Below, piece after piece: positions 1-50,668 of a stretch of 50,668 bases of DNA. Made by a program: the position numbers and the translations under genes. Every line of letters begins with the position of its first letter. Position 1 is the stretch's first letter. The stretch is taken from positions 1 to 50,668 of the IMG/VR virus record IMGVR_UViG_3300042691_045797; one strand, written 5' to 3'. The notes under the pieces are model-generated. The model saw only the letters and a list, made by a program, of their open reading frames with translations. It did not search any database and had not been told where the DNA came from. Origin of the DNA: a virus.

Positions 1-2
1 AC

Positions 3-95
3 TCAGCCGAACTAACAATAATTGAGGCAATGAACCCAAAGGAATTTTTGGCAAAACACAATTTGAAAAAAATTGGAAAATACGGAAACCTATAA
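3..95 (+). CDS. C-terminal end of an upstream gene (partial)
   Basis: Frame 3 is open from the window edge and stops with TAA at 93-95. The 30 visible residues include EAMNPKEFLAKH and KKIGKYGNL and are Lys-rich. They are too few to name a family. The frame overlaps the TTG start of the next gene by 23 bases, which fits the tight gene packing seen elsewhere. Only the end of the gene is in the window. Confidence 0.5.
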   Translation, partial: SAELTIIEAMNPKEFLAKHNLKKIGKYGNL

Positions 96-705
96 GATAA
101 AAAAAAATTTTATCTCAAAAGATGAAGTAAACCAAATAGTAAATTGGATTGATTCTGTTAATCATAGTGGTAATGACAGTAATCATCACCTAACAGAATT
201 ATCCAAGACACTTAATGGTAAATCTTATATTTTTGATATTTCCAACACGTCTTTAACAAATTATATTACAAAATTTCAGTCAATATCTGATGTATCAAAA
301 GAGGGGTTACCCTCTTTTATTTTTAATATAATTGATAGAATATCTGAGGAGTTTAATTTTCCAAAAGACAACATTTTCCTACAGGCAGTTGATATGAATA
401 AAGGTGGAAAAATAAATCCACATTATGATGCGTCGGTTGATGGGTATATTAATTACAAATGTAATGTGAGTGTTTTATCAGAGGACTATGAATTATTCTT
501 GGATAAAGAATCGATTAAAATTCAAGAAACTGATTTATACGGATTTGAGGCTTCACTATATAAACACTGGACAAATGAGTTTAATTCAAGAAGAATTTTT
601 TTGAGTTTTGGGTTTGTTTTACCATATGAAATTTTAAACAGAACTGAAAATGACCCAAGAATTAGATTAAGTAAAAGAATTGGGAAATACTTCCAACAAC
701 TTTAA
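73..705 (+). CDS. 2-oxoglutarate/Fe(II)-dependent dioxygenase, possible prolyl hydroxylase
   Basis: 210 aa. The C-terminal half shows the double-stranded beta-helix signature of 2OG-Fe(II) oxygenases: HYD at H117/D119, distal H165 in LYKHW, and Arg at 173/174 before a beta strand (RRIFLSFGF), the usual place for the residue that binds 2-oxoglutarate. Such enzymes hydroxylate proteins, nucleotides or small molecules; the H-x-D...H...R layout also fits prolyl 4-hydroxylases. The substrate cannot be read from the sequence. Start: the frame has a TGA at 64-66 and no ATG until about residue 108, so TTG at 73 is the only plausible start, overlapping the upstream gene. It sits just before the Pro/Thr-rich fibre genes, which makes prolines in those linkers a candidate substrate (inference). 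The oxygenase call is fairly firm; the prolyl hydroxylase role is a hypothesis. Confidence 0.72.
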   Translation: MENTETYKIKKNFISKDEVNQIVNWIDSVNHSGNDSNHHLTELSKTLNGKSYIFDISNTSLTNYITKFQSISDVSKEGLPSFIFNIIDRISEEFNFPKDNIFLQAVDMNKGGKINPHYDASVDGYINYKCNVSVLSEDYELFLDKESIKIQETDLYGFEASLYKHWTNEFNSRRIFLSFGFVLPYEILNRTENDPRIRLSKRIGKYFQQL

Positions 706-713
706 TATTTATA
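706..713 (+). promoter_or_regulatory. TATTTATA motif, candidate late promoter
   Basis: TATTTATA ends 14 bases before ATG 728 and continues into AAATA, so it also reads TATAAATA, the T4 late-promoter core, at 710-717. It is one of many copies of TATTTAT(A/T) placed just upstream of structural genes in this window. Promoter function is inferred. Confidence 0.35.
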
Positions 714-727
714 AATAAAGTTTTTGG

Positions 728-1264
728 ATGCCGGCAACAGTCAAGATTGGAAGTAATAATTATAGTGGACAAACAGCAGTAATTACATTTTTGCCTAATA
801 CAGGAGGAACTGTAAATGTTGGCTCACAGGTTATACCATATGACTACTCCACAGATTACTTTTACGGTACATATGAATTAGATTTTACAGGATTTAATTA
901 TACCTGTTCCTTCTCAATTATTTCAGGACAAACTTTACCTGTATTTACTCCACCAACACCAGGTCCAATTACTTACACATTTGACGCCCCATATCAGCAA
1001 GACCCTGAGGTCATGCCAAATCAAACTTTATCAGGAACAAGTTTATCGGCACTTACAACAAATATATTAATCGAACCAAACTTTGCCGGAACTTTTGATG
1101 GTGGTATTTCTCAGTTTAGAATGTATGTTGAGCCATTAAACGCGGCTGAAATAGTACATAACTTTGATATTTTAAAATCCAAGTTTCAGATGTTTGACCC
1201 AAGATGTCCTAATTGTGCTACGGGTGGAACCATAAATGATATTGTAGTTGAAGAAATACCATGA
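728..1264 (+). CDS. Small fibre-type structural protein with shared N-terminal anchor module
   Basis: 178 aa. Residues 1-65 are a beta-rich module (NYSGQ, ITFLPNTGGT, IPYDYSTDYFYGTY, FNYTCSFSI) that recurs at the start of the proteins beginning at 6926 and 13124 and, more diverged, at 1261. The C-terminal part (residues about 115-170: FDGGISQFRMY, LNAAEIVHNF, FDPRCPNC) looks like the closing strands of a LamG/concanavalin-like jelly roll, as found at the ends of phage adhesins, but the domain is too short to be whole. It has no Pro/Thr linker. The stop overlaps the next start as ATGA (1261-1264), so the two are probably translated together. Likely a virion adhesin subunit or a shortened paralogue of the large fibres; the exact role is unknown. 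Confidence 0.6.
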   Translation: MPATVKIGSNNYSGQTAVITFLPNTGGTVNVGSQVIPYDYSTDYFYGTYELDFTGFNYTCSFSIISGQTLPVFTPPTPGPITYTFDAPYQQDPEVMPNQTLSGTSLSALTTNILIEPNFAGTFDGGISQFRMYVEPLNAAEIVHNFDILKSKFQMFDPRCPNCATGGTINDIVVEEIP

Positions 1265-4200
1265 TTACTTATATATTTACAAGTGTTAATTTTTTTGGTC
1301 AATCCATTGATGTTCAATATTCTAAGTACGATTCATTTGACAGAATTAATTTGGGTTCAGGGACTTTTCCATTTCAATATACAACTGAACAAAAGGCCGG
1401 TACTTATTTTTTCTATATAAAAAGTTTAGATAGAACTTTTTCTAAAGTTATTGATATTCCGCCCATAGATATTTATACAAACTTTTTAGATATACCTGAT
1501 TGTGATATTTCAGGAACAACAATTTTTGTACCTGAATGTGATGTTACGGGCACTACAATAACTTACATAAACTGTGACATTGAATTTGAAATATCGTCAT
1601 TAAGTGGTGTTTGCACAACATTTACATATATTGGAAGTGGATTATTTCAACCAGGTTATGTAATATATTATGATTCAAGTGGAGTACAACAAGTCATAGG
1701 TCCGACTACTCAAATTGGGTATACAGAAACAGACTGTGTTTTAATATCTCCATCTACCCCAATAATTAGTCAGTTCTTTACCGTTGTTACGGGAAGCTCT
1801 TGTTCATCTATTATTGATTGTATACCATGTAGAATTTATTTTGCTAGCGTAATTAGTAATGATGTTTATAATTATGAATTATTCGATGGAGAACTAACTT
1901 CATTTATTAATACCAACCCTTCGGGAGGTTTTCTTAGAAATATTGCGGCTTCAAATGTTAGTAATTTATTTTTCTTAAATTATTTATTTCCGACTCAAAC
2001 TAACCAACTTTATATTTACAATGCAAACTTTTTTACAAACCAAATTGTAGGTGGTCCAACTATAGTAAATTTCCCTCAACCTCCATTCCCAACTTTTGCC
2101 ACTTTTGTACAAACAATGGAATCATTGAGTAATGGTGAAGGTGTTATTTATTGTGCAAATGGTTATGATTTAAACGGTTTATCCGCTTTACTGACTTTAG
2201 ATTTAAGTGGAAATGAAACATTTTTAACTTTAATTCCGTCAATAATTCCAGTGTCGATGGTTCTTGCATCGAATAATGTATTGTTTATTTTGGGAACTGG
2301 TGGTCCTTTTGGTGTTTTATATATTTTACAACAGTGGGTTACAGATGGGACTCCTGAAAATACTTTTTTGGATTATGAATTTTCATTTGACCAAAGTGAT
2401 ATTGGGGCAGGTGAAAATACAACAGTAATGTTCATATCAGAAGGACAATTATATTTATCATCAAATCAAAGTGGTAATCTATATAATGTCTATAGCGTAG
2501 ATTCCAATTTCCCTCACTCCATAAACTTAGTTAGTTCTTTTGAAAGTGAATATTGGATTAATCAAGAAGCTCAATTTACCTCATGTAGTGAATTCTTTTT
2601 TTACGGACCACCCCCAAGCCCAACTCCAACTCCTACAAATACAACGACCCCTACAAATACACCAACCACAACATCGTGTGAGGTCGATAATGTTTTTCTT
2701 TTAAAAGGAACAAACCCAACCACACTTTTTGGGTATTCAGTACAATTTAACACTTTAACTCCTTTAACTTTACCAACTGACATTCAAGTACAATCTGGAC
2801 TTGCATTAAATACAACTAAATTATGGACGTTACAAAGAAATATAGAGTTGTCCCAAGTAGCGGTTATAGAATACAATATAACATTATCACCTTGGTCGAT
2901 TACATTTAGTAGGAATATTATTGATACCACGGTTTATCCTCCATCCTTCTGCGCTTTATCTGCATTTAGATTTGGCACTGGTTTAGCAATAAAAAATGAA
3001 AATGTTTTAATAACCACAACAGGTTACTTTGATTCTGTAACACCGGTAAAAATCATAGAATTAGATATAACAACTAATACTGTAGGTATTACTCCGATAA
3101 TTAATTTACCATTAGGTAAAGACGGTTATGATTTAATTTTAAGAAATGATAATACGGTATTAGTTAACACAAGAGATTATAATTCACCATGTGAGTATAT
3201 AGTTTATGCCTACAATTACGGAGTTGGAAATGATGTGCCATTATTTTCAATAACAATCCCTAATATTTCTCCTAACCCATGTAATGGGGCTTTAACCGCA
3301 ATGTTTGAATATAACGGAGATGTTTATGTCACAAGAAATGGACTATCGAGTCAATCTTCGGATGTATTAAAGTTAATACTAACACCTCCTTATGGTTATG
3401 TTTCAGTAAACACATTTACTGAAACAGGTAGATGGTCGGCAGGATACAGTGTGAAAACTAATATTTGTATAACCCCAACTCCAACTCCTACTATTACAAC
3501 AACAGTGACCCCAACTAATACACCCACAACAAATTGTTTAACAACCATAACCATTAACGCAATTCCACCATCACCAGAAATGGTTTTTGAGGTTTCTTCA
3601 GAAAATAACGGTAGTGAGGTTTATACTATGAATGGGACTATATTCCATGACCCGTTTAATCTCGACGGAACAAGTCCTGATAACATATATTTAGCTGTTC
3701 TCACAACAGATGTTGTTTGGAGAAGTAGTAACTATCTTAATGGTCCTCTTAATAGATGTGGTTTATGGGCGGTAGACTCTTATAATTTCCCACTTGACAC
3801 ATGGTTAGGATTCAGTTTATGTATTAATGCTCCTGAGACAAAAACATATTGGGTTGGTCTTGGAGCTGACAATAATTTTAGACTTGTAGTTGACGGTGTT
3901 GAATTTATTAATACCGTAGATGGTATATACGATGGCGGAACAACTCCAGTATATGAACCAACTAAAAATGTTTCTTTTCAATTTTGGCACGTTTATCCAG
4001 TATATTTAACAATTGGGGAACACATTATTGACATTTATGGTTTAAATAGAGATGTATTACTGACGGAGGACCCCAATCAAGGGCCCTCTGGAGCTATTTT
4101 TGGATTTGAAATTTATAATAATACAATAGAGGAACTTTTAACCGCAACGGAACTTTCAGATTTAAACATAATTTATTCATCTAGTGGTCAAACTATTTCA

Positions 4201-6864
4201 ACAACAGTTCAAAATATCTCAGGTCAACCCCTTGAAAATGGATATTTATGTCCCGACGGATACACCTTTAACCCATGCAATTTTAATTGTTTTCAAGTTA
4301 TTAACAATTGCCCAACTCCAACTCCTACAATAACAAATACTTCAACCATTACACCTACAAAGACAGTTACTAAAACCCCAACTACCACAAAAACACCTAC
4401 AAACACTATCACCCCAACTAAAACTGTCACATCTACGCAAACACAAACAAAAACAACAACTCCAACTCCAACTCCGACTAATACACAAACTAAAACTCCA
4501 ACTCCAACTTCAACTCCAACCAATACACAAACTAAAACTAACACACCAACTAATACTCGAACTCAAACAAATACCCCTACAGGATTCCCTGAAGAAAATG
4601 CATTCTTTATTGATTGTTGTTCACCTAATAATACTTTCCAAATATTTAATATGCCTTCGTCGATTTATACTGGATTAACTAATTCAGTAGTATATTTCGT
4701 GAATACTTTTAATTTTTCGGGATGTGCGACTTTCACAACAGCAATAAGTAACTCATCAAATAATTTCCCATATAATGTCGGAGATACATTCATAAGTCAA
4801 ATCGATTGTCTAAATTGCTTATCAGGAAATTCAATTATTTGTCCAACACAAACTCCAACACCAACACCAACATCGACACAAACTCAAACTCCAACCCAAA
4901 CTCCTACCACAACTAATACGCCTACACCTTCTCAAACTTTATCGCAAACTCCAACAAACACCACAACACAAACACCAACAAACACCACAACACAAACACC
5001 TACAAGAGAATCTTATGGTTGTGGACCTGATGAATGTTGTTGTACAACATTTACAAATTTCAATGACTTTGCGGTTTTCATAAAATATAAAGATTGTCAA
5101 AACATCGAAGTATATGCGGAAGTTATTGGAATACAATATTCTCCAAATAATTTTATTGACTTATGTGTTTACAATGGGGAATATACTTTATATCCTGATG
5201 AAAATGTGGTAGTTACTACAAGCCAAAAATGTGTGGCAATAAATGAATTTGGTGATTATGCTTGTCCTGCAACACCAACACCAACTCCTACTAATACCGC
5301 AACACCTACAGTAACATCGACAGTTACACCAACAAAGGTTCCTTGTGAGATAATATTAATTAACGAAAATCCATCAATTGTTGTAAATAATACTAATGAT
5401 TTATCTCAATATTTTTTAGAATCTAACAGTTCACAATTTTTAAGTGTTTCTGATTGGTATCCTAATCCTGATTACGTATTATGGAGAGGGAACGCATTTA
5501 GTCAAACTAAATTATGGATGTGTCAGCCTGATTTAAATCTTGAAGAACAATTATCTCAAATTGGTATTAGAGAATGGAATATTACACTATCTCCTTGGTC
5601 AGCTAGTTTTTCTAGGGATATTGTAGACCCCAACGTCTATCCACCGGGTCAATTATTTAGGTTTGGTAACTCATTGGCCGTCAAAAATTCCACTACCTTG
5701 ATAACCACTGATAGAAACGGTCTTAATAATACCTGCGAACAAATTATAGAGTTAGATATTTCATCTGACATACTTTCAATTACTCCAATAATTGACTTAC
5801 CCCCTAATAAAATTGCCTCTGATGTGTATTTGAGGTCTAATAATACAATACTAATAAACACAAAAGATTTTAATACTTGTGAGTTAATTGTCTATGTGTA
5901 CGATTACTTTGTTGGGAATGATACCCCGTTATTTAATATACTCATCCCACCTTCAAACCCTTCAAACCCTTGTAGTGGAAATATAATAGGAATGTTCGAA
6001 TATAACGGTGACATATATATCACTAGACAAAATCCCGGACAAACATCAAGCATAATTAAATTAATATTGGCAGAACCTTATGGTTATGAAATAGTTAATG
6101 AATATCCTAAACTTATTTCATCGGCTTATAGTATACGTACTGATAATTGCTCAACACCAACGCCAACGCCAACAAACACGGTGACCCCTACTAATACAAT
6201 AACACCTACAGTAACTCCAACTAATACAATAACGTCATCAATCACTCCAACCAATACAAAAACACCTACACCAACTCAAACTCAGACAAAAACTCCAACT
6301 CAAACCAATACACCAACTCCAACCTCGGGAGGAACACCTTCTTGTCCAACGGTAGAAATTGCGGCTTCTTTGGGGGTTAATTTAACTGTTACAAACACTT
6401 CACTTTATAATCTCGACATTTATACCAATGAGTCAACTTACTTAACAACTTTGACAATAGGAAGTAGTCAACAATTTAATCAGAGCACTTTCCCTGACCA
6501 AGCCATAGTTGTTCTACCTGAAGGTTACGATTACACTGGAAATTGTAAAACTTGTTTTACATATGAGGGGTTTGTTGGTGATTGTGAAACAGGATGTCCT
6601 TTTAATGGGGAGGTAGAATTATCAATAGTTGATAATGGAACAATGTTAAGATTCTATAATCCAGGACCAACTTACCTATTGGCATTTGACGATGTAAACA
6701 CATATTTCCAATTATTTGAGGCGGCTCCATCGGCTACTTATGATTATCCATTGTTCTTCTTCCCAAATGATATAATTGTGATTCAACCCGCAGGATTCCA
6801 ATTAGGATTTTGTTATACATGTTATAGTACTATTACATTACTTGAGGTTGCATGCCCAACTTAA
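1261..6864 (+). CDS. Giant modular fibre/adhesin with mucin-like Pro/Thr linkers
   Basis: 1867 aa. Order by approximate residue: diverged anchor module 1-65; Cys-rich region 78-187; propeller-like beta domain 189-445; Pro/Thr linker; propeller-like domain 474-735; linker; a PA14/jelly-roll-like domain 760-965 (WVGLGADNNFRLVVDG, then LTIGEHIIDIYG), a fold that often binds sugars; a small Cys motif (CPDGYTFNPC); a long linker to about 1107; Cys mini-domain 1114-1195; linker; Cys mini-domain 1252-1338; linker; third propeller-like domain 1364-1627; linker; C-terminal module with DCETGC 1694-1867. The propeller-like units share patterns such as ITLSPWS-FSR-I. There is no signal peptide, so it is made in the cytoplasm, as expected for a virion protein. 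It overlaps the preceding gene by 4 bases. Most likely a receptor-binding tail fibre; the module names are by resemblance only. Confidence 0.65.
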   Translation: MITYIFTSVNFFGQSIDVQYSKYDSFDRINLGSGTFPFQYTTEQKAGTYFFYIKSLDRTFSKVIDIPPIDIYTNFLDIPDCDISGTTIFVPECDVTGTTITYINCDIEFEISSLSGVCTTFTYIGSGLFQPGYVIYYDSSGVQQVIGPTTQIGYTETDCVLISPSTPIISQFFTVVTGSSCSSIIDCIPCRIYFASVISNDVYNYELFDGELTSFINTNPSGGFLRNIAASNVSNLFFLNYLFPTQTNQLYIYNANFFTNQIVGGPTIVNFPQPPFPTFATFVQTMESLSNGEGVIYCANGYDLNGLSALLTLDLSGNETFLTLIPSIIPVSMVLASNNVLFILGTGGPFGVLYILQQWVTDGTPENTFLDYEFSFDQSDIGAGENTTVMFISEGQLYLSSNQSGNLYNVYSVDSNFPHSINLVSSFESEYWINQEAQFTSCSEFFFYGPPPSPTPTPTNTTTPTNTPTTTSCEVDNVFLLKGTNPTTLFGYSVQFNTLTPLTLPTDIQVQSGLALNTTKLWTLQRNIELSQVAVIEYNITLSPWSITFSRNIIDTTVYPPSFCALSAFRFGTGLAIKNENVLITTTGYFDSVTPVKIIELDITTNTVGITPIINLPLGKDGYDLILRNDNTVLVNTRDYNSPCEYIVYAYNYGVGNDVPLFSITIPNISPNPCNGALTAMFEYNGDVYVTRNGLSSQSSDVLKLILTPPYGYVSVNTFTETGRWSAGYSVKTNICITPTPTPTITTTVTPTNTPTTNCLTTITINAIPPSPEMVFEVSSENNGSEVYTMNGTIFHDPFNLDGTSPDNIYLAVLTTDVVWRSSNYLNGPLNRCGLWAVDSYNFPLDTWLGFSLCINAPETKTYWVGLGADNNFRLVVDGVEFINTVDGIYDGGTTPVYEPTKNVSFQFWHVYPVYLTIGEHIIDIYGLNRDVLLTEDPNQGPSGAIFGFEIYNNTIEELLTATELSDLNIIYSSSGQTISTTVQNISGQPLENGYLCPDGYTFNPCNFNCFQVINNCPTPTPTITNTSTITPTKTVTKTPTTTKTPTNTITPTKTVTSTQTQTKTTTPTPTPTNTQTKTPTPTSTPTNTQTKTNTPTNTRTQTNTPTGFPEENAFFIDCCSPNNTFQIFNMPSSIYTGLTNSVVYFVNTFNFSGCATFTTAISNSSNNFPYNVGDTFISQIDCLNCLSGNSIICPTQTPTPTPTSTQTQTPTQTPTTTNTPTPSQTLSQTPTNTTTQTPTNTTTQTPTRESYGCGPDECCCTTFTNFNDFAVFIKYKDCQNIEVYAEVIGIQYSPNNFIDLCVYNGEYTLYPDENVVVTTSQKCVAINEFGDYACPATPTPTPTNTATPTVTSTVTPTKVPCEIILINENPSIVVNNTNDLSQYFLESNSSQFLSVSDWYPNPDYVLWRGNAFSQTKLWMCQPDLNLEEQLSQIGIREWNITLSPWSASFSRDIVDPNVYPPGQLFRFGNSLAVKNSTTLITTDRNGLNNTCEQIIELDISSDILSITPIIDLPPNKIASDVYLRSNNTILINTKDFNTCELIVYVYDYFVGNDTPLFNILIPPSNPSNPCSGNIIGMFEYNGDIYITRQNPGQTSSIIKLILAEPYGYEIVNEYPKLISSAYSIRTDNCSTPTPTPTNTVTPTNTITPTVTPTNTITSSITPTNTKTPTPTQTQTKTPTQTNTPTPTSGGTPSCPTVEIAASLGVNLTVTNTSLYNLDIYTNESTYLTTLTIGSSQQFNQSTFPDQAIVVLPEGYDYTGNCKTCFTYEGFVGDCETGCPFNGEVELSIVDNGTMLRFYNPGPTYLLAFDDVNTYFQLFEAAPSATYDYPLFFFPNDIIVIQPAGFQLGFCYTCYSTITLLEVACPT
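2608..2676 (+). repeat. Pro/Thr linker 1 in the 1261-6864 protein
   Basis: The coding strand reads as alternating Pro and Thr with Asn inserts (PSPTPTPTNTTTPTNTPTTT). It links the first and second propeller-like domains. Built from CCA/CCT/CCC and ACA/ACT/ACC codons in mixed order, so the repeat is kept at protein rather than exact DNA level. Confidence 0.75.
3472..3534 (+). repeat. Pro/Thr linker 2 in the 1261-6864 protein
   Basis: Short TPTPTPTITTTVTPTNTPTT-type linker between the second propeller-like domain and the PA14-like domain. Confidence 0.72.
4312..4581 (+). repeat. Pro/Thr linker 3, about 90 residues, mucin-like
   Basis: About 90 residues made almost only of Thr, Pro, Asn, Gln and Lys, in units such as PTNTQTKTPT. 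Most alternate positions are Thr. It separates the PA14-like part from the first Cys mini-domain. The antisense strand shows a spurious Val-rich open frame, a by-product of the repeat. Confidence 0.8.
4843..5004 (+). repeat. Pro/Thr linker 4
   Basis: About 54 residues of PTQTPT, TSTQTQTPTQ and a direct duplication of the unit QTPTNTTT near 4949-4998, where the DNA is also nearly identical. It lies between two Cys mini-domains. Confidence 0.78.
5265..5334 (+). repeat. Pro/Thr linker 5
   Basis: Short ATPTPTPTNTATPTVTST-type linker joining the second Cys mini-domain to the third propeller-like domain. Confidence 0.72.
6151..6342 (+). repeat. Pro/Thr linker 6
   Basis: About 64 residues of PTNTVTPTNTITPT-type sequence before the C-terminal DCETGC module. 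Thr, Pro and Asn dominate; the only charged residues are a few Lys. Confidence 0.78.
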
Positions 6865-6908
6865 ACTATTATAATTGATTCTTATTTAGAAATAAAAAAA
6901 TTATCCGA

Positions 6909-6916
6909 TATTTATT
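6909..6916 (+). promoter_or_regulatory. TATTTATT motif, candidate late promoter
   Basis: The motif lies in the 61-base gap before ATG 6926, ending 9 bases upstream of it. The rest of the gap is A/T-rich with no clear terminator or Shine-Dalgarno. Confidence 0.35.
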
Positions 6917-6925
6917 CATAAAAAG

Positions 6926-9900
6926 ATGCCAGAAGTAGTTCTAATATCATCCGAAAATTTTGACGGTCAGTTAGCTTTAGTAACATTTTATCCGTGTACT
7001 GGAGGTACTATAACAATAGGTTATGTTACAATACCATATAACTATGAAGCCGATTATATCTATGGAACTTATACTTTATATTTTGAGGAATATAATGAAA
7101 CTTGTGAATTTTCCATACCTTGTCCATCCCCGACCCCTACACCAACAAATACAATTACACCAACTAAAACAAGGTCTAATGTAACTCAAACACCTACACC
7201 AACCAAAACATCCACCCCAACACCAACATCCGTTTGTTTTTGTTACAATTATAGAAATACGGACAGTCAAAAAGATGGAAAAATAGAATATTATAACTGT
7301 TCAGGTCAATTTACACAAACATCAGTAGACCCTAACGACACTTTACCTTTATGTGTTTCATTGACGGGTACCCAATCATCATTTGTGGTTGTTAGTTTGT
7401 TAGGTCCTTGTAATGGAGGAAGTTGCACAACCCCAACCCCAACTCCTACAAATACTGCGACCCCTACAAGAACTCCTACCTTGACACCAACTAATACCCC
7501 AACCGATACACCTCCCAAAACTCCAAAACCGACGAGGACTCCGACACCAACAATGACCCCAACAAGAGTTCCAAATATTAATAGATGCCACGTTTTTTAT
7601 GTAACAAGAAGTAATCAAGTATATGTTTATAATCCCGAGAACTTCCAATCAATAAATTTAACATCATTCTTTTTGGATGAAAGTCTTGTTGGTTATAGTT
7701 TGGATATTGCACACACTGAAGACACACTTTGGTTGTTAGGACTCGGTTCAATACAAGAGTGGGTTATTACATTAAATCCATTTTCGGCTCAATTCTCAAG
7801 ATATATTACAATACCTTATCCTAACAACGGGGACGGACTTGCGGTAATTGATAGTGGTACTTTAATATTACCAAGAAATACAGACATTCCAAACCAACCT
7901 AATCAAATAATAAAATTAGACATAACTAGTTCTGATAACATTGGTAATCCTCAAATTATAATCTTCTTACCATTAGGTAGAACAGTTTCAGGAGATATTT
8001 CTTATAATAATGATGGTAGATTATTAATTACAAATGGAGACATCAATGGTAATACATTCATAACACAATACGATTATAGTACACTACTGCCCGAGGTTGA
8101 AATAAATATATCCAATTCGGTTGATTCTCCGGCTGGGTTATATTCGCACAATAACAGTATCTATGTTGTAAATTATAATAATGTAGGACAGTCGTATCAA
8201 ATGAATACAATTTACCCCTACAATATTTCTTTTTCAAATAATATAAATCCTAGAATAAAAGGAACATCTCAATTAACTGAATGTTTCAGAAATACTTTTA
8301 GATTAATACCTCAACTATCACAAACGCCAACACCTACAATTACCCCAACTAAAACAACAACTCCTACAAAAACTCCTACAAACACCAATACCCCAACAGT
8401 AACTCCAACTAAATGTTGTAATACTTGGAATCCATACGGTGGAGGTAGTTTAGTCACGGGTACAACATTTTTAGTAAGCTATTGTGATGGCTCATCAGGA
8501 ACTATATACATCCCACCAATAACACAATATTCTCAAATATATGGTACAAATCTTTGTGCATTCACTGTAGTTGTATTGAATGGATTTGGTAATAATGGAG
8601 GTTCATTAGGTTGTAATTGTGTTGGGCCAACGCCAACACCAACACCTACTATGACAAATACACCAACAAGACAAAGGGAATGTTTAGATTGTGATTTGAC
8701 GGGTACAGGATTTACTACAAATCAAAGTTGTGAGGTTTTATTAAGAGCAGAATCTGCAATTTATAAATATGATTTCTATTCACCAAACACTTCAGTACAA
8801 CTCAATATACCTAATTTATCTGTTTCGGCGGCAGATTTAACTCATACTAATAATAAATTATTTGCTCAACATAGTTTTGTAGGTGGTGGATTTACTAGTA
8901 TAAGAGTTTGGGACATAGTTATACCATCATTTAATGCAAATTACCTTCAAGATATTGAGTTAGATTTTTCAATAGGATTTGGTATTTTTGCATTGAATAA
9001 CACTACATTGGTTGTCACCACAGGCTCAACTCAATCGTGTTTTATTGAAATTGACATTACTGACCCATCAAATATTACAACAACTTTTAAATTCTGTTTG
9101 GGTGAAAATAGAAAAGTTTCAAACGGTTCCAATTTCTTAATTAATGATAATAACAAATTGATTGTTTCAAACACACTGAACGACACTCCTGATTATTATT
9201 ATATTACACAATATAATTATTTAACGGGTGACCTCGAAACGGATGCATTGGTTGCGGTACAACCAAACATTAGTATTAATAGATTTATAATTTTAGAAAA
9301 TTCAAGTCAGATTATAATTGGTAAAGGGGACCTTTATACAATACCTCTTAATGACCCATATTCTCCTTTGACTTTTTACGGAAATCCAAACTTTACACTT
9401 GGCCCTGAAATTTATGGAGCGTCCCAAAGATATAACGTTGGTTGTTTACCTGTAGAATTTATACAACCACAACCTTCGCCAACACCAACTCCAACTAATA
9501 CAATGACTCCAACAATAACACAGACACCAACCCAAACTTGTGCAAGACCTGAAGGGTTAACGAATTTATCAATGGTAATTGGATACACAAGTTTTAGAAC
9601 AGACCCACCTACACCATATTCTTGGTTGTTTCAGACTAATGCTAATATAGTTTGTGAATTATTTAATGGTTTAGTTGTGGATACCCAAGGAGGTAATCCT
9701 TTACCTTCCATTGCATCTGCTACATACAAAATTATACTTAACGATGCTTGGACTAGTGGTAATCCCGTAGGTGAGAGAGTTTATGCTCTTACAGGTACAG
9801 ACTGTCAATGTGTAAATGTTGGAAATTTCTACGGTCTTTACACACCAGTAGACCCAAGTGCTAGTCTTCAAAATGCAAACCCTTTAAATATTTTAAACAA

Positions 9901-10906
9901 TGAATTTGTAATTATAAAAATTCTAAATTGTATTGTAGTTGAAGCAGTACCATGTTCTTTCCCTACACTGATGATAATAGATGAAATTACGGACCCACTT
10001 GGTAATAAAATTAGAGGTGTAATCGATGAAAACGTAAATCAAAATTTATATATATTCACAAGTGCAAGTACCAGAGTTTTAAATTCTGAAACAAAGGAAG
10101 AGGTAACAGAATTTGCGTCAGTCGCTTTAGGTGGAGGTCTTGGTGTTGATTTTACCCAAACAAGATTTATAGAAAGTACTCAAAAAATTTATGTAGGACA
10201 ATCAGATGTGAATACTGTTTATTCAATAGATATAAACAATTACGGAGTTTACGAAATTCAAATAAGTGGAGATTCTTTTGGAATGGCGGCAGACCAAAAT
10301 AATAATTTAATTGCGGTTTCATCAACATATGTAGAAGATGGAATTTCAATTATAGACTCCGCATCCGATATTGTAACTTATAATTTAAATAATGTTGATT
10401 GTTATAAGGGTGGAATTACATCATTAAATAATGGTTTCTGCTACGTTGTAGGTTCAGGCACAAAGGCGACAAAAATTGATATTTTAAGTGGAATAACGGC
10501 TAGTACTTTAAATATAACATACGACGCCGCATTTAAACGTGTTGCTTTCAATACAAATAGCAATCTTATTTATATTTTAACACAATTTATTAGCGTCCAA
10601 GTTTGGGATATTGATAATAATACAAAGGTTACAGAAATAGATATACAAGGATATAGTGGCTCTACATCTAATTACGCTTCTAATTTGGAATACAACCCTG
10701 ATAAAGATTATATGTATGTTTCGGTTGTTAATTCCGATACATTAGTATTTGGTATCATAACAATAGATTGTCAAACAAATACAATTATTGATTTTACAGA
10801 TAATATTTACAGTGGTAGTGAAGAGGTATTTATGCATTATAGTAATATTAAATCAGTACTATATGTAGGATTTAACACTGACTCAGTTTACGTACTATCA
10901 ACATAA
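6926..10906 (+). CDS. Modular fibre/adhesin with Pro/Thr linkers and C-terminal beta-propeller
   Basis: 1326 aa. Approximate order: anchor module 1-65 (FDGQLALVTFYPCTGGT, IPYNYEADYIYGTY), close to that at 728; linker; Cys mini-domain 103-166 (CFCYNY, YYNCSG); linker; propeller-like domain 222-460; linker; Cys mini-domain 497-565 (CCNTWNPYGGG); linker; propeller-like domain 590-850; linker; beta-rich Cys domain 872-1015; C-terminal 1016-1326 with repeated strands ending in NLYIFTS, KIYVGQS, NLIYILT and DYMYVSV, like YVTN-type beta-propellers. No signal peptide or membrane segment. Probably a tail fibre or virion adhesin. The C-terminal propeller differs from those of the neighbours and may be the receptor-binding tip (inference). 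Confidence 0.65.
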   Translation: MPEVVLISSENFDGQLALVTFYPCTGGTITIGYVTIPYNYEADYIYGTYTLYFEEYNETCEFSIPCPSPTPTPTNTITPTKTRSNVTQTPTPTKTSTPTPTSVCFCYNYRNTDSQKDGKIEYYNCSGQFTQTSVDPNDTLPLCVSLTGTQSSFVVVSLLGPCNGGSCTTPTPTPTNTATPTRTPTLTPTNTPTDTPPKTPKPTRTPTPTMTPTRVPNINRCHVFYVTRSNQVYVYNPENFQSINLTSFFLDESLVGYSLDIAHTEDTLWLLGLGSIQEWVITLNPFSAQFSRYITIPYPNNGDGLAVIDSGTLILPRNTDIPNQPNQIIKLDITSSDNIGNPQIIIFLPLGRTVSGDISYNNDGRLLITNGDINGNTFITQYDYSTLLPEVEINISNSVDSPAGLYSHNNSIYVVNYNNVGQSYQMNTIYPYNISFSNNINPRIKGTSQLTECFRNTFRLIPQLSQTPTPTITPTKTTTPTKTPTNTNTPTVTPTKCCNTWNPYGGGSLVTGTTFLVSYCDGSSGTIYIPPITQYSQIYGTNLCAFTVVVLNGFGNNGGSLGCNCVGPTPTPTPTMTNTPTRQRECLDCDLTGTGFTTNQSCEVLLRAESAIYKYDFYSPNTSVQLNIPNLSVSAADLTHTNNKLFAQHSFVGGGFTSIRVWDIVIPSFNANYLQDIELDFSIGFGIFALNNTTLVVTTGSTQSCFIEIDITDPSNITTTFKFCLGENRKVSNGSNFLINDNNKLIVSNTLNDTPDYYYITQYNYLTGDLETDALVAVQPNISINRFIILENSSQIIIGKGDLYTIPLNDPYSPLTFYGNPNFTLGPEIYGASQRYNVGCLPVEFIQPQPSPTPTPTNTMTPTITQTPTQTCARPEGLTNLSMVIGYTSFRTDPPTPYSWLFQTNANIVCELFNGLVVDTQGGNPLPSIASATYKIILNDAWTSGNPVGERVYALTGTDCQCVNVGNFYGLYTPVDPSASLQNANPLNILNNEFVIIKILNCIVVEAVPCSFPTLMIIDEITDPLGNKIRGVIDENVNQNLYIFTSASTRVLNSETKEEVTEFASVALGGGLGVDFTQTRFIESTQKIYVGQSDVNTVYSIDINNYGVYEIQISGDSFGMAADQNNNLIAVSSTYVEDGISIIDSASDIVTYNLNNVDCYKGGITSLNNGFCYVVGSGTKATKIDILSGITASTLNITYDAAFKRVAFNTNSNLIYILTQFISVQVWDIDNNTKVTEIDIQGYSGSTSNYASNLEYNPDKDYMYVSVVNSDTLVFGIITIDCQTNTIIDFTDNIYSGSEEVFMHYSNIKSVLYVGFNTDSVYVLST
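7124..7229 (+). repeat. Pro/Thr linker in the 6926-10906 protein (first)
   Basis: Begins directly after the anchor module: SPTPTPTNTITPTKT, then QTPTPTKTSTPTPTS. It joins the anchor to the first Cys mini-domain. Confidence 0.76.
7427..7570 (+). repeat. Pro/Thr linker in the 6926-10906 protein (second)
   Basis: About 48 residues with Arg and Lys among the Thr/Pro units (PTRTPTLTPTNT, PPKTPKPTRTPT), making it the most basic of the linkers. Confidence 0.76.
8321..8413 (+). repeat. Pro/Thr linker in the 6926-10906 protein (third)
   Basis: PTPTITPTKTTTPTKTPTNT-type linker between a propeller-like domain and the CC-starting mini-domain. Confidence 0.75.
8629..8672 (+). repeat. Pro/Thr linker in the 6926-10906 protein (fourth)
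   Basis: Short TPTPTPTMTNTPT linker between the Cys mini-domain and the second propeller-like domain. Confidence 0.7.
9475..9537 (+). repeat. Pro/Thr linker in the 6926-10906 protein (fifth)
   Basis: SPTPTPTNTMTPTITQTPTQ linker before the C-terminal Cys domain and propeller. Confidence 0.72.
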
Positions 10907-10919
10907 AAAAAATAAAAAA

Positions 10920-13121
10920 ATGTCATTTTCAGCAACAACATGTTTAACAAATAATGGAAGTACAGAACTTGGGCCTACTTTGTATTTTTATTCTAATATT
11001 GATAACTATATAACTTCTTTTGGTTCAGAATCAACTGAAAATTTATTTAGTGAAAATTGTCCATATATCATGGAGAATATTCCTGACGGAACAACTACTG
11101 TAAGAATTATTGACCCATTGACAAATTGTTGCGTAGATATAATTTTATCATCTAGTAATTTATGTGATACTTGTAATTTTACTTTCGATACTTATCAAAC
11201 TCAGACTGTAAGTCAAATTGTTGCAGGGAACTTAGTTGGAACTTGTGATGATGATATTAGTGACTATGTTATTAATTGGTATGGGCCCACTGAGGAAAGT
11301 ACTAACGTTGCGTTTACATCAGGATACGGTACGGCATTTTCAAATATTGGATGGGATTGGACTCATCCATTAACTGGTTCTTCCGCAGTTTTAATTAACT
11401 CAGGTATATATACTCCAGTAATAGACAGAGTTATTGTTAATGGAGTTTCATACAGTTCCACAGGAGCTCCCGGTACTTTTGAAGCCAACCTTAATTGTTT
11501 TGAATCAACCCAAGTAACAGTTGAGCCACTTCGTTGTGATAACGGTAATCTTGGTGGTGATTATTCTCATCGTTATTTTTTTACAAATGCTTCGGTAAAT
11601 ACCCCTCCACTTTCATTGTCTGCAACATTTGTATTATCATCCAATACAAATTATTTGGCTTGGGAATTTAGGGGATTCCAAGTGTACGATACACTCAAAT
11701 TAACTTTTTATGGTTCAGAATACGGAAACATACCTTTAATAATAGAAAATGTGAGAATTGGTACAAATGCCGGTACGAGTAATGTTGGGGTAAATACTAA
11801 CCCGAAAATTATAGGAGTTAATGGACCAATAAAAAAAGTTACTTGTCTAACAGGGCTAACAATAAATGAAAACGATTATATTTTAATTGAGATAATTCCA
11901 AACCAGACTTTTTTTAATACTGAATGGGATTTTTATTTTACCTGTCTCGAAACTTTCAATTGTGAAACTTGTTATGACCAATTTCAAAATAGCAGTCCTA
12001 AAATTGACCTATCGAGTGTTGAAGTTAGTTTATTAACTTGTGGTAGAGCTCAAATATTTATGCAAATAAGTGGTTGTTCAGATGAACAACTGATTAATAC
12101 AGACATCGGAAAATATTTTTATAATGAGTTTACTCCCAATACTGATTGGTCAACATTAAACACAATTTTTAATCAAGGTACTTACGCATTTTATAACGAA
12201 ACATGTAATCAAGAGTTGTGTTTATTTTTGGGAAATAATTGTGGTTCTTCAGGGGGTACGTACACTTTTACGAAATCGATAGTTGGGACAGAAGGATTTA
12301 TCGAATTTGAATTCAACTTACTTTTAGACTTACAACATTATTACAGTACTTATTTATTTGTGATGAATTGTTTAGGTGAAGTTGTTAGTGATAATACCCA
12401 ATTAGAATATTATAAGTTTTTTAATTTAGTAGTTCCAGTTCCATCAGATGTTAATGAACAATGTGGGGACACAACTAGTTTTCAAGAATATACATTACAC
12501 AACTCAAGTATTGTTACAACGGGAGGTACTGGACCTTTCTATATGACTGTAACTATGCCTACAATTATTTCTAATATAGATTTTAATAGTTGTACACCAA
12601 CTTGCGTAACTTATGTAACAAACAATGTGGATTTAGTGAACTTTAGTTCATTATCACCATCAACCAACTTAGATTTTACAACAAATACAGGCTCCAAAGT
12701 TAATTATCCCTTCAAAAAAGGAAAATACGCAACACTTGAAAATTTACCATTTACGGCAAATACAACATGGGATTACATAACCAATTGGCAGTTCCAAAAT
12801 GAAACTTATGTTTATTCGGGAAACAACGTATTGATTTCATCATTAACAGGACGTACATGTCCATACAAAGGGGATTATGAGGCGGGTACTTTATATTCGT
12901 TGGGCGGATTTGGATATGTCCAATATTCAGGAGCTTGGAGATTAGAACTGACTGATGAAAATGATATTACAAGTTTTAAAGTATTAGTTGCTCCAATAAC
13001 AAATTGGATTCCAGCACACACGGGTGGTAGTTTCCAAAATTATAATTTTAATTTTAATACAACTGCTCTCACATATACAAATGGTTCGCTCACATATTCG
13101 AATCCTGATTATACTTATTAA
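10920..13121 (+). CDS. Large Cys-containing beta-rich structural protein, no Pro/Thr linkers
   Basis: 733 aa. It lies between two modular fibre genes, 13 bases after one and 2 bases before the next, so it is almost surely cotranscribed with them. The sequence is rich in Thr, Ser, Asn and aromatic residues with frequent Cys pairs (NCCVDI, CDTCNF, CETCYD), and the spacing suggests beta-sandwich domains. Unlike its neighbours it has neither the anchor module nor a Pro/Thr linker. The end (residues about 600-733: WDYITNWQFQNE, SLGGFGYVQYSGAW, NWIPAHTGG) looks like a compact tip domain. I do not recognise a family. A fibre subunit, fibre tip or dedicated partner of the adjacent fibres is likely from context only. 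Confidence 0.55.
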   Translation: MSFSATTCLTNNGSTELGPTLYFYSNIDNYITSFGSESTENLFSENCPYIMENIPDGTTTVRIIDPLTNCCVDIILSSSNLCDTCNFTFDTYQTQTVSQIVAGNLVGTCDDDISDYVINWYGPTEESTNVAFTSGYGTAFSNIGWDWTHPLTGSSAVLINSGIYTPVIDRVIVNGVSYSSTGAPGTFEANLNCFESTQVTVEPLRCDNGNLGGDYSHRYFFTNASVNTPPLSLSATFVLSSNTNYLAWEFRGFQVYDTLKLTFYGSEYGNIPLIIENVRIGTNAGTSNVGVNTNPKIIGVNGPIKKVTCLTGLTINENDYILIEIIPNQTFFNTEWDFYFTCLETFNCETCYDQFQNSSPKIDLSSVEVSLLTCGRAQIFMQISGCSDEQLINTDIGKYFYNEFTPNTDWSTLNTIFNQGTYAFYNETCNQELCLFLGNNCGSSGGTYTFTKSIVGTEGFIEFEFNLLLDLQHYYSTYLFVMNCLGEVVSDNTQLEYYKFFNLVVPVPSDVNEQCGDTTSFQEYTLHNSSIVTTGGTGPFYMTVTMPTIISNIDFNSCTPTCVTYVTNNVDLVNFSSLSPSTNLDFTTNTGSKVNYPFKKGKYATLENLPFTANTTWDYITNWQFQNETYVYSGNNVLISSLTGRTCPYKGDYEAGTLYSLGGFGYVQYSGAWRLELTDENDITSFKVLVAPITNWIPAHTGGSFQNYNFNFNTTALTYTNGSLTYSNPDYTY

Positions 13122-13123
13122 AA

Positions 13124-16100
13124 ATGGCTAAGGTACTTCAAATATTATCTTCAAATTATAGTGGAGAAAGTGTTAATATTACATTTAATCCTCTGATTGG
13201 GAGTCAACAATTTTTTGAAAATGTAACCTTACCATATAATTTTATTAATGAGACTTTTGACGGAAACTACACTTTATTCTTTCCTGATTACAATTTAACT
13301 CACAAATTCCAAATACCCACAGTTGAACCTGTTAACACTAAATGTAGATGTACTGAATTTTCGTATAATTCTTTCTTAGGAGGCACATCAAAGATTACTT
13401 ATAGAGATTGTTCAGGTGCCTTGAGAAAGCTGACATTACAGAATAGACAAAGTTTTACAGAATGTGTTAGGTTGAATGAATATACTGCAAACACACCTAA
13501 TACTTTAGTTACTACCTATGGATTTTGTAATTCATTTAATGACTGTATTACTTTAACACAACCCCCAACCCCAACCCCAACTAAGACCCCAACCCCAACT
13601 TTGTCATTAACGCCAACCAATACAAATACACCAAGTGTGACAAAAACCCCCACAAACACAGTAACACCAACAAACACTCAAACTCAAACGATAACCCCAA
13701 CGTATACACAAACACCAACAAACACTCAAACTGTCACTAAAACCACTACAACAACTCCAACAACAACTCCAACAACAACTCAATATACTAATTGTTTATC
13801 ATTAGCCTTAACTACAAATCCATCAGGATGGAATGATTATGAAATTAATGATTTGTCATCGGGTGTTTATTTATACAACACACAAACAAACACAGTAATT
13901 AGTGCTATTACGTTAAATGGGTTTGATACTAATTTAATCACACGTAATACAGTAGGTCAGTCAAGTGCATATAGTCAACAAAGTGGTAGTACTGGATTGG
14001 CACACTATTATGACACAAATACCCAAACAGGTATGATGTGGATTAAAAACTTTAATAATAAATTGTATGAGTTTACTTTAGGTGTCAATTATGAAGCAAC
14101 TTTAGTAGATACCTACGATTGTCCTGGAGACAGATTGGCTCTTAAAAACTTCACGACTTTAATTACCATTACAGGTAATACAAACAATGCTCAAGTTATA
14201 GAAATTGACATATCTGGCCCCTCACCAGTACTAATACCTAAATTTCAAATTCCGTTTACATTATTTACACAAGGATTTTATGCGGGAAATGGAGGATTGA
14301 TTTATAATACTCAAGGAAAATTAATATTCTTAATGCCATACCAAGCGGCAGGAGCAATCGCGCAATTTGATTATGAAACCGGAGAATTAGAGTATTTCTC
14401 TGGTCAATTAGGAGGTACAAATCCTGGCGGTGGATTTATAGGGTACCCCGGAGCAATATGGACATATAACGGTACTTTAAATGCAATTCACACTCACGGT
14501 AGAATGGTGTTTACACCTCAAGATAGTTACTTGTATTTATCAGGTGTTTATTATGGATGTACAAATCAAGGTGGTTCAGTAAATATATGGGGGGCAGGAT
14601 GTCCTCCATTGTCAGTAGCATCACCACCAGCTGACGGTAATTTTATTATTGCCGTCTCAAATGACAATATGAACTGTAACGACGTAAGTATACCTCCTAA
14701 TAATTTACCGACCCCAACATCAACACCAACTGTGACACAAACTCCAACACAAACAATAACTCCAACAAGTTTATGTAGGTGTACAACAATAACAAACTTA
14801 TCAAGTTCATCCAATACAATAACATATCAATATTGCGGTTACATCCAATCAGAACCAGTATTAGTGGGAAGAACTTTAAATCCTAATGAAGTAATTAGAG
14901 ATTGTATAATAAACGAAACGGTTGTTGGTGATAATATATTAGTCTCATACGACGGCGGAATTTGTCAACAAGTTGGAGGATTAAGGGTTTGTCCTGAATT
15001 ACCATTAAGTCCAACACCTACGGTAACAAATACTCAAACTCCGACACCTACAAAAACTTTTGATGATGGACAAAATATTATATTGGTTTCAGGACGTAAG
15101 ACTTTTCCTGATTTAACATCTCAAAGTGGTATTTTTAAATACAATTATTTATCCAATGAAATGTCATATCTTGGTATAGTTGGTTCATTCGCAGGAGTTT
15201 CCCATACATATGATTTCTCAACAAATACGGGTAAAATATGGTTATCTAATGGAGGAACGATATTCGAATATAACATATTAAATTCTAACTTAGAAAACGA
15301 ATTAAATAGGATTATAACTTTAACTGGTAGTGGATATGGTCGTAATTTAACATTTAAAAATGAAACTACACTTATAAAAACAATACTTGTAAATGGAGAA
15401 AGATGGGTTGCGGAAATTGATATTACGGAATTAAATATTAATCCTATAACCACTCTTAAATTTAGAATTACGAATACCAATTCGAATGACGACACAGTAC
15501 TTACTGATTTAATGTACACAAATACCGAAAGATTTATATGGACCAATGGAGTTGGTGTTGTTACTTTACAGCAGTATAATTATGGAACAGGAGAATTAGA
15601 ATTTGACTCTGTGGTTTCTCTACAACCGGCAAGTTTATTACAAAGAGAAGGTGAAATTATTTCAATACAGACAGCGCCAGTGAGAGTTTCTTACAATTTA
15701 ACTACTGCAGATGACACGATAATTTGTCCAAATATAATATGTGGACCAACAATAGGACCAAGCGAACTACCGTTTTGTACGACTAATAATTGTAACAATT
15801 ATGATTTTATGTCTTATGGAGCATCTTCATTGTTAATGAACAATAACTCTCACTTTGTACCAAACCAAGTTTGCCCAATTATAGATGATTTTACAGTTTC
15901 ACAAGATTTTGATACAGTAATGGTTCAAAATAATACGGAATATGATTTGAACGTTTTTACAAAAACGAGTACCGCTTTAATTGGTACTGTATTATCAGGT
16001 CAAGTGGGACAATTCCCATCATCAAGTTTTGAGGAGTCAATTGTTGGAGTAGTTCCAACTAATTTAGAATATTTCAGTACTTGTAGAGTATGTAAAGATG

Positions 16101-17236
16101 TGTTTAATACTTTTGTTGATTGCGAGACCGGATGTGGGTCGTTAGATGGATTACAGATGTCAAAAACAAATACTGGAGAATCTTTGATAGTTGTAAATAA
16201 CAGCACATCTTCTCTATTATTTTATGATTCCGTTAGCTCAATTCAACAACTTTTCGAGGTGGAAGCCAATACAGGAACTTATACGTCCCCATCTTCTAAT
16301 TTTCAATACGGTATTATAGTGATAGGTGTAACTAAAATTGATGGGACAGTATGTAAAACATGTTTTAGATTAGATAATCTATCAGAAATTCCTTGTGATT
16401 TCACAACACCTTCTATTTTATTATCAGGAATTCTTACACAGAATAATTCTACATTATCAAATGGGGTTTATAAATATGATTTTTTATCTAATACTGTAAC
16501 TCATTTAAATATATTAGGTAATCAATTAACAGGTTTGGCCCATTATTATAACAATAATTCAAATACTGGTTTTATTTGGACTAAAAGAAGTACTGAAGCG
16601 AAAATAAAAGAATATCTTATTTTAAATTCAAATTACGATAATCAATTAAATAGGGAAATTATTTTAACAGGAACAAATTATGGAACATCATTAACATATA
16701 TTAATAACACTACTTTAGTAACAACAAAAAAAATAGGTAACGAACAGTGGATTGTTGAAATTAACATAGACCCTTCTTTACCAAATCCTATTGATACTTT
16801 AAAGTTTCAAATTTCTTTTGGGAACTCTGACATTGATGGAGACCTAATGTATACAAATACAGGGAAACTTATAATGTCTAGTCAAAACGGTAATTATAAA
16901 ATTATGGAACAGTATGTTTACTCGACCGGATATAGAGAATTTGTAACAACAATTTGTTGTGGACCTGTCGCCTTGTGGCAATTTTATGGGGGCATATATT
17001 CATCACAAAGTGGGGCGGGACAGATAGTAAGATATGATTTAGTTGGAGACCCAGAAATGGTATTTTTATTACCCACAGACTCCAACTTTGTTCGCCCACC
17101 AATTCAATGCGGGGTAAATTTAGGTGAACCTCTAAATGCACCCGATAGTAGTACATGTCAATTTTCATTTTTATCAAATGCGGGCTCCTCACTTTTGATT
17201 GATAACAACACAGAATTTGTACCAAATCTGTTTTAA
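13124..17236 (+). CDS. Modular fibre/adhesin with Pro/Thr linkers, apparently cut short at the C-terminus
   Basis: 1370 aa. Approximate order: anchor module 1-65 (NYSGESVNITFNPL, LPYNFINETFDGNY); Cys mini-domain 72-142 (CRCTEF, YRDCSG); long linker 145-222; propeller-like domain 223-525; linker; second Cys mini-domain 551-626 (CRCTTI); linker; second propeller-like domain 648-885; bridge with DFMSYGASSLLMNNN; DCETGC module about 920-1097; third propeller-like domain 1098-1340; then a second bridge copy (SNAGSSLLIDNNTEFVPN) after which the protein stops two residues later. In the first copy the bridge leads into a DCETGC module, so the second copy looks truncated. No signal peptide. Probably a tail fibre that shares and exchanges modules with 1261-6864 and 6926-10906. 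Confidence 0.64.
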   Translation: MAKVLQILSSNYSGESVNITFNPLIGSQQFFENVTLPYNFINETFDGNYTLFFPDYNLTHKFQIPTVEPVNTKCRCTEFSYNSFLGGTSKITYRDCSGALRKLTLQNRQSFTECVRLNEYTANTPNTLVTTYGFCNSFNDCITLTQPPTPTPTKTPTPTLSLTPTNTNTPSVTKTPTNTVTPTNTQTQTITPTYTQTPTNTQTVTKTTTTTPTTTPTTTQYTNCLSLALTTNPSGWNDYEINDLSSGVYLYNTQTNTVISAITLNGFDTNLITRNTVGQSSAYSQQSGSTGLAHYYDTNTQTGMMWIKNFNNKLYEFTLGVNYEATLVDTYDCPGDRLALKNFTTLITITGNTNNAQVIEIDISGPSPVLIPKFQIPFTLFTQGFYAGNGGLIYNTQGKLIFLMPYQAAGAIAQFDYETGELEYFSGQLGGTNPGGGFIGYPGAIWTYNGTLNAIHTHGRMVFTPQDSYLYLSGVYYGCTNQGGSVNIWGAGCPPLSVASPPADGNFIIAVSNDNMNCNDVSIPPNNLPTPTSTPTVTQTPTQTITPTSLCRCTTITNLSSSSNTITYQYCGYIQSEPVLVGRTLNPNEVIRDCIINETVVGDNILVSYDGGICQQVGGLRVCPELPLSPTPTVTNTQTPTPTKTFDDGQNIILVSGRKTFPDLTSQSGIFKYNYLSNEMSYLGIVGSFAGVSHTYDFSTNTGKIWLSNGGTIFEYNILNSNLENELNRIITLTGSGYGRNLTFKNETTLIKTILVNGERWVAEIDITELNINPITTLKFRITNTNSNDDTVLTDLMYTNTERFIWTNGVGVVTLQQYNYGTGELEFDSVVSLQPASLLQREGEIISIQTAPVRVSYNLTTADDTIICPNIICGPTIGPSELPFCTTNNCNNYDFMSYGASSLLMNNNSHFVPNQVCPIIDDFTVSQDFDTVMVQNNTEYDLNVFTKTSTALIGTVLSGQVGQFPSSSFEESIVGVVPTNLEYFSTCRVCKDVFNTFVDCETGCGSLDGLQMSKTNTGESLIVVNNSTSSLLFYDSVSSIQQLFEVEANTGTYTSPSSNFQYGIIVIGVTKIDGTVCKTCFRLDNLSEIPCDFTTPSILLSGILTQNNSTLSNGVYKYDFLSNTVTHLNILGNQLTGLAHYYNNNSNTGFIWTKRSTEAKIKEYLILNSNYDNQLNREIILTGTNYGTSLTYINNTTLVTTKKIGNEQWIVEINIDPSLPNPIDTLKFQISFGNSDIDGDLMYTNTGKLIMSSQNGNYKIMEQYVYSTGYREFVTTICCGPVALWQFYGGIYSSQSGAGQIVRYDLVGDPEMVFLLPTDSNFVRPPIQCGVNLGEPLNAPDSSTCQFSFLSNAGSSLLIDNNTEFVPNLF
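13562..13783 (+). repeat. Pro/Thr linker in the 13124-17236 protein (first, long)
   Basis: About 74 residues running from PPTPTPTKTPTPT to KTTTTTPTTTPTTTQ. The end is nearly pure Thr with single Pro, and at DNA level the unit CCAACAACAACT repeats there. Confidence 0.8.
14704..14772 (+). repeat. Pro/Thr linker in the 13124-17236 protein (second)
   Basis: LPTPTSTPTVTQTPTQTITP-type linker before the second Cys mini-domain. Confidence 0.72.
15010..15060 (+). repeat. Pro/Thr linker in the 13124-17236 protein (third)
   Basis: SPTPTVTNTQTPTPTKT linker before the second propeller-like domain. Confidence 0.7.
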
Positions 17237-17251
17237 TAATTAACACATTTC

Positions 17252-17259
17252 TATTTATA
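17252..17259 (+). promoter_or_regulatory. TATTTATA motif between fibre genes and glycosylation cluster
   Basis: The motif lies in the 67-base gap between the last fibre gene and the GT60 gene, 44 bases before ATG 17304. It could start transcription of the whole glycosyltransferase cluster. No strong terminator hairpin is visible in the gap. Confidence 0.3.
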
Positions 17260-17303
17260 TTATTGTATTTTGGCAATATCTTTTTTGAAATTACATTAAT
17301 TTC

Positions 17304-18551
17304 ATGAAAATTTTTATTCAAGTTGCCTCTTACAGAGACCCACAATTAGTTCCGACAGTAGAGTCGGCATTAGAAAACGCAAAACATCCCGAAAATTTAG
17401 TATTTGGTATTGCAAGACAATATCATCCTGATGATAAATTTGATGATTTATCTAAGTACGAAGGTGATGAAAGATTTAGAGTTTTAAACATTTTGTATTC
17501 TGATGCAAAGGGTGCTTGCTGGGCAAGAAACCAAATTCAACAAGTTTACAAAGATGAAGAATATACGCTTCAGATTGACTCTCACATGAGATTCGAAAAG
17601 GATTGGGATATTGAAATGATTAAAATGATTACAGACTTACAAGAAAAAGGATATAAAAAGCCCTTGTTAACAGGATATGTGTCATCATTTGACCCTGATA
17701 ACGACCCAGCAGCAAGAGTTAGAGACCCATGGAGAATGGTGTTTGATAGATTTATACCTGAAGGTGCCGTATTCTTTTTACCTGAGACAATACCAGGTTG
17801 GCAAGATTTGACTGAACCAGTAACTGCAAGATTTTATTCAGCTCACTATTGCTTTACTTTAGGTCAATTTGCAAAAGAAGTACAACACGACCCCGATTAC
17901 TATTTCCACGGAGAAGAAATCTCAATCGCGGCAAGAGCTTACACTTGGGGATATGATTTATTCCACCCTCACAAGGTTCTTATTTGGCATGAATATACTC
18001 GCAAAGGAAGAACAAAACAGTGGGACGATGATAAACAATGGGTAGATAAAAATAACTATAGTCATAAAAAGAATAGGGCTTTATTTGGAATGGACGGCGA
18101 GGAGCCAATGGACCATGGAATCTTTGGGTTTGGTCCTGAAAGAAGTCTAAGAGATTATGAAAAATACTCAGGATTACTTTTTTCAAAAAGAGCAATTCAA
18201 CAAGAAACAATTGATAAAAAATATCCTCCAAACACATATAACTATGAAACAGAAGAAGAATGGATGAATTCATTCGCTTCAATTTTTAAACATTGTATTG
18301 ATATTGGGTACACTCAAGTACCTGAGGATGATTACGAATTTTGGGCGGTAGCATTCCATGATGAAAATGATGAAACAATATTTAGAAAAGATGCCGACCC
18401 AAATGAGATTAGAGGTATGAAAAATGACCCAGATGGGTATTGCAAAGTTTGGAGGGAATTCCAAACAACGATTAAACCAAAATATTGGGTTGTATGGCCA
18501 TTCTCCAAATCAAAGGGTTGGGGTGAAAGAATAACTGGAAATTTATATTAA
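17304..18551 (+). CDS. GT60-family polypeptide GlcNAc-transferase (Skp1 Gnt1-like)
   Basis: 415 aa. The first 235 residues match the GT60 / Pfam GlcNAc family: an opening FIQVASYRDPQLVPT, then FRVLNILYSDAKGACWARN (residues 58-76), the metal-binding LQIDSHMRF (D92-S93-H94 as the DxD-like motif), ARFYSAHY at 175-182, YFHGEEIS at 200-207 and DLFHPHK...WHEYTR at 218-233. Known GT60 enzymes transfer alpha-GlcNAc from UDP-GlcNAc to hydroxyproline of cytoplasmic Skp1 (Dictyostelium Gnt1) or to Thr of mucins (trypanosomes). The remaining 170 residues form an extra C-terminal domain (DDYEFWAVAFHDEND, KPKYWVVWPF) I do not recognise. It follows the Pro/Thr-rich fibre genes directly and heads the glycosyltransferase cluster, so the fibres are the likely acceptor (inference). 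No membrane segment or signal peptide. Confidence 0.82.
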   Translation: MKIFIQVASYRDPQLVPTVESALENAKHPENLVFGIARQYHPDDKFDDLSKYEGDERFRVLNILYSDAKGACWARNQIQQVYKDEEYTLQIDSHMRFEKDWDIEMIKMITDLQEKGYKKPLLTGYVSSFDPDNDPAARVRDPWRMVFDRFIPEGAVFFLPETIPGWQDLTEPVTARFYSAHYCFTLGQFAKEVQHDPDYYFHGEEISIAARAYTWGYDLFHPHKVLIWHEYTRKGRTKQWDDDKQWVDKNNYSHKKNRALFGMDGEEPMDHGIFGFGPERSLRDYEKYSGLLFSKRAIQQETIDKKYPPNTYNYETEEEWMNSFASIFKHCIDIGYTQVPEDDYEFWAVAFHDENDETIFRKDADPNEIRGMKNDPDGYCKVWREFQTTIKPKYWVVWPFSKSKGWGERITGNLY

Positions 18552-18556
18552 AATTT

Positions 18557-20836
18557 ATGTCAAAATTTGCAATTGCCACTTTTGCTTATAGTGAAAGATA
18601 CCAAAAACAAGTAAACAGGATGATTTCAGAAATAGACTCCTGTGATTTAAAACCAACAGTTGTTGTTGTAACTGATAATGTTGATAATATCTTGGATAGA
18701 CCATTTGTTAAAAAGTACGACATTTCCCAATTTAATCCTGAGTATAAAAACTATTCGAATAGTTATTATACTTTTGATTTTTCTGTGAAAAGGTATTCTT
18801 TGTTAGCTGCCCTAAATTTAGGATATACAAAAATTATTTTGTCTGATGCCGATGCCGTACCGAACAAACCATTATTCACCGAAGATTATATTATGAAGGG
18901 ATTCGTCCCAAATTCAGTACAAGGACAAGTTACTTATAATTTTTCGAAAGAAATTATGACAAGCAGTGAGCTTGGAAAAAGGTTTTTATCATATGAAAAA
19001 TATTTTAATGTTTCTTATGACAAGAATGAACTAAACTTTATGCCTGAGGATTGTATACAATTTTTGGATATTGAAATGCCGAAATTTTATAATTTTTTAA
19101 GAGTATGGGATGAATGTATAAAATTCAAAAACTCTGAAAAATTGTCCAACGCTCCTGCTGGTAATATAGATGAAATGTGTTTTGCAGCATTACATTGTGG
19201 TTTGTCAGTTGGTAATAATTCAGGTAAGTGTATGAATGCTCTAACACCCATTCACGATAAGTGGTATGACTCGGCATTTGCTCCACAACCAGTTGTAGAA
19301 GTTAGTAAAAATGAAAGGAAAAAAACAATTGTTTCGTCGGTCTATGAATTAAATTACATTCAAGACAGAGGAGGAGCTGTTTATAAAGGATTTCATCTTT
19401 TAACTGAAACAATAAGGTCGATTATTTTCAAAGAATACGATTATGTTATATATACGGACAAAGTTACATATGACAAACACAATTTAAAAGAAGTCTTTGA
19501 TTATCCAAATGTTGAATTGAGATTAAGGGAGCTAAATGGCGACTTTTATACAAATTATTTGGAACCAATTAGACTGAAGAAAAATGAACAAGGTGAAATA
19601 TATGATAGAATTTTTTGTGTAAAAAATTACGTAGAGGTAATGTATAACAAATTGGATTATCTTGTTGAGGTGGCAAATGAAAAAGATAGTGATGTTTGTT
19701 GGGTTGATGCTGGTCTATTTGGAACTAGTTGCCACAACGGATGGAGGGACCACCTAAAAAATCACATTGTTCACGGTAAAAATTTTGTTGATAAAATATT
19801 TGAAAAAATTAATAAAGAAGATTTTATTGCTCTAAAGGGTGAACACATTTTAATAAACTATGAAGTAAAAGATAAAATAAGATTTTCTTTCGGTGACCAT
19901 CCGTTTATAGTACCAGGTGGTTTATTTGGGGGTAAAAAAGAAAAAACAATAGAATATTTGACCAACTATAAAGATAAGGTAAAAGAAATAGTTGATTGTT
20001 TAGGTGAATATACTTCAGACCAAGAATTGATGTGTCTTTTGTTACAAAACAAAAAATGTAAGTTTTATGAATTTAATGACTGGGATGATTTACAGAGAGG
20101 AATTTTAAAAATGATGGATTTGTATGATGAAGAAACTTATCAAACAGGTACTTTTATACCAAAAAATAACACTGGTGAACCTATAAAAGTTTATGGTGCG
20201 GTTGTGATAGAAGAAAGTAATTTTTTTGAGGAAGAGGAAACTGAAATGAATTTTCCGATGACAGATAGAGAAATTTTAGAGAAAATATCAAAAGTTTCAA
20301 ATAATAAACTTAATTCCTTGGACTTGACTCACAACAACTATATGATAGATAAAATGTCAAGTTTTGCCTTATATTACCATTATCCTTCAGGTAAAGAACA
20401 TTACAGATTGTTAACTTATATATCTAAGTTATATAACGGTGATTTTATTTTAGATATTGGAACCGATAATGGATGTTCTGCAATAGCATTATCCGATAAC
20501 GAAAAAAACACTGTTAAGACATTTGATGTTGTAAATCGAAAAGAACCAAATGTAATTACAAAAGATAATATAAAGTTTTTCTTAGATGATATTTTCAAAT
20601 ACGAAGAGGTTTTAAAAGAAAGTAGATTCATTATGGTTGATACTAATAATGATGGAGTTTTTGAAAGAAAAATTTATGATAAATTGAAAGATATAAATTA
20701 TAAGGGATTGGTACTTATAGATGATATACACTTAAATTCTGAGATGAAAAGATTTTGGGAGTCGGTCCCCGATGAAAAGTTCGATTTAACAATAAAAGGT
20801 CATAGTACTGGAACAGGAATAATAATTTTTGAATAG
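18557..20836 (+). CDS. Three-domain glycosyltransferase / HtrL-WlaTC-like / methyltransferase fusion
   Basis: 759 aa. Residues 1-250: a GT-A-like nucleotide-sugar domain opening FAIATFAYSERY, with the DxD-type motif LSDADAVPNKP (about 94-104). Residues 255-540: resembles the HtrL/YibB-WlaTC family of putative glycosyltransferases, with IVSSVYEL, CWVDAGLFG, PGGLFGGKKE and a SDQELMCLLL helix. Residues 565-759: a class I SAM-dependent methyltransferase with motif I FILDIGTDNGCS (about 629-640) and an acidic LVLIDDIH strand. It starts 5 bases after the GT60 gene. One protein may add one or two sugars and methylate them. The middle family's reaction is poorly known, so donor and acceptor cannot be stated. 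A similar but rearranged fusion lies at 28220-30574. Confidence 0.65.
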   Translation: MSKFAIATFAYSERYQKQVNRMISEIDSCDLKPTVVVVTDNVDNILDRPFVKKYDISQFNPEYKNYSNSYYTFDFSVKRYSLLAALNLGYTKIILSDADAVPNKPLFTEDYIMKGFVPNSVQGQVTYNFSKEIMTSSELGKRFLSYEKYFNVSYDKNELNFMPEDCIQFLDIEMPKFYNFLRVWDECIKFKNSEKLSNAPAGNIDEMCFAALHCGLSVGNNSGKCMNALTPIHDKWYDSAFAPQPVVEVSKNERKKTIVSSVYELNYIQDRGGAVYKGFHLLTETIRSIIFKEYDYVIYTDKVTYDKHNLKEVFDYPNVELRLRELNGDFYTNYLEPIRLKKNEQGEIYDRIFCVKNYVEVMYNKLDYLVEVANEKDSDVCWVDAGLFGTSCHNGWRDHLKNHIVHGKNFVDKIFEKINKEDFIALKGEHILINYEVKDKIRFSFGDHPFIVPGGLFGGKKEKTIEYLTNYKDKVKEIVDCLGEYTSDQELMCLLLQNKKCKFYEFNDWDDLQRGILKMMDLYDEETYQTGTFIPKNNTGEPIKVYGAVVIEESNFFEEEETEMNFPMTDREILEKISKVSNNKLNSLDLTHNNYMIDKMSSFALYYHYPSGKEHYRLLTYISKLYNGDFILDIGTDNGCSAIALSDNEKNTVKTFDVVNRKEPNVITKDNIKFFLDDIFKYEEVLKESRFIMVDTNNDGVFERKIYDKLKDINYKGLVLIDDIHLNSEMKRFWESVPDEKFDLTIKGHSTGTGIIIFE

Positions 20837-20837
20837 G

Positions 20838-21533
20838 ATGAAATACCCAATTGTGATTATGAATTTTAATTTGCTAACGTGGCCTAAGCAAATGATTGAA
20901 AACTTAAAAAAATTTGACGACGTTGGGGACATCATAATATTTGATAACTGCTCAACTTACCAACCGCTCTTAGATTGGTATTCAACTAATCCGTGTGAAA
21001 TAGTTTATTCAGACTATAATAGGGGCCATTGTGGTCCTTGGGATTTTGGACTAATAGATAAACTAAATTCTGAATTTTATGTTGTGACGGACCCTGACAT
21101 GGGATTAGACGAAACACCAACGGATAGTTTAAATTTTTTAAAAGAAAAATTATCCTCTCATAAAGAATTTGACAGAATAGGTCTGTCAATAATTGATTAT
21201 GCGGACCCAATACCTAATGTACCTCATTATGGTCTTATGAGACATTTATATCATGAATTTTATGACCCGACAAAAAAAGAAGATGGGTTGTTAAAGGGAC
21301 ATATAGTTGATACCACTTTTGCAATGTACAATATCAATAGACACAAATCTGGACCATCATGTGCAACAGATTTCCCATATAGTGTGAGACATTTACCTTG
21401 GGCGATTACTGAGGCTCAACTTAATAATTTAAAAGAGTATAATTATGAATTTTTTTATTATCTTAAAACCGCAGAATATTCTTCATCGTATAAAAAATAT
21501 GTAAATTTTGATAACCGATTTAATAATGAATAA
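20838..21533 (+). CDS. GT-A (GT2-like) glycosyltransferase
   Basis: 231 aa from ATG 20838, one base after the previous stop; a TTG at 20829 would overlap that gene and is less likely. The N-terminus (YPIVIMNFNLLTWPKQMI) and IIIFDNCSTYQPLLDWY resemble GT2-type enzymes that begin with a nucleotide-binding strand and an NxST turn. The metal motif is VVTDPDMGLDETP (DPD). Further conserved blocks are GLLKGHIVDTTFAMY and SGPSCATDFPYSVRHLPW. The protein at 22410-23099 is a close paralogue with the same blocks. It overlaps the next start by 8 bases. Sugar donor unknown. Confidence 0.7.
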   Translation: MKYPIVIMNFNLLTWPKQMIENLKKFDDVGDIIIFDNCSTYQPLLDWYSTNPCEIVYSDYNRGHCGPWDFGLIDKLNSEFYVVTDPDMGLDETPTDSLNFLKEKLSSHKEFDRIGLSIIDYADPIPNVPHYGLMRHLYHEFYDPTKKEDGLLKGHIVDTTFAMYNINRHKSGPSCATDFPYSVRHLPWAITEAQLNNLKEYNYEFFYYLKTAEYSSSYKKYVNFDNRFNNE

Positions 21534-22398
21534 AGTAATTATTGTTATTTTTTGTGACGAGGGATTTGGGGACCAATATGCGAGTTTTGTTACGGCATAT
21601 AATGTTATACCAAAAATTAAAAATTTAGGATTTGATATTAAAATTTTTATTTCAAAGGAGCATAAATATTTTTCACTAAAAACTCCATTATCAGTTATTT
21701 ACAATTTATCAATATTTGACTGCGAGGTCGAAGAGTTAAGATGGGGTAGTATTAAAGAAAAATTGAAAGATTATAAACTAATTTCTTTTTCGGCCATTCA
21801 AATTTATGTAAAAAACAATGAAGATATACTCAAAGATTTTTGTTATGACAATATAACAAGGTATAATTTACATAATTTGACTGAAAATCCGTTATTAATT
21901 GAAAATTTTTATAATAATGAAATTATAGACATTTCTAATAATTTTATTTCAAATAAAAATAAACTAGCGGTTCTACATTTTAGAAGTGGAGATGCTTTTT
22001 GGAGGTCAAGTTTAGAAGATGTAAAAAAAGACGGATTTTGGGGCAATCAATTTGAGAAATCTTATAATTTTATTGAGTCTCATAAAGATTATGATGTTAT
22101 GATTTGTTCTTCAAATAGACAAGTTGTTGACCACTTTTGTGAAAAATATAGTAATGCATTCAAAAATGAATTTAGTGATAATTCATTAAATATGCATAGA
22201 TTATATGGGCACGATTTTAATGAGGATGACCGCAGATATATTGAGCATAGTAAAGAAATACTGGGAGAAATGATTTCTATTTCACATGCCCAAAAAGCAT
22301 ACTCAATAAATCATTTTTCTTCTAATTTTATTTTATACGGTATTTTGAATAACATTAATTATAGTATTTTTAGAGACAAAATAATCAATCTGATATAA
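21526..22398 (+). CDS. Putative GT-B glycosyltransferase, fucosyltransferase-like
   Basis: 290 aa from ATG 21526; the longer TTG start at 21508 lies inside the previous gene and adds little. The start is KVIIVIFCDEGFGDQYASF, a Rossmann-type strand with a Gly turn. Around residue 150 it has LAVLHFRSGDAFW, which fits the HxRxGD motif of alpha-1,2/1,6 and protein O-fucosyltransferases. Near the end ILGEMISISHAQKAYSINHFSSNF resembles their second conserved region. The overall match is weaker than for the GT11-like gene at 27444. It could be a diverged fucosyltransferase or another GT-B enzyme. Confidence 0.55.
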   Translation: MNKVIIVIFCDEGFGDQYASFVTAYNVIPKIKNLGFDIKIFISKEHKYFSLKTPLSVIYNLSIFDCEVEELRWGSIKEKLKDYKLISFSAIQIYVKNNEDILKDFCYDNITRYNLHNLTENPLLIENFYNNEIIDISNNFISNKNKLAVLHFRSGDAFWRSSLEDVKKDGFWGNQFEKSYNFIESHKDYDVMICSSNRQVVDHFCEKYSNAFKNEFSDNSLNMHRLYGHDFNEDDRRYIEHSKEILGEMISISHAQKAYSINHFSSNFILYGILNNINYSIFRDKIINLI

Positions 22399-22409
22399 TT
22401 TAAAAATAT

Positions 22410-23099
22410 ATGAAAATACCAATAATAATAAATAATTGTAACCTGCTAGAATGGCCAAAAAAAATGATTGAGGATATCTCAACTTTTGAGGGGGTTGGTG
22501 AAATTATAATTCTCGATAATGGCTCAACTTATGAACCTCTTTTAGAATGGTATGAAACAAAACCTTGTGAAATAATAAAATCAGAAATAAATTACGGTCA
22601 ATATGGTCCGTGGCAAAAAAATATTCCACAGAGCCTTGGGAGTGACTATTACGTGGTTACTGACCCTGACTTGGGATTGGGGGAGACCCCAAAAGATTGT
22701 TTATTGGTATTAAAAGAAAAACTCGACAAATATAAAGAATTTGACAGAATAGGTTTATCTTTATCAAATATTATAAATAGAGTTTACGACACCCCTTATT
22801 ATTATTGGTTAGAACACATATCTCATGAATTTTGGAATTTGGAAAAATTAGAGGATGGGTTGTTAAAGGGTCACATAGTTGACACAACTTTTGCATTATA
22901 TCATAAAAATAGAAATAAATCAGGCCCAAGTTGCGCAACTAACTTTCCCTATAGTGCTAGACATTTACCATGGGAGTTTAGTAACCAAGAAATAAATAAT
23001 CTAAAAGATATAAATTATGAATTTTATTATTATCTAAAAAATGCAAATTATGCTTGTTCTTTTAAAAGATTTGTAGATTTTGATAATAGGTGTTGTTAA
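22410..23099 (+). CDS. GT-A (GT2-like) glycosyltransferase, paralogue of 20838-21533
   Basis: 229 aa. Shares with 20838-21533 the order NFNLL/NNCNLLEWPK, IIILDNGSTYEPLLEWYETKPCEI, the DPD metal motif (VVTDPDLGLGETP), EFDRIGLSL, GLLKGHIVDTTFALY, SGPSCATNFPYSARHLPW and a C-terminal YEFYYYLKNA block. The two are separated by one gene, which suggests tandem duplication with an intervening insertion, or duplication of a larger unit. They may add the same sugar in different positions, or have diverged in donor choice; this cannot be told from sequence. Confidence 0.7.
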   Translation: MKIPIIINNCNLLEWPKKMIEDISTFEGVGEIIILDNGSTYEPLLEWYETKPCEIIKSEINYGQYGPWQKNIPQSLGSDYYVVTDPDLGLGETPKDCLLVLKEKLDKYKEFDRIGLSLSNIINRVYDTPYYYWLEHISHEFWNLEKLEDGLLKGHIVDTTFALYHKNRNKSGPSCATNFPYSARHLPWEFSNQEINNLKDINYEFYYYLKNANYACSFKRFVDFDNRCC

Positions 23100-23116
23100 A
23101 AAAATAAAAAAAATAA

Positions 23117-23758
23117 ATGAAAAAAATAATTTCTTTTTCTTTATACGGAGATGACCAAAAATATTGTCATGGTATGATTTGTAATATTGAACTTGCTAAA
23201 ATAATTTACCCTAGTTGGATTGTTCGAGTTTATTATGGGGATTCAGTACCTAGTAACATTGTGGAAATGATGAAAAAATATGACCATGTTGAACTAGTCA
23301 ACATGAAAGAAAACGGAGCATATCAATATATGATGTGGAGGTTTTTACCTATTAGTGATGAAGATGTTGAGGTAATGCTATCAAGAGATGCCGATTCTAG
23401 ATTATCTTATAGGGAAAAAGTCGCTGTTGATATTTTTTTAGAGTCCGATTACTTATTACATTCTATTAGGGACGAAAGAAATCATGCAGATATTATGGGT
23501 GGTATGTGGGGTATGAAGAAAAATGATAAGATAAATATGAAAGAATTAGTAGAATCTTGGGATGGGCCTCTTACTTATCATTCGGACCAAGATTTTCTGA
23601 GAAAAAAAGTAATGCCTAACTTCCAAGATTCTTGTTTGACCCATTGTTCTTTTTACTTAAAAAATTATCCTCAAGAACCAAAAAATCATTTTTTTGTGGG
23701 TCAAGTTTTTCCTTCGGGTAATAATGATGGATTGGGATATGACTATATTTATTATTAA
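23117..23758 (+). CDS. GT-A-like glycosyltransferase with RDADSR motif
   Basis: 213 aa. Opens with KKIISFSLYGDDQKYCHGMICN, followed by YPSWIVRVYYGDSVP, a pattern common in virus-encoded and capsule-associated glycosyltransferases. The probable metal site is VMLSRDADSRLS (DxD at about 94-96). HADIMGGMWGMKK and YHSDQDFLRKKV look like acceptor-side blocks. It begins 17 bases after the previous stop behind an A-rich leader with no Shine-Dalgarno. Donor unknown. Confidence 0.65.
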   Translation: MKKIISFSLYGDDQKYCHGMICNIELAKIIYPSWIVRVYYGDSVPSNIVEMMKKYDHVELVNMKENGAYQYMMWRFLPISDEDVEVMLSRDADSRLSYREKVAVDIFLESDYLLHSIRDERNHADIMGGMWGMKKNDKINMKELVESWDGPLTYHSDQDFLRKKVMPNFQDSCLTHCSFYLKNYPQEPKNHFFVGQVFPSGNNDGLGYDYIYY

Positions 23759-23764
23759 ACAAAA

Positions 23765-24490
23765 ATGAAAATAAATTACGTAATTTTAAGTAGTTGTACT
23801 GACAAATACTATTTAGATTTTTGGCCAATTGTATCCAAAATTTGGAAAAATCTTTTAAATGTGACCCCTGTATTAGCGTTAATGACTAATGAAGACTCGG
23901 ATTTTTACGAAGATGGTTTTGGAATCGTAAAAAAATTTAAATTATTAGATGGATACAGTTCACAATTGCAGTCACAAATTGTAAGACTTTACTTACCAAA
24001 ACTTTTAAATGGGTATTGTTTAATATCAGATATCGACATGGCCCCACTCCAAAAAAGTTATTTTGAGAATCCCTCCATAGGTCTTAATGAAGACGAATTT
24101 GTTGTATACTCTTCAGACAATCCAGAATGCTTAGCGGAGAACATGTACCCTATGTGCTACATTTTATCTCACTCAAAAAATTTTGAAATTTTTCACAATA
24201 ATGAAGAATGGAATATTTTTTTAGATAAACTTTCAAATCTAAATTTAGGCTGGAGTACGGACCAAAAATATTTATATGATTGTTTAAAAAAATACGATTT
24301 AAATAAAGTTAAATTGTTAGACCGGGGATGGTACGCTGGAGGTGCATCAAAAAGAGTTGACCGAGGGTGGTGGGGATATAATGAGGAACAGTTAAAAAAT
24401 GGATTTTATATTGACTCCCATTTGTTAAGACCCTACAGTTCTCACAAAGAGGAAATTGATAAATTAGTTTCATTAATACTGACCCAATGA
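23765..24490 (+). CDS. GT-A glycosyltransferase, GT8-like
   Basis: 241 aa. It begins KINYVILSSCTDKYYLDFWPIV and has the metal motif YCLISDIDMAPLQ (DID) at about residue 91, as in GT8-like retaining enzymes that use UDP-sugars. LNLGWSTDQKYLYDCL and LLDRGWYAGGASKRVDRGWW are likely substrate-side motifs. The stop TGA overlaps the next ATG (ATGA at 24487-24490). Family placement is by resemblance of the DxD region. Confidence 0.6.
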   Translation: MKINYVILSSCTDKYYLDFWPIVSKIWKNLLNVTPVLALMTNEDSDFYEDGFGIVKKFKLLDGYSSQLQSQIVRLYLPKLLNGYCLISDIDMAPLQKSYFENPSIGLNEDEFVVYSSDNPECLAENMYPMCYILSHSKNFEIFHNNEEWNIFLDKLSNLNLGWSTDQKYLYDCLKKYDLNKVKLLDRGWYAGGASKRVDRGWWGYNEEQLKNGFYIDSHLLRPYSSHKEEIDKLVSLILTQ

Positions 24491-24621
24491 ACGTAATAAT
24501 TTCAGTTTTATCTTTAGATAAAAATCCATATAATAAACTTGAGGACTCCATAAGGGAAACTTGGTATAATTTAAACGAACCTAAAGTTAAAATTTTTTTT
24601 TATTACGGTAACCATGATTGA
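24487..24621 (+). pseudogene. 44-aa remnant of a glycosyltransferase N-terminus (GT31-like), or a small ORF
   Basis: An ATG that overlaps the previous stop opens a frame of 44 codons ending in TGA at 24619-24621. It reads MNVIISVLSLDKNPYNK, then LEDSIRETWYN and KVKIFFYYGNHD. SIRETW resembles the conserved RxxIRxTW start of galactosyltransferase-type (GT31) enzymes, where a long catalytic domain should follow. Here the frame stops just after the second beta strand, and the next gene starts 8 bases inside it. It is best read as the broken head of a glycosyltransferase, though it may still be translated through coupling. Confidence 0.5.
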
Positions 24622-25372
24622 TTTCATAACAGGTAATAAATTTAAAAGTTTATGTCATTATTCTTTTGATGAATTAGGTTTTGTAAAACATAGAGAGCCC
24701 AAAGATGAAGTTTTAAAAATTTTTGTTAAAATAGATTTGGTAGGTAATTTTTTCGAAATGTGGGGCGACCAAAAATTTATTTTAGTTACACATAATGGGG
24801 ACACGGAGGTAAATTTAAATTTTTTAAAATATATAGAAAACCCGAACTTAATTCAATGGTATGCTCAAAACGTTAATATTTATCACCCAAAATTAAAATC
24901 AATACCTATTGGTATTGCAAATGAAATTTGGGAACATGGAAATGAAAAAGTATTTTTAGAAGTTATAGAAAAAAATCATCAAAAAGAAACAATGATTTAT
25001 GCAAATTTTGATGTTAATACTAATTTATTCGAAAGAACTAAATGTGCCAGAGAAATTAAAAAAAATGGTATTGAATTGTCTAGCAGAAAACCTTTTAAAT
25101 CATTTTTGGAGGAAATATCCAAAAGCCACTTTGTAGTTTCGCCAAACGGTAATGGGATTGATTGTCATAAGATTTGGGAATCACTTTACCTAAAATCAAT
25201 ACCTATAGTAACTAACTCAATTAATATAAAATTTTACGATGATTTACCTATTTATATTATAGATGATTGGTCTAATTTTAAAGTAGAAGATTTTAATGTT
25301 GATACTTATAAAAAAATATGGAACAATTTTAAAATAGAGAAACTTAACATTTCTAAATTCATAGATAAATGA
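24614..25372 (+). CDS. Exostosin-like (GT47-type) putative glycosyltransferase
   Basis: 252 aa. The C-terminal half has SHFVVSPNGNGIDCHKIWESLYLKSIPIV split over residues about 170-200, the layout of exostosin/GT47-like and related GT-B enzymes, in which a strand, a Gly loop and an ExL helix bind the nucleotide-sugar. The N-terminal half (NFFEMWGDQKFILVTHNGD, IQWYAQN, LKSIPIGIANEIW) fits the acceptor lobe. It overlaps the broken frame upstream by 8 bases and the next gene by 4 (ATGA). Donor unknown. Confidence 0.6.
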   Translation: MIDFITGNKFKSLCHYSFDELGFVKHREPKDEVLKIFVKIDLVGNFFEMWGDQKFILVTHNGDTEVNLNFLKYIENPNLIQWYAQNVNIYHPKLKSIPIGIANEIWEHGNEKVFLEVIEKNHQKETMIYANFDVNTNLFERTKCAREIKKNGIELSSRKPFKSFLEEISKSHFVVSPNGNGIDCHKIWESLYLKSIPIVTNSINIKFYDDLPIYIIDDWSNFKVEDFNVDTYKKIWNNFKIEKLNISKFIDK

Positions 25373-25962
25373 AAAATTTCATACAAATAGGAGCTAGCGA
25401 AGGAATGGACTATTTCCAAAATTTAGTCCAAAGTATTAATGAAAGAGTAAGAGTAATTCTTATTGAACCTAACAAAAAATCTATACCAATATTGAAAAAA
25501 AATTATGAAAATTTATTAAAAAAACATGAAATAATTTTTTTAGAGTTAGCAATAGTGCCATTTAAAGACGAAGATTTTATTAATCTATATCATGATGAGG
25601 ATAATTTAGTACAATCCCTATCTTCTCTAATTAAAAGAAATTCACATAATCTACCTGATGTTATGGTAGTTTCGTGTTCTACTTTAAATGAACTTTTTGA
25701 AAATATGAAAATATTTGAAGTTGATGAAATTTGCATTGACACTGAAGGTTTAGATTATGAAATATTACTATCATTGGATTTAGATAAAGTAAAAATAAAA
25801 AAAATTGTTTGCGAAATATGGCCATATGACCAAGATGATTTTAACAAAAAATTTAGAACTGGTCCGCATTTACTTCCTCAATTAAAAGTAAAATTTAAAA
25901 ATTATGATTTTAGTGAAATTTTTGTTGACGGAATGCTTTCTTTAAAATTAGAAAAAAAATAA
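25369..25962 (+). CDS. FkbM-family SAM-dependent methyltransferase (first)
   Basis: 197 aa. Motif I is NFIQIGASEGMDYF, the acidic end of strand 2 is VILIEPNKK, and VDEICIDTEGLDYEIL is the DxxGxE-type block typical of FkbM methyltransferases. These often O-methylate sugars in glycan and antibiotic pathways. It starts in an ATGA overlap with the exostosin-like gene, so the two are translationally coupled. Its neighbour downstream is a second FkbM gene with different spacing, so they probably methylate different positions (inference). Confidence 0.7.
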   Translation: MKNFIQIGASEGMDYFQNLVQSINERVRVILIEPNKKSIPILKKNYENLLKKHEIIFLELAIVPFKDEDFINLYHDEDNLVQSLSSLIKRNSHNLPDVMVVSCSTLNELFENMKIFEVDEICIDTEGLDYEILLSLDLDKVKIKKIVCEIWPYDQDDFNKKFRTGPHLLPQLKVKFKNYDFSEIFVDGMLSLKLEKK

Positions 25963-25968
25963 AAAATT

Positions 25969-26583
25969 ATGATTATAGATTTAGAAAATTTGGTAAGTAA
26001 GTATGATTTAAAAATAAATGGTATTTTACATATAGGGGCTCATTATGGCGGTGAAATAGAAACTTATGAAAAATTAGGAATAAGTAATTTAATTTTTTTC
26101 GAACCCTCCCCTGAAACCTTTAAAATTTTACAGGAAAGGGTAGGTACTAGAGCTATTTTAAAAAATATTGCTTTAGGTAATACTATAGGTGAAATTGAAA
26201 TGAACGTTGAGACCGCTAATTTAGGAGCCTCTAATTCAATATTAAAACCTAAACTACACTTAGCACAATATCCATACATTACTTTTGATAAAAAAATTAA
26301 AGTTGGGATAGATAAATTAGATTCATTTTTAAATGTAAAAGATAAATTTAATTTTATAAATATAGATGTACAAGGATATGAACTAGAAGTTTTTAAAGGA
26401 GGTAACGAATATCTTAATCATATTGATTATATAATGACCGAAGTTAATAGAGATGAGTTATATGAAAATTGTGTTCAGATTGAAGAATTAGATAACTATT
26501 TGGGGACATATGGATTTGAGCGAGTTGAAACCTCTTGGTGGGATGGAGGTAATTGGGGGGACGCATTCTATATAAAAAAGTAA
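25969..26583 (+). CDS. FkbM-family SAM-dependent methyltransferase (second)
   Basis: 204 aa. Shows GILHIGAHYGGEIETYEKLG (motif I), LIFFEPSPETFKIL, KNIALGNTIGEIEMNV and FNFINIDVQGYELEVFKG, the full FkbM pattern, followed by the family's usual ending (GDAFYIKK). It is a clearer match than the preceding gene. Its probable job is O-methylation of a sugar or a small acceptor in the cluster's glycan. Start ATG lies 6 bases after the preceding stop, in an A-rich leader. Confidence 0.78.
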   Translation: MIIDLENLVSKYDLKINGILHIGAHYGGEIETYEKLGISNLIFFEPSPETFKILQERVGTRAILKNIALGNTIGEIEMNVETANLGASNSILKPKLHLAQYPYITFDKKIKVGIDKLDSFLNVKDKFNFINIDVQGYELEVFKGGNEYLNHIDYIMTEVNRDELYENCVQIEELDNYLGTYGFERVETSWWDGGNWGDAFYIKK

Positions 26584-26584
26584 A

Positions 26585-27439
26585 ATGCATCTAATTTTAT
26601 CTCACATAGGACTTGAATTACCTAATCATCTTGAGGATTGTCTTACACAAACTAGAAAATTTTATGACGGCCCTATAACAATTGTAACTAATTCAATTAA
26701 CACTGATTGGGTGAAAAAATATGAAGTAAACATTGAAAATATAAATTTTGAAAATGAAAAATTTAAAATATCTCAAATTGTAAACTTCAGTGAAAATCCT
26801 ACTAGAAATTTCTGGTTATATACACTGGCTAGATTGTTCTTTATAGAAGATTTTGTCGTAAAAAATAAAATCGATAATTTTGTTCTGTTTGAAAATGATG
26901 TCTTAATATTTTCTAATTTAAACGAAATAATAGATAAAATGTCAAATATATATAAAAATGTATCAATTACTATGTCTTGTGATTTGAGGGCAACAACAGG
27001 ATTTTCCTTTTTCAAATCTTATAAAGATTTAATTAGACTAACTAATGATATTATTGAATTAATTAATAAATTTAATGGAATTATTCCTGAATTTGGTAAG
27101 TATCCAAGTGAAATGATGTTTATTAGAAAAATTTCTAAGACCAAAGATTACATATCTTCTCTACCAATTTTTCCAACTGATGAGTTTTTTGGACATTTTA
27201 ACTTTGTTTTTGACCCGGCGTCTTATGGTCAATTTTTAGGTGGCTACCCAATAATTCACGGAGGTTCTAGTGAGCCTCATATTGATTTAGGTACTTATAT
27301 TGGGAAAAAAATTGATGACGGGGAATACAGAGTTTTTTTTGACAAAAAAGATGGGCCATTTATAACTAATAATAAAAATGAAAAATTTAAAATTTATAAT
27401 TTACATGTTTGGTCTAAAAATCTAAAAAAATTTTTATAA
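26585..27439 (+). CDS. Putative GT-A-like glycosyltransferase
   Basis: 284 aa. It opens LILSHIGLELPNHLEDCLTQTRKFY, with ITIVTNS as a second strand, and has NFVLFENDVLIFSNL at about 98-112, where END stands in the DxD position. ATTGFSFFKSYKDLI and IIHGGSSEPHIDLGTYIG are further blocks; a His/Gly motif near the C-terminus is common in capsule-type glycosyltransferases. Starts one base after the FkbM stop. The glycosyltransferase call rests on the motif, the fold pattern and the cluster, not on a clear family match. Confidence 0.5.
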   Translation: MHLILSHIGLELPNHLEDCLTQTRKFYDGPITIVTNSINTDWVKKYEVNIENINFENEKFKISQIVNFSENPTRNFWLYTLARLFFIEDFVVKNKIDNFVLFENDVLIFSNLNEIIDKMSNIYKNVSITMSCDLRATTGFSFFKSYKDLIRLTNDIIELINKFNGIIPEFGKYPSEMMFIRKISKTKDYISSLPIFPTDEFFGHFNFVFDPASYGQFLGGYPIIHGGSSEPHIDLGTYIGKKIDDGEYRVFFDKKDGPFITNNKNEKFKIYNLHVWSKNLKKFL

Positions 27440-27443
27440 AAAA

Positions 27444-28178
27444 ATGGTTTCAGTAAGATTTGAAGGTAGACTTGGTAATAATTTAATTCAATATTTGGTG
27501 GCTAAATTATTTGCAAATAAAAATAATTTATTTTTAAAATTAGAGCCACACATAGAAAATTTACCTTGTATAAAAAAATTAAATAACATTGGTAATAATT
27601 TTGAAAAAAATGAAGTAATTCAGATAAATGACAATAACTTTATAGATTTTTTTAGAGAAAAAAAAATAGGAGAATTTCATTACAGATTCGACGGGTTTTT
27701 TCAAAAAAAAGAATTTTTTTATGAGTATGGAAACGAAATAAAAAAATTACTTAACTACGAAATAGACCAAATAGATGAAACTGATTTTTTTATTCACTAC
27801 AGAATAGGAGATAATGACGGCTCTAATAGAATGTTACCTTTAGAGTATTATATAGAGGGTATAGAAAAATTCGGTCTAGGTAAAGGTTTTATAAGTACTG
27901 ATAGTATAGGTCATCCTAATTGTAATTATTTAATAGAGAAATATAATCTCACTCCTATAAATTTATCTGATATACAAACAATTCTTTACGGCAAAAACTT
28001 TAAAAATTTAATTTTATCTGAAGGTACTTTTTCATGGTGGATAGCCTTTTTAAGTGAATCAAAAAATATTTTTTGTAATAAAAGAGAATTCAAATGGCAT
28101 GGAGATATTTTTTTTGATGAGTGGAACTATACATCTTGGGAATATATTAAAGAAGAAAGTAAGTGGAAAAAATTGTAA
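27444..28178 (+). CDS. GT11-like alpha-1,2-fucosyltransferase
   Basis: 244 aa. Shows the GT11 landmarks in order: an N-terminal FEGRLGNNLIQYLVAKLFA (usual form GGLGNQLFQYA), FFIHYRIGDN with H118-R120-G122-D123 (the HxRxGD donor-binding motif), and a C-terminal LILSEGTFSWWIAFL at about 189-203 (usual form S-x-STFSWWxAxL). It is somewhat shorter than the typical 280-300 aa. GT11 enzymes transfer fucose from GDP-fucose, usually to galactose. Which sugar it fucosylates here is unknown, and no GDP-fucose synthesis gene is in the window, so the donor would come from the host or another part of the genome. Confidence 0.75.
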   Translation: MVSVRFEGRLGNNLIQYLVAKLFANKNNLFLKLEPHIENLPCIKKLNNIGNNFEKNEVIQINDNNFIDFFREKKIGEFHYRFDGFFQKKEFFYEYGNEIKKLLNYEIDQIDETDFFIHYRIGDNDGSNRMLPLEYYIEGIEKFGLGKGFISTDSIGHPNCNYLIEKYNLTPINLSDIQTILYGKNFKNLILSEGTFSWWIAFLSESKNIFCNKREFKWHGDIFFDEWNYTSWEYIKEESKWKKL

Positions 28179-28219
28179 GTTTAAAATTTTACCAAAAAAA
28201 TATTCATTTATGTAAATAA

Positions 28220-30574
28220 ATGTATTATTTTTTCTTAAAAAGAACTATGCCATTCAGTACAAATTATTTCAAAGAGGAAACAAAAAAATTCATAGAAAAA
28301 AATTTCGAAAAAGAAATAAAAATTTTAGACATAGGTGCCGGAGCAGGAACTTACTCTAATTTACTCAAACCCTTGGGATATAAAAATTTGGACTGTGTTG
28401 AAGTATTCGAAGAATACGTTGATAAGTTCAGTCTGCGTCAAAAATACGACAAAGTTTTAATTGGAGATATTACTAAACTAAAAATTGATTTTAAAAAATA
28501 CGATTTAATCATTTTAGGTGATGTTTTAGAACATATTGATAAACTTTCAGCAATCAAACTAATAAATAGGATAAAAGGTGTCCCAACCATTATTGGAGTT
28601 CCTTTTGAGTCAGAACAAGGTGAGAGCTTTGGGAACATCCATGAAACTCATCTACAACCAGATTTAACTTTAGAAAATTTTGTAGAGAGATTTGAGGGAT
28701 TTCATCCAATATGTTTAAGATTTGATTATGGTATATTTTATAATAGAATCCCTGAGGAAATTTATTTTGAAGTCGGCCAAACACAAATTCCTAATAACTT
28801 TTTAAAATTTATTGTTAATAACTACACTGACGCAAATTACATTTATTTGAACCAACAACCTAAAGTAGAAGTTTCTAAACCTAAAAATGATAATAAAGTT
28901 ACAATTGTTACTGGTCTTTGGGATTTAGGTAGAGGTAAAATAAGTGATTCCTTTAAAAGAGGTTATGAGGATTACAAAGAAAAATTCAGTCAGTTATTAA
29001 AAACTGATGTAAATATGTATATTTTCTGTGACCCTTCAGACGAAGAATTTATTTGGTCACATAGAAGTAAAGAAAATACAGTTGTGAACAAAATGACTCT
29101 TAATGATTTAAGAGAATGGTTTAATTTTACAAAACTAACAGATGAAATAAGACAAAAAGAAGAATGGTTATCGCAAGCTTCTTGGTTAAGGGAGTCCCCC
29201 CAAGCAACTTTAGAGGGGTATAATCCACTTGTAATGAGTAAAATGTTTATGCTCAATAATGTTACAATTTGGAATCCTTTTAACAGTGAATACTTCTTTT
29301 GGATTGACGCAGGTATATCAAATACGGTTCATTACGGTTATTTTACTCATGACAAAGTATTTGATAAACTACCAAGTTTTATAAATGAAAACGGTGATTT
29401 TGTATTTTTGACTTACCCATATGAGGGCGGTGGAGAAATACATGGTTTTGAGCGTTCAGCAATTGCCAAATATGCCGAAACTGAATATGTGAAGTTTGTT
29501 TGTAGAGGAGGATTCTTCGGGGGTAAAAAATCTAGAATAAACGAAATAAATGGACTATATTATGGTTATTTAAGTTCTTCATTAAATGAAGGGTATATGG
29601 GAACTGAAGAAAGTATTTTCAGTATTCTGTTATATAAACATTCTGATTTAATTGTCCAATATAATATAAAAGGGGATGGTTTGATTTGGCCGTTTTTTGA
29701 GGACCTGAAAAATGAAAAGTATAAAGACAACGTACAAATAAAAGTTCATGAAGGTAAATTAGATTTAAGTAAAGTGGGTTTGTACGTTATTACATTTAAT
29801 AGTACCAACCAATTCGAGACATTAATCAATTCTATGCTCGAATACGATGACGATTTTATACGTAAACCTAAAAAGTTTTTGTTGAATAATTCAACTGATT
29901 TATCAACTACCGAAAAATACATAGAACTTTGTGAAAAACATGGATTTGAACATATTAAAAAAGATAATTTAGGTATTACTGGTGGAAGACAATGGATTGC
30001 TGACCACTTTGACAAAACAGATTTGGATTTTATGTATTTTTTTGAGGATGATATGTTTTTCCATTTAAAGAAGGGAGAAACTTGTAGAAATGGATTTAAT
30101 AGATATGTAACAAATTTATATCAAAAAACTTTAGAGATTGTCGAAAAAGAAAAGTTTGATTTTTTAAAGTTGAATTTTAGTGAATTTTTTGGGGACAACT
30201 CCATACAATGGAGTTGGTATAACGTACCACAAGTTTTTAGAGAATCTCATTGGCCGAAAAATCAAAAATTACCAAAAATGGGATTGGACCCCAATGCCCC
30301 AAGAACACAGTTCAATGAGATAAAATCTCATAAAGGAGTCCCTTATGCCTCTGGAGAAATTTATCTATGTAATTGGCCGATTCTTCTAACTAAAAAAGGA
30401 AGTTATAAATGTTATTTGGAGACGGTTTATGCCTCTCCGTTTGAACAAACACTAATGTCCCATAATTATCAAGAAACTATTAAGGGTAATTTAAATCCCG
30501 CAATTCTACTTATGACCCCAACTGAACATAATAGATTTGAACATTATGATTCTTCTTTGAGAAAAGAGTGTTAA
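28220..30574 (+). CDS. Three-domain methyltransferase / HtrL-WlaTC-like / glycosyltransferase fusion
   Basis: 784 aa. Residues about 10-200: class I SAM methyltransferase with ILDIGAGAGTYSNLL and LIILGDVLEHI. Residues 227-500: HtrL/YibB-WlaTC-like domain (VTIVTGLWDLGRG, FFWIDAGISN, CRGGFFGGKKS, GTEESIFSILL). Residues 517-784: GT-A-like domain with VGLYVITFNSTNQFETLI, a KFLLNNSTD turn and the acidic motif FMYFFEDDMFFHL; its last part (GEIYLCNWPILLTKKG) looks like an acceptor site. The domain order is the reverse of 18557-20836, which ends with the methyltransferase. ATG 28220 is used; ATG 28247 (MPFSTNYF) is a good alternative that removes a short hydrophobic leader. It closes the glycosylation cluster. 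Confidence 0.65.
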   Translation: MYYFFLKRTMPFSTNYFKEETKKFIEKNFEKEIKILDIGAGAGTYSNLLKPLGYKNLDCVEVFEEYVDKFSLRQKYDKVLIGDITKLKIDFKKYDLIILGDVLEHIDKLSAIKLINRIKGVPTIIGVPFESEQGESFGNIHETHLQPDLTLENFVERFEGFHPICLRFDYGIFYNRIPEEIYFEVGQTQIPNNFLKFIVNNYTDANYIYLNQQPKVEVSKPKNDNKVTIVTGLWDLGRGKISDSFKRGYEDYKEKFSQLLKTDVNMYIFCDPSDEEFIWSHRSKENTVVNKMTLNDLREWFNFTKLTDEIRQKEEWLSQASWLRESPQATLEGYNPLVMSKMFMLNNVTIWNPFNSEYFFWIDAGISNTVHYGYFTHDKVFDKLPSFINENGDFVFLTYPYEGGGEIHGFERSAIAKYAETEYVKFVCRGGFFGGKKSRINEINGLYYGYLSSSLNEGYMGTEESIFSILLYKHSDLIVQYNIKGDGLIWPFFEDLKNEKYKDNVQIKVHEGKLDLSKVGLYVITFNSTNQFETLINSMLEYDDDFIRKPKKFLLNNSTDLSTTEKYIELCEKHGFEHIKKDNLGITGGRQWIADHFDKTDLDFMYFFEDDMFFHLKKGETCRNGFNRYVTNLYQKTLEIVEKEKFDFLKLNFSEFFGDNSIQWSWYNVPQVFRESHWPKNQKLPKMGLDPNAPRTQFNEIKSHKGVPYASGEIYLCNWPILLTKKGSYKCYLETVYASPFEQTLMSHNYQETIKGNLNPAILLMTPTEHNRFEHYDSSLRKEC

Positions 30575-30598
30575 TTCCATATTTATAGGTATGGAATT
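30573..30598 (+). other. Hairpin spanning the stop-start junction at the end of the glycosylation cluster
   Basis: AATTCCATA (30573-30581) and TATGGAATT (30590-30598) form a perfect 9-bp stem with an 8-base loop, followed by T residues. It overlaps the stop of the previous gene and the ATG at 30591, and the TATTTATA motif falls within it. It could act as a weak terminator for the cluster or hide the start codon in read-through RNA. Confidence 0.45.
30580..30587 (+). promoter_or_regulatory. TATTTATA motif before the second fibre pair
   Basis: The motif ends only 3 bases before ATG 30591. If it is a promoter, the transcript would be nearly leaderless for this gene. It is in the same orientation as the gene, like the other copies. 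Confidence 0.3.
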
Positions 30599-30959
30599 TT
30601 TCATTACACAGAATTCTACTTTACCTATTTTAAAAATGGAACTTGATTACAATGGTAAATCTTCGGTCGAGGAATTTAACGACTTAATTGAGAATTCTAC
30701 TATATTATTTTCTATGGTTGAGGTGGAAAACGGTAATTTTAAAATAGTGAACAAAAAAGGTGGATTTACAAATAAAATATTCCAAGAACCAAATGCCAAA
30801 ACAGAATATTATTTGTATTACCCATTTAGTTTATTTGACACAAACAAAAAAGGTAGATATGAAGGGTTGTTTACTTTAATTTCAGAGGATGGCACATCCA
30901 TATTACCCATAAAAGAAAAATTATATATAAACGTCGTTGAAAATCATATAAGGGTATAA
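30591..30959 (+). CDS. Small BppU-N-like baseplate/fibre anchor protein
   Basis: 122 aa. It is a stand-alone copy of the N-terminal domain of the next protein: both begin MEF, then S/NSTLPILKME, a middle KGRYEGLFTLISEDGTSILP block and a final KEKLYINVV. The layout (QNSTLP at the start, YxFSLxDT, G-R-x-E, P-x-KEKxYxN) resembles the N-terminal domain of phage baseplate upper proteins (BppU_N family), which plug receptor-binding proteins into the baseplate. It shares a single base with the next start (TAATG). It may cap or space the same attachment site that the larger protein uses (inference). No other domain is present. Confidence 0.55.
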   Translation: MEFFITQNSTLPILKMELDYNGKSSVEEFNDLIENSTILFSMVEVENGNFKIVNKKGGFTNKIFQEPNAKTEYYLYYPFSLFDTNKKGRYEGLFTLISEDGTSILPIKEKLYINVVENHIRV

Positions 30960-33535
30960 TGGAATTTTACATTAATCAAAGCTCCACTTTACCCGTATTG
31001 AAGATGGAGGTTATAAAAGACGGCAGAAGTGATTTTAATTTTAATTCACTTTTAGATGGTAATGCAACATTTTTAATTTCATTATTTGACAAATCGACCG
31101 ACAAATTTTTATTTGCATCCAAACAATGTGAATTAATTACTGAATATAGTGAATTTGAAGGGAAAAATTTATATTTTTTATCTTACCAGTTTTCTATAAG
31201 GGATACAATAAAATCAGGTAGGTTTGAGGTACAGATTTCAATACCATCAGAAAATGGTGTTATACTTTTACCGTTAAAAGAAAAATTTTACGTAAACATT
31301 ATTCCGACCTTTGTTGGTGACATTTTAAACTATAATAATTCATCTTTTACCGCCGATTTACCTTGTTGCGGATTCCAACAAACTTACACTTTTGAACAAA
31401 TAACACTAGACGCATATTACAATCCTGGCTCTTTAGTTGTTGATTATTTTTTGTATAGTTCGGTTTCTTATTCTGAACCAATTTTGATTTCATTTATAAA
31501 TGAAATTTTAACATACAGTGGTAGTTCAATTATTATATCAACGGGTATTACATTAAGTGCAGGGGAAAACATTTCTTACTCACAAGCTAATTTTGAAGGT
31601 GTTGATTTTAATAATATAAAACCGCAATCGATTTTTAGTAATATATCAATACAAAGTGTATTACCTGATACAATATTAAATTTATCAAATGGGGTATTTT
31701 TTGCAACACCTCCTCCGACAAGAACACCAACCAGAACAGTGACTCCAACACTTACCCCAACTAATACTGTTACACCGACTAATACTATTACACCAACCGT
31801 AACTAAAACAAGTACTCAAACTATTACCCCTACTAAAACACCTACAAATACCCCAACTAATACTACAACTGTAACAAACACTCCAACAAATACAATTACT
31901 GGTACCCAAACTCAAACACCAACTACAACTCAAACTCCTACAAATACCCCAACTTCCACCGGACCATGTTGTAAACAATGGCAGGTTTATGGAGGACCAA
32001 TTTTTGGTAGTTATGTTGACGTATTGTCCTGTGATAATACCATTTCATCGGTTTACGTTGGGTCAGAAATTACTCAAACTTTCCCTTGCATTAAAAATGC
32101 TATAATTACATCAGGAGACGGACAAGTTTTCCAAAGTAGTGAGTGTATTTGCACAACACCATTACCAACACCAACGTCTACAGTAACTCCAACTTCATTT
32201 ACCCCCACACCAACTCCTACTATTACGACAACAGTGACTCCTACAAACACAAACACAAATACTCAAACTAATACTCCAACCACAACACAAACTAATACCC
32301 CAACAACTACAGAGACCCCAACTAATACACCTACAACAACTCAAACTCCAACGACTACAGAGACCCCAACTAATACCCCAACTTCTAGTAACACACCAAC
32401 AAATAGTGTAACTCCAACAAATAGTGTAACTCCAACAAATACCCAAACTCCAACAAACACTGTTACTCAAACAGTTACTAATACTAATACTCCAACTCAA
32501 ACTGAAACTCCAACTAATACAGTGACTCCCACAAACACCCCAACGAATACTTTAACACAAACAAACACCCCAACGGTTACAATGACTCCTAATACATGTA
32601 AATGTTATAATTTATTTAATACAGGTAATACTTCGTCAACAAATGTTGATTACTTCGATTGTTCGGGAGTTTTATCACAAATAACAATTCAAGCCGGTGA
32701 TTATGGACAAATTTGTGTAAGAAATGAACAGTACACCGCAAGTACTTCTATTGGGGTTACTTATTTACTTGGAGATTGTACTTCAGGTTGTCCTATAATT
32801 AGTGCGGATACGTGCTCGGTTTTTGTTTTAAACTTATCTAATAGAGTTATTTATTCTTACAATTCAGATACAAATACACAAATTCCTCTTCCAATAGGTA
32901 TAAGTGGAGATACTTTATATGATATTGCAACTAATGATAACTTACTATGGATTTATGGTACATTCATAGGTGGTTCAGTTGGTATTAGAGAATTTAATAT
33001 AACAAGAAATCCATTTACTGCAACATTTAACAGGTTTATTACATTAAGTTCGGTTCCGTATGCAAACCAAAGAAACGGTTTGGCGGTAGTAAATAACACA
33101 ACACTTTTGGTTTCGTCAGGTGTCACAAACGGAACTGCAATTGCCTCAATTAACATAACAACAACTGCCTCTACTCCTTCATTATTATTTAATTTGGATA
33201 CCGACAGAGTGTTAAGAGGAGATTTAATTTATACCTCAACAGGAAAAGTGATAATATCTACATTTAATATAACTGCAGGAACAGGAAGTTTCATTACCCA
33301 ATACACATTAGCTGGAGTCAAAGAATTAGAAATTTCAAATGGAAATGCCACAAACGGTTTTGCATTCTACATTCATAACTCAGAGTTCTATACAGTTGTA
33401 AATAATGTTTCGCCGGCATCTCGACAGAAGAGAAACTTAACCACACCATACACACCAACATCATTAACAAGTATGTCAATAGGTAACCATGGTTTAGCTC
33501 AGCCTTTAAGCTGTTTGAATGTTAATTTTACATAG
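30959..33535 (+). CDS. Modular fibre with BppU-like anchor and the longest Pro/Thr linkers
   Basis: 858 aa. Residues 1-118: anchor like the previous gene (INQSSTLPVLKMEV, SGRFEVQISIPSENG, PLKEKFYVNII). Residues 119-250: a beta-rich region with one CC pair. Then a linker of about 88 residues, a Cys mini-domain (CCKQWQVYGG, 338-397), a linker of about 145 residues, a second Cys mini-domain (CKCYNLF, YFDCSG) at about 545-620, and a propeller-like domain (LLWIYG, IREFNITRNPFTATFNRFI) to the end. The Cys mini-domains and propeller are the same modules as in the 728-17236 proteins, but the anchor differs, so this fibre probably attaches at another site. Ends with a normal domain and no sign of truncation. 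Confidence 0.66.
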   Translation: MEFYINQSSTLPVLKMEVIKDGRSDFNFNSLLDGNATFLISLFDKSTDKFLFASKQCELITEYSEFEGKNLYFLSYQFSIRDTIKSGRFEVQISIPSENGVILLPLKEKFYVNIIPTFVGDILNYNNSSFTADLPCCGFQQTYTFEQITLDAYYNPGSLVVDYFLYSSVSYSEPILISFINEILTYSGSSIIISTGITLSAGENISYSQANFEGVDFNNIKPQSIFSNISIQSVLPDTILNLSNGVFFATPPPTRTPTRTVTPTLTPTNTVTPTNTITPTVTKTSTQTITPTKTPTNTPTNTTTVTNTPTNTITGTQTQTPTTTQTPTNTPTSTGPCCKQWQVYGGPIFGSYVDVLSCDNTISSVYVGSEITQTFPCIKNAIITSGDGQVFQSSECICTTPLPTPTSTVTPTSFTPTPTPTITTTVTPTNTNTNTQTNTPTTTQTNTPTTTETPTNTPTTTQTPTTTETPTNTPTSSNTPTNSVTPTNSVTPTNTQTPTNTVTQTVTNTNTPTQTETPTNTVTPTNTPTNTLTQTNTPTVTMTPNTCKCYNLFNTGNTSSTNVDYFDCSGVLSQITIQAGDYGQICVRNEQYTASTSIGVTYLLGDCTSGCPIISADTCSVFVLNLSNRVIYSYNSDTNTQIPLPIGISGDTLYDIATNDNLLWIYGTFIGGSVGIREFNITRNPFTATFNRFITLSSVPYANQRNGLAVVNNTTLLVSSGVTNGTAIASINITTTASTPSLLFNLDTDRVLRGDLIYTSTGKVIISTFNITAGTGSFITQYTLAGVKELEISNGNATNGFAFYIHNSEFYTVVNNVSPASRQKRNLTTPYTPTSLTSMSIGNHGLAQPLSCLNVNFT
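31706..31965 (+). repeat. Pro/Thr linker in the 30959-33535 protein (first)
   Basis: About 87 residues of PTRTPTRTVTPTLT, PTNTVTPTNTIT and PTNTPTNTTT-type units. It joins the beta-rich region to the first Cys mini-domain. Confidence 0.8.
32153..32595 (+). repeat. Pro/Thr linker in the 30959-33535 protein (second, longest in the window)
   Basis: About 145 residues nearly all Thr, Pro, Asn, Gln and Ser with a few Val and Glu. Sub-repeats include TTTETPTNTPTT (twice) and TPTNSV (tandem, 32394-32430, DNA identical: ACTCCAACAAATAGTGTA). Such exact tandem copies could expand or contract by slippage or recombination. Confidence 0.82.
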
Positions 33536-33626
33536 TTTTGATTTATTCTTTAATTTAGATTATACTTATCAAAAAAGGTAAATGTCGACTTTACTCGGCA
33601 GCTAATACACCAAAAATTTAAGTATA
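33536..33626 (+). other. Gap between fibre and polymerase genes
   Basis: A 91-base AT-rich gap. It holds GATTATACTTAT, also found near the end of the gene at 10920-13121, and a 7-codon ATG frame (MSTLLGS) at about 33582-33605 just before the polymerase. No clear terminator or Shine-Dalgarno is visible. It must hold the polymerase promoter unless that gene is read from upstream. Confidence 0.4.
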
Positions 33627-36407
33627 ATGATATCAAACGAAGAAATTGAACAGTTCCTTCAGGGGAATGACGATGAAAAATATATCATCGGTGTAGAATA
33701 CGATTATGTCAAAGATTGTATTTGGAAAATTATAGAACACCCAATTCACGGAAAACAAATCAAAAAAGATACCTTCATTCCATTTGCTTGGGTTGGTGAT
33801 TTGCGCGGATTAAACTTCTATCAATCTTCAAAGGCTCTCCAAAAAGAGGCAATGACAAAACACAAAATTATTATTGAAAAACTCCGAACTGACGGAAATG
33901 AAAGGCTTGAAAAAGGACTAACCTATATGGTTAAATCCCTTAATGGGTACCGTTCACTTATTCAGTTTTTTAGAGAAGGTGGAATTGAACCGTGGGGTGA
34001 AACAACAAGAGGGTTAGTACTGATACTTCCCCCTGTCGAACAGTTTCTTGTTGTTAAAGAGAAACGAATGTTTAAAGGTTTTGATGAATACGATAGTATT
34101 ACAAGACTTGTATTTGACTTAGAGACGACCGCACTCGAACCAAAAGACGGTCGTATCTTTATGATAGGTATTAAAACTAACAAAGGATTTAGTGAGGTTA
34201 TAGAATGTGCAACACCCGACCAAGAAAGAGAAGGTATTGTAAAATTTTTTAATAGAATAGATGAAATTAAACCAAGTATTATAGCATCTTACAACGGGTT
34301 TAACTTCGACTGGCACTGGATATTTGAACGAGCAAAGGCATTAAAGTTAGATATCAAAAAAGTTGCAAAGACTCTAAACTCCTCAAACCCAATCAAACAA
34401 TCTGAGTCAATGCTTAAACTTGCAAACGAAGTGGAAAGATTTAATCAGACTTCGATGTGGGGATATAATGTGGTGGATACTCTTCACGCAGTAAGACGAG
34501 CCCAAGCGATTAACTCAAACATCAAGTCGGCAGGTTTGAAGTATATTACACAATATATTTCAGCAGAAGCTGCTGACCGAGTTTACATCGACCACACAGA
34601 TATTGGTCCATTTTACGCAAAGAAAGAAGAGTATTGGCTTAATATTGAAAACGGAAAATATAAAAAAGTTGGGGTTGACCCAAAGGTAGATGAGGCGTGT
34701 TCAAAACATTCTGACATTTATATTAAAACAACTGGTGATAATTTGGTTGAGAGATACTTGGACGATGACTTGGAGGAAACATTAAAAGTGGATGAAGAAT
34801 TTAATCAGGGTTCATTCCTTCTTGCGTCACTCGTTCCAACAACATACGAAAGAGTTTCAACTATGGGAACGGCAACTCTTTGGGAAATCCAAATGAGAGC
34901 ATGGTCTTACAAACACAAACTCGCAATTCCTGCCAAAAATGAAAAGACGGAATTTGTGGGAGGACTTTCACGACTTCTTAAAGTAGGATATTCTACGGAT
35001 GTATTGAAACTCGACTTCTCGTCACTATACCCTTCAATACAACTTGTTCACGATGTATTTCCAACTTGTGATATTACAGGAGCAATGAAGGGAATGCTTA
35101 ACTATTTCCGTAATACCCGTATCAAGTATAAGAACCTCGCAAAGGAATACTCATCTATTGATAAGAAACAATCCTTGTCATTCGACAGAAAGCAACTTCC
35201 AATTAAGATATTCATTAACTCGATGTTCGGAGCTCTATCCGCCCCTCAGGTATACCACTGGGGTGACATGTATATGGGTGAACAGATTACTTGCACGGGT
35301 CGTCAGTATCTTCGTCAAATGTTAAGATTCTTTATGAAAAGAGGTTATACCCCACTTGTATGTGATACGGATGGTATGAACTTTTCATTACCTGAGGGTG
35401 GTGTCGATGATAGAAAATACATTGGTAAGGGTAACAATTGGCTCGTAAAAGAAGGTAAGGAATATACAGGGTATGACGCAGATGTTGCCGAGTTCAACGA
35501 CATGTTTATGAAAGGAGCAATGGGTCTTGATTGTGATGGAACTTGGAAATCTTGTATGAATATTGCCCGTAAGAACTATGCAACAATGGAACATAATGGT
35601 AAGATTAAACTTACAGGTAATTCCATCAAGAGTAAAAAACTCCCACTTTATATTGAGGACTTTTTGGATAAAGGAATTAAACAGTTACTCGAAGGTAACG
35701 GTCAGGAATTTGTGGAGTGGTATTACGAATACTTGGAAAAGATTTATAACAAACAAATCCCTCTTATGAAGGTCGCTCAAAGAGCAAAAGTTAAATTATC
35801 TATTGACGATTACATTAAAAGGTCTAAACAAAAAACAAAGGCTGGTAATGAAAACTCAAGGATGGCCCACATGGAACTTGCAATTCGTGACGGAATTGCT
35901 GTAAATCTTGGCGATGTAATATTTTATGTCAATAATGGATTAAAGGCTTCTCACGGAGATGTTCAAAAAGTTAATGATAAGATGACTAAGAAAGAAAAAG
36001 ACCAATACAAATTGTTACACGGAAAAGACCCCGTACTTGGTTCACACATCCAACTAAATTGTTATAGATTAAATCCAAGTGAGTTAGAATCCAATCCTAA
36101 TATGACGGGCGAGTATAATGTTCCAAGAGCAATTGCAACATTCAACAAAAGAATTGAGCCCCTTTTGATTGTGTTTGGTGAAGAAGTTAGAGATAATTTG
36201 ATTGTGGACAAACCCGAAGACAGAGGTATTTTTACAAAAGAACAATGTAAATTAATCAATGGAGTTCCATTTGAACCTGAAGACCAAGACAGTATTAATG
36301 ACCTTTTGACAATTACTGACCAAGAAAAGATTTATTGGGAAAAACGGGGAATTGACCCTGAATATATTTACGAACTGGCAGAACAAGGATGGGAAGAGTT
36401 AGTGTAA
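33627..36407 (+). CDS. gp43: Family B DNA polymerase (T4 gp43 type) with 3'-5' exonuclease
   Basis: 926 aa, close to T4 gp43 (898). Exonuclease motifs: Exo I VFDLETT (D164, E166) and Exo II SYNGFNFDW (D228). Polymerase motifs: A LDFSSLYPS (D463), B KIFINSMFGAL, and C VCDTDGMNF (D580, D582). The catalytic Asp pairs are intact, so the enzyme should be active in replication of the phage genome with proofreading. The N-terminal part (VEYDYVKDCIW, PFAWVGDLRG) is the usual NTD. The base composition looks less AT-rich than the glycosylation cluster before it. The gene is placed among virion genes instead of other replication genes, which is unusual for T4-type phages. The end converges on the minus-strand gene at 36399 with a 9-base overlap. 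Confidence 0.95.
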   Translation: MISNEEIEQFLQGNDDEKYIIGVEYDYVKDCIWKIIEHPIHGKQIKKDTFIPFAWVGDLRGLNFYQSSKALQKEAMTKHKIIIEKLRTDGNERLEKGLTYMVKSLNGYRSLIQFFREGGIEPWGETTRGLVLILPPVEQFLVVKEKRMFKGFDEYDSITRLVFDLETTALEPKDGRIFMIGIKTNKGFSEVIECATPDQEREGIVKFFNRIDEIKPSIIASYNGFNFDWHWIFERAKALKLDIKKVAKTLNSSNPIKQSESMLKLANEVERFNQTSMWGYNVVDTLHAVRRAQAINSNIKSAGLKYITQYISAEAADRVYIDHTDIGPFYAKKEEYWLNIENGKYKKVGVDPKVDEACSKHSDIYIKTTGDNLVERYLDDDLEETLKVDEEFNQGSFLLASLVPTTYERVSTMGTATLWEIQMRAWSYKHKLAIPAKNEKTEFVGGLSRLLKVGYSTDVLKLDFSSLYPSIQLVHDVFPTCDITGAMKGMLNYFRNTRIKYKNLAKEYSSIDKKQSLSFDRKQLPIKIFINSMFGALSAPQVYHWGDMYMGEQITCTGRQYLRQMLRFFMKRGYTPLVCDTDGMNFSLPEGGVDDRKYIGKGNNWLVKEGKEYTGYDADVAEFNDMFMKGAMGLDCDGTWKSCMNIARKNYATMEHNGKIKLTGNSIKSKKLPLYIEDFLDKGIKQLLEGNGQEFVEWYYEYLEKIYNKQIPLMKVAQRAKVKLSIDDYIKRSKQKTKAGNENSRMAHMELAIRDGIAVNLGDVIFYVNNGLKASHGDVQKVNDKMTKKEKDQYKLLHGKDPVLGSHIQLNCYRLNPSELESNPNMTGEYNVPRAIATFNKRIEPLLIVFGEEVRDNLIVDKPEDRGIFTKEQCKLINGVPFEPEDQDSINDLLTITDQEKIYWEKRGIDPEYIYELAEQGWEELV

Positions 36408-36414
36408 CTCTTCC
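36392..36414. terminator. Bidirectional terminator-like hairpin over two convergent stop codons
   Basis: GGAAGAGTTA (36392-36401), loop GTG, TAACTCTTCC (36405-36414): a perfect 10-bp stem. The polymerase stop TAA (36405-36407) is inside one arm and the minus-strand stop (36399-36401) is inside the other. The T-run after it is modest, so it may stop transcription weakly in both directions or simply separate convergent transcripts. Confidence 0.6.
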
Positions 36415-36743
36415 ATCTTTATTCCGTCCGATGATACGACATACCAATTCCCAAATGAAAAATAAAGCTCAACACATGCTCCTTTTCCAATATTAATTTC
36501 AGAATACTCCTCATCAATTAAACCCCAAATAGGTTTAATTTTTGTATTTGTTAACGCTTTTACGATGACATGGTCAGTAGTAGATGAGTCCAAAATAATT
36601 TCAATAAGTTCAGCTTCTTTTGTAACAATTAAAGCCTCTCCTTCTGTGGAATAACTTGAGTTTGAGACAAATGTTATTTCAGAAGTGTTAATTATTTGAC
36701 CCGCAATTATTCTTTGACTTGGTATAGAATGCTGTATTGCCAT
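36399..36743 (-). CDS. Small conserved-looking phage protein of unknown function
   Basis: 114 aa. Begins MAIQHSIPSQRIIAGQIIN; contains LDSSTTDHVIVKALTNTK and a final GKGACVELYFSFGNWYVVSSDGIKM, a beta-rich layout that resembles small virion decoration or fibre-attachment domains. I do not recognise a family. It follows the neck-like gene by 1 base, so it is cotranscribed on the minus strand, and its 3' end overlaps the DNA polymerase gene by 9 bases. A structural role is suggested by its neighbour only. Confidence 0.5.
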   Translation of the reverse strand: MAIQHSIPSQRIIAGQIINTSEITFVSNSSYSTEGEALIVTKEAELIEIILDSSTTDHVIVKALTNTKIKPIWGLIDEEYSEINIGKGACVELYFSFGNWYVVSSDGIKMEELH

Positions 36744-36744
36744 A

Positions 36745-37866
36745 TTAAATTACATATAAATTTCTTGGGAATGCTCTAAACTTTAATTGTTTATTTAGGT
36801 TTTCAGCAATTAAGGCTTCTCTTTCCATAACCTTTTCAGGTTTTAATCTTGTTAATTTACCCTCCGCACCAATAAGTTCCTCAATGAGTTTTGTCTTTTC
36901 ATCTTTTCCTTCTGTTGCAAGTGACTGATAATCCATAGTAAGCTCGGAGTCAGGAGTTTTCAAGTTTCCCGAATATTTTCCCCTCACTTTTGATAAAGTT
37001 TCTTTACAAGAGGCGATAAAATATCTTCTAACCCATTGTTGTGATGGGTTATTTAAATCGGACCATGACATTGAGTCAATTGGAACATCCGATGGAAGTT
37101 TAATTATATCAGGATTTGCTCTTAAGCATTCATCTCTATCCTTACCCTCAGTATCATAATACCAATACCAAACTTTTCCATTCATTAAAGATGAATTACC
37201 AAAGTCAAATTTTCCGCCAGGTGTTTGCATTAAATGTATTGCCTTTTTACCATCAGGTAATGCGGTGATTCTATAAGTTTTGTCACCCGCAATTATTCTT
37301 CTTTGAATATTAATCTCTTGCATTCGGAGCATCATATCAAATGCTGGCATCATAAAGTAAGAACCTGTGTACCCCATCTGTGAGTATCCTGCGGGACCTC
37401 CAAGTCCATAACCACCAAGTGCGCCAAAACTCCAAGGGTCAAAAAGAATGTTTGTTAATTCTGATGGTGTATACCAAAGGAGTTCATTAACTTCCCTATT
37501 TGCCGGTATTTCATAAACTTGTTTATTAGGTTCAAGTTCAATGTAATCTTTTTTTAAAACCCATGGACCATTACTTTGTAAACCAACAATTTTTGAATAC
37601 GAATATTGATATCTTGACTCGTAATCAAAACTTCTTGTAATGAATGCTTGAGCTAAAGACTGATTATCCATATTTAAATTATAAAGTGAAGTCCATTGAG
37701 ACTCAATTAACCAATCTTGGATATACTGTGAATAATCTCCAATAGAGAATTCCAAAATTGTGTCGAGTTGCTCATCTTCAAGTTCAACTGAACGAAGAGG
37801 GGCTCCAAGTACGTGTCTTACTTTTGTATAAAGTTGACTTCTTTGAGGTTCGGGAATGACTGACAT
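36745..37866 (-). CDS. Virion structural protein, neck/head-completion (gp13-like) candidate
   Basis: 373 aa. Starts VIPEPQRSQLYTKVRHVLGAPLRSVELEDEQLDTILEFS over residues 3-41, an alpha-helical opening of the type seen in T4-type neck and connector proteins. It continues with NKQVYEIPANREVNELLWYTP, a Gly-rich stretch (LGGYGLGGPAGYSQMGY), AIHLMQTPGG and ASCKETLSKVRGKYSG. T4 gp13 is 309 aa. The neck candidates gp14-like and gp15-like lie just across the strand switch at 40414-41987, which supports a head-tail connection role. It also carries a TATTTATA motif 14 bases upstream on its own strand. The name is a best guess; virion protein is firmer. Confidence 0.5.
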   Translation of the reverse strand: MSVIPEPQRSQLYTKVRHVLGAPLRSVELEDEQLDTILEFSIGDYSQYIQDWLIESQWTSLYNLNMDNQSLAQAFITRSFDYESRYQYSYSKIVGLQSNGPWVLKKDYIELEPNKQVYEIPANREVNELLWYTPSELTNILFDPWSFGALGGYGLGGPAGYSQMGYTGSYFMMPAFDMMLRMQEINIQRRIIAGDKTYRITALPDGKKAIHLMQTPGGKFDFGNSSLMNGKVWYWYYDTEGKDRDECLRANPDIIKLPSDVPIDSMSWSDLNNPSQQWVRRYFIASCKETLSKVRGKYSGNLKTPDSELTMDYQSLATEGKDEKTKLIEELIGAEGKLTRLKPEKVMEREALIAENLNKQLKFRAFPRNLYVI

Positions 37867-37880
37867 GTTGATATTTTATA

Positions 37881-37888
37881 TATAAATA
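37881..37888 (-). promoter_or_regulatory. TATTTATA motif, minus strand, before the neck-like gene
   Basis: On the minus strand it reads TATTTATA, 14 bases before ATG 37866. The orientation agrees with the gene, as for the + strand copies, so the motif is directional. Confidence 0.35.
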
Positions 37889-37903
37889 TCAAAACGAATT
37901 TAA

Positions 37904-38605
37904 TTATTTTTTTGTTTTTTGGAGATACAAGTCATTCACAAATTTCCAATTAACTACTTCCCAAAAATTTGAAATATATTCGTCTCTTTTGTTTTGGTAT
38001 TTCAAGTAATATGCATGTTCCCATAAATCAAGCCCTAATATCGGAAACCCACCTTGCTCAAAAATATTCATAAGTGGGTTATCTTGATTTGGGGTTGTCA
38101 TAATTTTTAGACCTCCGTTGTCCTTAACCACCAACCAAACCCACCCTGAGCCAAATCTTGTCTTTGCTTCCTTCTCAAATTTTGTTCTAAAATTTCTATA
38201 AGTTCCAAATTGAGATTTAATTTTATCAAGTATTGGTCCTGAAGGAACCTGAGGTTTTGGGGATAACATCTTCCAAAATAATGCGTGGTTAAATGCTCCT
38301 CCCGCATTATTTCTAATTGCGGTATTATATTTTGATATTTGTCTTACGATGTTTTCAAGTTCAACATCCCCGTAATCTTTTTTTCTGAGAGCGGAATTTA
38401 ATTTTTTTACATAACCTTTGTAATGTCTTTGGTAATGTATTTTCATTGTCTCGGGGTCAATAAATCTTCTGATGGCAGCATAAGAATATTGTAGTTTATC
38501 TATACCAATAGTCTTTGCCTCGTTGATAAAAAATTCAACCTGATTAGGTTCCTTACCTAAAATTTGATTTACTAAACTTTCTGAAATTAATTCTAAATTA
38601 CGCAT
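37904..38605 (-). CDS. Superoxide dismutase, Mn-type of the Fe/Mn family
   Basis: 233 aa from ATG 38605; a TTG one codon upstream (38608) is less likely. All four metal ligands are present: H57 (MKIHYQRHYKGYV), H107 (AGGAFNHALFW), D193 and H197 (ILGLDLWEHAYY). FGSGWVWLV is intact. The Gly pair before NH and Q174 in NQDNPLM point to the Mn rather than Fe type. Tyr follows H61 where another His is usual, but the active-site Tyr65 is kept. The N-terminus is longer than usual: about 36 residues (LVNQILGKEPNQVEFFINEA) lie before the normal start. It converts superoxide to peroxide and oxygen in the cytoplasm, and may protect the host or virion proteins from oxidative damage (inference). It sits between the SNF2 helicase and the neck-like gene on the minus strand. 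Confidence 0.93.
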   Translation of the reverse strand: MRNLELISESLVNQILGKEPNQVEFFINEAKTIGIDKLQYSYAAIRRFIDPETMKIHYQRHYKGYVKKLNSALRKKDYGDVELENIVRQISKYNTAIRNNAGGAFNHALFWKMLSPKPQVPSGPILDKIKSQFGTYRNFRTKFEKEAKTRFGSGWVWLVVKDNGGLKIMTTPNQDNPLMNIFEQGGFPILGLDLWEHAYYLKYQNKRDEYISNFWEVVNWKFVNDLYLQKTKK

Positions 38606-38609
38606 CAAT

Positions 38610-38617
38610 AATAAATA
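38610..38617 (-). promoter_or_regulatory. TATTTATT motif, minus strand, before the superoxide dismutase gene
   Basis: On the minus strand it ends 4 bases before ATG 38605 and lies in the 13-base space after the helicase gene. Confidence 0.3.
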
Positions 38618-38618
38618 C

Positions 38619-40376
38619 TCATCTATTACTGATTTCTTTTAAGATTTGTTCAACAACATCTGTTTCAGACTCGTTCATATCTCCCATAACAGTCCCAATA
38701 ATTTGTTTTTTTCTTGATAGAATATCATAGATTGCCATTTCTAAAGTATTTTCAAATAATGGATAATATACTAAAACATTATTTTTTTGTCCGTATCTGT
38801 AAGCTCTATCTTCAGCTTGAGCGTGGTCTGAGGGTAAGAATGATAGGTCATTCATAATAACACATTCTGCTGCGGTTAATGTAAGACCAACGCCAGCCGC
38901 TTTAATGTTTCCACAAAATACTTTTATTTTTTCATTTTCTTGAAAATCATCTACCGCTTTTTGTCTTGCGGGTTTTGATGTTGACCCATCCAAATAAACG
39001 GATTGTTTTTTAAAATGTTCGTGGATTTTTTGAAGGGGTTCAGTAAAGTTGGAGAATATAATTACTTTCTTTCCTTGTTCAATAATATTTTCAGCGACCT
39101 CAATTGTGGTTGCAATTTTTTCTTCAGCAATAACTTGACGAACTTTTGTAAGTTTTGAAAACTGAATTGTTAAAGATTTTGACTCATCTTTTTTATTTAC
39201 ATACCAATCATAATATTCACCCATAAGTTCTTCATACAATCTTGAACTTAGTCTTTGATAGATTGGGGTAATAATTTTTTCGGGTAAATCTAAAACTTCT
39301 GTCTTTAGTCTTCGAATTACGTGTCTTGATGTGCGGTCTCTTAATTCTTCCAAGTTACTTGCACCTGTAACATTCCAAACTTTTCTTTTTCCCACGGAGA
39401 ACTGATAACCTGCACAATATCTTATAGCATAAGCCATCCAATTTGCGGCCACAGGACTTTCAATCAAGTTCAAAAGATTGTAGTAGTTCATCGGTCTTGA
39501 GGTCATTGGTGTGCCAGTCAATAACCATAACCTTTCCACACTTTTAACAAGGTCGTTTATAATTTTTGTTCTTTGAGCTTGGGGATTTGAGATATAGTGA
39601 GCCTCGTCAATGACAACCAAATCAAAATTTTGTTTCATTAAAATTGATTCTTTTGATTTTGGCTCGTGGAAGTTTTTCATTATATCATAATTTACAATAT
39701 AATATTTGTGCCCATCTTCCCAATTTTTACTCTCGACAATATAAGTCGACTCATCAGTGTAAAGAGCGATTTCTCTTTTCCAATTTATCTTTAAACTTGC
39801 AGGACAAATAACCAATATTTTTTTAGCATCCGACTCAATTGCCGATATTACTGTGGATGTCGTCTTTCCAAGACCCATATCATCCGCCACAATATACTTA
39901 TCATTTTCAAGAAGTTTTATAATACATTCTTTTTGATGCTCAAGTGGAGGTCTGTGAGTGTATTTATCCCAATCCACATTTGCAGTTCTTGTTTTAGCTT
40001 TGTGAATCGCAGTTTTAGGTATCCAAAAATCGTGAATGGTATCCCCACTAAAAATTTTTCCCCAAATATGATATGATTTATCTTTTTCTACAAGGAGTTT
40101 TTCAACATAAATTTTGTCAGGTTCCTTAATAAATGGATTATCATCAACAAGTTTTTTTGCAAAATAGGAATCAATCTCAACCCATTTCTTTGCAACCTTT
40201 GGTTCAGTTTTATTAAATCCTATAACATAATCACATTGGGCTCTTGTGGGAACAAACTTTGGGTTTACAGCATGCTGTTGCTTTAACTTTAAGATATAGT
40301 TATTTGAACCCTGATAATCTTCTAAAACTAAAAGGGTCTTCTGTTCAATACTTTTAATATCGACTGAATCTTCCAC
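38619..40376 (-). CDS. SNF2-family DNA helicase/translocase (SMARCAL1-like)
   Basis: 585 aa. Helicase motifs in order: I ADDMGLGKTT (165-173), Ia ILVICPASL, II VVIDEAHYI (DEAH 257-260), III LLTGTPMTSRP, IV KVIIFSNFTEP, V KAAGVGLTLTAA and VI AEDRAYRYGQ. Both RecA-like lobes are complete, so it should be an active ATP-dependent translocase. The N-terminal 150 residues (DYVIGFNKTEP, KTAIHKAKTR) are unlike T4 UvsW; SNF2 proteins of the SMARCAL1 type anneal or remodel forked DNA. Its role would be replication-fork or recombination repair. Start is GTG 40376; no ATG lies in frame before the Walker motif. It is the first gene of a minus-strand operon with the dismutase and neck-like genes. Confidence 0.92.
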   Translation of the reverse strand: MEDSVDIKSIEQKTLLVLEDYQGSNNYILKLKQQHAVNPKFVPTRAQCDYVIGFNKTEPKVAKKWVEIDSYFAKKLVDDNPFIKEPDKIYVEKLLVEKDKSYHIWGKIFSGDTIHDFWIPKTAIHKAKTRTANVDWDKYTHRPPLEHQKECIIKLLENDKYIVADDMGLGKTTSTVISAIESDAKKILVICPASLKINWKREIALYTDESTYIVESKNWEDGHKYYIVNYDIMKNFHEPKSKESILMKQNFDLVVIDEAHYISNPQAQRTKIINDLVKSVERLWLLTGTPMTSRPMNYYNLLNLIESPVAANWMAYAIRYCAGYQFSVGKRKVWNVTGASNLEELRDRTSRHVIRRLKTEVLDLPEKIITPIYQRLSSRLYEELMGEYYDWYVNKKDESKSLTIQFSKLTKVRQVIAEEKIATTIEVAENIIEQGKKVIIFSNFTEPLQKIHEHFKKQSVYLDGSTSKPARQKAVDDFQENEKIKVFCGNIKAAGVGLTLTAAECVIMNDLSFLPSDHAQAEDRAYRYGQKNNVLVYYPLFENTLEMAIYDILSRKKQIIGTVMGDMNESETDVVEQILKEISNR

Positions 40377-40402
40377 TGACTTAATTATAATCCAAAATTA
40401 GA

Positions 40403-40410
40403 TATTTATC
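40403..40410 (+). promoter_or_regulatory. TATTTATC motif in the divergent gap
   Basis: Variant of the TATTTAT motif, ending 3 bases before ATG 40414. The 37-base divergent gap to the GTG of the helicase gene is the only space available for promoters of both directions. Confidence 0.28.
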
Positions 40411-40413
40411 AAT

Positions 40414-40929
40414 ATGGCACAGAGGAATGTACCGATTACAAGGTTAAATAAATTTTTTGGGGCTGAGGATTTTAACCTTGATGTAAATATGGGTAAGGAG
40501 TGGCTTCATGGGGATATGAATTTCACTCTTGTACTATACAAAGTAGACAGAACCAAAACTAATACTGATGATGTGTACGGTGAAACCACAAAAGACTCTA
40601 TTAAGTTCCACCCACCTATGGAATTTAAGGCCTTTGTGCAAGTTTCAGCCCCCGAGAATAAATTTCTTGGTAATTCAAAACTCGACCAAATGGAACCAGG
40701 TAACATAAGAATTTCTGTCTATCAGTCACATCTTGATGAACTTGGTGTTGATATAGAGTTTGGTGATTACGTTGGTTACTATGAAAGTGAGACGAGAGTT
40801 AGGTATTATTCTGTTGCAAATGACGGTCGTGTAGTTTCTGACAACAAACATACATATGGTGGGTACAAGGCATTTTATAGAACAATTGTTGGTGTACCTG
40901 TAAACGATAATGAATTTAGAGGATTATAA
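40414..40929 (+). CDS. Neck protein candidate (gp14-like)
   Basis: 171 aa. It begins VPITRLNKFFGAEDFNLDV, then has FTLVLYKVDRTKTNTDDVYGE, a block found in T4-type neck and head-completion proteins, followed by IRISVYQSHLDELG, FGDYVGYYESETRVRYYSV and GGYKAFYRTIVGVP. T4 gp14 is 256 aa; the visible core fits but is shorter. It is translationally linked with the next gene by a TAATG overlap at 40927-40931. Position next to the gp15-like gene and before the sheath supports a head-tail joining role. The family call is tentative. Confidence 0.5.
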   Translation: MAQRNVPITRLNKFFGAEDFNLDVNMGKEWLHGDMNFTLVLYKVDRTKTNTDDVYGETTKDSIKFHPPMEFKAFVQVSAPENKFLGNSKLDQMEPGNIRISVYQSHLDELGVDIEFGDYVGYYESETRVRYYSVANDGRVVSDNKHTYGGYKAFYRTIVGVPVNDNEFRGL

Positions 40930-41987
40930 TGGGACTTCCTAAAAAAATAAAAAAGAATATATCTTTAGAACCACAACTTTTTGGTCCGTCAAGAAGACAA
41001 GAACTTCTTGATAAAATCAATGAACACGGCACTTTTTTACCTAAATCCATATTACATGAGGACTTAGACAGAGGATTTTTGGATTTTGTTAAAAACGAAT
41101 TAAGGGTAGTTGTGGATGGAAAAACAGTTCCCGTTGTCGACATTTTAATTACAACTCAAAATTGGGCTCAGTTTACACAAACTTGGAATATAAATGATTT
41201 AGATAAAAATGTTAGTGTTCCTGTAATTACAACTGTTAGAAACCCTGAAGTTAAATATGGTTCTCTACCGTCACTACAATATACAATACCAAACAGAAGA
41301 CAATTGTTTTATGCAATGGTCCCCACTTGGGATAATGGACGAAATGGATATGATGTTTACACTATTCCACAACCAGTACCTGTAGATATTAAATTTTCAA
41401 TTAAAATAATTTGTAATAGAATGAGAGAATTAAATTCATTCAATAAAGTTGTTGTTGAAAAATTTTCTTCTCGTCAAGCTTACACGGTAATAAAGGGCCA
41501 TTATATTCCAATTATTATGGACGATTTACAAGATGAATCAGTTACTGAAATCGAAAAAAGAAAATATTATATACAAAGTTATAATTTTACAATGATGGGT
41601 TTTTTAATTGATGAAAATGAATTTCAAATAAAACCAGCTATTAGTAGAACTCTTGCCCTTATAGAGACAGACCAAAAAACAAGAAGGTCAAAAAAACCTC
41701 AGGATGATTTGATTTCATTATCTAATGAAAAAGTTCAAATAAATTTTCCAGTAGGAACCGACTCATATACTCAAACTTACGAATATAATTCAGATTTATA
41801 TATGTTAGGTAGTTACAATATTTCTTCTTACCAAATCTTAATAAATGGATTACTTTACGGAACTAATTTATTTAATACCCCAAATTCGAAAATTCAATTA
41901 AATACAAATGATGTATTAGAGATTCAAATAGTAAAAACTATTCCATCTGAAAACTCTACTTTTGATTTAATTTCAAAAATAGTTTAG
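40929..41987 (+). CDS. Tail terminator / sheath-stabilising protein candidate (gp15-like)
   Basis: 352 aa. Features include KTVPVVDILITTQNWAQFTQTW, SVPVITTVRNPEVKYG, YTIPNRRQLFYAMVPTWDNG, IPQPVPVDIKFSIKIICNRMREL and IMDDLQDESVTEIEKRKYYI, a layout like T4 gp15 (272 aa), which caps the tail tube and sheath; this one has about 80 extra residues at the C-terminus (VGTDSYTQTYEY, YNISSYQILINGLL), a likely added beta domain. It is coupled to the preceding gene (TAATG) and followed by a 262-base gap before the sheath gene. It could instead be a baseplate component. Confidence 0.48.
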   Translation: MGLPKKIKKNISLEPQLFGPSRRQELLDKINEHGTFLPKSILHEDLDRGFLDFVKNELRVVVDGKTVPVVDILITTQNWAQFTQTWNINDLDKNVSVPVITTVRNPEVKYGSLPSLQYTIPNRRQLFYAMVPTWDNGRNGYDVYTIPQPVPVDIKFSIKIICNRMRELNSFNKVVVEKFSSRQAYTVIKGHYIPIIMDDLQDESVTEIEKRKYYIQSYNFTMMGFLIDENEFQIKPAISRTLALIETDQKTRRSKKPQDDLISLSNEKVQINFPVGTDSYTQTYEYNSDLYMLGSYNISSYQILINGLLYGTNLFNTPNSKIQLNTNDVLEIQIVKTIPSENSTFDLISKIV

Positions 41988-42133
41988 AGTTCCCCATATA
42001 AATCTTTCTTCTCTGAACAGGTTTCAATTATTAAGTTTTCCAAAAATTTGTGAATTTTTAAACCTTTTTTATTACAGTACTTTTTTAGTATTGTATGTGA
42101 TTCCTCTGATATTTTTAAGTTCTTTATTTTCAA
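41984..42133 (-). CDS. Small ribbon-helix-helix-like protein (unannotated small gene)
   Basis: 49 aa on the minus strand, TTG start at 42133, stop overlapping the end of 40929-41987 by 4 bases. Sequence pattern: KIKNLKISEESHTILKKYC, NKKGLKIHKFLENLII, ending CSEKKDLYGEL. This is the short beta strand plus two helices of phage-encoded MetJ/Arc-type DNA-binding proteins, in which KISEESH and a K-x-x-K-Y-C helix are typical. It probably binds DNA as a dimer and may control nearby promoters. A hairpin and a minus-strand TATTTATT motif lie upstream. Confidence 0.62.
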   Translation of the reverse strand: MKIKNLKISEESHTILKKYCNKKGLKIHKFLENLIIETCSEKKDLYGEL

Positions 42134-42142
42134 GGTAGAAAA

Positions 42143-42164
42143 AAGTAAGAAATAATTCTTACTT
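42143..42164. other. Perfect AT-rich hairpin / possible operator
   Basis: AAGTAAGAA (42143-42151), loop ATAA, TTCTTACTT (42156-42164): perfect 9-bp arms. It lies just upstream of the minus-strand RHH gene and downstream of a + strand gene, followed by no T-run, so it is a better operator candidate for a dimeric repressor than a terminator. Confidence 0.45.
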
Positions 42165-42167
42165 CTA

Positions 42168-42175
42168 AATAAATA
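42168..42175 (-). promoter_or_regulatory. TATTTATT motif, minus strand, upstream of the RHH gene
   Basis: On the minus strand it reads TATTTATT, 34 bases before TTG 42133; the hairpin lies between the motif and the start. Confidence 0.28.
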
Positions 42176-42211
42176 GATTCAGAAAAAGAAATACTTTGTA
42201 ATTTATTGTAA

Positions 42212-42219
42212 TATTTATT
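42212..42219 (+). promoter_or_regulatory. TATTTATT motif before the tail sheath gene
   Basis: 30 bases before ATG 42250, in an AT-rich 116-base region that lies between the divergent RHH and sheath genes. Confidence 0.33.
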
Positions 42220-42249
42220 GAGAAATAAATCAATTAAAAACTAATTTAA

Positions 42250-45200
42250 ATGGCAGCATCAAACAAAGTTTTCGTTTCTCCTGGTGTATATACTACTGAA
42301 ACTGAACTATCATTTGTTGCACAAAGTGTAGGGGTTACCACCTTAGGTATAGTTGGTGAGACTTTAAAAGGACCAGCCTTCGAACCTCTTTTTGTGAGAA
42401 ACTATGATGAGTTTCAGGCGTATTTCGGTACAACATCACCGGAAAAATTTGTAAACACACAAATTCCTAAGTATGAATTGGCATACATTGCTAAGGCTTA
42501 CTTACAACAATCAAATCAACTTTTCGTATCAAGAATTCTTGGACTTTCTGGTTATGATGCGGGACCTTCTTGGACTATATATACTATAGGTAATTTGGAC
42601 CCGTCAACTGTTGAATTTGATACGGGTCCAACTAGTTTTACTTTACCTTTTACGGTTGATACTAACTCTGATGTAACAACTATTGATATAACTGATGCGG
42701 GATTTGTTCTAGTTGAGCCAATCTTCAATAGGTTATATACTAAGTATAATGGAAGTACCTCAAGTTTTAGTGCGGATGTTGAGTCTTTTTTGGCGGCTAT
42801 TGTTGCAGACCCAGGCTCTCAAAACGATTCCTCTATTGTATGGGGAGGAATTCCAAGTTCGGATTATAACACTTTAGTTACTACTTACAACGTAGTAACT
42901 AATTCATATGCACTTCCTCAGTTATCGTTTAGTGCAATAACATTGACTGACGATAAAAATCAGGTTTGGTACTACTCAACTTTTGAAAATACTTCTGCTA
43001 ATATCTATGAAGGAACTTCAATGTTTATGTATATTATAAATTTTGTTGATAACGGTGATGGTACATACGCAGGTGACTTAGTGGGCGATTTGTTCGAATG
43101 GGACGGTACCGCTTATGCTGATTATAACAATGTGGTGGCGGCAACTTTACGTTCGCGAGGTATAACTGAATACTCTACAACTTCGAGTGGACCTTCTTAC
43201 CAAGTCACAGGATTAACAGATGTAGGATTAGTAACTGCTGGAACTTATTCTAACATATCTTCTAATCCTTACGCAACTTTTGCACTATCTGGTGTTCAAT
43301 CTAATTCTGTTTCTTTTTCTTTTGAAGTTTCATTTGATGGGTCTCAAGCCAATTACATATCAAAAGTTTTAGGTCAGGGTAATTTTGAAAAAGAGAGGAC
43401 TGATTTTCCTATTTTTGTAGAAGAACAATACTCTACTTTAATATCATATGGTTATAATAAAGGTTATATACGTGGATTAAGACCAGTTCTATTATCTTTA
43501 CCTTCAGCCGAAAGTTTGGACCAAACTTCGATAGCAAATTACTTGGAAAGATACCAAAGCGCGTCATCTCCTTGGGTGGTTTCTGAATTACGTGGTAACT
43601 CCGTTTATCAGTTATTTAAATATATCACAATAAGTGATGGTAACGCTTCTAATACTGATGTAAAAGTTTCTTTGGCAAATATGTCATTTGAGACAAATAC
43701 TTTTGATTTATTGGTTAGGTCTTATTTCGATACTGACGCATCTCCTGTTGTTTTAGAGAAATATACTAATTGTACTATGGACCCATCCTCAAATAGTTTT
43801 GTTGGAAAAAAAGTTGGTAGTGCGGACGGTCAGTATGAAATTATTTCTAAGTATATAATGTTACAATTAAATCCCGATGCACCAGCAGACTCCCTACCCT
43901 GCGGATTTGAGGGATACCTAATTCGTACATATAGCGGTTCAACAGCCCCTTACGATGTTGCTCCTCCTTTCCCAATTTATAAAACTAAGTATTATACACC
44001 AGGTGAAGTAGTTTATAACCCTCCATTTGGACTTAATAGTGGTGATGATAATTCTACTATAAGTAATGGAGAAAACGCGAGAAGGTCTTATTTAGGTTTT
44101 TCTACCTCAATAGGACAAGACGTTAATTTATTCGCATATAAGGGTCAACAAACTCCATCCGGATTTACCTGTACTGAACAAAGTTATGAAAATTGGACAA
44201 TTCAAACAAAAGGTTTCCATATGGACAGTGGGGCAACAGTTGTAACAATATCTTCTATTTATTCTAACAGCGGAAGTACAGCTTTTGAAGTTGGGGCTGG
44301 ACAGTTTAATGTAGAACCTTTAAATTCCAATGAAGTATATTACCGTATTTTTTCTCGTAAATTTACGGTATTACCTTATGGTGGTTTTGATGGGTGGGAC
44401 ATTTATAGAGAGAGAAGGACTAACACCGACGAATTCCAACTTGGTAAGGGAGGATATTTGGCTGGTGCTAGACAAGGTTGTCAACCTTTCCCTAACGCAA
44501 CTGGATGGGGAGCATTCCGTCAGATAACTGTTGAGGACAATACAACTGATTATGCTAATACAGACTACTACGCTTACAGATTGGGTATAGAGACTTTTAA
44601 TAATCCCGCAATCATTAATATCAATGTATTTGCAACTCCAGGTATTGACTACTTAAATAACGAAGCTTTGGTTAGATATTCTATTGATATGGTTGAAACT
44701 GACAGGGCGGATTCAATTTATGTAACAACAACACCTGACTTTGACTTATTACAACCGTCTTTGTCTATGGATAACTTTATATACCCGCAAGATGCTGTTG
44801 ATTTCTTATATGATACAAACATCGATTCGAACTATACAGTAACTTATTATCCTTGGGTATTAACAAGAGATTCGGTATTTAATACCCAAATCTATATTCC
44901 AGCAACTGCCGAAGTTTGCAGAAACTTAGCCCTTACTGATAATACATCATTCCCTTGGTTTGCAACCGCAGGTTACACAAGAGGTATTGTTAATTCAGTT
45001 AGAGCGAGAAGAAGACTAACACAGTTGGATAGAGATACTCTTTATCAAGGTAGAATTAACCCAATTGCAACTTTCAATGATGTTGGTACTGTAATTTGGG
45101 GTAATAAAACTCTTCAATTGAGAGAAAGTCCATTAGACAGAGTAAACGTTAGAAGATTGCTGTTACAAGCTCGTAAACTTATTTCAGCCGTTGCAATCAG

Positions 45201-45447
45201 ACTACTTTTCGAACAAAATGATGCAGTTGTAAGACAACAGTTCTTGGATTCAGTAAACCCAATTTTAGATGCTATCAGAAGAGATAGAGGTATTACAGAT
45301 TTCCGTGTTACTGTTTCAAGTACTCCTGAAGAACTTGATTCGAATCAAATGTCAGGACGTATATTCTTGAAGCCAACTAAAGCTCTTGAATTTATTGATA
45401 TTGAATTCGTAATTACCCCACAAGGTGCTAGTTTCGAAAACATTTAA
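42250..45447 (+). CDS. gp18: Tail sheath protein (T4 gp18-like), unusually large
   Basis: 1065 aa against 659 in T4. The N-terminal core shows VFVSPGVYTTETELSFVAQ, TLGIVGETLKGPAFEP, VRNYDEFQAYFG and YELAYIAKAYLQQSNQLFVSRIL, the usual phage sheath opening. The C-terminal core shows SVRARRRLTQLDRDTLYQGRINPI over residues 917-940, TVIWGNKTLQLRESPLDRVNVRRLL, and TDFRVTVSSTPEELDSNQ near the end, which are needed for contact with neighbouring subunits. Residues about 115-770 contain the extra material, beta-rich with many Tyr, Ser and Asp, probably surface domains projecting from the sheath. A strong terminator follows it. The inserted domains could bind host surface sugars or stabilise the tail, but nothing in them is recognised. 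Confidence 0.9.
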   Translation: MAASNKVFVSPGVYTTETELSFVAQSVGVTTLGIVGETLKGPAFEPLFVRNYDEFQAYFGTTSPEKFVNTQIPKYELAYIAKAYLQQSNQLFVSRILGLSGYDAGPSWTIYTIGNLDPSTVEFDTGPTSFTLPFTVDTNSDVTTIDITDAGFVLVEPIFNRLYTKYNGSTSSFSADVESFLAAIVADPGSQNDSSIVWGGIPSSDYNTLVTTYNVVTNSYALPQLSFSAITLTDDKNQVWYYSTFENTSANIYEGTSMFMYIINFVDNGDGTYAGDLVGDLFEWDGTAYADYNNVVAATLRSRGITEYSTTSSGPSYQVTGLTDVGLVTAGTYSNISSNPYATFALSGVQSNSVSFSFEVSFDGSQANYISKVLGQGNFEKERTDFPIFVEEQYSTLISYGYNKGYIRGLRPVLLSLPSAESLDQTSIANYLERYQSASSPWVVSELRGNSVYQLFKYITISDGNASNTDVKVSLANMSFETNTFDLLVRSYFDTDASPVVLEKYTNCTMDPSSNSFVGKKVGSADGQYEIISKYIMLQLNPDAPADSLPCGFEGYLIRTYSGSTAPYDVAPPFPIYKTKYYTPGEVVYNPPFGLNSGDDNSTISNGENARRSYLGFSTSIGQDVNLFAYKGQQTPSGFTCTEQSYENWTIQTKGFHMDSGATVVTISSIYSNSGSTAFEVGAGQFNVEPLNSNEVYYRIFSRKFTVLPYGGFDGWDIYRERRTNTDEFQLGKGGYLAGARQGCQPFPNATGWGAFRQITVEDNTTDYANTDYYAYRLGIETFNNPAIININVFATPGIDYLNNEALVRYSIDMVETDRADSIYVTTTPDFDLLQPSLSMDNFIYPQDAVDFLYDTNIDSNYTVTYYPWVLTRDSVFNTQIYIPATAEVCRNLALTDNTSFPWFATAGYTRGIVNSVRARRRLTQLDRDTLYQGRINPIATFNDVGTVIWGNKTLQLRESPLDRVNVRRLLLQARKLISAVAIRLLFEQNDAVVRQQFLDSVNPILDAIRRDRGITDFRVTVSSTPEELDSNQMSGRIFLKPTKALEFIDIEFVITPQGASFENI

Positions 45448-45466
45448 TAAAAATTAAAATTAATTT

Positions 45467-45493
45467 AAAAACCCTCGTTTCCGAGGGTTTTTT
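45467..45493 (+). terminator. Rho-independent terminator after the sheath gene
   Basis: CCCTCG (45472-45477), loop TTTC, CGAGGG (45482-45487), flanked by A and T runs that lengthen the stem and end in TTTTTT. A textbook terminator 20 bases after the sheath stop, and the strongest in the window. Confidence 0.88.
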
Positions 45494-45503
45494 ATTTTAC
45501 ATA

Positions 45504-45511
45504 TATTTATA
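45504..45511 (+). promoter_or_regulatory. TATTTATA motif after the sheath terminator
   Basis: It comes directly after the terminator and 4 bases before ATG 45516, so it is a good candidate to restart transcription for the HAD gene. Confidence 0.38.
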
Positions 45512-45515
45512 AAAT

Positions 45516-46337
45516 ATGAAAGTTATTATAGTTGAGGATTTTAGAGAGGAAACAACACCTGAAATCGAGTATTATGCTTTTGATTGGGATGATAATATAA
45601 TGGTAATGCCAACCCAAATAATTCTTTTAGATGACAATCAGAATGAAGTTGGGATGTCAACAGAAGATTTTGCCGAATACAGGTCTAAAATTGGTATTGA
45701 ACCATTTGAATACAAGGGAAAAATGATTCAGGGGTTTGCAAAAGACCCTTTCAGATATTTCTCCACCAAAGGGGACAAAAGATTTATAATTGATTCATTA
45801 TTAGGAAAAACAGGTCCAGCATGGGATGATTTTGTGAACGCAATTAATAACGGTTCAATTTTTTCTATAGTTACGGCAAGAGGACATTCCCCACTTGTAA
45901 TTAGACAAGCTATAGAAAATATGATTGAACTAAATTTCAAAGGTATTTCTAAAAAAGAACTTTCTAAAAATTTACGAAAATTCAGAGATATAGCCGGAGA
46001 AGACGAAATGTCAGACGAACAATTGATTGATGCTTATATGGATATGAATAAATATTACCCTGTCACTTTCGGAGAGGGTTCGGCACAAAGCCCCGAAAAA
46101 GGAAAATTAGTTGCTTTAAAAGAGTTTGAAGGCTACATAAAATATATTTCGGACCATTTACACAAACAAGGTTTTTTAAAAAACAAAATTTCAAATAGGT
46201 TTATACCAAAAATATATTTTTCAGATGACGATAAAAAAAATTTAGAATTTACTCATAAAAAACTTGCCGATAGACCAGAAAATATAATCCAATTCGTATC
46301 AACACATGGAGGAGAAAAGAAAAAATATGAGGGATGA
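45516..46337 (+). CDS. HAD-superfamily hydrolase/phosphatase
   Basis: 273 aa. HAD motif I is YYAFDWDDNIMVMPT (DWDDN, nucleophile D and general acid D), motif II is SIFSIVTARGHSP and motif IV is IYFSDDDKKNLEF. The cap between motifs I and II (AEYRSKIGIEPFEYKGKM) and the insert after motif II (FRDIAGEDEMSDEQLIDAYMDM) are short helical pieces. HAD enzymes of this size in phages include 3' phosphatases related to polynucleotide kinase and nucleotidases, so a nucleic-acid or nucleotide phosphatase role is possible. It lies between sheath and tube genes with its own upstream motif and preceding terminator, so it may be expressed separately from them. Confidence 0.78.
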   Translation: MKVIIVEDFREETTPEIEYYAFDWDDNIMVMPTQIILLDDNQNEVGMSTEDFAEYRSKIGIEPFEYKGKMIQGFAKDPFRYFSTKGDKRFIIDSLLGKTGPAWDDFVNAINNGSIFSIVTARGHSPLVIRQAIENMIELNFKGISKKELSKNLRKFRDIAGEDEMSDEQLIDAYMDMNKYYPVTFGEGSAQSPEKGKLVALKEFEGYIKYISDHLHKQGFLKNKISNRFIPKIYFSDDDKKNLEFTHKKLADRPENIIQFVSTHGGEKKKYEG

Positions 46338-46418
46338 TATTTATATACTAGACTTATGTAAGTTTGACTAAAAAAAAAATAAAGTAAATAGAAAAAATTA
46401 AAAACATAACTATTTATA
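46338..46418 (+). promoter_or_regulatory. Two TATTTATA motifs before the tail tube gene
   Basis: TATTTATA occurs at 46338-46345, just behind the HAD stop, and at 46411-46418, 40 bases before ATG 46459. The 121-base gap is otherwise A-rich with no open frame. Two copies may give high transcription of the abundant tube protein. Confidence 0.35.
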
Positions 46419-46458
46419 TAAAAACAAGAAAATAAAAAATTAAAAAAACAAAAATATT

Positions 46459-46947
46459 ATGGCTGATTTACTAATGAAAATGCCGATTCCTTATGAACCC
46501 AAAAGAGTGAACCGATTCATTCTTACGTTCCCCTCTGAATTAGGAATCAATGAATGGTACGTGGAATCAACGGCAAGACCAAAAATTTCAATTGGTTCGA
46601 CACCAATTCCATTTTTAAACACGGAATTTTATGTTGCAGGTAGATATACTTGGAATACAATAAGTGTAACATTCCGTGACCCTATCGGTCCATCTGCAGC
46701 TCAAGCTCTCATGGAATGGGTACGTTTACACGCTGAATCTGTAACAGGCCGTATGGGATATGCTGCGGGTTATAAGAAAGACGTTACTCTACAAATGCTT
46801 GACCCAACTGGAGTTGTTGTTGAAAAATGGATAATGAAAGGATGTTTCTTAACCGATGTAGACTTCCAAAGCTTAGACTATGGTCAAGACGGACTTGCTA
46901 AAATCCAAGCAACTCTACGTCCTGACTATTGCGTTTTGGTTTATTAA
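46459..46947 (+). CDS. gp19: Tail tube protein (T4 gp19-like)
   Basis: 162 aa, the size of T4 gp19 (163). It reads PYEPKRVNRFILTFPSEL, then NEWYVESTARPKISIG, TEFYVAGRYTWNTISVTFRDP, AQALMEWVRLHAE, GYAAGYKKDVTLQMLDPTG and EKWIMKGCFLTDVDF, the standard tube fold. Six copies form each ring of the tail tube around the tape measure, inside the sheath. It follows the two promoter-like motifs and ends before a terminator, so it is probably made in large amounts from its own transcript. Confidence 0.95.
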   Translation: MADLLMKMPIPYEPKRVNRFILTFPSELGINEWYVESTARPKISIGSTPIPFLNTEFYVAGRYTWNTISVTFRDPIGPSAAQALMEWVRLHAESVTGRMGYAAGYKKDVTLQMLDPTGVVVEKWIMKGCFLTDVDFQSLDYGQDGLAKIQATLRPDYCVLVY

Positions 46948-46960
46948 AATTTCGAAAATA

Positions 46961-46968
46961 TATTTATA
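46961..46968 (+). promoter_or_regulatory. TATTTATA motif just before the tube-gene terminator
   Basis: It lies between the tube stop and the terminator at 46982, which argues that not every copy of the motif is a working promoter. Confidence 0.2.
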
Positions 46969-46981
46969 TATTACTATTTAC

Positions 46982-47010
46982 AAATCCGTACTTTGTGCGG
47001 ATTTTTTTTT
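46982..47010 (+). terminator. Rho-independent terminator after the tube gene
   Basis: AAATCCG (46982-46988) pairs with CGGATTT (46998-47004), loop TACTTTGTG, followed by a run of T. It should separate the tube transcript from the gp26-like gene. Confidence 0.82.
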
Positions 47011-47023
47011 ATAAAAAAAAATT

Positions 47024-47776
47024 ATGAACGAACAATTTGCGGGACAAGAAAACTTTAACCTACCTCACGATATAGTAACATTACCAAGTCAAGGAAAATA
47101 TTATAAGAATAAAAAAAAGAGTGTTAAAGTTGGATATTTGACAGCTTCTGATGAAAATTTATTAGCTAATGTAGGTAAAATTTCAGGAGAACAAATGATA
47201 CAAAGGTTAGTTAGAAGTAAACTATATGAACCTGATATGAACCCAAATGACATGCTCGAGGGTGATATTGAGGCAATTCTTATCTTTTTAAGAAACACGT
47301 CTTTTGGTTCAGAATATAATTTTAGTTTAGTTGACCCTGAAACAGGAAATAAATTTGAAAGAAGTATTCTACTTGAAGAATTAACTTTCAAGACTCCTGA
47401 AACAGAACCGGATGAAAATGGTTTATATGAAGCTAAACTTCCAAAATCTTCTGCGGTTGTAAAATTAAAACCTCTTACTTACGGAGAGAGTACTGAGTTA
47501 GAAAAGATGGCGGATGAGTATCCTGCAAATATGATTGCTCCTAAGGCAACTTGGAGATTATCAAGACAAATTGTTGAACTTAATGGTAGTAAAGATAAGG
47601 GTGAAATAGTTAAATTTATCGAACAGATGCCTATTATGGATTCTAAATATATTTCTAACTTTTTGAAAAATAACGAACCTAGAATCAACTTGAATAGAGA
47701 AATTACAGCCCCATCAGGAAAAAAAGTTAACGTGAGAGTTGCTTTTGGGGCTGAGTTTTTTCGTCCTTTCTTCTAA
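47024..47776 (+). CDS. gp26: gp26-like baseplate / tail-assembly protein
   Basis: 250 aa. The opening HDIVTLPSQGKYYKNKKKSVKVGYLTASDENLL over residues 15-47 is the signature of the T4 baseplate-protein family (gp26-like; T4 gp26 is 208 aa): a Leu-Pro-Ser-x-Gly-x-x-Tyr loop and a DE block. LEGDIEAILIFLRNTSFG and VKLKPLTYGESTELEKMA follow. It lies between tube and tape-measure genes, the position where tail-assembly chaperones are found. Its 3' end overlaps by 38 bases a second frame (47739-47921) that continues past its stop, which suggests a frameshifted longer product. Whether it is a baseplate hub part, a chaperone or both is open. Confidence 0.7.
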   Translation: MNEQFAGQENFNLPHDIVTLPSQGKYYKNKKKSVKVGYLTASDENLLANVGKISGEQMIQRLVRSKLYEPDMNPNDMLEGDIEAILIFLRNTSFGSEYNFSLVDPETGNKFERSILLEELTFKTPETEPDENGLYEAKLPKSSAVVKLKPLTYGESTELEKMADEYPANMIAPKATWRLSRQIVELNGSKDKGEIVKFIEQMPIMDSKYISNFLKNNEPRINLNREITAPSGKKVNVRVAFGAEFFRPFF

Positions 47777-47921
47777 ATATTTGGCATCAGTGTTAGACCA
47801 ATACTACCTAATGGGTAAGTATTTACATACGTCGTATTCTGATTTTCTTAAAATTCCTATATATCAAAGAAGATATCTTATAGACAAAATTATTGAGTAC
47901 AATACTCCAAAAACAAGTTAG
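47739..47921 (+). CDS. Overlapping-frame extension, candidate frameshift product of the gp26-like gene
   Basis: 60 codons in the +1 frame relative to the gp26-like gene. After the overlap it reads KYLASVLDQYYLMGKYLHTSY, SDFLKIPIYQRRYLIDKIIEYN, a pattern (Y-x-D-x-L-x-I-P-x-Y-x-R-x-Y-L-I) I recognise from short phage proteins next to gp26. The overlap contains TTTTTT (47755-47760) just before the zero-frame stop, a slippery site for a +1 or -2 shift. No ATG occurs until 47811. Alternatively it could start at TTG 47739, at TTG/GTG near 47780-47790, or at ATG 47811. It ends 28 bases before the tape measure. Confidence 0.6.
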   Translation: MLLGLSFFVLSSKYLASVLDQYYLMGKYLHTSYSDFLKIPIYQRRYLIDKIIEYNTPKTS

Positions 47922-47926
47922 TAAGT

Positions 47927-47934
47927 TATTTATT
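47927..47934 (+). promoter_or_regulatory. TATTTATT motif before the tape-measure gene
   Basis: 15 bases before ATG 47950. Same orientation as the gene. Confidence 0.32.
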
Positions 47935-47949
47935 AATTAAAAGAAAACT

Positions 47950-50668
47950 ATGTTACTTTGGCAAGATAATGAGGTTGATACTTCTGGTGAACAGGGACCG
48001 GCTGACAGGATTAGTACAGGTATAGGTTCGGGAGATGCTAAAAATATAATACCTCAGTTAATGGACCCTACTATGCCAATTGCTAGGCAGGGTATACAAT
48101 TTTACACAGATTTATCAAATGTTGCAAATCAAATAGATTCTTCTATCGTGTTGGTCGACAATGCGATGCAATCCATTATTAATACGATGGGCCAAGGTGA
48201 AAACCTGGCTGCTGGTATTAAAAAGAATTTCGCAGAAGCTTCTTTAGAAATTATCAAAATGGGAGGTTCCGAAAAAGAAGCTCTTGCAATACAAAGTGAA
48301 ACTTTGGAAGTATTGGGTAGAAACTCAACTCTTTCTAAAGAACAATATGAGACATTATTTGCAACCTCAAAAGTAACGGGACAATCAGTAAAGGAATTAG
48401 CAACTTCTTTGTTAGACGTGGGGGGTAACATCGACCAAATTGCGACTGACATGGAGGCGGTGGTTAGCAGGGCAAATTCGTTAGGAGTTAATGCAAAAGC
48501 TGTAACTGAAAAGGTTGTTGAAAACATGGACCAAATGAATAGATTTGGATTCCAAGGGGGGATTGATGGATTGGCAAGAATGGCAGCAAAGGCTCAAGTG
48601 TTGAGATTTGATATGGGTGAAGTCTTTGAACTTGCCGAAGATTTGTTATCACCTGAAAAGGCAATTGAATTGGCTTCGTCTTTACAAAGATTAGGGGCGA
48701 CCACAACTTCCTTAATTGACCCTTTAAGATTGATGGACCTTGCACAAAATGATGTCGGAGAACTTCAAAATCAATTAGGGGAGTTATTCAAAACTTATAC
48801 TTTCTTTGATGAAGAAACCAAGAAGTTCCAAATTATGCCTTCGGCTAGAAGAGATTTAAGACAACTATCACAAGAGTTAGGAATCCCTCTTAAAGAAATT
48901 GAAAAAATGGCTTTAGGGGCTGCTGATTTAGATAGAAAAATGTCAGAAATTGACTTTTCTGGTTTAGATGTTGAGGAAGATACAAGAGAACTCGTTGCTA
49001 ATTTAGCAACAATGAATAAAGAAGGTAAGTATACAATCAAAAACGAGGCTGGTGTTGATGAAGATTTAAATGAATTTATACAAAGATATGCTGACGATGA
49101 AGAAGGGTTAAAGAACTTTTTACAACAACAAGAAGAAGATGCCGGTAAAACAGCTGAAGAAAAAATGTTGGAAAGGGCTGACGCACAATTGAGTCACCTG
49201 AAAAAAATAGAAGCATCTAACGAGGCGACTGCAAAGGCTTTATCTTTGGGAATTGGGGGAAGTGAGTACGCAACACAGTTGTTGGACGCCCAGGTTGCAA
49301 TTAACAAAAAACTTAATGAAACAGTTACCCAAGGATACCAAGACCCTCAGTTTTTGAAAGATTTACAAGCGGCAGGTAATAACATGAAGAACGCTTCAGA
49401 GTTATTATCACAGGGTAATTTAAAAGACGGAATGGCAGATGCTTTATCATCAATGAAAGAATTTGGTAAATCTGTACTAACACAGACAGGGGAAATAGTC
49501 AAAGGTTATTTCAAAGACATTGGTAAATTAGGTATTAAACTTGATGCTAGTTTAGGTACTGATTTTTCTCAAGGATTATTAGATGCTTTAAAATATTTTG
49601 AAAACCCTGGTACGCTGAAAGTCACTATGTATGGCGATAAGACTGATAATACAAAAAAAATAGAAAATGCAGTTGCCGAACCAAAAGAAATAGAATCGGA
49701 AAATACTGAAAATCAAAACAAACTTTTTGACGTTTCACTCTCTCAATTAGAACAAACAATTAATTTAGTTTCCTTAATGGAGACAATGGTAGGATTATCT
49801 CAAAATTCTAATATAACCAATGAATCTTCATTAAGAGAAAGTGTAAAATATTATAGTGAAAAAACTGAGTCAAAAGTAGAAGGTGCCCCAACTACCAACC
49901 AAACATTTAATGAATCAAATAACCTCTCAGTTCTAAATCAAAATTTTGAAGAATACCTACAAACACAAAAAGTAGATGCCGAAAATCTAAAAGAAACTTT
50001 TAGAGAAATGGCTGAAAAACAAATACAGGTAATTCGAGAAAACTACACACAAACTGAAACTGGAACATTTATATCCAAAGAGACTGGTGAAGAAAAAACT
50101 ATTTTACAATTGATACAACCTGTAAAAGACTTTACCACCGAATTTTTTCAAAAATTTTTAGATACACAGCAAGGAATTTCTAAAGATATGGAAAACACGA
50201 AAGAAATAATTAGTACAAAACCGGCAGGGGAATTGGTAGAAGATACTAAGATACTAAATATAAAAACCCAACTTGAAGAGTTTACATTGTCATTAGAACC
50301 GGTAATTGATAAATTTAAAAATGAAAATGTAAATATAAATGAAATTACAAGTAGTATTTCAAATATTATGAGTAATGAAAAAGAAAATAAAGGTGAATTG
50401 AAACCTAACGAAGTTGTAGAAAATATTAAAATTGTAAAAAACGAAGAAAAATCAATAATTAATTACTTAAATGATAAAGTACAACCTTTAGAGATACAAA
50501 CTTTACCTGAAATAACAAAAATTTTAACTCAAAGTAATGACACTGTTGCTGAAAAATTAAATATCCTTGAAAATTCAAATAAAGAAACCTTACTGAACTC
50601 AAATGAATTAAATAAAGTTACTAATACACAAATACAATCACAAAATGAAAATAACAAAAGTTTAATAG
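47950..50668 (+). CDS. Tape measure protein, at least 906 aa (runs off the window)
   Basis: ATG 47950 (MLLWQDNEVDTSGEQGPADR) opens a frame that has no stop up to 50668. It follows the tube and gp26-like genes, the standard position. Residues about 150-290 (NAKAVTEKVVENMDQMNRFGF, GIDGLARMAAKAQ, FDMGEVFELAEDLLSPEKAI, LASSLQRLGATTTSLIDPLRLM) match the core of tape-measure proteins. The rest is long helical and charged (Glu/Lys/Asn/Gln), with many heptad-like stretches. T4 gp29 is 590 aa, so this protein is already about 1.5 times longer and the tail should be longer than that of T4. Its C-terminal part is not in the window. Confidence 0.82.
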   Translation, partial: MLLWQDNEVDTSGEQGPADRISTGIGSGDAKNIIPQLMDPTMPIARQGIQFYTDLSNVANQIDSSIVLVDNAMQSIINTMGQGENLAAGIKKNFAEASLEIIKMGGSEKEALAIQSETLEVLGRNSTLSKEQYETLFATSKVTGQSVKELATSLLDVGGNIDQIATDMEAVVSRANSLGVNAKAVTEKVVENMDQMNRFGFQGGIDGLARMAAKAQVLRFDMGEVFELAEDLLSPEKAIELASSLQRLGATTTSLIDPLRLMDLAQNDVGELQNQLGELFKTYTFFDEETKKFQIMPSARRDLRQLSQELGIPLKEIEKMALGAADLDRKMSEIDFSGLDVEEDTRELVANLATMNKEGKYTIKNEAGVDEDLNEFIQRYADDEEGLKNFLQQQEEDAGKTAEEKMLERADAQLSHLKKIEASNEATAKALSLGIGGSEYATQLLDAQVAINKKLNETVTQGYQDPQFLKDLQAAGNNMKNASELLSQGNLKDGMADALSSMKEFGKSVLTQTGEIVKGYFKDIGKLGIKLDASLGTDFSQGLLDALKYFENPGTLKVTMYGDKTDNTKKIENAVAEPKEIESENTENQNKLFDVSLSQLEQTINLVSLMETMVGLSQNSNITNESSLRESVKYYSEKTESKVEGAPTTNQTFNESNNLSVLNQNFEEYLQTQKVDAENLKETFREMAEKQIQVIRENYTQTETGTFISKETGEEKTILQLIQPVKDFTTEFFQKFLDTQQGISKDMENTKEIISTKPAGELVEDTKILNIKTQLEEFTLSLEPVIDKFKNENVNINEITSSISNIMSNEKENKGELKPNEVVENIKIVKNEEKSIINYLNDKVQPLEIQTLPEITKILTQSNDTVAEKLNILENSNKETLLNSNELNKVTNTQIQSQNENNKSLI

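Follow-up and report, generated by a model that had tools for sequence, protein, structure and literature searches.

A probable phage-encoded cassette for mucin-type O-glycosylation of fibre linkers around a GT60 transferase

The window analysed here, 50,668 nucleotides of DNA from a large phage, carries a long series of genes read in the same direction (Table 1). As listed in the original prediction, an oxygenase, four proteins with Pro/Thr linkers, a GT60 enzyme, further transferases and methyltransferases occur together in this series. A tail sheath is also encoded in the window, at 42250.

Table 1. Features of the locus (positions in the window).
Position	Strand	Feature	Evidence or remarks
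73..705	+	2OG-Fe(II) oxygenase-fold protein (ORF 73), substrate unassigned	210 aa, TTG start
728..1264	+	small protein, N-terminal domain common to fibre-like proteins (by eye)	phrog_8510 virion structural protein E 3.9e-5 (weak)
1261..6864	+	fibre-like protein, 1867 aa, 7 Pro/Thr linkers between 2608 and 6351	phrog_15511 E 1.1e-15
6926..10906	+	fibre-like protein, 1326 aa, 4 Pro/Thr linkers	phrog_15511 E 1.4e-9
10920..13121	+	733-aa protein, possibly structural	sequence, Pfam, PHROG
13124..17236	+	fibre-like protein, 1370 aa, 3 Pro/Thr linkers	phrog_15511 E 2e-13
17304..18551	+	GT60 polypeptide HexNAc-transferase-like enzyme, proposed first step on linkers	PF11397, phrog_24687, fold
18557..20836	+	multi-domain cargo, C-terminal methyltransferase-like part (sequence reading)	no Pfam match over cut-off; relatives in 15/80 GT60 loci
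20829..21533	+	cargo, probable GT2-like transferase, paralogue of 22410 by eye	sequence; no Pfam match
21508..22398	+	cargo, fucosyltransferase-like candidate, HFRSGD motif	sequence; no Pfam or PDB match
22410..23099	+	cargo, GT2-like, under cut-off	PF00535 E 0.0082
23117..23758	+	cargo	no Pfam match; relatives in 5/80 GT60 loci
23765..24490	+	cargo	no Pfam match over cut-off; relatives in 0/80 GT60 loci
24614..25372	+	cargo, RXYLT1_C / exostosin-like transferase	PF24785 E 2.2e-6, 27.7 bits vs cut-off 27
25369..25962	+	FkbM-type methyltransferase	PF05050 E 8.5e-11
25969..26583	+	FkbM-type methyltransferase	PF05050 E 2.6e-16
26585..27439	+	cargo	no Pfam match over cut-off
27444..28178	+	GT11-like transferase, under Pfam cut-off	PF01531 E 5.5e-4, 19.7 vs 23.9 bits; phrog_2644 glycosyltransferase E 1.5e-7
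28220..28894	+	N-terminal SAM methyltransferase domain of 784-aa protein	PF13489/PF08241 over cut-off
28895..30574	+	conserved partner: HtrL_YibB and C-terminal transferase-like domain, ~558 aa	PF09612 E 1.4e-21
30591..30959	+	122-aa protein, start common to next fibre-like protein (by eye)	relatives in 73/80 GT60 loci
30959..33535	+	fibre-like protein, 858 aa, 6 Pro/Thr linkers between 31706 and 32575	phrog_15511 E 8.6e-12

The Pro/Thr linkers noticed at first reading are indeed carried by four proteins, which we infer to be tail fibres and which all match phrog_15511, a family of unknown function. The criterion that detects linkers in these proteins finds none in 728–1264 or 10920–13121; for 6926–10906, four are counted by the criterion of the register analysis and five by that of the initial linker detection. 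The 20 linkers of the window total 739 residues (344 T, 164 P and 32 S) and form long Pro/Thr/Ser stretches of the mucin kind. The residue held in register is Thr, not Pro: it fills 83% of every second position, against 53% after shuffling. The linkers draw on all four Thr codons and all four Pro codons without loss of this amino-acid register, and contain short tandem repeats. Judging from the sequence, Thr is the likeliest acceptor in these linkers.

The assignment of 17304–18551 to the GT60 family is borne out by matches to PF11397 (GlcNAc; 224.9 bits against a cut-off of 21, E 2.6e-66) and to phrog_24687 (E 9.8e-171). Its AlphaFold2 model (pLDDT 90.6) has a GT-A fold and resembles polypeptide GalNAc-transferases before any other transferase. 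Indeed, rows 1 to 29 of the VIA search are all such enzymes (Z 19.0–22.4, rmsd 3.2–4.2, 259–281 aligned residues), the first other row having Z 16.4; in this search with the whole model, all of these rows but one stop at model residue 301 to 330. The motifs DSHMRF and WHEYTR occur in 43 of 43 GT60 sequences, a longer HGEE pattern in 38 of them, and the GT60 enzymes of the cultured phages XacN1 and RAS14 display LDSHHRF and WHEYTR. By likeness of motif rather than residue-level alignment, we take DSHMRF and WHEYTR to be a putative equivalent of the DxH and downstream His metal site of polypeptide GalNAc-transferases. In the accessible parts of two reports, GT60 enzymes are devoid of the C-terminal ricin-like domain (PMC8724618) and the GlcNAc-alpha-O-Thr of T. 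cruzi mucins is made by a GT60 enzyme (PMC9472816). From its sequence and model, the window enzyme is proposed to act on polypeptide linkers as the first sugar transferase.

The most conserved companion of GT60, overlooked at first reading, is the part of the 28220–30574 protein that comprises HtrL_YibB and a C-terminal region. Of 80 loci, 77 have the HtrL part downstream of GT60 and 73 have the C-terminal part, which weakly matches a glucosyltransferase family (phrog_842, E 5.7e-4); the contigs of the three loci devoid of a partner end within ~2 kb. The SAM methyltransferase domain of the same protein is not a conserved feature of relatives (aligned in 5/80 loci). The partner is also found in XacN1 and RAS14, in 26/26 GT60-positive contigs of a sample chosen by DNA polymerase and in 13/16 of a sample chosen by ORF 73, the other three (G041, G042 and G046) lacking a strong match.

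Between GT60 and its partner, 74 loci hold a variable cargo of 279 ORFs belonging to 68 families, all on the strand of GT60. A strongly hydrophobic stretch is found in 2 of these 279 (ORFs of 110 aa or more), and membrane flippases or polymerases are therefore not evident among ORFs of this size. Ten scanned cargo ORFs include GT25, GT10, GT7C-like enzymes and methyltransferases. In the window, the predicted sugar methyltransferases correspond to two FkbM enzymes that exceed the Pfam cut-off, whereas the alpha-1,2-fucosyltransferase-like enzyme proposed at 27444 is upheld as a PHROG glycosyltransferase match but falls under the Pfam cut-off for GT11. The HFRSGD motif hints at a fucosyltransferase-like enzyme in 21508–22398. 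Linker-bearing ORFs lie immediately before GT60 in 47/74 loci and after the partner in 40/59. Phage-borne transferases are linked here to structural genes, presumptively fibre genes, as expected for virion glycosylation.

A Pro/Thr linker accompanies GT60 in 77 of 80 loci, near-duplicates included. Among the 40 contigs chosen by ORF 73, the linker pattern is found in 16/16 with GT60 and 7/24 without (p 6.7e-6) and, after clustering, in 14/14 clusters with GT60 and 2/13 without (p 6e-6). The association is weak among contigs chosen by DNA polymerase (25/26 with GT60 vs 11/14 without, p 0.11); the sole GT60-positive contig without linkers in this sample is G010 (94 kb), and five of its 14 GT60-negative contigs carry the partner at, or within ~4 kb of, a contig end. 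When viral contigs were drawn by the PTPTxTPT codon pattern alone, 10 of 50 carried GT60, against 0 of 50 for the reversed pattern (9/32 vs 0/16 for contigs of at least 40 kb, p 0.02). In three contigs of 108 to 217 kb (G052, G067 and G070), linkers are numerous and GT60 is unmatched. With a loose detector, linkers of GT60-negative and GT60-positive contigs are equally Thr-rich (T/(T+S) 0.82 vs 0.85) and alternating (register T 0.55 vs 0.53), and the Thr register is therefore not specific to GT60 phages. In XacN1 and RAS14, the linkers contain Ser as well as Thr (T/(T+S) 0.57 and 0.39).

A GT60 enzyme, a conserved partner and changeable sugar genes beside Thr-register linkers suggest that this phage decorates its own fibres with sugars. 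The locus is probably a phage-encoded cassette, lying among fibre genes, for the cytoplasmic mucin-type O-glycosylation of fibre linkers. Acting in the bacterial cytoplasm on newly made fibre proteins, the soluble GT60 enzyme would put the first sugar, probably GlcNAc, on Thr of their T-P-T-x linkers. The HtrL_YibB/transferase region would then add the next sugar or sugars, and the glycosyltransferases, FkbM and other methyltransferases of the changeable stretch between the two would finish and vary the glycan, like those of O-antigen loci. GT60 family membership and the predicted GalNAc-transferase-like fold favour this reading, which is also supported by linker co-occurrence, Thr register, partner conservation and same-strand cargo, as well as by the T. 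cruzi precedent and by the virion glycoproteins, at least two, reported for XacN1, itself a GT60 phage. The result of the DNA-polymerase sample, the GT60-free contigs with linkers, the Ser mixing in XacN1 and RAS14, and the contigs G041, G042 and G046 count against it.

The partner and the cargo could act on a target other than fibres. HtrL is known from bacterial LPS-related loci, to which GT25 also belongs according to its Pfam description. In the accessible part of one report, glycosyltransferase clusters of jumbo phages are classed as capsular polysaccharide modification (PMC7824862). In infected cells, the cassette could alter surface glycans of the host (LPS core or capsule), for instance to exclude competitors, and the linkers would then be flexible spacers. 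This is rather unlikely, since the GT60 fold is that of polypeptide-acting enzymes, GT60 and linkers co-occur among phages with ORF 73 and the cargo ORFs of 110 aa or more give no sign of membrane flippases or polymerases. It is also unlikely that the sugars are placed on other proteins of the virion (capsid, sheath) and that linker co-occurrence reflects a tendency of GT60 phages to have large modular fibres. The capsid and tail-tube C-termini that carry mycobacteriophage glycans in the accessible part of PMC12619734 are in line with such targets, as are the Thr-register linkers found without GT60 and the at least two virion glycoproteins reported for XacN1, which are unnamed in the accessible text (PMC5852040); the linker-bearing ORFs flanking the cassette and the predicted fold of GT60 argue for the linkers themselves.

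The original prediction proposed an ordered pathway, in which ORF 73 hydroxylates linker Pro and GT60 then glycosylates hydroxyproline, as on Skp1 in Dictyostelium; the same order is known for Skp1 of Toxoplasma. A 2OG-Fe(II) oxygenase is confirmed at 73: the AlphaFold2 model is a confident double-stranded beta-helix (pLDDT 83.9), and H117, D119, H165 and R173/R174, which form the HxD...H...R/K facial triad and 2OG-binding residue, are invariant in 32/32 aligned sequences. Searches of Pfam (E 0.1) and PHROG (E 0.01) give no match for ORF 73. The first Foldseek rows are P4H, headed by Dictyostelium PHD (6t8m, E 4.7e-7, TM 0.48); in VIA, Z 13.9 is reached by an algal P4H whose structure contains a Ser-Pro peptide. 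However, the first VIA rows are AlkB, and the comparison with P4H leaves the two families tied at Z 13–14 (AlkB 14.1 vs P4H 13.9). Likewise, GT60 is present in all nine ORF 73 contigs of the DNA-polymerase sample (several being near-duplicates) and linker Pro is plentiful, but no ORF 73 match occurs in the other 17 of the 26 GT60-positive contigs of this sample, where a Skp1-type hydroxylase would accompany GT60, nor, by tblastn, in XacN1 or RAS14. Conversely, 24 of the 40 contigs chosen by ORF 73, one of 430 kb, have no GT60 match, and 17 of these 24 also lack the linker pattern. Furthermore, Thr and not Pro is kept in the linker register. Unrelated oxygenases may have escaped detection in the other phages: neither of two Pfam models recovered ORF 73 itself from records carrying it (e.g. 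G031, G014). ORF 73 is not a regular companion of GT60, and the ordered pathway is improbable: hydroxyproline is disfavoured as an obligatory first step, and a general rule of proline hydroxylation finds no support. The best explanation of ORF 73 is an oxygenase with a different, or just occasional, role, possibly a linker-acting hydroxylase in the subset that bears it. Linkers that stay unmodified as entropic spacers, expanded by repeat slippage in the DNA and unconnected to the enzymes, would fit the tandem repeats and the linkers without GT60 match but are very unlikely given the codon diversity under a kept register and the co-occurrence of GT60 and linkers among contigs chosen by ORF 73.

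What survives of the original prediction is thus the self-made glycosylation of mucin-like linkers by the phage's own soluble enzymes, in agreement with GT60 accompanying linkers in the ORF 73 set and with a predicted fold nearest to mucin-initiating enzymes. The jumbo phages XacN1, RAS14 and CM1 all carry a GT60 45–49% identical to that of the window. In XacN1 and RAS14, other genes also separate GT60 from an HtrL_YibB-transferase, but ORF 73 is unmatched and the linkers lie ~9.4 kb away on the opposite strand. The window enzyme shares PF11397 and a GalNAc-transferase-related fold with known GT60 alpha-GlcNAc-transferases (T. cruzi TcOGNT1; Dictyostelium and Toxoplasma Gnt1); like cytosolic Gnt1, it has no membrane stretch, and Thr-rich acceptors are available to it, as in T. 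cruzi mucins. It differs from them in being phage-borne and adjoining fibre-like genes and a variable glycan cassette, its acceptor and sugar being predicted. As in the Skp1 pathway (PhyA, Gnt1, PgtA), GT60 is proposed to act first, followed by an enzyme with two transferase-like domains, comparable to PgtA and of predicted activities. However, the window system has no regular hydroxylase, its acceptor is apparently repeated Thr instead of one Hyp, and its partner combines HtrL_YibB with a weak PHROG transferase match and is not known as GT74/GT2.

Virus-encoded modification of virion proteins is also known from eukaryotic viruses, Paramecium bursaria Chlorella virus and mimivirus, whose own glycosylation and hydroxylation machineries belong, as far as is known, to other enzyme families. 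In mycobacteriophages (Freeman et al. 2023, as cited in other papers), phage transferases and methyltransferases are likewise proposed to modify virion proteins, at capsid and tail-tube C-termini instead of the mucin-like linkers proposed here. The window cassette would be a variant of known phage virion glycosylation. If this reading is true, the fibre stalks would be stiff, protease-resistant and antigenically variable.

The window, an entire virus record of 50,668 bases, comes from a contractile-tailed phage. Its relatives in IMG/VR are abundant and, since their contigs reach up to 430 kb, the record probably covers part of a jumbo phage genome; a megablast search with its first 25 kb gave no match among 50,697 phage records.

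Positions of the HtrL_YibB two-domain region and of the DNA polymerase and tail sheath genes
Feature	Sequence	Position	Remark
HtrL_YibB + C-terminal transferase-like region	window	28895-30574	
HtrL_YibB + C-terminal transferase-like region	L001 (IMG/VR locus)	21177-22925	
HtrL_YibB + C-terminal transferase-like region	L002 (IMG/VR locus)	20713-22326	
DNA polymerase	window	33627	with helicase and Ad2-like gene on minus strand
Tail sheath	window	42250	

As originally predicted, Pro/Thr-rich linkers are present in four proteins that we infer to be fibres (1261-6864, 6926-10906, 13124-17236 and 30959-33535). The 20 linkers of the window total 739 residues (344 Thr, 164 Pro, 32 Ser). Alternate positions form two registers, of which the better is 83% Thr (1000 shuffles: mean 53%, maximum 57%) and the other 39% Pro, the rest being Asn, Thr, Gln, Val, Lys and others. 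Therefore, the pattern reads as T-x-T-P, which we infer to be the acceptor, rather than as proline-centred, and its composition points to threonine. All four codons of Thr and all four of Pro are used, so that DNA slippage alone does not account for the pattern, short tandem repeats being also seen. In the three longest of these proteins, repeated segments that read as beta-propeller-like alternate with the linkers, and the apparent N-terminal domain of 728-1264 recurs in some of them. The product of 30591-30959, which has no PHROG match but has relatives in 73 of 80 GT60 loci (best 80 of 174), shares the N-terminal motif MEF[FY]I.Q.STLPILKM with the start of 30959-33535.

The GT60 family comprises polypeptide alpha-GlcNAc-transferases akin to polypeptide GalNAc-transferases, and reviews give as acceptors Thr of Trypanosoma cruzi mucins and hydroxyproline of Skp1 (PMC8724618, PMC9472816, PMC6939170). 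The assignment of the gene at 17304 to this family is beyond doubt, Pfam and PHROG agreeing with the original prediction. Its predicted structure (pLDDT 90.6) is closest to polypeptide GalNAc-transferases, which fill the first 30 rows of a Foldseek search (TM about 0.5) and rows 1-29 of a second structural comparison (Z 19.0-22.4, the next class being at Z 16.4); the modelled fold therefore points to polypeptide acceptors. Divergent GT60 proteins, 34-38% identical to that of the window, were also seen at four loci with no HtrL_YibB partner nearby (L506, L507, L501 and L505).

The distribution of these genes was followed in loci retained by similarity, near-duplicates included: the best 80 of 174 for GT60, the best 80 of 99 for ORF 73 (the oxygenase-like gene 73-705) and the best 80 of 247 for DNA polymerase. 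Genome samples consist of contigs of about 40 kb or longer from 40 of the 80 ORF 73 loci and 40 of the 80 polymerase loci. Many contigs are fragments, and absences in the counts are therefore soft.

Relatives of the HtrL_YibB two-domain protein lie downstream of GT60, at 3 to 7,649 bases, in 77 of the best 80 of 174 GT60 loci (HtrL part in 77, C-terminal part in 73); in the three others, only 91, 1,494 and 2,051 bases of contig are left after GT60. In the polymerase sample, this partner is found in all 26 GT60-positive contigs and in 5 of the 14 GT60-negative ones, where it lies at most about 4.1 kb from the contig end, on the side on which GT60 is expected. The ORF 73 sample gives strong matches in 13 of 16 GT60-positive versus 0 of 24 GT60-negative contigs (p 4.7e-8), the three remaining positives showing a weak partial match (G042) or none (G041, G046). 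The partner also follows GT60 in the cultured jumbo phages XacN1 and RAS14 and accompanies it in 8 of 10 GT60 contigs found by linker pattern, being split into two pieces in one (L496); in the two others, GT60 is 35.5 and 37.5% identical to that of the window. In this phage group, GT60 is almost always accompanied by HtrL_YibB with its C-terminal region; the Pfam entry of HtrL_YibB gives its function as unknown. As mycobacteriophage WIVsmall is reported to carry an HtrLYibB-annotated gene a few kb at most from genes with glucosyl- and glycosyltransferase annotations (PMC10453261), the family may have a wider role in virion glycosylation.

The genes between GT60 and its partner are variable. 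In the window, they encode two FkbM methyltransferases, an RXYLT1-like transferase and several proteins without assignment; these agree with the further transferases and methyltransferases originally predicted, and the predicted GT11-like protein is below threshold in Pfam and backed by PHROG. An NCBIfam scan of ten proteins of this island gave nothing at E 0.05, and PDB sequence searches with ORF 73, GT60, 27444 and 21508 gave no match. Over 74 loci, the interval contains 279 ORFs of at least 110 aa, which share the strand of GT60 without exception and form 68 families, including 35 singletons. Ten representatives were scanned; they include GT25 (one family, found in 44 loci), GT10 fucosyltransferases, a GT7C-like galactosyltransferase, GT2, FkbM and a rhamnosyl O-methyltransferase-like enzyme, and two gave no match. 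The cassette could instead, with less probability, modify the surface glycans of the host, a rival that we keep; membrane-bound flippases or polymerases for such glycans are, as judged from hydropathy, not evident in the cargo, since only 2 of the 279 ORFs have a 19-residue window of at least 1.8 (Kyte-Doolittle).

Linkers occur within the fetched flanks of 77 of the best 80 of 174 GT60 loci, the exceptions (L073, L082 and L084) being each cut on one side, and in 42 of the best 80 of 99 ORF 73 loci. Contigs chosen by ORF 73 provide a fairer test of co-occurrence than GT60 loci: all 16 with GT60 have the linker pattern versus 7 of 24 without (p 6.7e-6). When they are clustered by ORF 73 identity, a cluster being positive if any one member is, the values are 14/14 versus 2/13 at 97% (p 6.0e-6) and 11/11 versus 2/10 at 88% (p 2.2e-4). 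Conversely, among the matches listed, GT60 is found in 10 of 50 viral contigs (from 80 loci) retrieved with a PTPTxTPT codon pattern and in 0 of 50 (also from 80) retrieved with the reversed pattern (p 0.0012), the median contig being 46 kb versus 35 kb; with contigs of at least 40 kb, the values among the matches listed are 9/32 and 0/16 (p 0.02).

However, the polymerase sample counts against a link between GT60 and linkers, which are nearly as common without GT60 (11/14) as with it (25/26; p 0.11). Furthermore, at five ORF 73 loci on contigs without a GT60 match (L103, L136, L137, L147 and L148), the linkers are many and equal in Thr share and register, according to a looser detector that spans all six frames and whose composition figures are diluted by chance frames, and the linkers of XacN1 and RAS14 mix Ser with Thr although both phages carry GT60. 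The Thr register is therefore not specific to GT60 contigs, which makes the glycosylation reading slightly less probable. Linkers without GT60 could be modified by another enzyme, belong to a cassette that has been cut off, or have no modifier. That the linkers are plain spacers is kept as an unlikely rival; the polymerase counts stand on its side and the ORF 73 counts on the other.

According to the paper on XacN1, whose GT60 gene is ORF334, the virion of this phage has at least two glycoproteins, with the phage-encoded transferases suggested as the source of their glycans; the paper also states that tail fibres were neither observed nor annotated (PMC5852040), so that the linker-bearing protein of this phage has no proven place in the virion. 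Glycosylation of other virion proteins by the cassette is also kept as a less probable rival, beside glycosylation of the linkers. Apart from the XacN1 paper, the accessible portions of the open-access literature searched describe no GT60 or mucin-like phage pathway.

The oxygenase predicted at ORF 73 is borne out: the protein has no profile match, but its structure is modelled with confidence as a 2OG-Fe(II) oxygenase, and the catalytic residues do not vary in 32 of 32 sequences; structural comparison leaves P4H and AlkB tied. By contrast, the proposal that ORF 73 hydroxylates linker prolines before GT60 acts is rejected as the general mechanism. Indeed, ORF 73 is found in 9 of the 40 polymerase-chosen contigs, all GT60-positive and several near-duplicates, while 17 GT60 contigs, some of 322, 294, 241 and 223 kb, have no match; tblastn found none in XacN1 and RAS14, whose deposited genomes are labelled complete; and 24 of the 40 ORF 73 contigs have no GT60 match, 17 of them having no linker pattern either. 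As the neighbours of ORF 73 are fairly constant in 44 dereplicated loci (mostly upstream, a long gene without assignment in 36; downstream, DNA polymerase in 27), its proximity to the island may merely be its usual position. A scan of genome contigs for bacterial relatives gave 50 pattern matches, none of them a relative. Of 25 records, the Pfam oxygenase model PF13640 matches none and PF13759 two, one of which exceeds the cut-off; this evidence is weak, as both models miss ORF 73 in records that have it.

Globally, the hypothesis that the linkers carry mucin-like glycosylation is well founded, and its architecture is stronger than originally perceived, whereas their hydroxylation is unproven and, as an obligatory step, disfavoured. 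The full reading, which we put just short of an even chance, is that large aquatic phages possess their own complete cytoplasmic mucin-type O-glycosylation. GT60 would initiate glycans on the Thr residues that occupy alternate positions in the fibre linkers, the near-universal HtrL_YibB two-domain enzyme would extend the core, and each phage would owe a fibre 'serotype' of its own to an exchangeable cassette of transferases and methyltransferases; in the subset carrying ORF 73, the linkers may be proline-hydroxylated as well. As phage virion glycosylation is already known, this system would extend a known kind. If the reading is true, mucin-type glycosylation exists beyond eukaryotes, in bacteriophages that keep the first step and the core constant, exchange the outer glycan and place the product on fibres possibly in contact with the host. 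This would bear on fibre stiffness, on resistance to proteases and antibodies and on how the host is recognised. It would also offer a testable role for HtrL_YibB proteins and soluble enzymes for the production of mucin-like polymers in bacteria.

Follow-up and report, generated by a model that had tools for sequence, protein, structure and literature searches.

A Tailed-Phage GT60 Glycosyltransferase Encoded beside Thr-Pro Array Proteins: a Predicted Mucin-Type O-Glycosylation Module

The window analyzed here is the whole 50,668-base IMG/VR virus fragment, in which a GT60 glycosyltransferase gene lies among genes for long proteins with Thr-Pro (TP) arrays, further putative glycosyltransferases (GTs), and methyltransferases. 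The same record encodes a tail sheath, a gp19-like tail tube, a family B DNA polymerase, and an SNF2 helicase, and the source was therefore assigned to the tailed phages. The sheath (42250-45447, plus strand; 1065 aa) is unusually long, with about its last quarter alone aligning with most known phage sheaths. An Fe/Mn superoxide dismutase is encoded at 37904-38608 on the minus strand (PF02777, E=1.5e-40). The GT60 gene has the following features:

17304..18551, plus strand: GT60 glycosyltransferase (PF11397), predicted polypeptide O-glycosylation initiator (Pfam, PHROG, AlphaFold, Foldseek)
17577..17585, plus strand: DSH metal-binding (DxH) motif, residues 92-94 (conservation; end of strand 87-92)
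17910..17918, plus strand: GEE catalytic (xED-type) motif, residues 203-205 (conservation; start of helix 204-214)
17988..17990, plus strand: His229 of WHEYTR, predicted C-terminal metal ligand (C-His; invariant; end of strand 227-229)
18177..18548, plus strand: C-terminal accessory domain, residues 292-415, mainly strands (pLDDT 93 when modelled alone)

The open reading frame (ORF) starts with ATG and encodes 415 aa without an internal stop. Its product matched PF11397 (“GlcNAc”) with 224.9 bits (E=2.6e-66; curated cut-off, 21) and, over its full length, PHROG 24687 (“glycosyltransferase”; E=9.8e-171). The original prediction had named a phage-encoded GT60 enzyme and proposed an HMM search as a check; the very strong Pfam match and the tailed-phage genes on the same record bear it out on both counts. 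No NCBIfam family was found for the protein, and PDB sequence searches, whether started from the protein or from its profile, returned no match, so fold comparison was used.

The motifs first read by eye, DSH, YFHGEEIS, and WHEYTR, were all recovered (residues 92-94, 200-207, and 228-233), with DxH in place of DxD. Across 47 aligned phage and bacterial homologues, no substitution occurs at D92, H94, E205, or H229, and conservation at S93, G203, and E204 is 90% or higher. The AlphaFold model (input alignment with two rows from named phage records left out) reached a mean pLDDT of 93.2 and a pTM of 0.83. Judged by secondary structure and conservation, it puts DSH, GEE, and H229 where DxD/DxH, xED, and C-His would be expected in a GT-A enzyme, and the predicted placement of DSH and GEE in the active site thus held. 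Foldseek against the PDB ranked ppGalNAc-transferases, which initiate the O-glycosylation of mucins, at all of positions 1 to 42 (best E=3.7e-11, with a TMq of only about 0.5), a GT-A fold near GT27. GT60 and GT27 have been placed in a common clade whose members have DxH and O-glycosylate Ser/Thr (PMC7185993).

The match to the Pfam domain stops at residue 291, so the additional C-terminal domain that had been noticed exists but comprises about 125 residues rather than 170. Searched alone against PDB folds, it gave no significant match (best E=0.065). It is not phage specific: it occurs in GT60s of Bacteroidota, Gemmatimonadota, Acidobacteriota, and Alphaproteobacteria and is carried by most of the bacterial GT60s sampled, and it is absent from shorter ones (e.g., Cupriavidus L105 and several actinobacteria). 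It is an accessory domain and no phage invention.

The Pro/Thr-rich neighbors of the GT60 gene, which came last in the earlier observation but are its important part, were also substantiated. The ORFs concerned are as follows:

728..1264, plus strand: short protein with the common 64-aa N-terminal domain (phrog_8510 “virion structural protein,” E=3.9e-5, weak)
1261..6864, plus strand: TP-array modular protein, 1867 aa, six arrays (arrays, shuffle test)
6926..10906, plus strand: TP-array modular protein, 1326 aa (arrays, shuffle test)
13124..17236, plus strand: TP-array modular protein, 1370 aa, arrays at aa 143-220, 530-550, and 629-648
30959..33535, plus strand: TP-array modular protein, 858 aa, 20.9% Thr (arrays, shuffle test)

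In the four long ORFs, modules alternate with TPTPTNT-type arrays, and 200 residue shuffles of each produced no 60-residue array window. The stop of 13124..17236 lies 67 bp upstream of GT60, and the products of 728-1264, 6926-10906, and 13124-17236 have their first 64 aa in common. This shared domain, including that of 728-1264, together with weak PHROG matches and gene order, makes a virion location of the array proteins likely.

Downstream of GT60, the window encodes a series of further enzymes:

18557..20836, plus strand: 759-aa protein, probably with glycosyltransferase and methyltransferase domains (read by eye; no confident Pfam family)
20829..21533, plus strand: small GT-like protein
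22410..23099, plus strand: small GT2-like protein (PF00535, E=0.008, below cut-off)
24614..25372, plus strand: RXYLT1_C/exostosin-like putative glycosyltransferase (PF24785, E=2.2e-6, barely above cut-off)
25369..25962, plus strand: FkbM-type methyltransferase (PF05050, E=8.5e-11)
25969..26583, plus strand: FkbM-type methyltransferase (PF05050, E=2.6e-16)
27444..28178, plus strand: GT11-like putative glycosyltransferase (PF01531, E=5.5e-4, below cut-off; phrog_2644 glycosyltransferase, E=1.5e-7)
28220..30574, plus strand: methyltransferase, HtrL_YibB, and C-terminal GT fusion, predicted elongating enzyme (PF09612, E=1.4e-21)

The two small GT-like genes are a recent duplication (59% identity). 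Relatives of 18557..20836 were found in 55/83 phage GT60 loci and in 4 bacterial ones.

The linkage of GT60 to TP arrays was examined in 80 loci kept from 174 GT60 stretches in an IMG/VR scan, with one fixed array definition for GT60 and random loci. Because TP repeats might be common in phages generally, we used as controls 80 viral loci drawn by an arbitrary 14-mer, and polymerase-matched relatives. Arrays were present in 71/80 phage GT60 loci (10.1 per 100 kb) and in 0/80 random loci (705 kb), which were shorter than the GT60 loci. The phage loci are related and raw counts therefore overstate independence; after dereplication at 85% identity, arrays remained in 18/23 GT60 loci versus 0/80 random loci, with the nearest array ORF at most 200 bp from GT60 in 8 of the 23. 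In the reverse direction, PF11397 was detected in 12/80 records picked by TPTPTPT and in 0/50 random records (Fisher p=0.003). TP arrays are not confined to phages with GT60: 27/38 array-bearing records of the pattern scan, many of them short fragments, were without detected PF11397. Among polymerase-matched relatives, GT60 was present in 24/39, including all five contigs of >200 kb, and is thus nearly core there, leaving few GT60-negative controls. By gene linkage, then, the enzyme is coupled to candidate acceptors with dense P/T/S repeats, as in a mucin system.

GT60 is also common in bacteria by sequence search, and a TP-repeat protein lies beside it in several phyla. Exported-looking P/T/S-repeat proteins were found near GT60 in Jiulongibacter, Saprospiraceae, another Bacteroidia metagenome-assembled genome (MAG), Vicinamibacterales, and a Mycobacteriaceae MAG, and in five loci (L085, L086, L091, L102, and L124) the TP-repeat proteins start, as read by eye, with twin-arginine-like signals; we conjecture that such proteins could be glycosylated in the cytosol and then exported by Tat. 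All whole-genome TPTPTPT matches of Jiulongibacter, L086, and L094 lie beside GT60, a count that is uninformative for high-GC genomes; the L094 contig may in fact belong to a phage and have been binned with bacterial sequences. Two GT60-like genes occur in each of nine loci (L088, L091, L109, L117, L121, L123, L124, L132, and L135), some of them, in L132 and L135, inside ORFs of >1000 aa.

T6SS-type genes accompany GT60 in 43/80 bacterial loci (tblastn, with Pfam confirmation on examples). In Burkholderiales GT60 loci, 13/13 VgrG proteins have a P-S/T-repeat tail at the C terminus (L101, L107, L109, L110, L112, L113, L115, L116, L119, L120, L122, L125, and L131); the tails are of the types TPTPTP, PPPSETPPPSE, TPDE, and STPEP and vary in sequence and length. 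In six such genomes, GT60 is present at the T6SS locus only, and the tail was found in 6/6 GT60-linked VgrGs versus 0/19 complete unlinked VgrG matches (exact p of about 6e-6 if independent). A VgrG from the same subfamily (L520, 67-69% identical) is among the tail-less unlinked copies. Enterobacterales T6SS GT60 loci (e.g., L134) have a fimbrial-like protein beside GT60, and no TP array was found in them.

A phylogeny with bacterial, giant-virus, and protist members had been proposed; our GT60 tree (quick method, midpoint root) was built from phage and bacterial sequences, and in it the phage GT60s fall among bacterial ones. The window lineage stands beside Saprospiraceae and other environmental sequences, and the GT60s of phages XacN1 and RAS14 cluster with sequences from Burkholderiaceae and Neisseriaceae (SH-aLRT, 97). 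The two phage groups are separate, which means that GT60 entered phages at least twice; HtrL-GT and nearby P/T-rich ORFs occur in both. Since GT60 is common in bacteria and the phage genes sit among bacterial ones in the tree, the label “eukaryote-like” would mislead.

The main conserved partner of GT60 is the HtrL-GT fusion, the predicted elongating enzyme. An HtrL_YibB domain lies near GT60 in 80/83 phage loci, 11 bacterial loci, and 0/80 random loci, and an HtrL-fused GT domain in 78/83, 10, and 0/80, respectively. Among 50,697 phage records searched with tblastn, GT60 was found in three isolates (XacN1, RAS14, and CM1), in each at full length, and full-length HtrL-GT in only the same three. 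Saprospiraceae, Gemmatimonadota, and other bacteria have the HtrL-GT gene directly beside GT60; a Vicinamibacterales MAG carries GT60 and HtrL domains within one ORF (L102:7956-10109). GT60, a carbamoyltransferase, and FkbM plus HtrL follow one another in Jiulongibacter, and an annotated carbamoyl transferase adjoins GT60 in XacN1. HtrL_YibB has also been listed near a GT in the annotation of an F1 mycobacteriophage (PMC10453261).

We regard it as probable that these genes form a phage-borne module for mucin-type O-glycosylation, with GT60 attaching the first HexNAc to Ser/Thr residues of dedicated acceptors. The enzyme would transfer an alpha-linked HexNAc (GlcNAc or GalNAc, from a UDP sugar) onto Ser/Thr in the Thr-Pro arrays of the long proteins that the phage itself encodes next to GT60 and that are probably exposed on the virion surface. 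Extension and capping of the glycan would then fall to the HtrL_YibB-GT fusion and to the variable GT and FkbM genes nearby, joined in some relatives by a carbamoyltransferase gene, and the glycosylated arrays may serve as extended shielded stalks, in camouflage, or in protease resistance.

Four other explanations were weighed. Remodeling of O-antigen or capsule on the host surface, in the course of infection or for superinfection exclusion, with the TP proteins as unrelated neighbors, would suit the several further GT-like and methyltransferase genes of the cluster and the uncharacterized HtrL_YibB family, otherwise reported from LOS/LPS loci (PMC4172580); we consider it improbable, as it accounts neither for the linkage of TP arrays in independent lineages of phages and bacteria nor for the pattern of VgrG tails. 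Slightly less probable is a Gnt1/Skp1-like route, in which GT60 would add GlcNAc to hydroxyproline in the proline-rich TP arrays after a prolyl hydroxylase. The family does include the Skp1 hydroxyproline GlcNAc-transferase (PMC6939170), but no 2OG-Fe(II) oxygenase was found among the window proteins scanned, and no PF13640 oxygenase in seven large phage records (five phage contigs of >200 kb, XacN1, and RAS14), which makes this route unlikely.

Modification of phage DNA to hypermodified, glycosylated bases is a more doubtful explanation still. DNA glycosylation is given as a common role of phage GTs in PMC12619734, and a beta-glucosyl-HMC-alpha-glucosyltransferase PHROG shows weak similarity (E=3.4e-4) to the C-terminal GT of 28220-30574. 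Against this, the nearest folds of GT60 are polypeptide transferases, and the same module sits on bacterial chromosomes, with exported TP proteins and T6SS clusters, where no phage DNA is made. Least probable of all is that the pairing reflects shared ancestry and gene order in one phage lineage, with the arrays as plain flexible linkers: the phage sample is dominated by the window lineage and some array contigs are without detected GT60, but the same GT60-array pairing recurs in separate phage acquisitions and several bacterial phyla and withstands the VgrG paralogue control.

Mucin-type glycosylation of P/T-rich proteins is usually regarded as eukaryotic. Here, GT60 is repeatedly encoded beside likely acceptors in phages and bacteria, VgrG spikes included, and the same enzyme-acceptor pairing in phages and bacterial secretion machines suggests self-made mucin-like coats. 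If the mucin-type module is real, phages and bacteria build their own mucins, with a bearing on the shielding of phage particles, the tuning of VgrG spikes, and the source of the protist enzymes. More tentatively, and with less than even confidence, we propose that GT60 and HtrL-GT may constitute a widespread mobile prokaryotic mucin-type system, with the P-S/T repeats of contractile machines (phage virions and VgrG spikes) and Tat-exported surface proteins as acceptors, and that protist GT60 pathways may descend from bacterial or viral stock.

The GT60 family, phage GTs, and the annotation of XacN1 ORF334 as a glycosyltransferase were already known. A literature search of partial coverage, without preprints, returned no paper naming GT60 in phages and none tying GT60 to P/T-rich proteins, HtrL, or T6SS.

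Several known systems invite comparison. The eukaryotic GT60 of Heise et al. 2009 (as cited in PMC6939170) belongs to the same CAZy family, has DxH, and is implicated in the start of mucin-type O-glycosylation; it works in the secretory pathway, whereas the window GT60 is a phage gene of predicted activity beside putative acceptors, with an HtrL-GT partner. Skp1 Gnt1 of Dictyostelium and Toxoplasma, also a GT60, is cytosolic and is followed by the two-domain PgtA, which recalls HtrL-GT; its acceptor, however, is a hydroxyproline of Skp1, whereas no PF13640 hydroxylase was found in the seven large phage records, and PgtA is GT2/GT74, not HtrL. The ppGalNAc-transferases (GT27) are the top fold matches, have DxH, and use polypeptide Ser/Thr acceptors in P/T-rich mucins, but they are another sequence family, and their C-terminal domain is a ricin-type lectin in place of the unrelated strand-rich domain of the window GT60.

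Among phages, the closest case is the jumbo phage XacN1, for which proteomics found at least two glycoproteins, reported as virion proteins, and whose authors suspected its two GTs (PMC5852040). One of these, ORF334, is an orthologue of the window GT60 (48.6% identity over 99% of the window protein); in the available part of the paper it has no GT60 label and no tie to P/T-rich proteins or HtrL. In mycobacteriophages (Freeman et al. 2023, as cited in PMC12619734), phage-encoded GTs coat virion proteins with glycans; the sites described there are the C termini of capsid and tail tube proteins, whereas the candidate sites in the window phage are the TP arrays.
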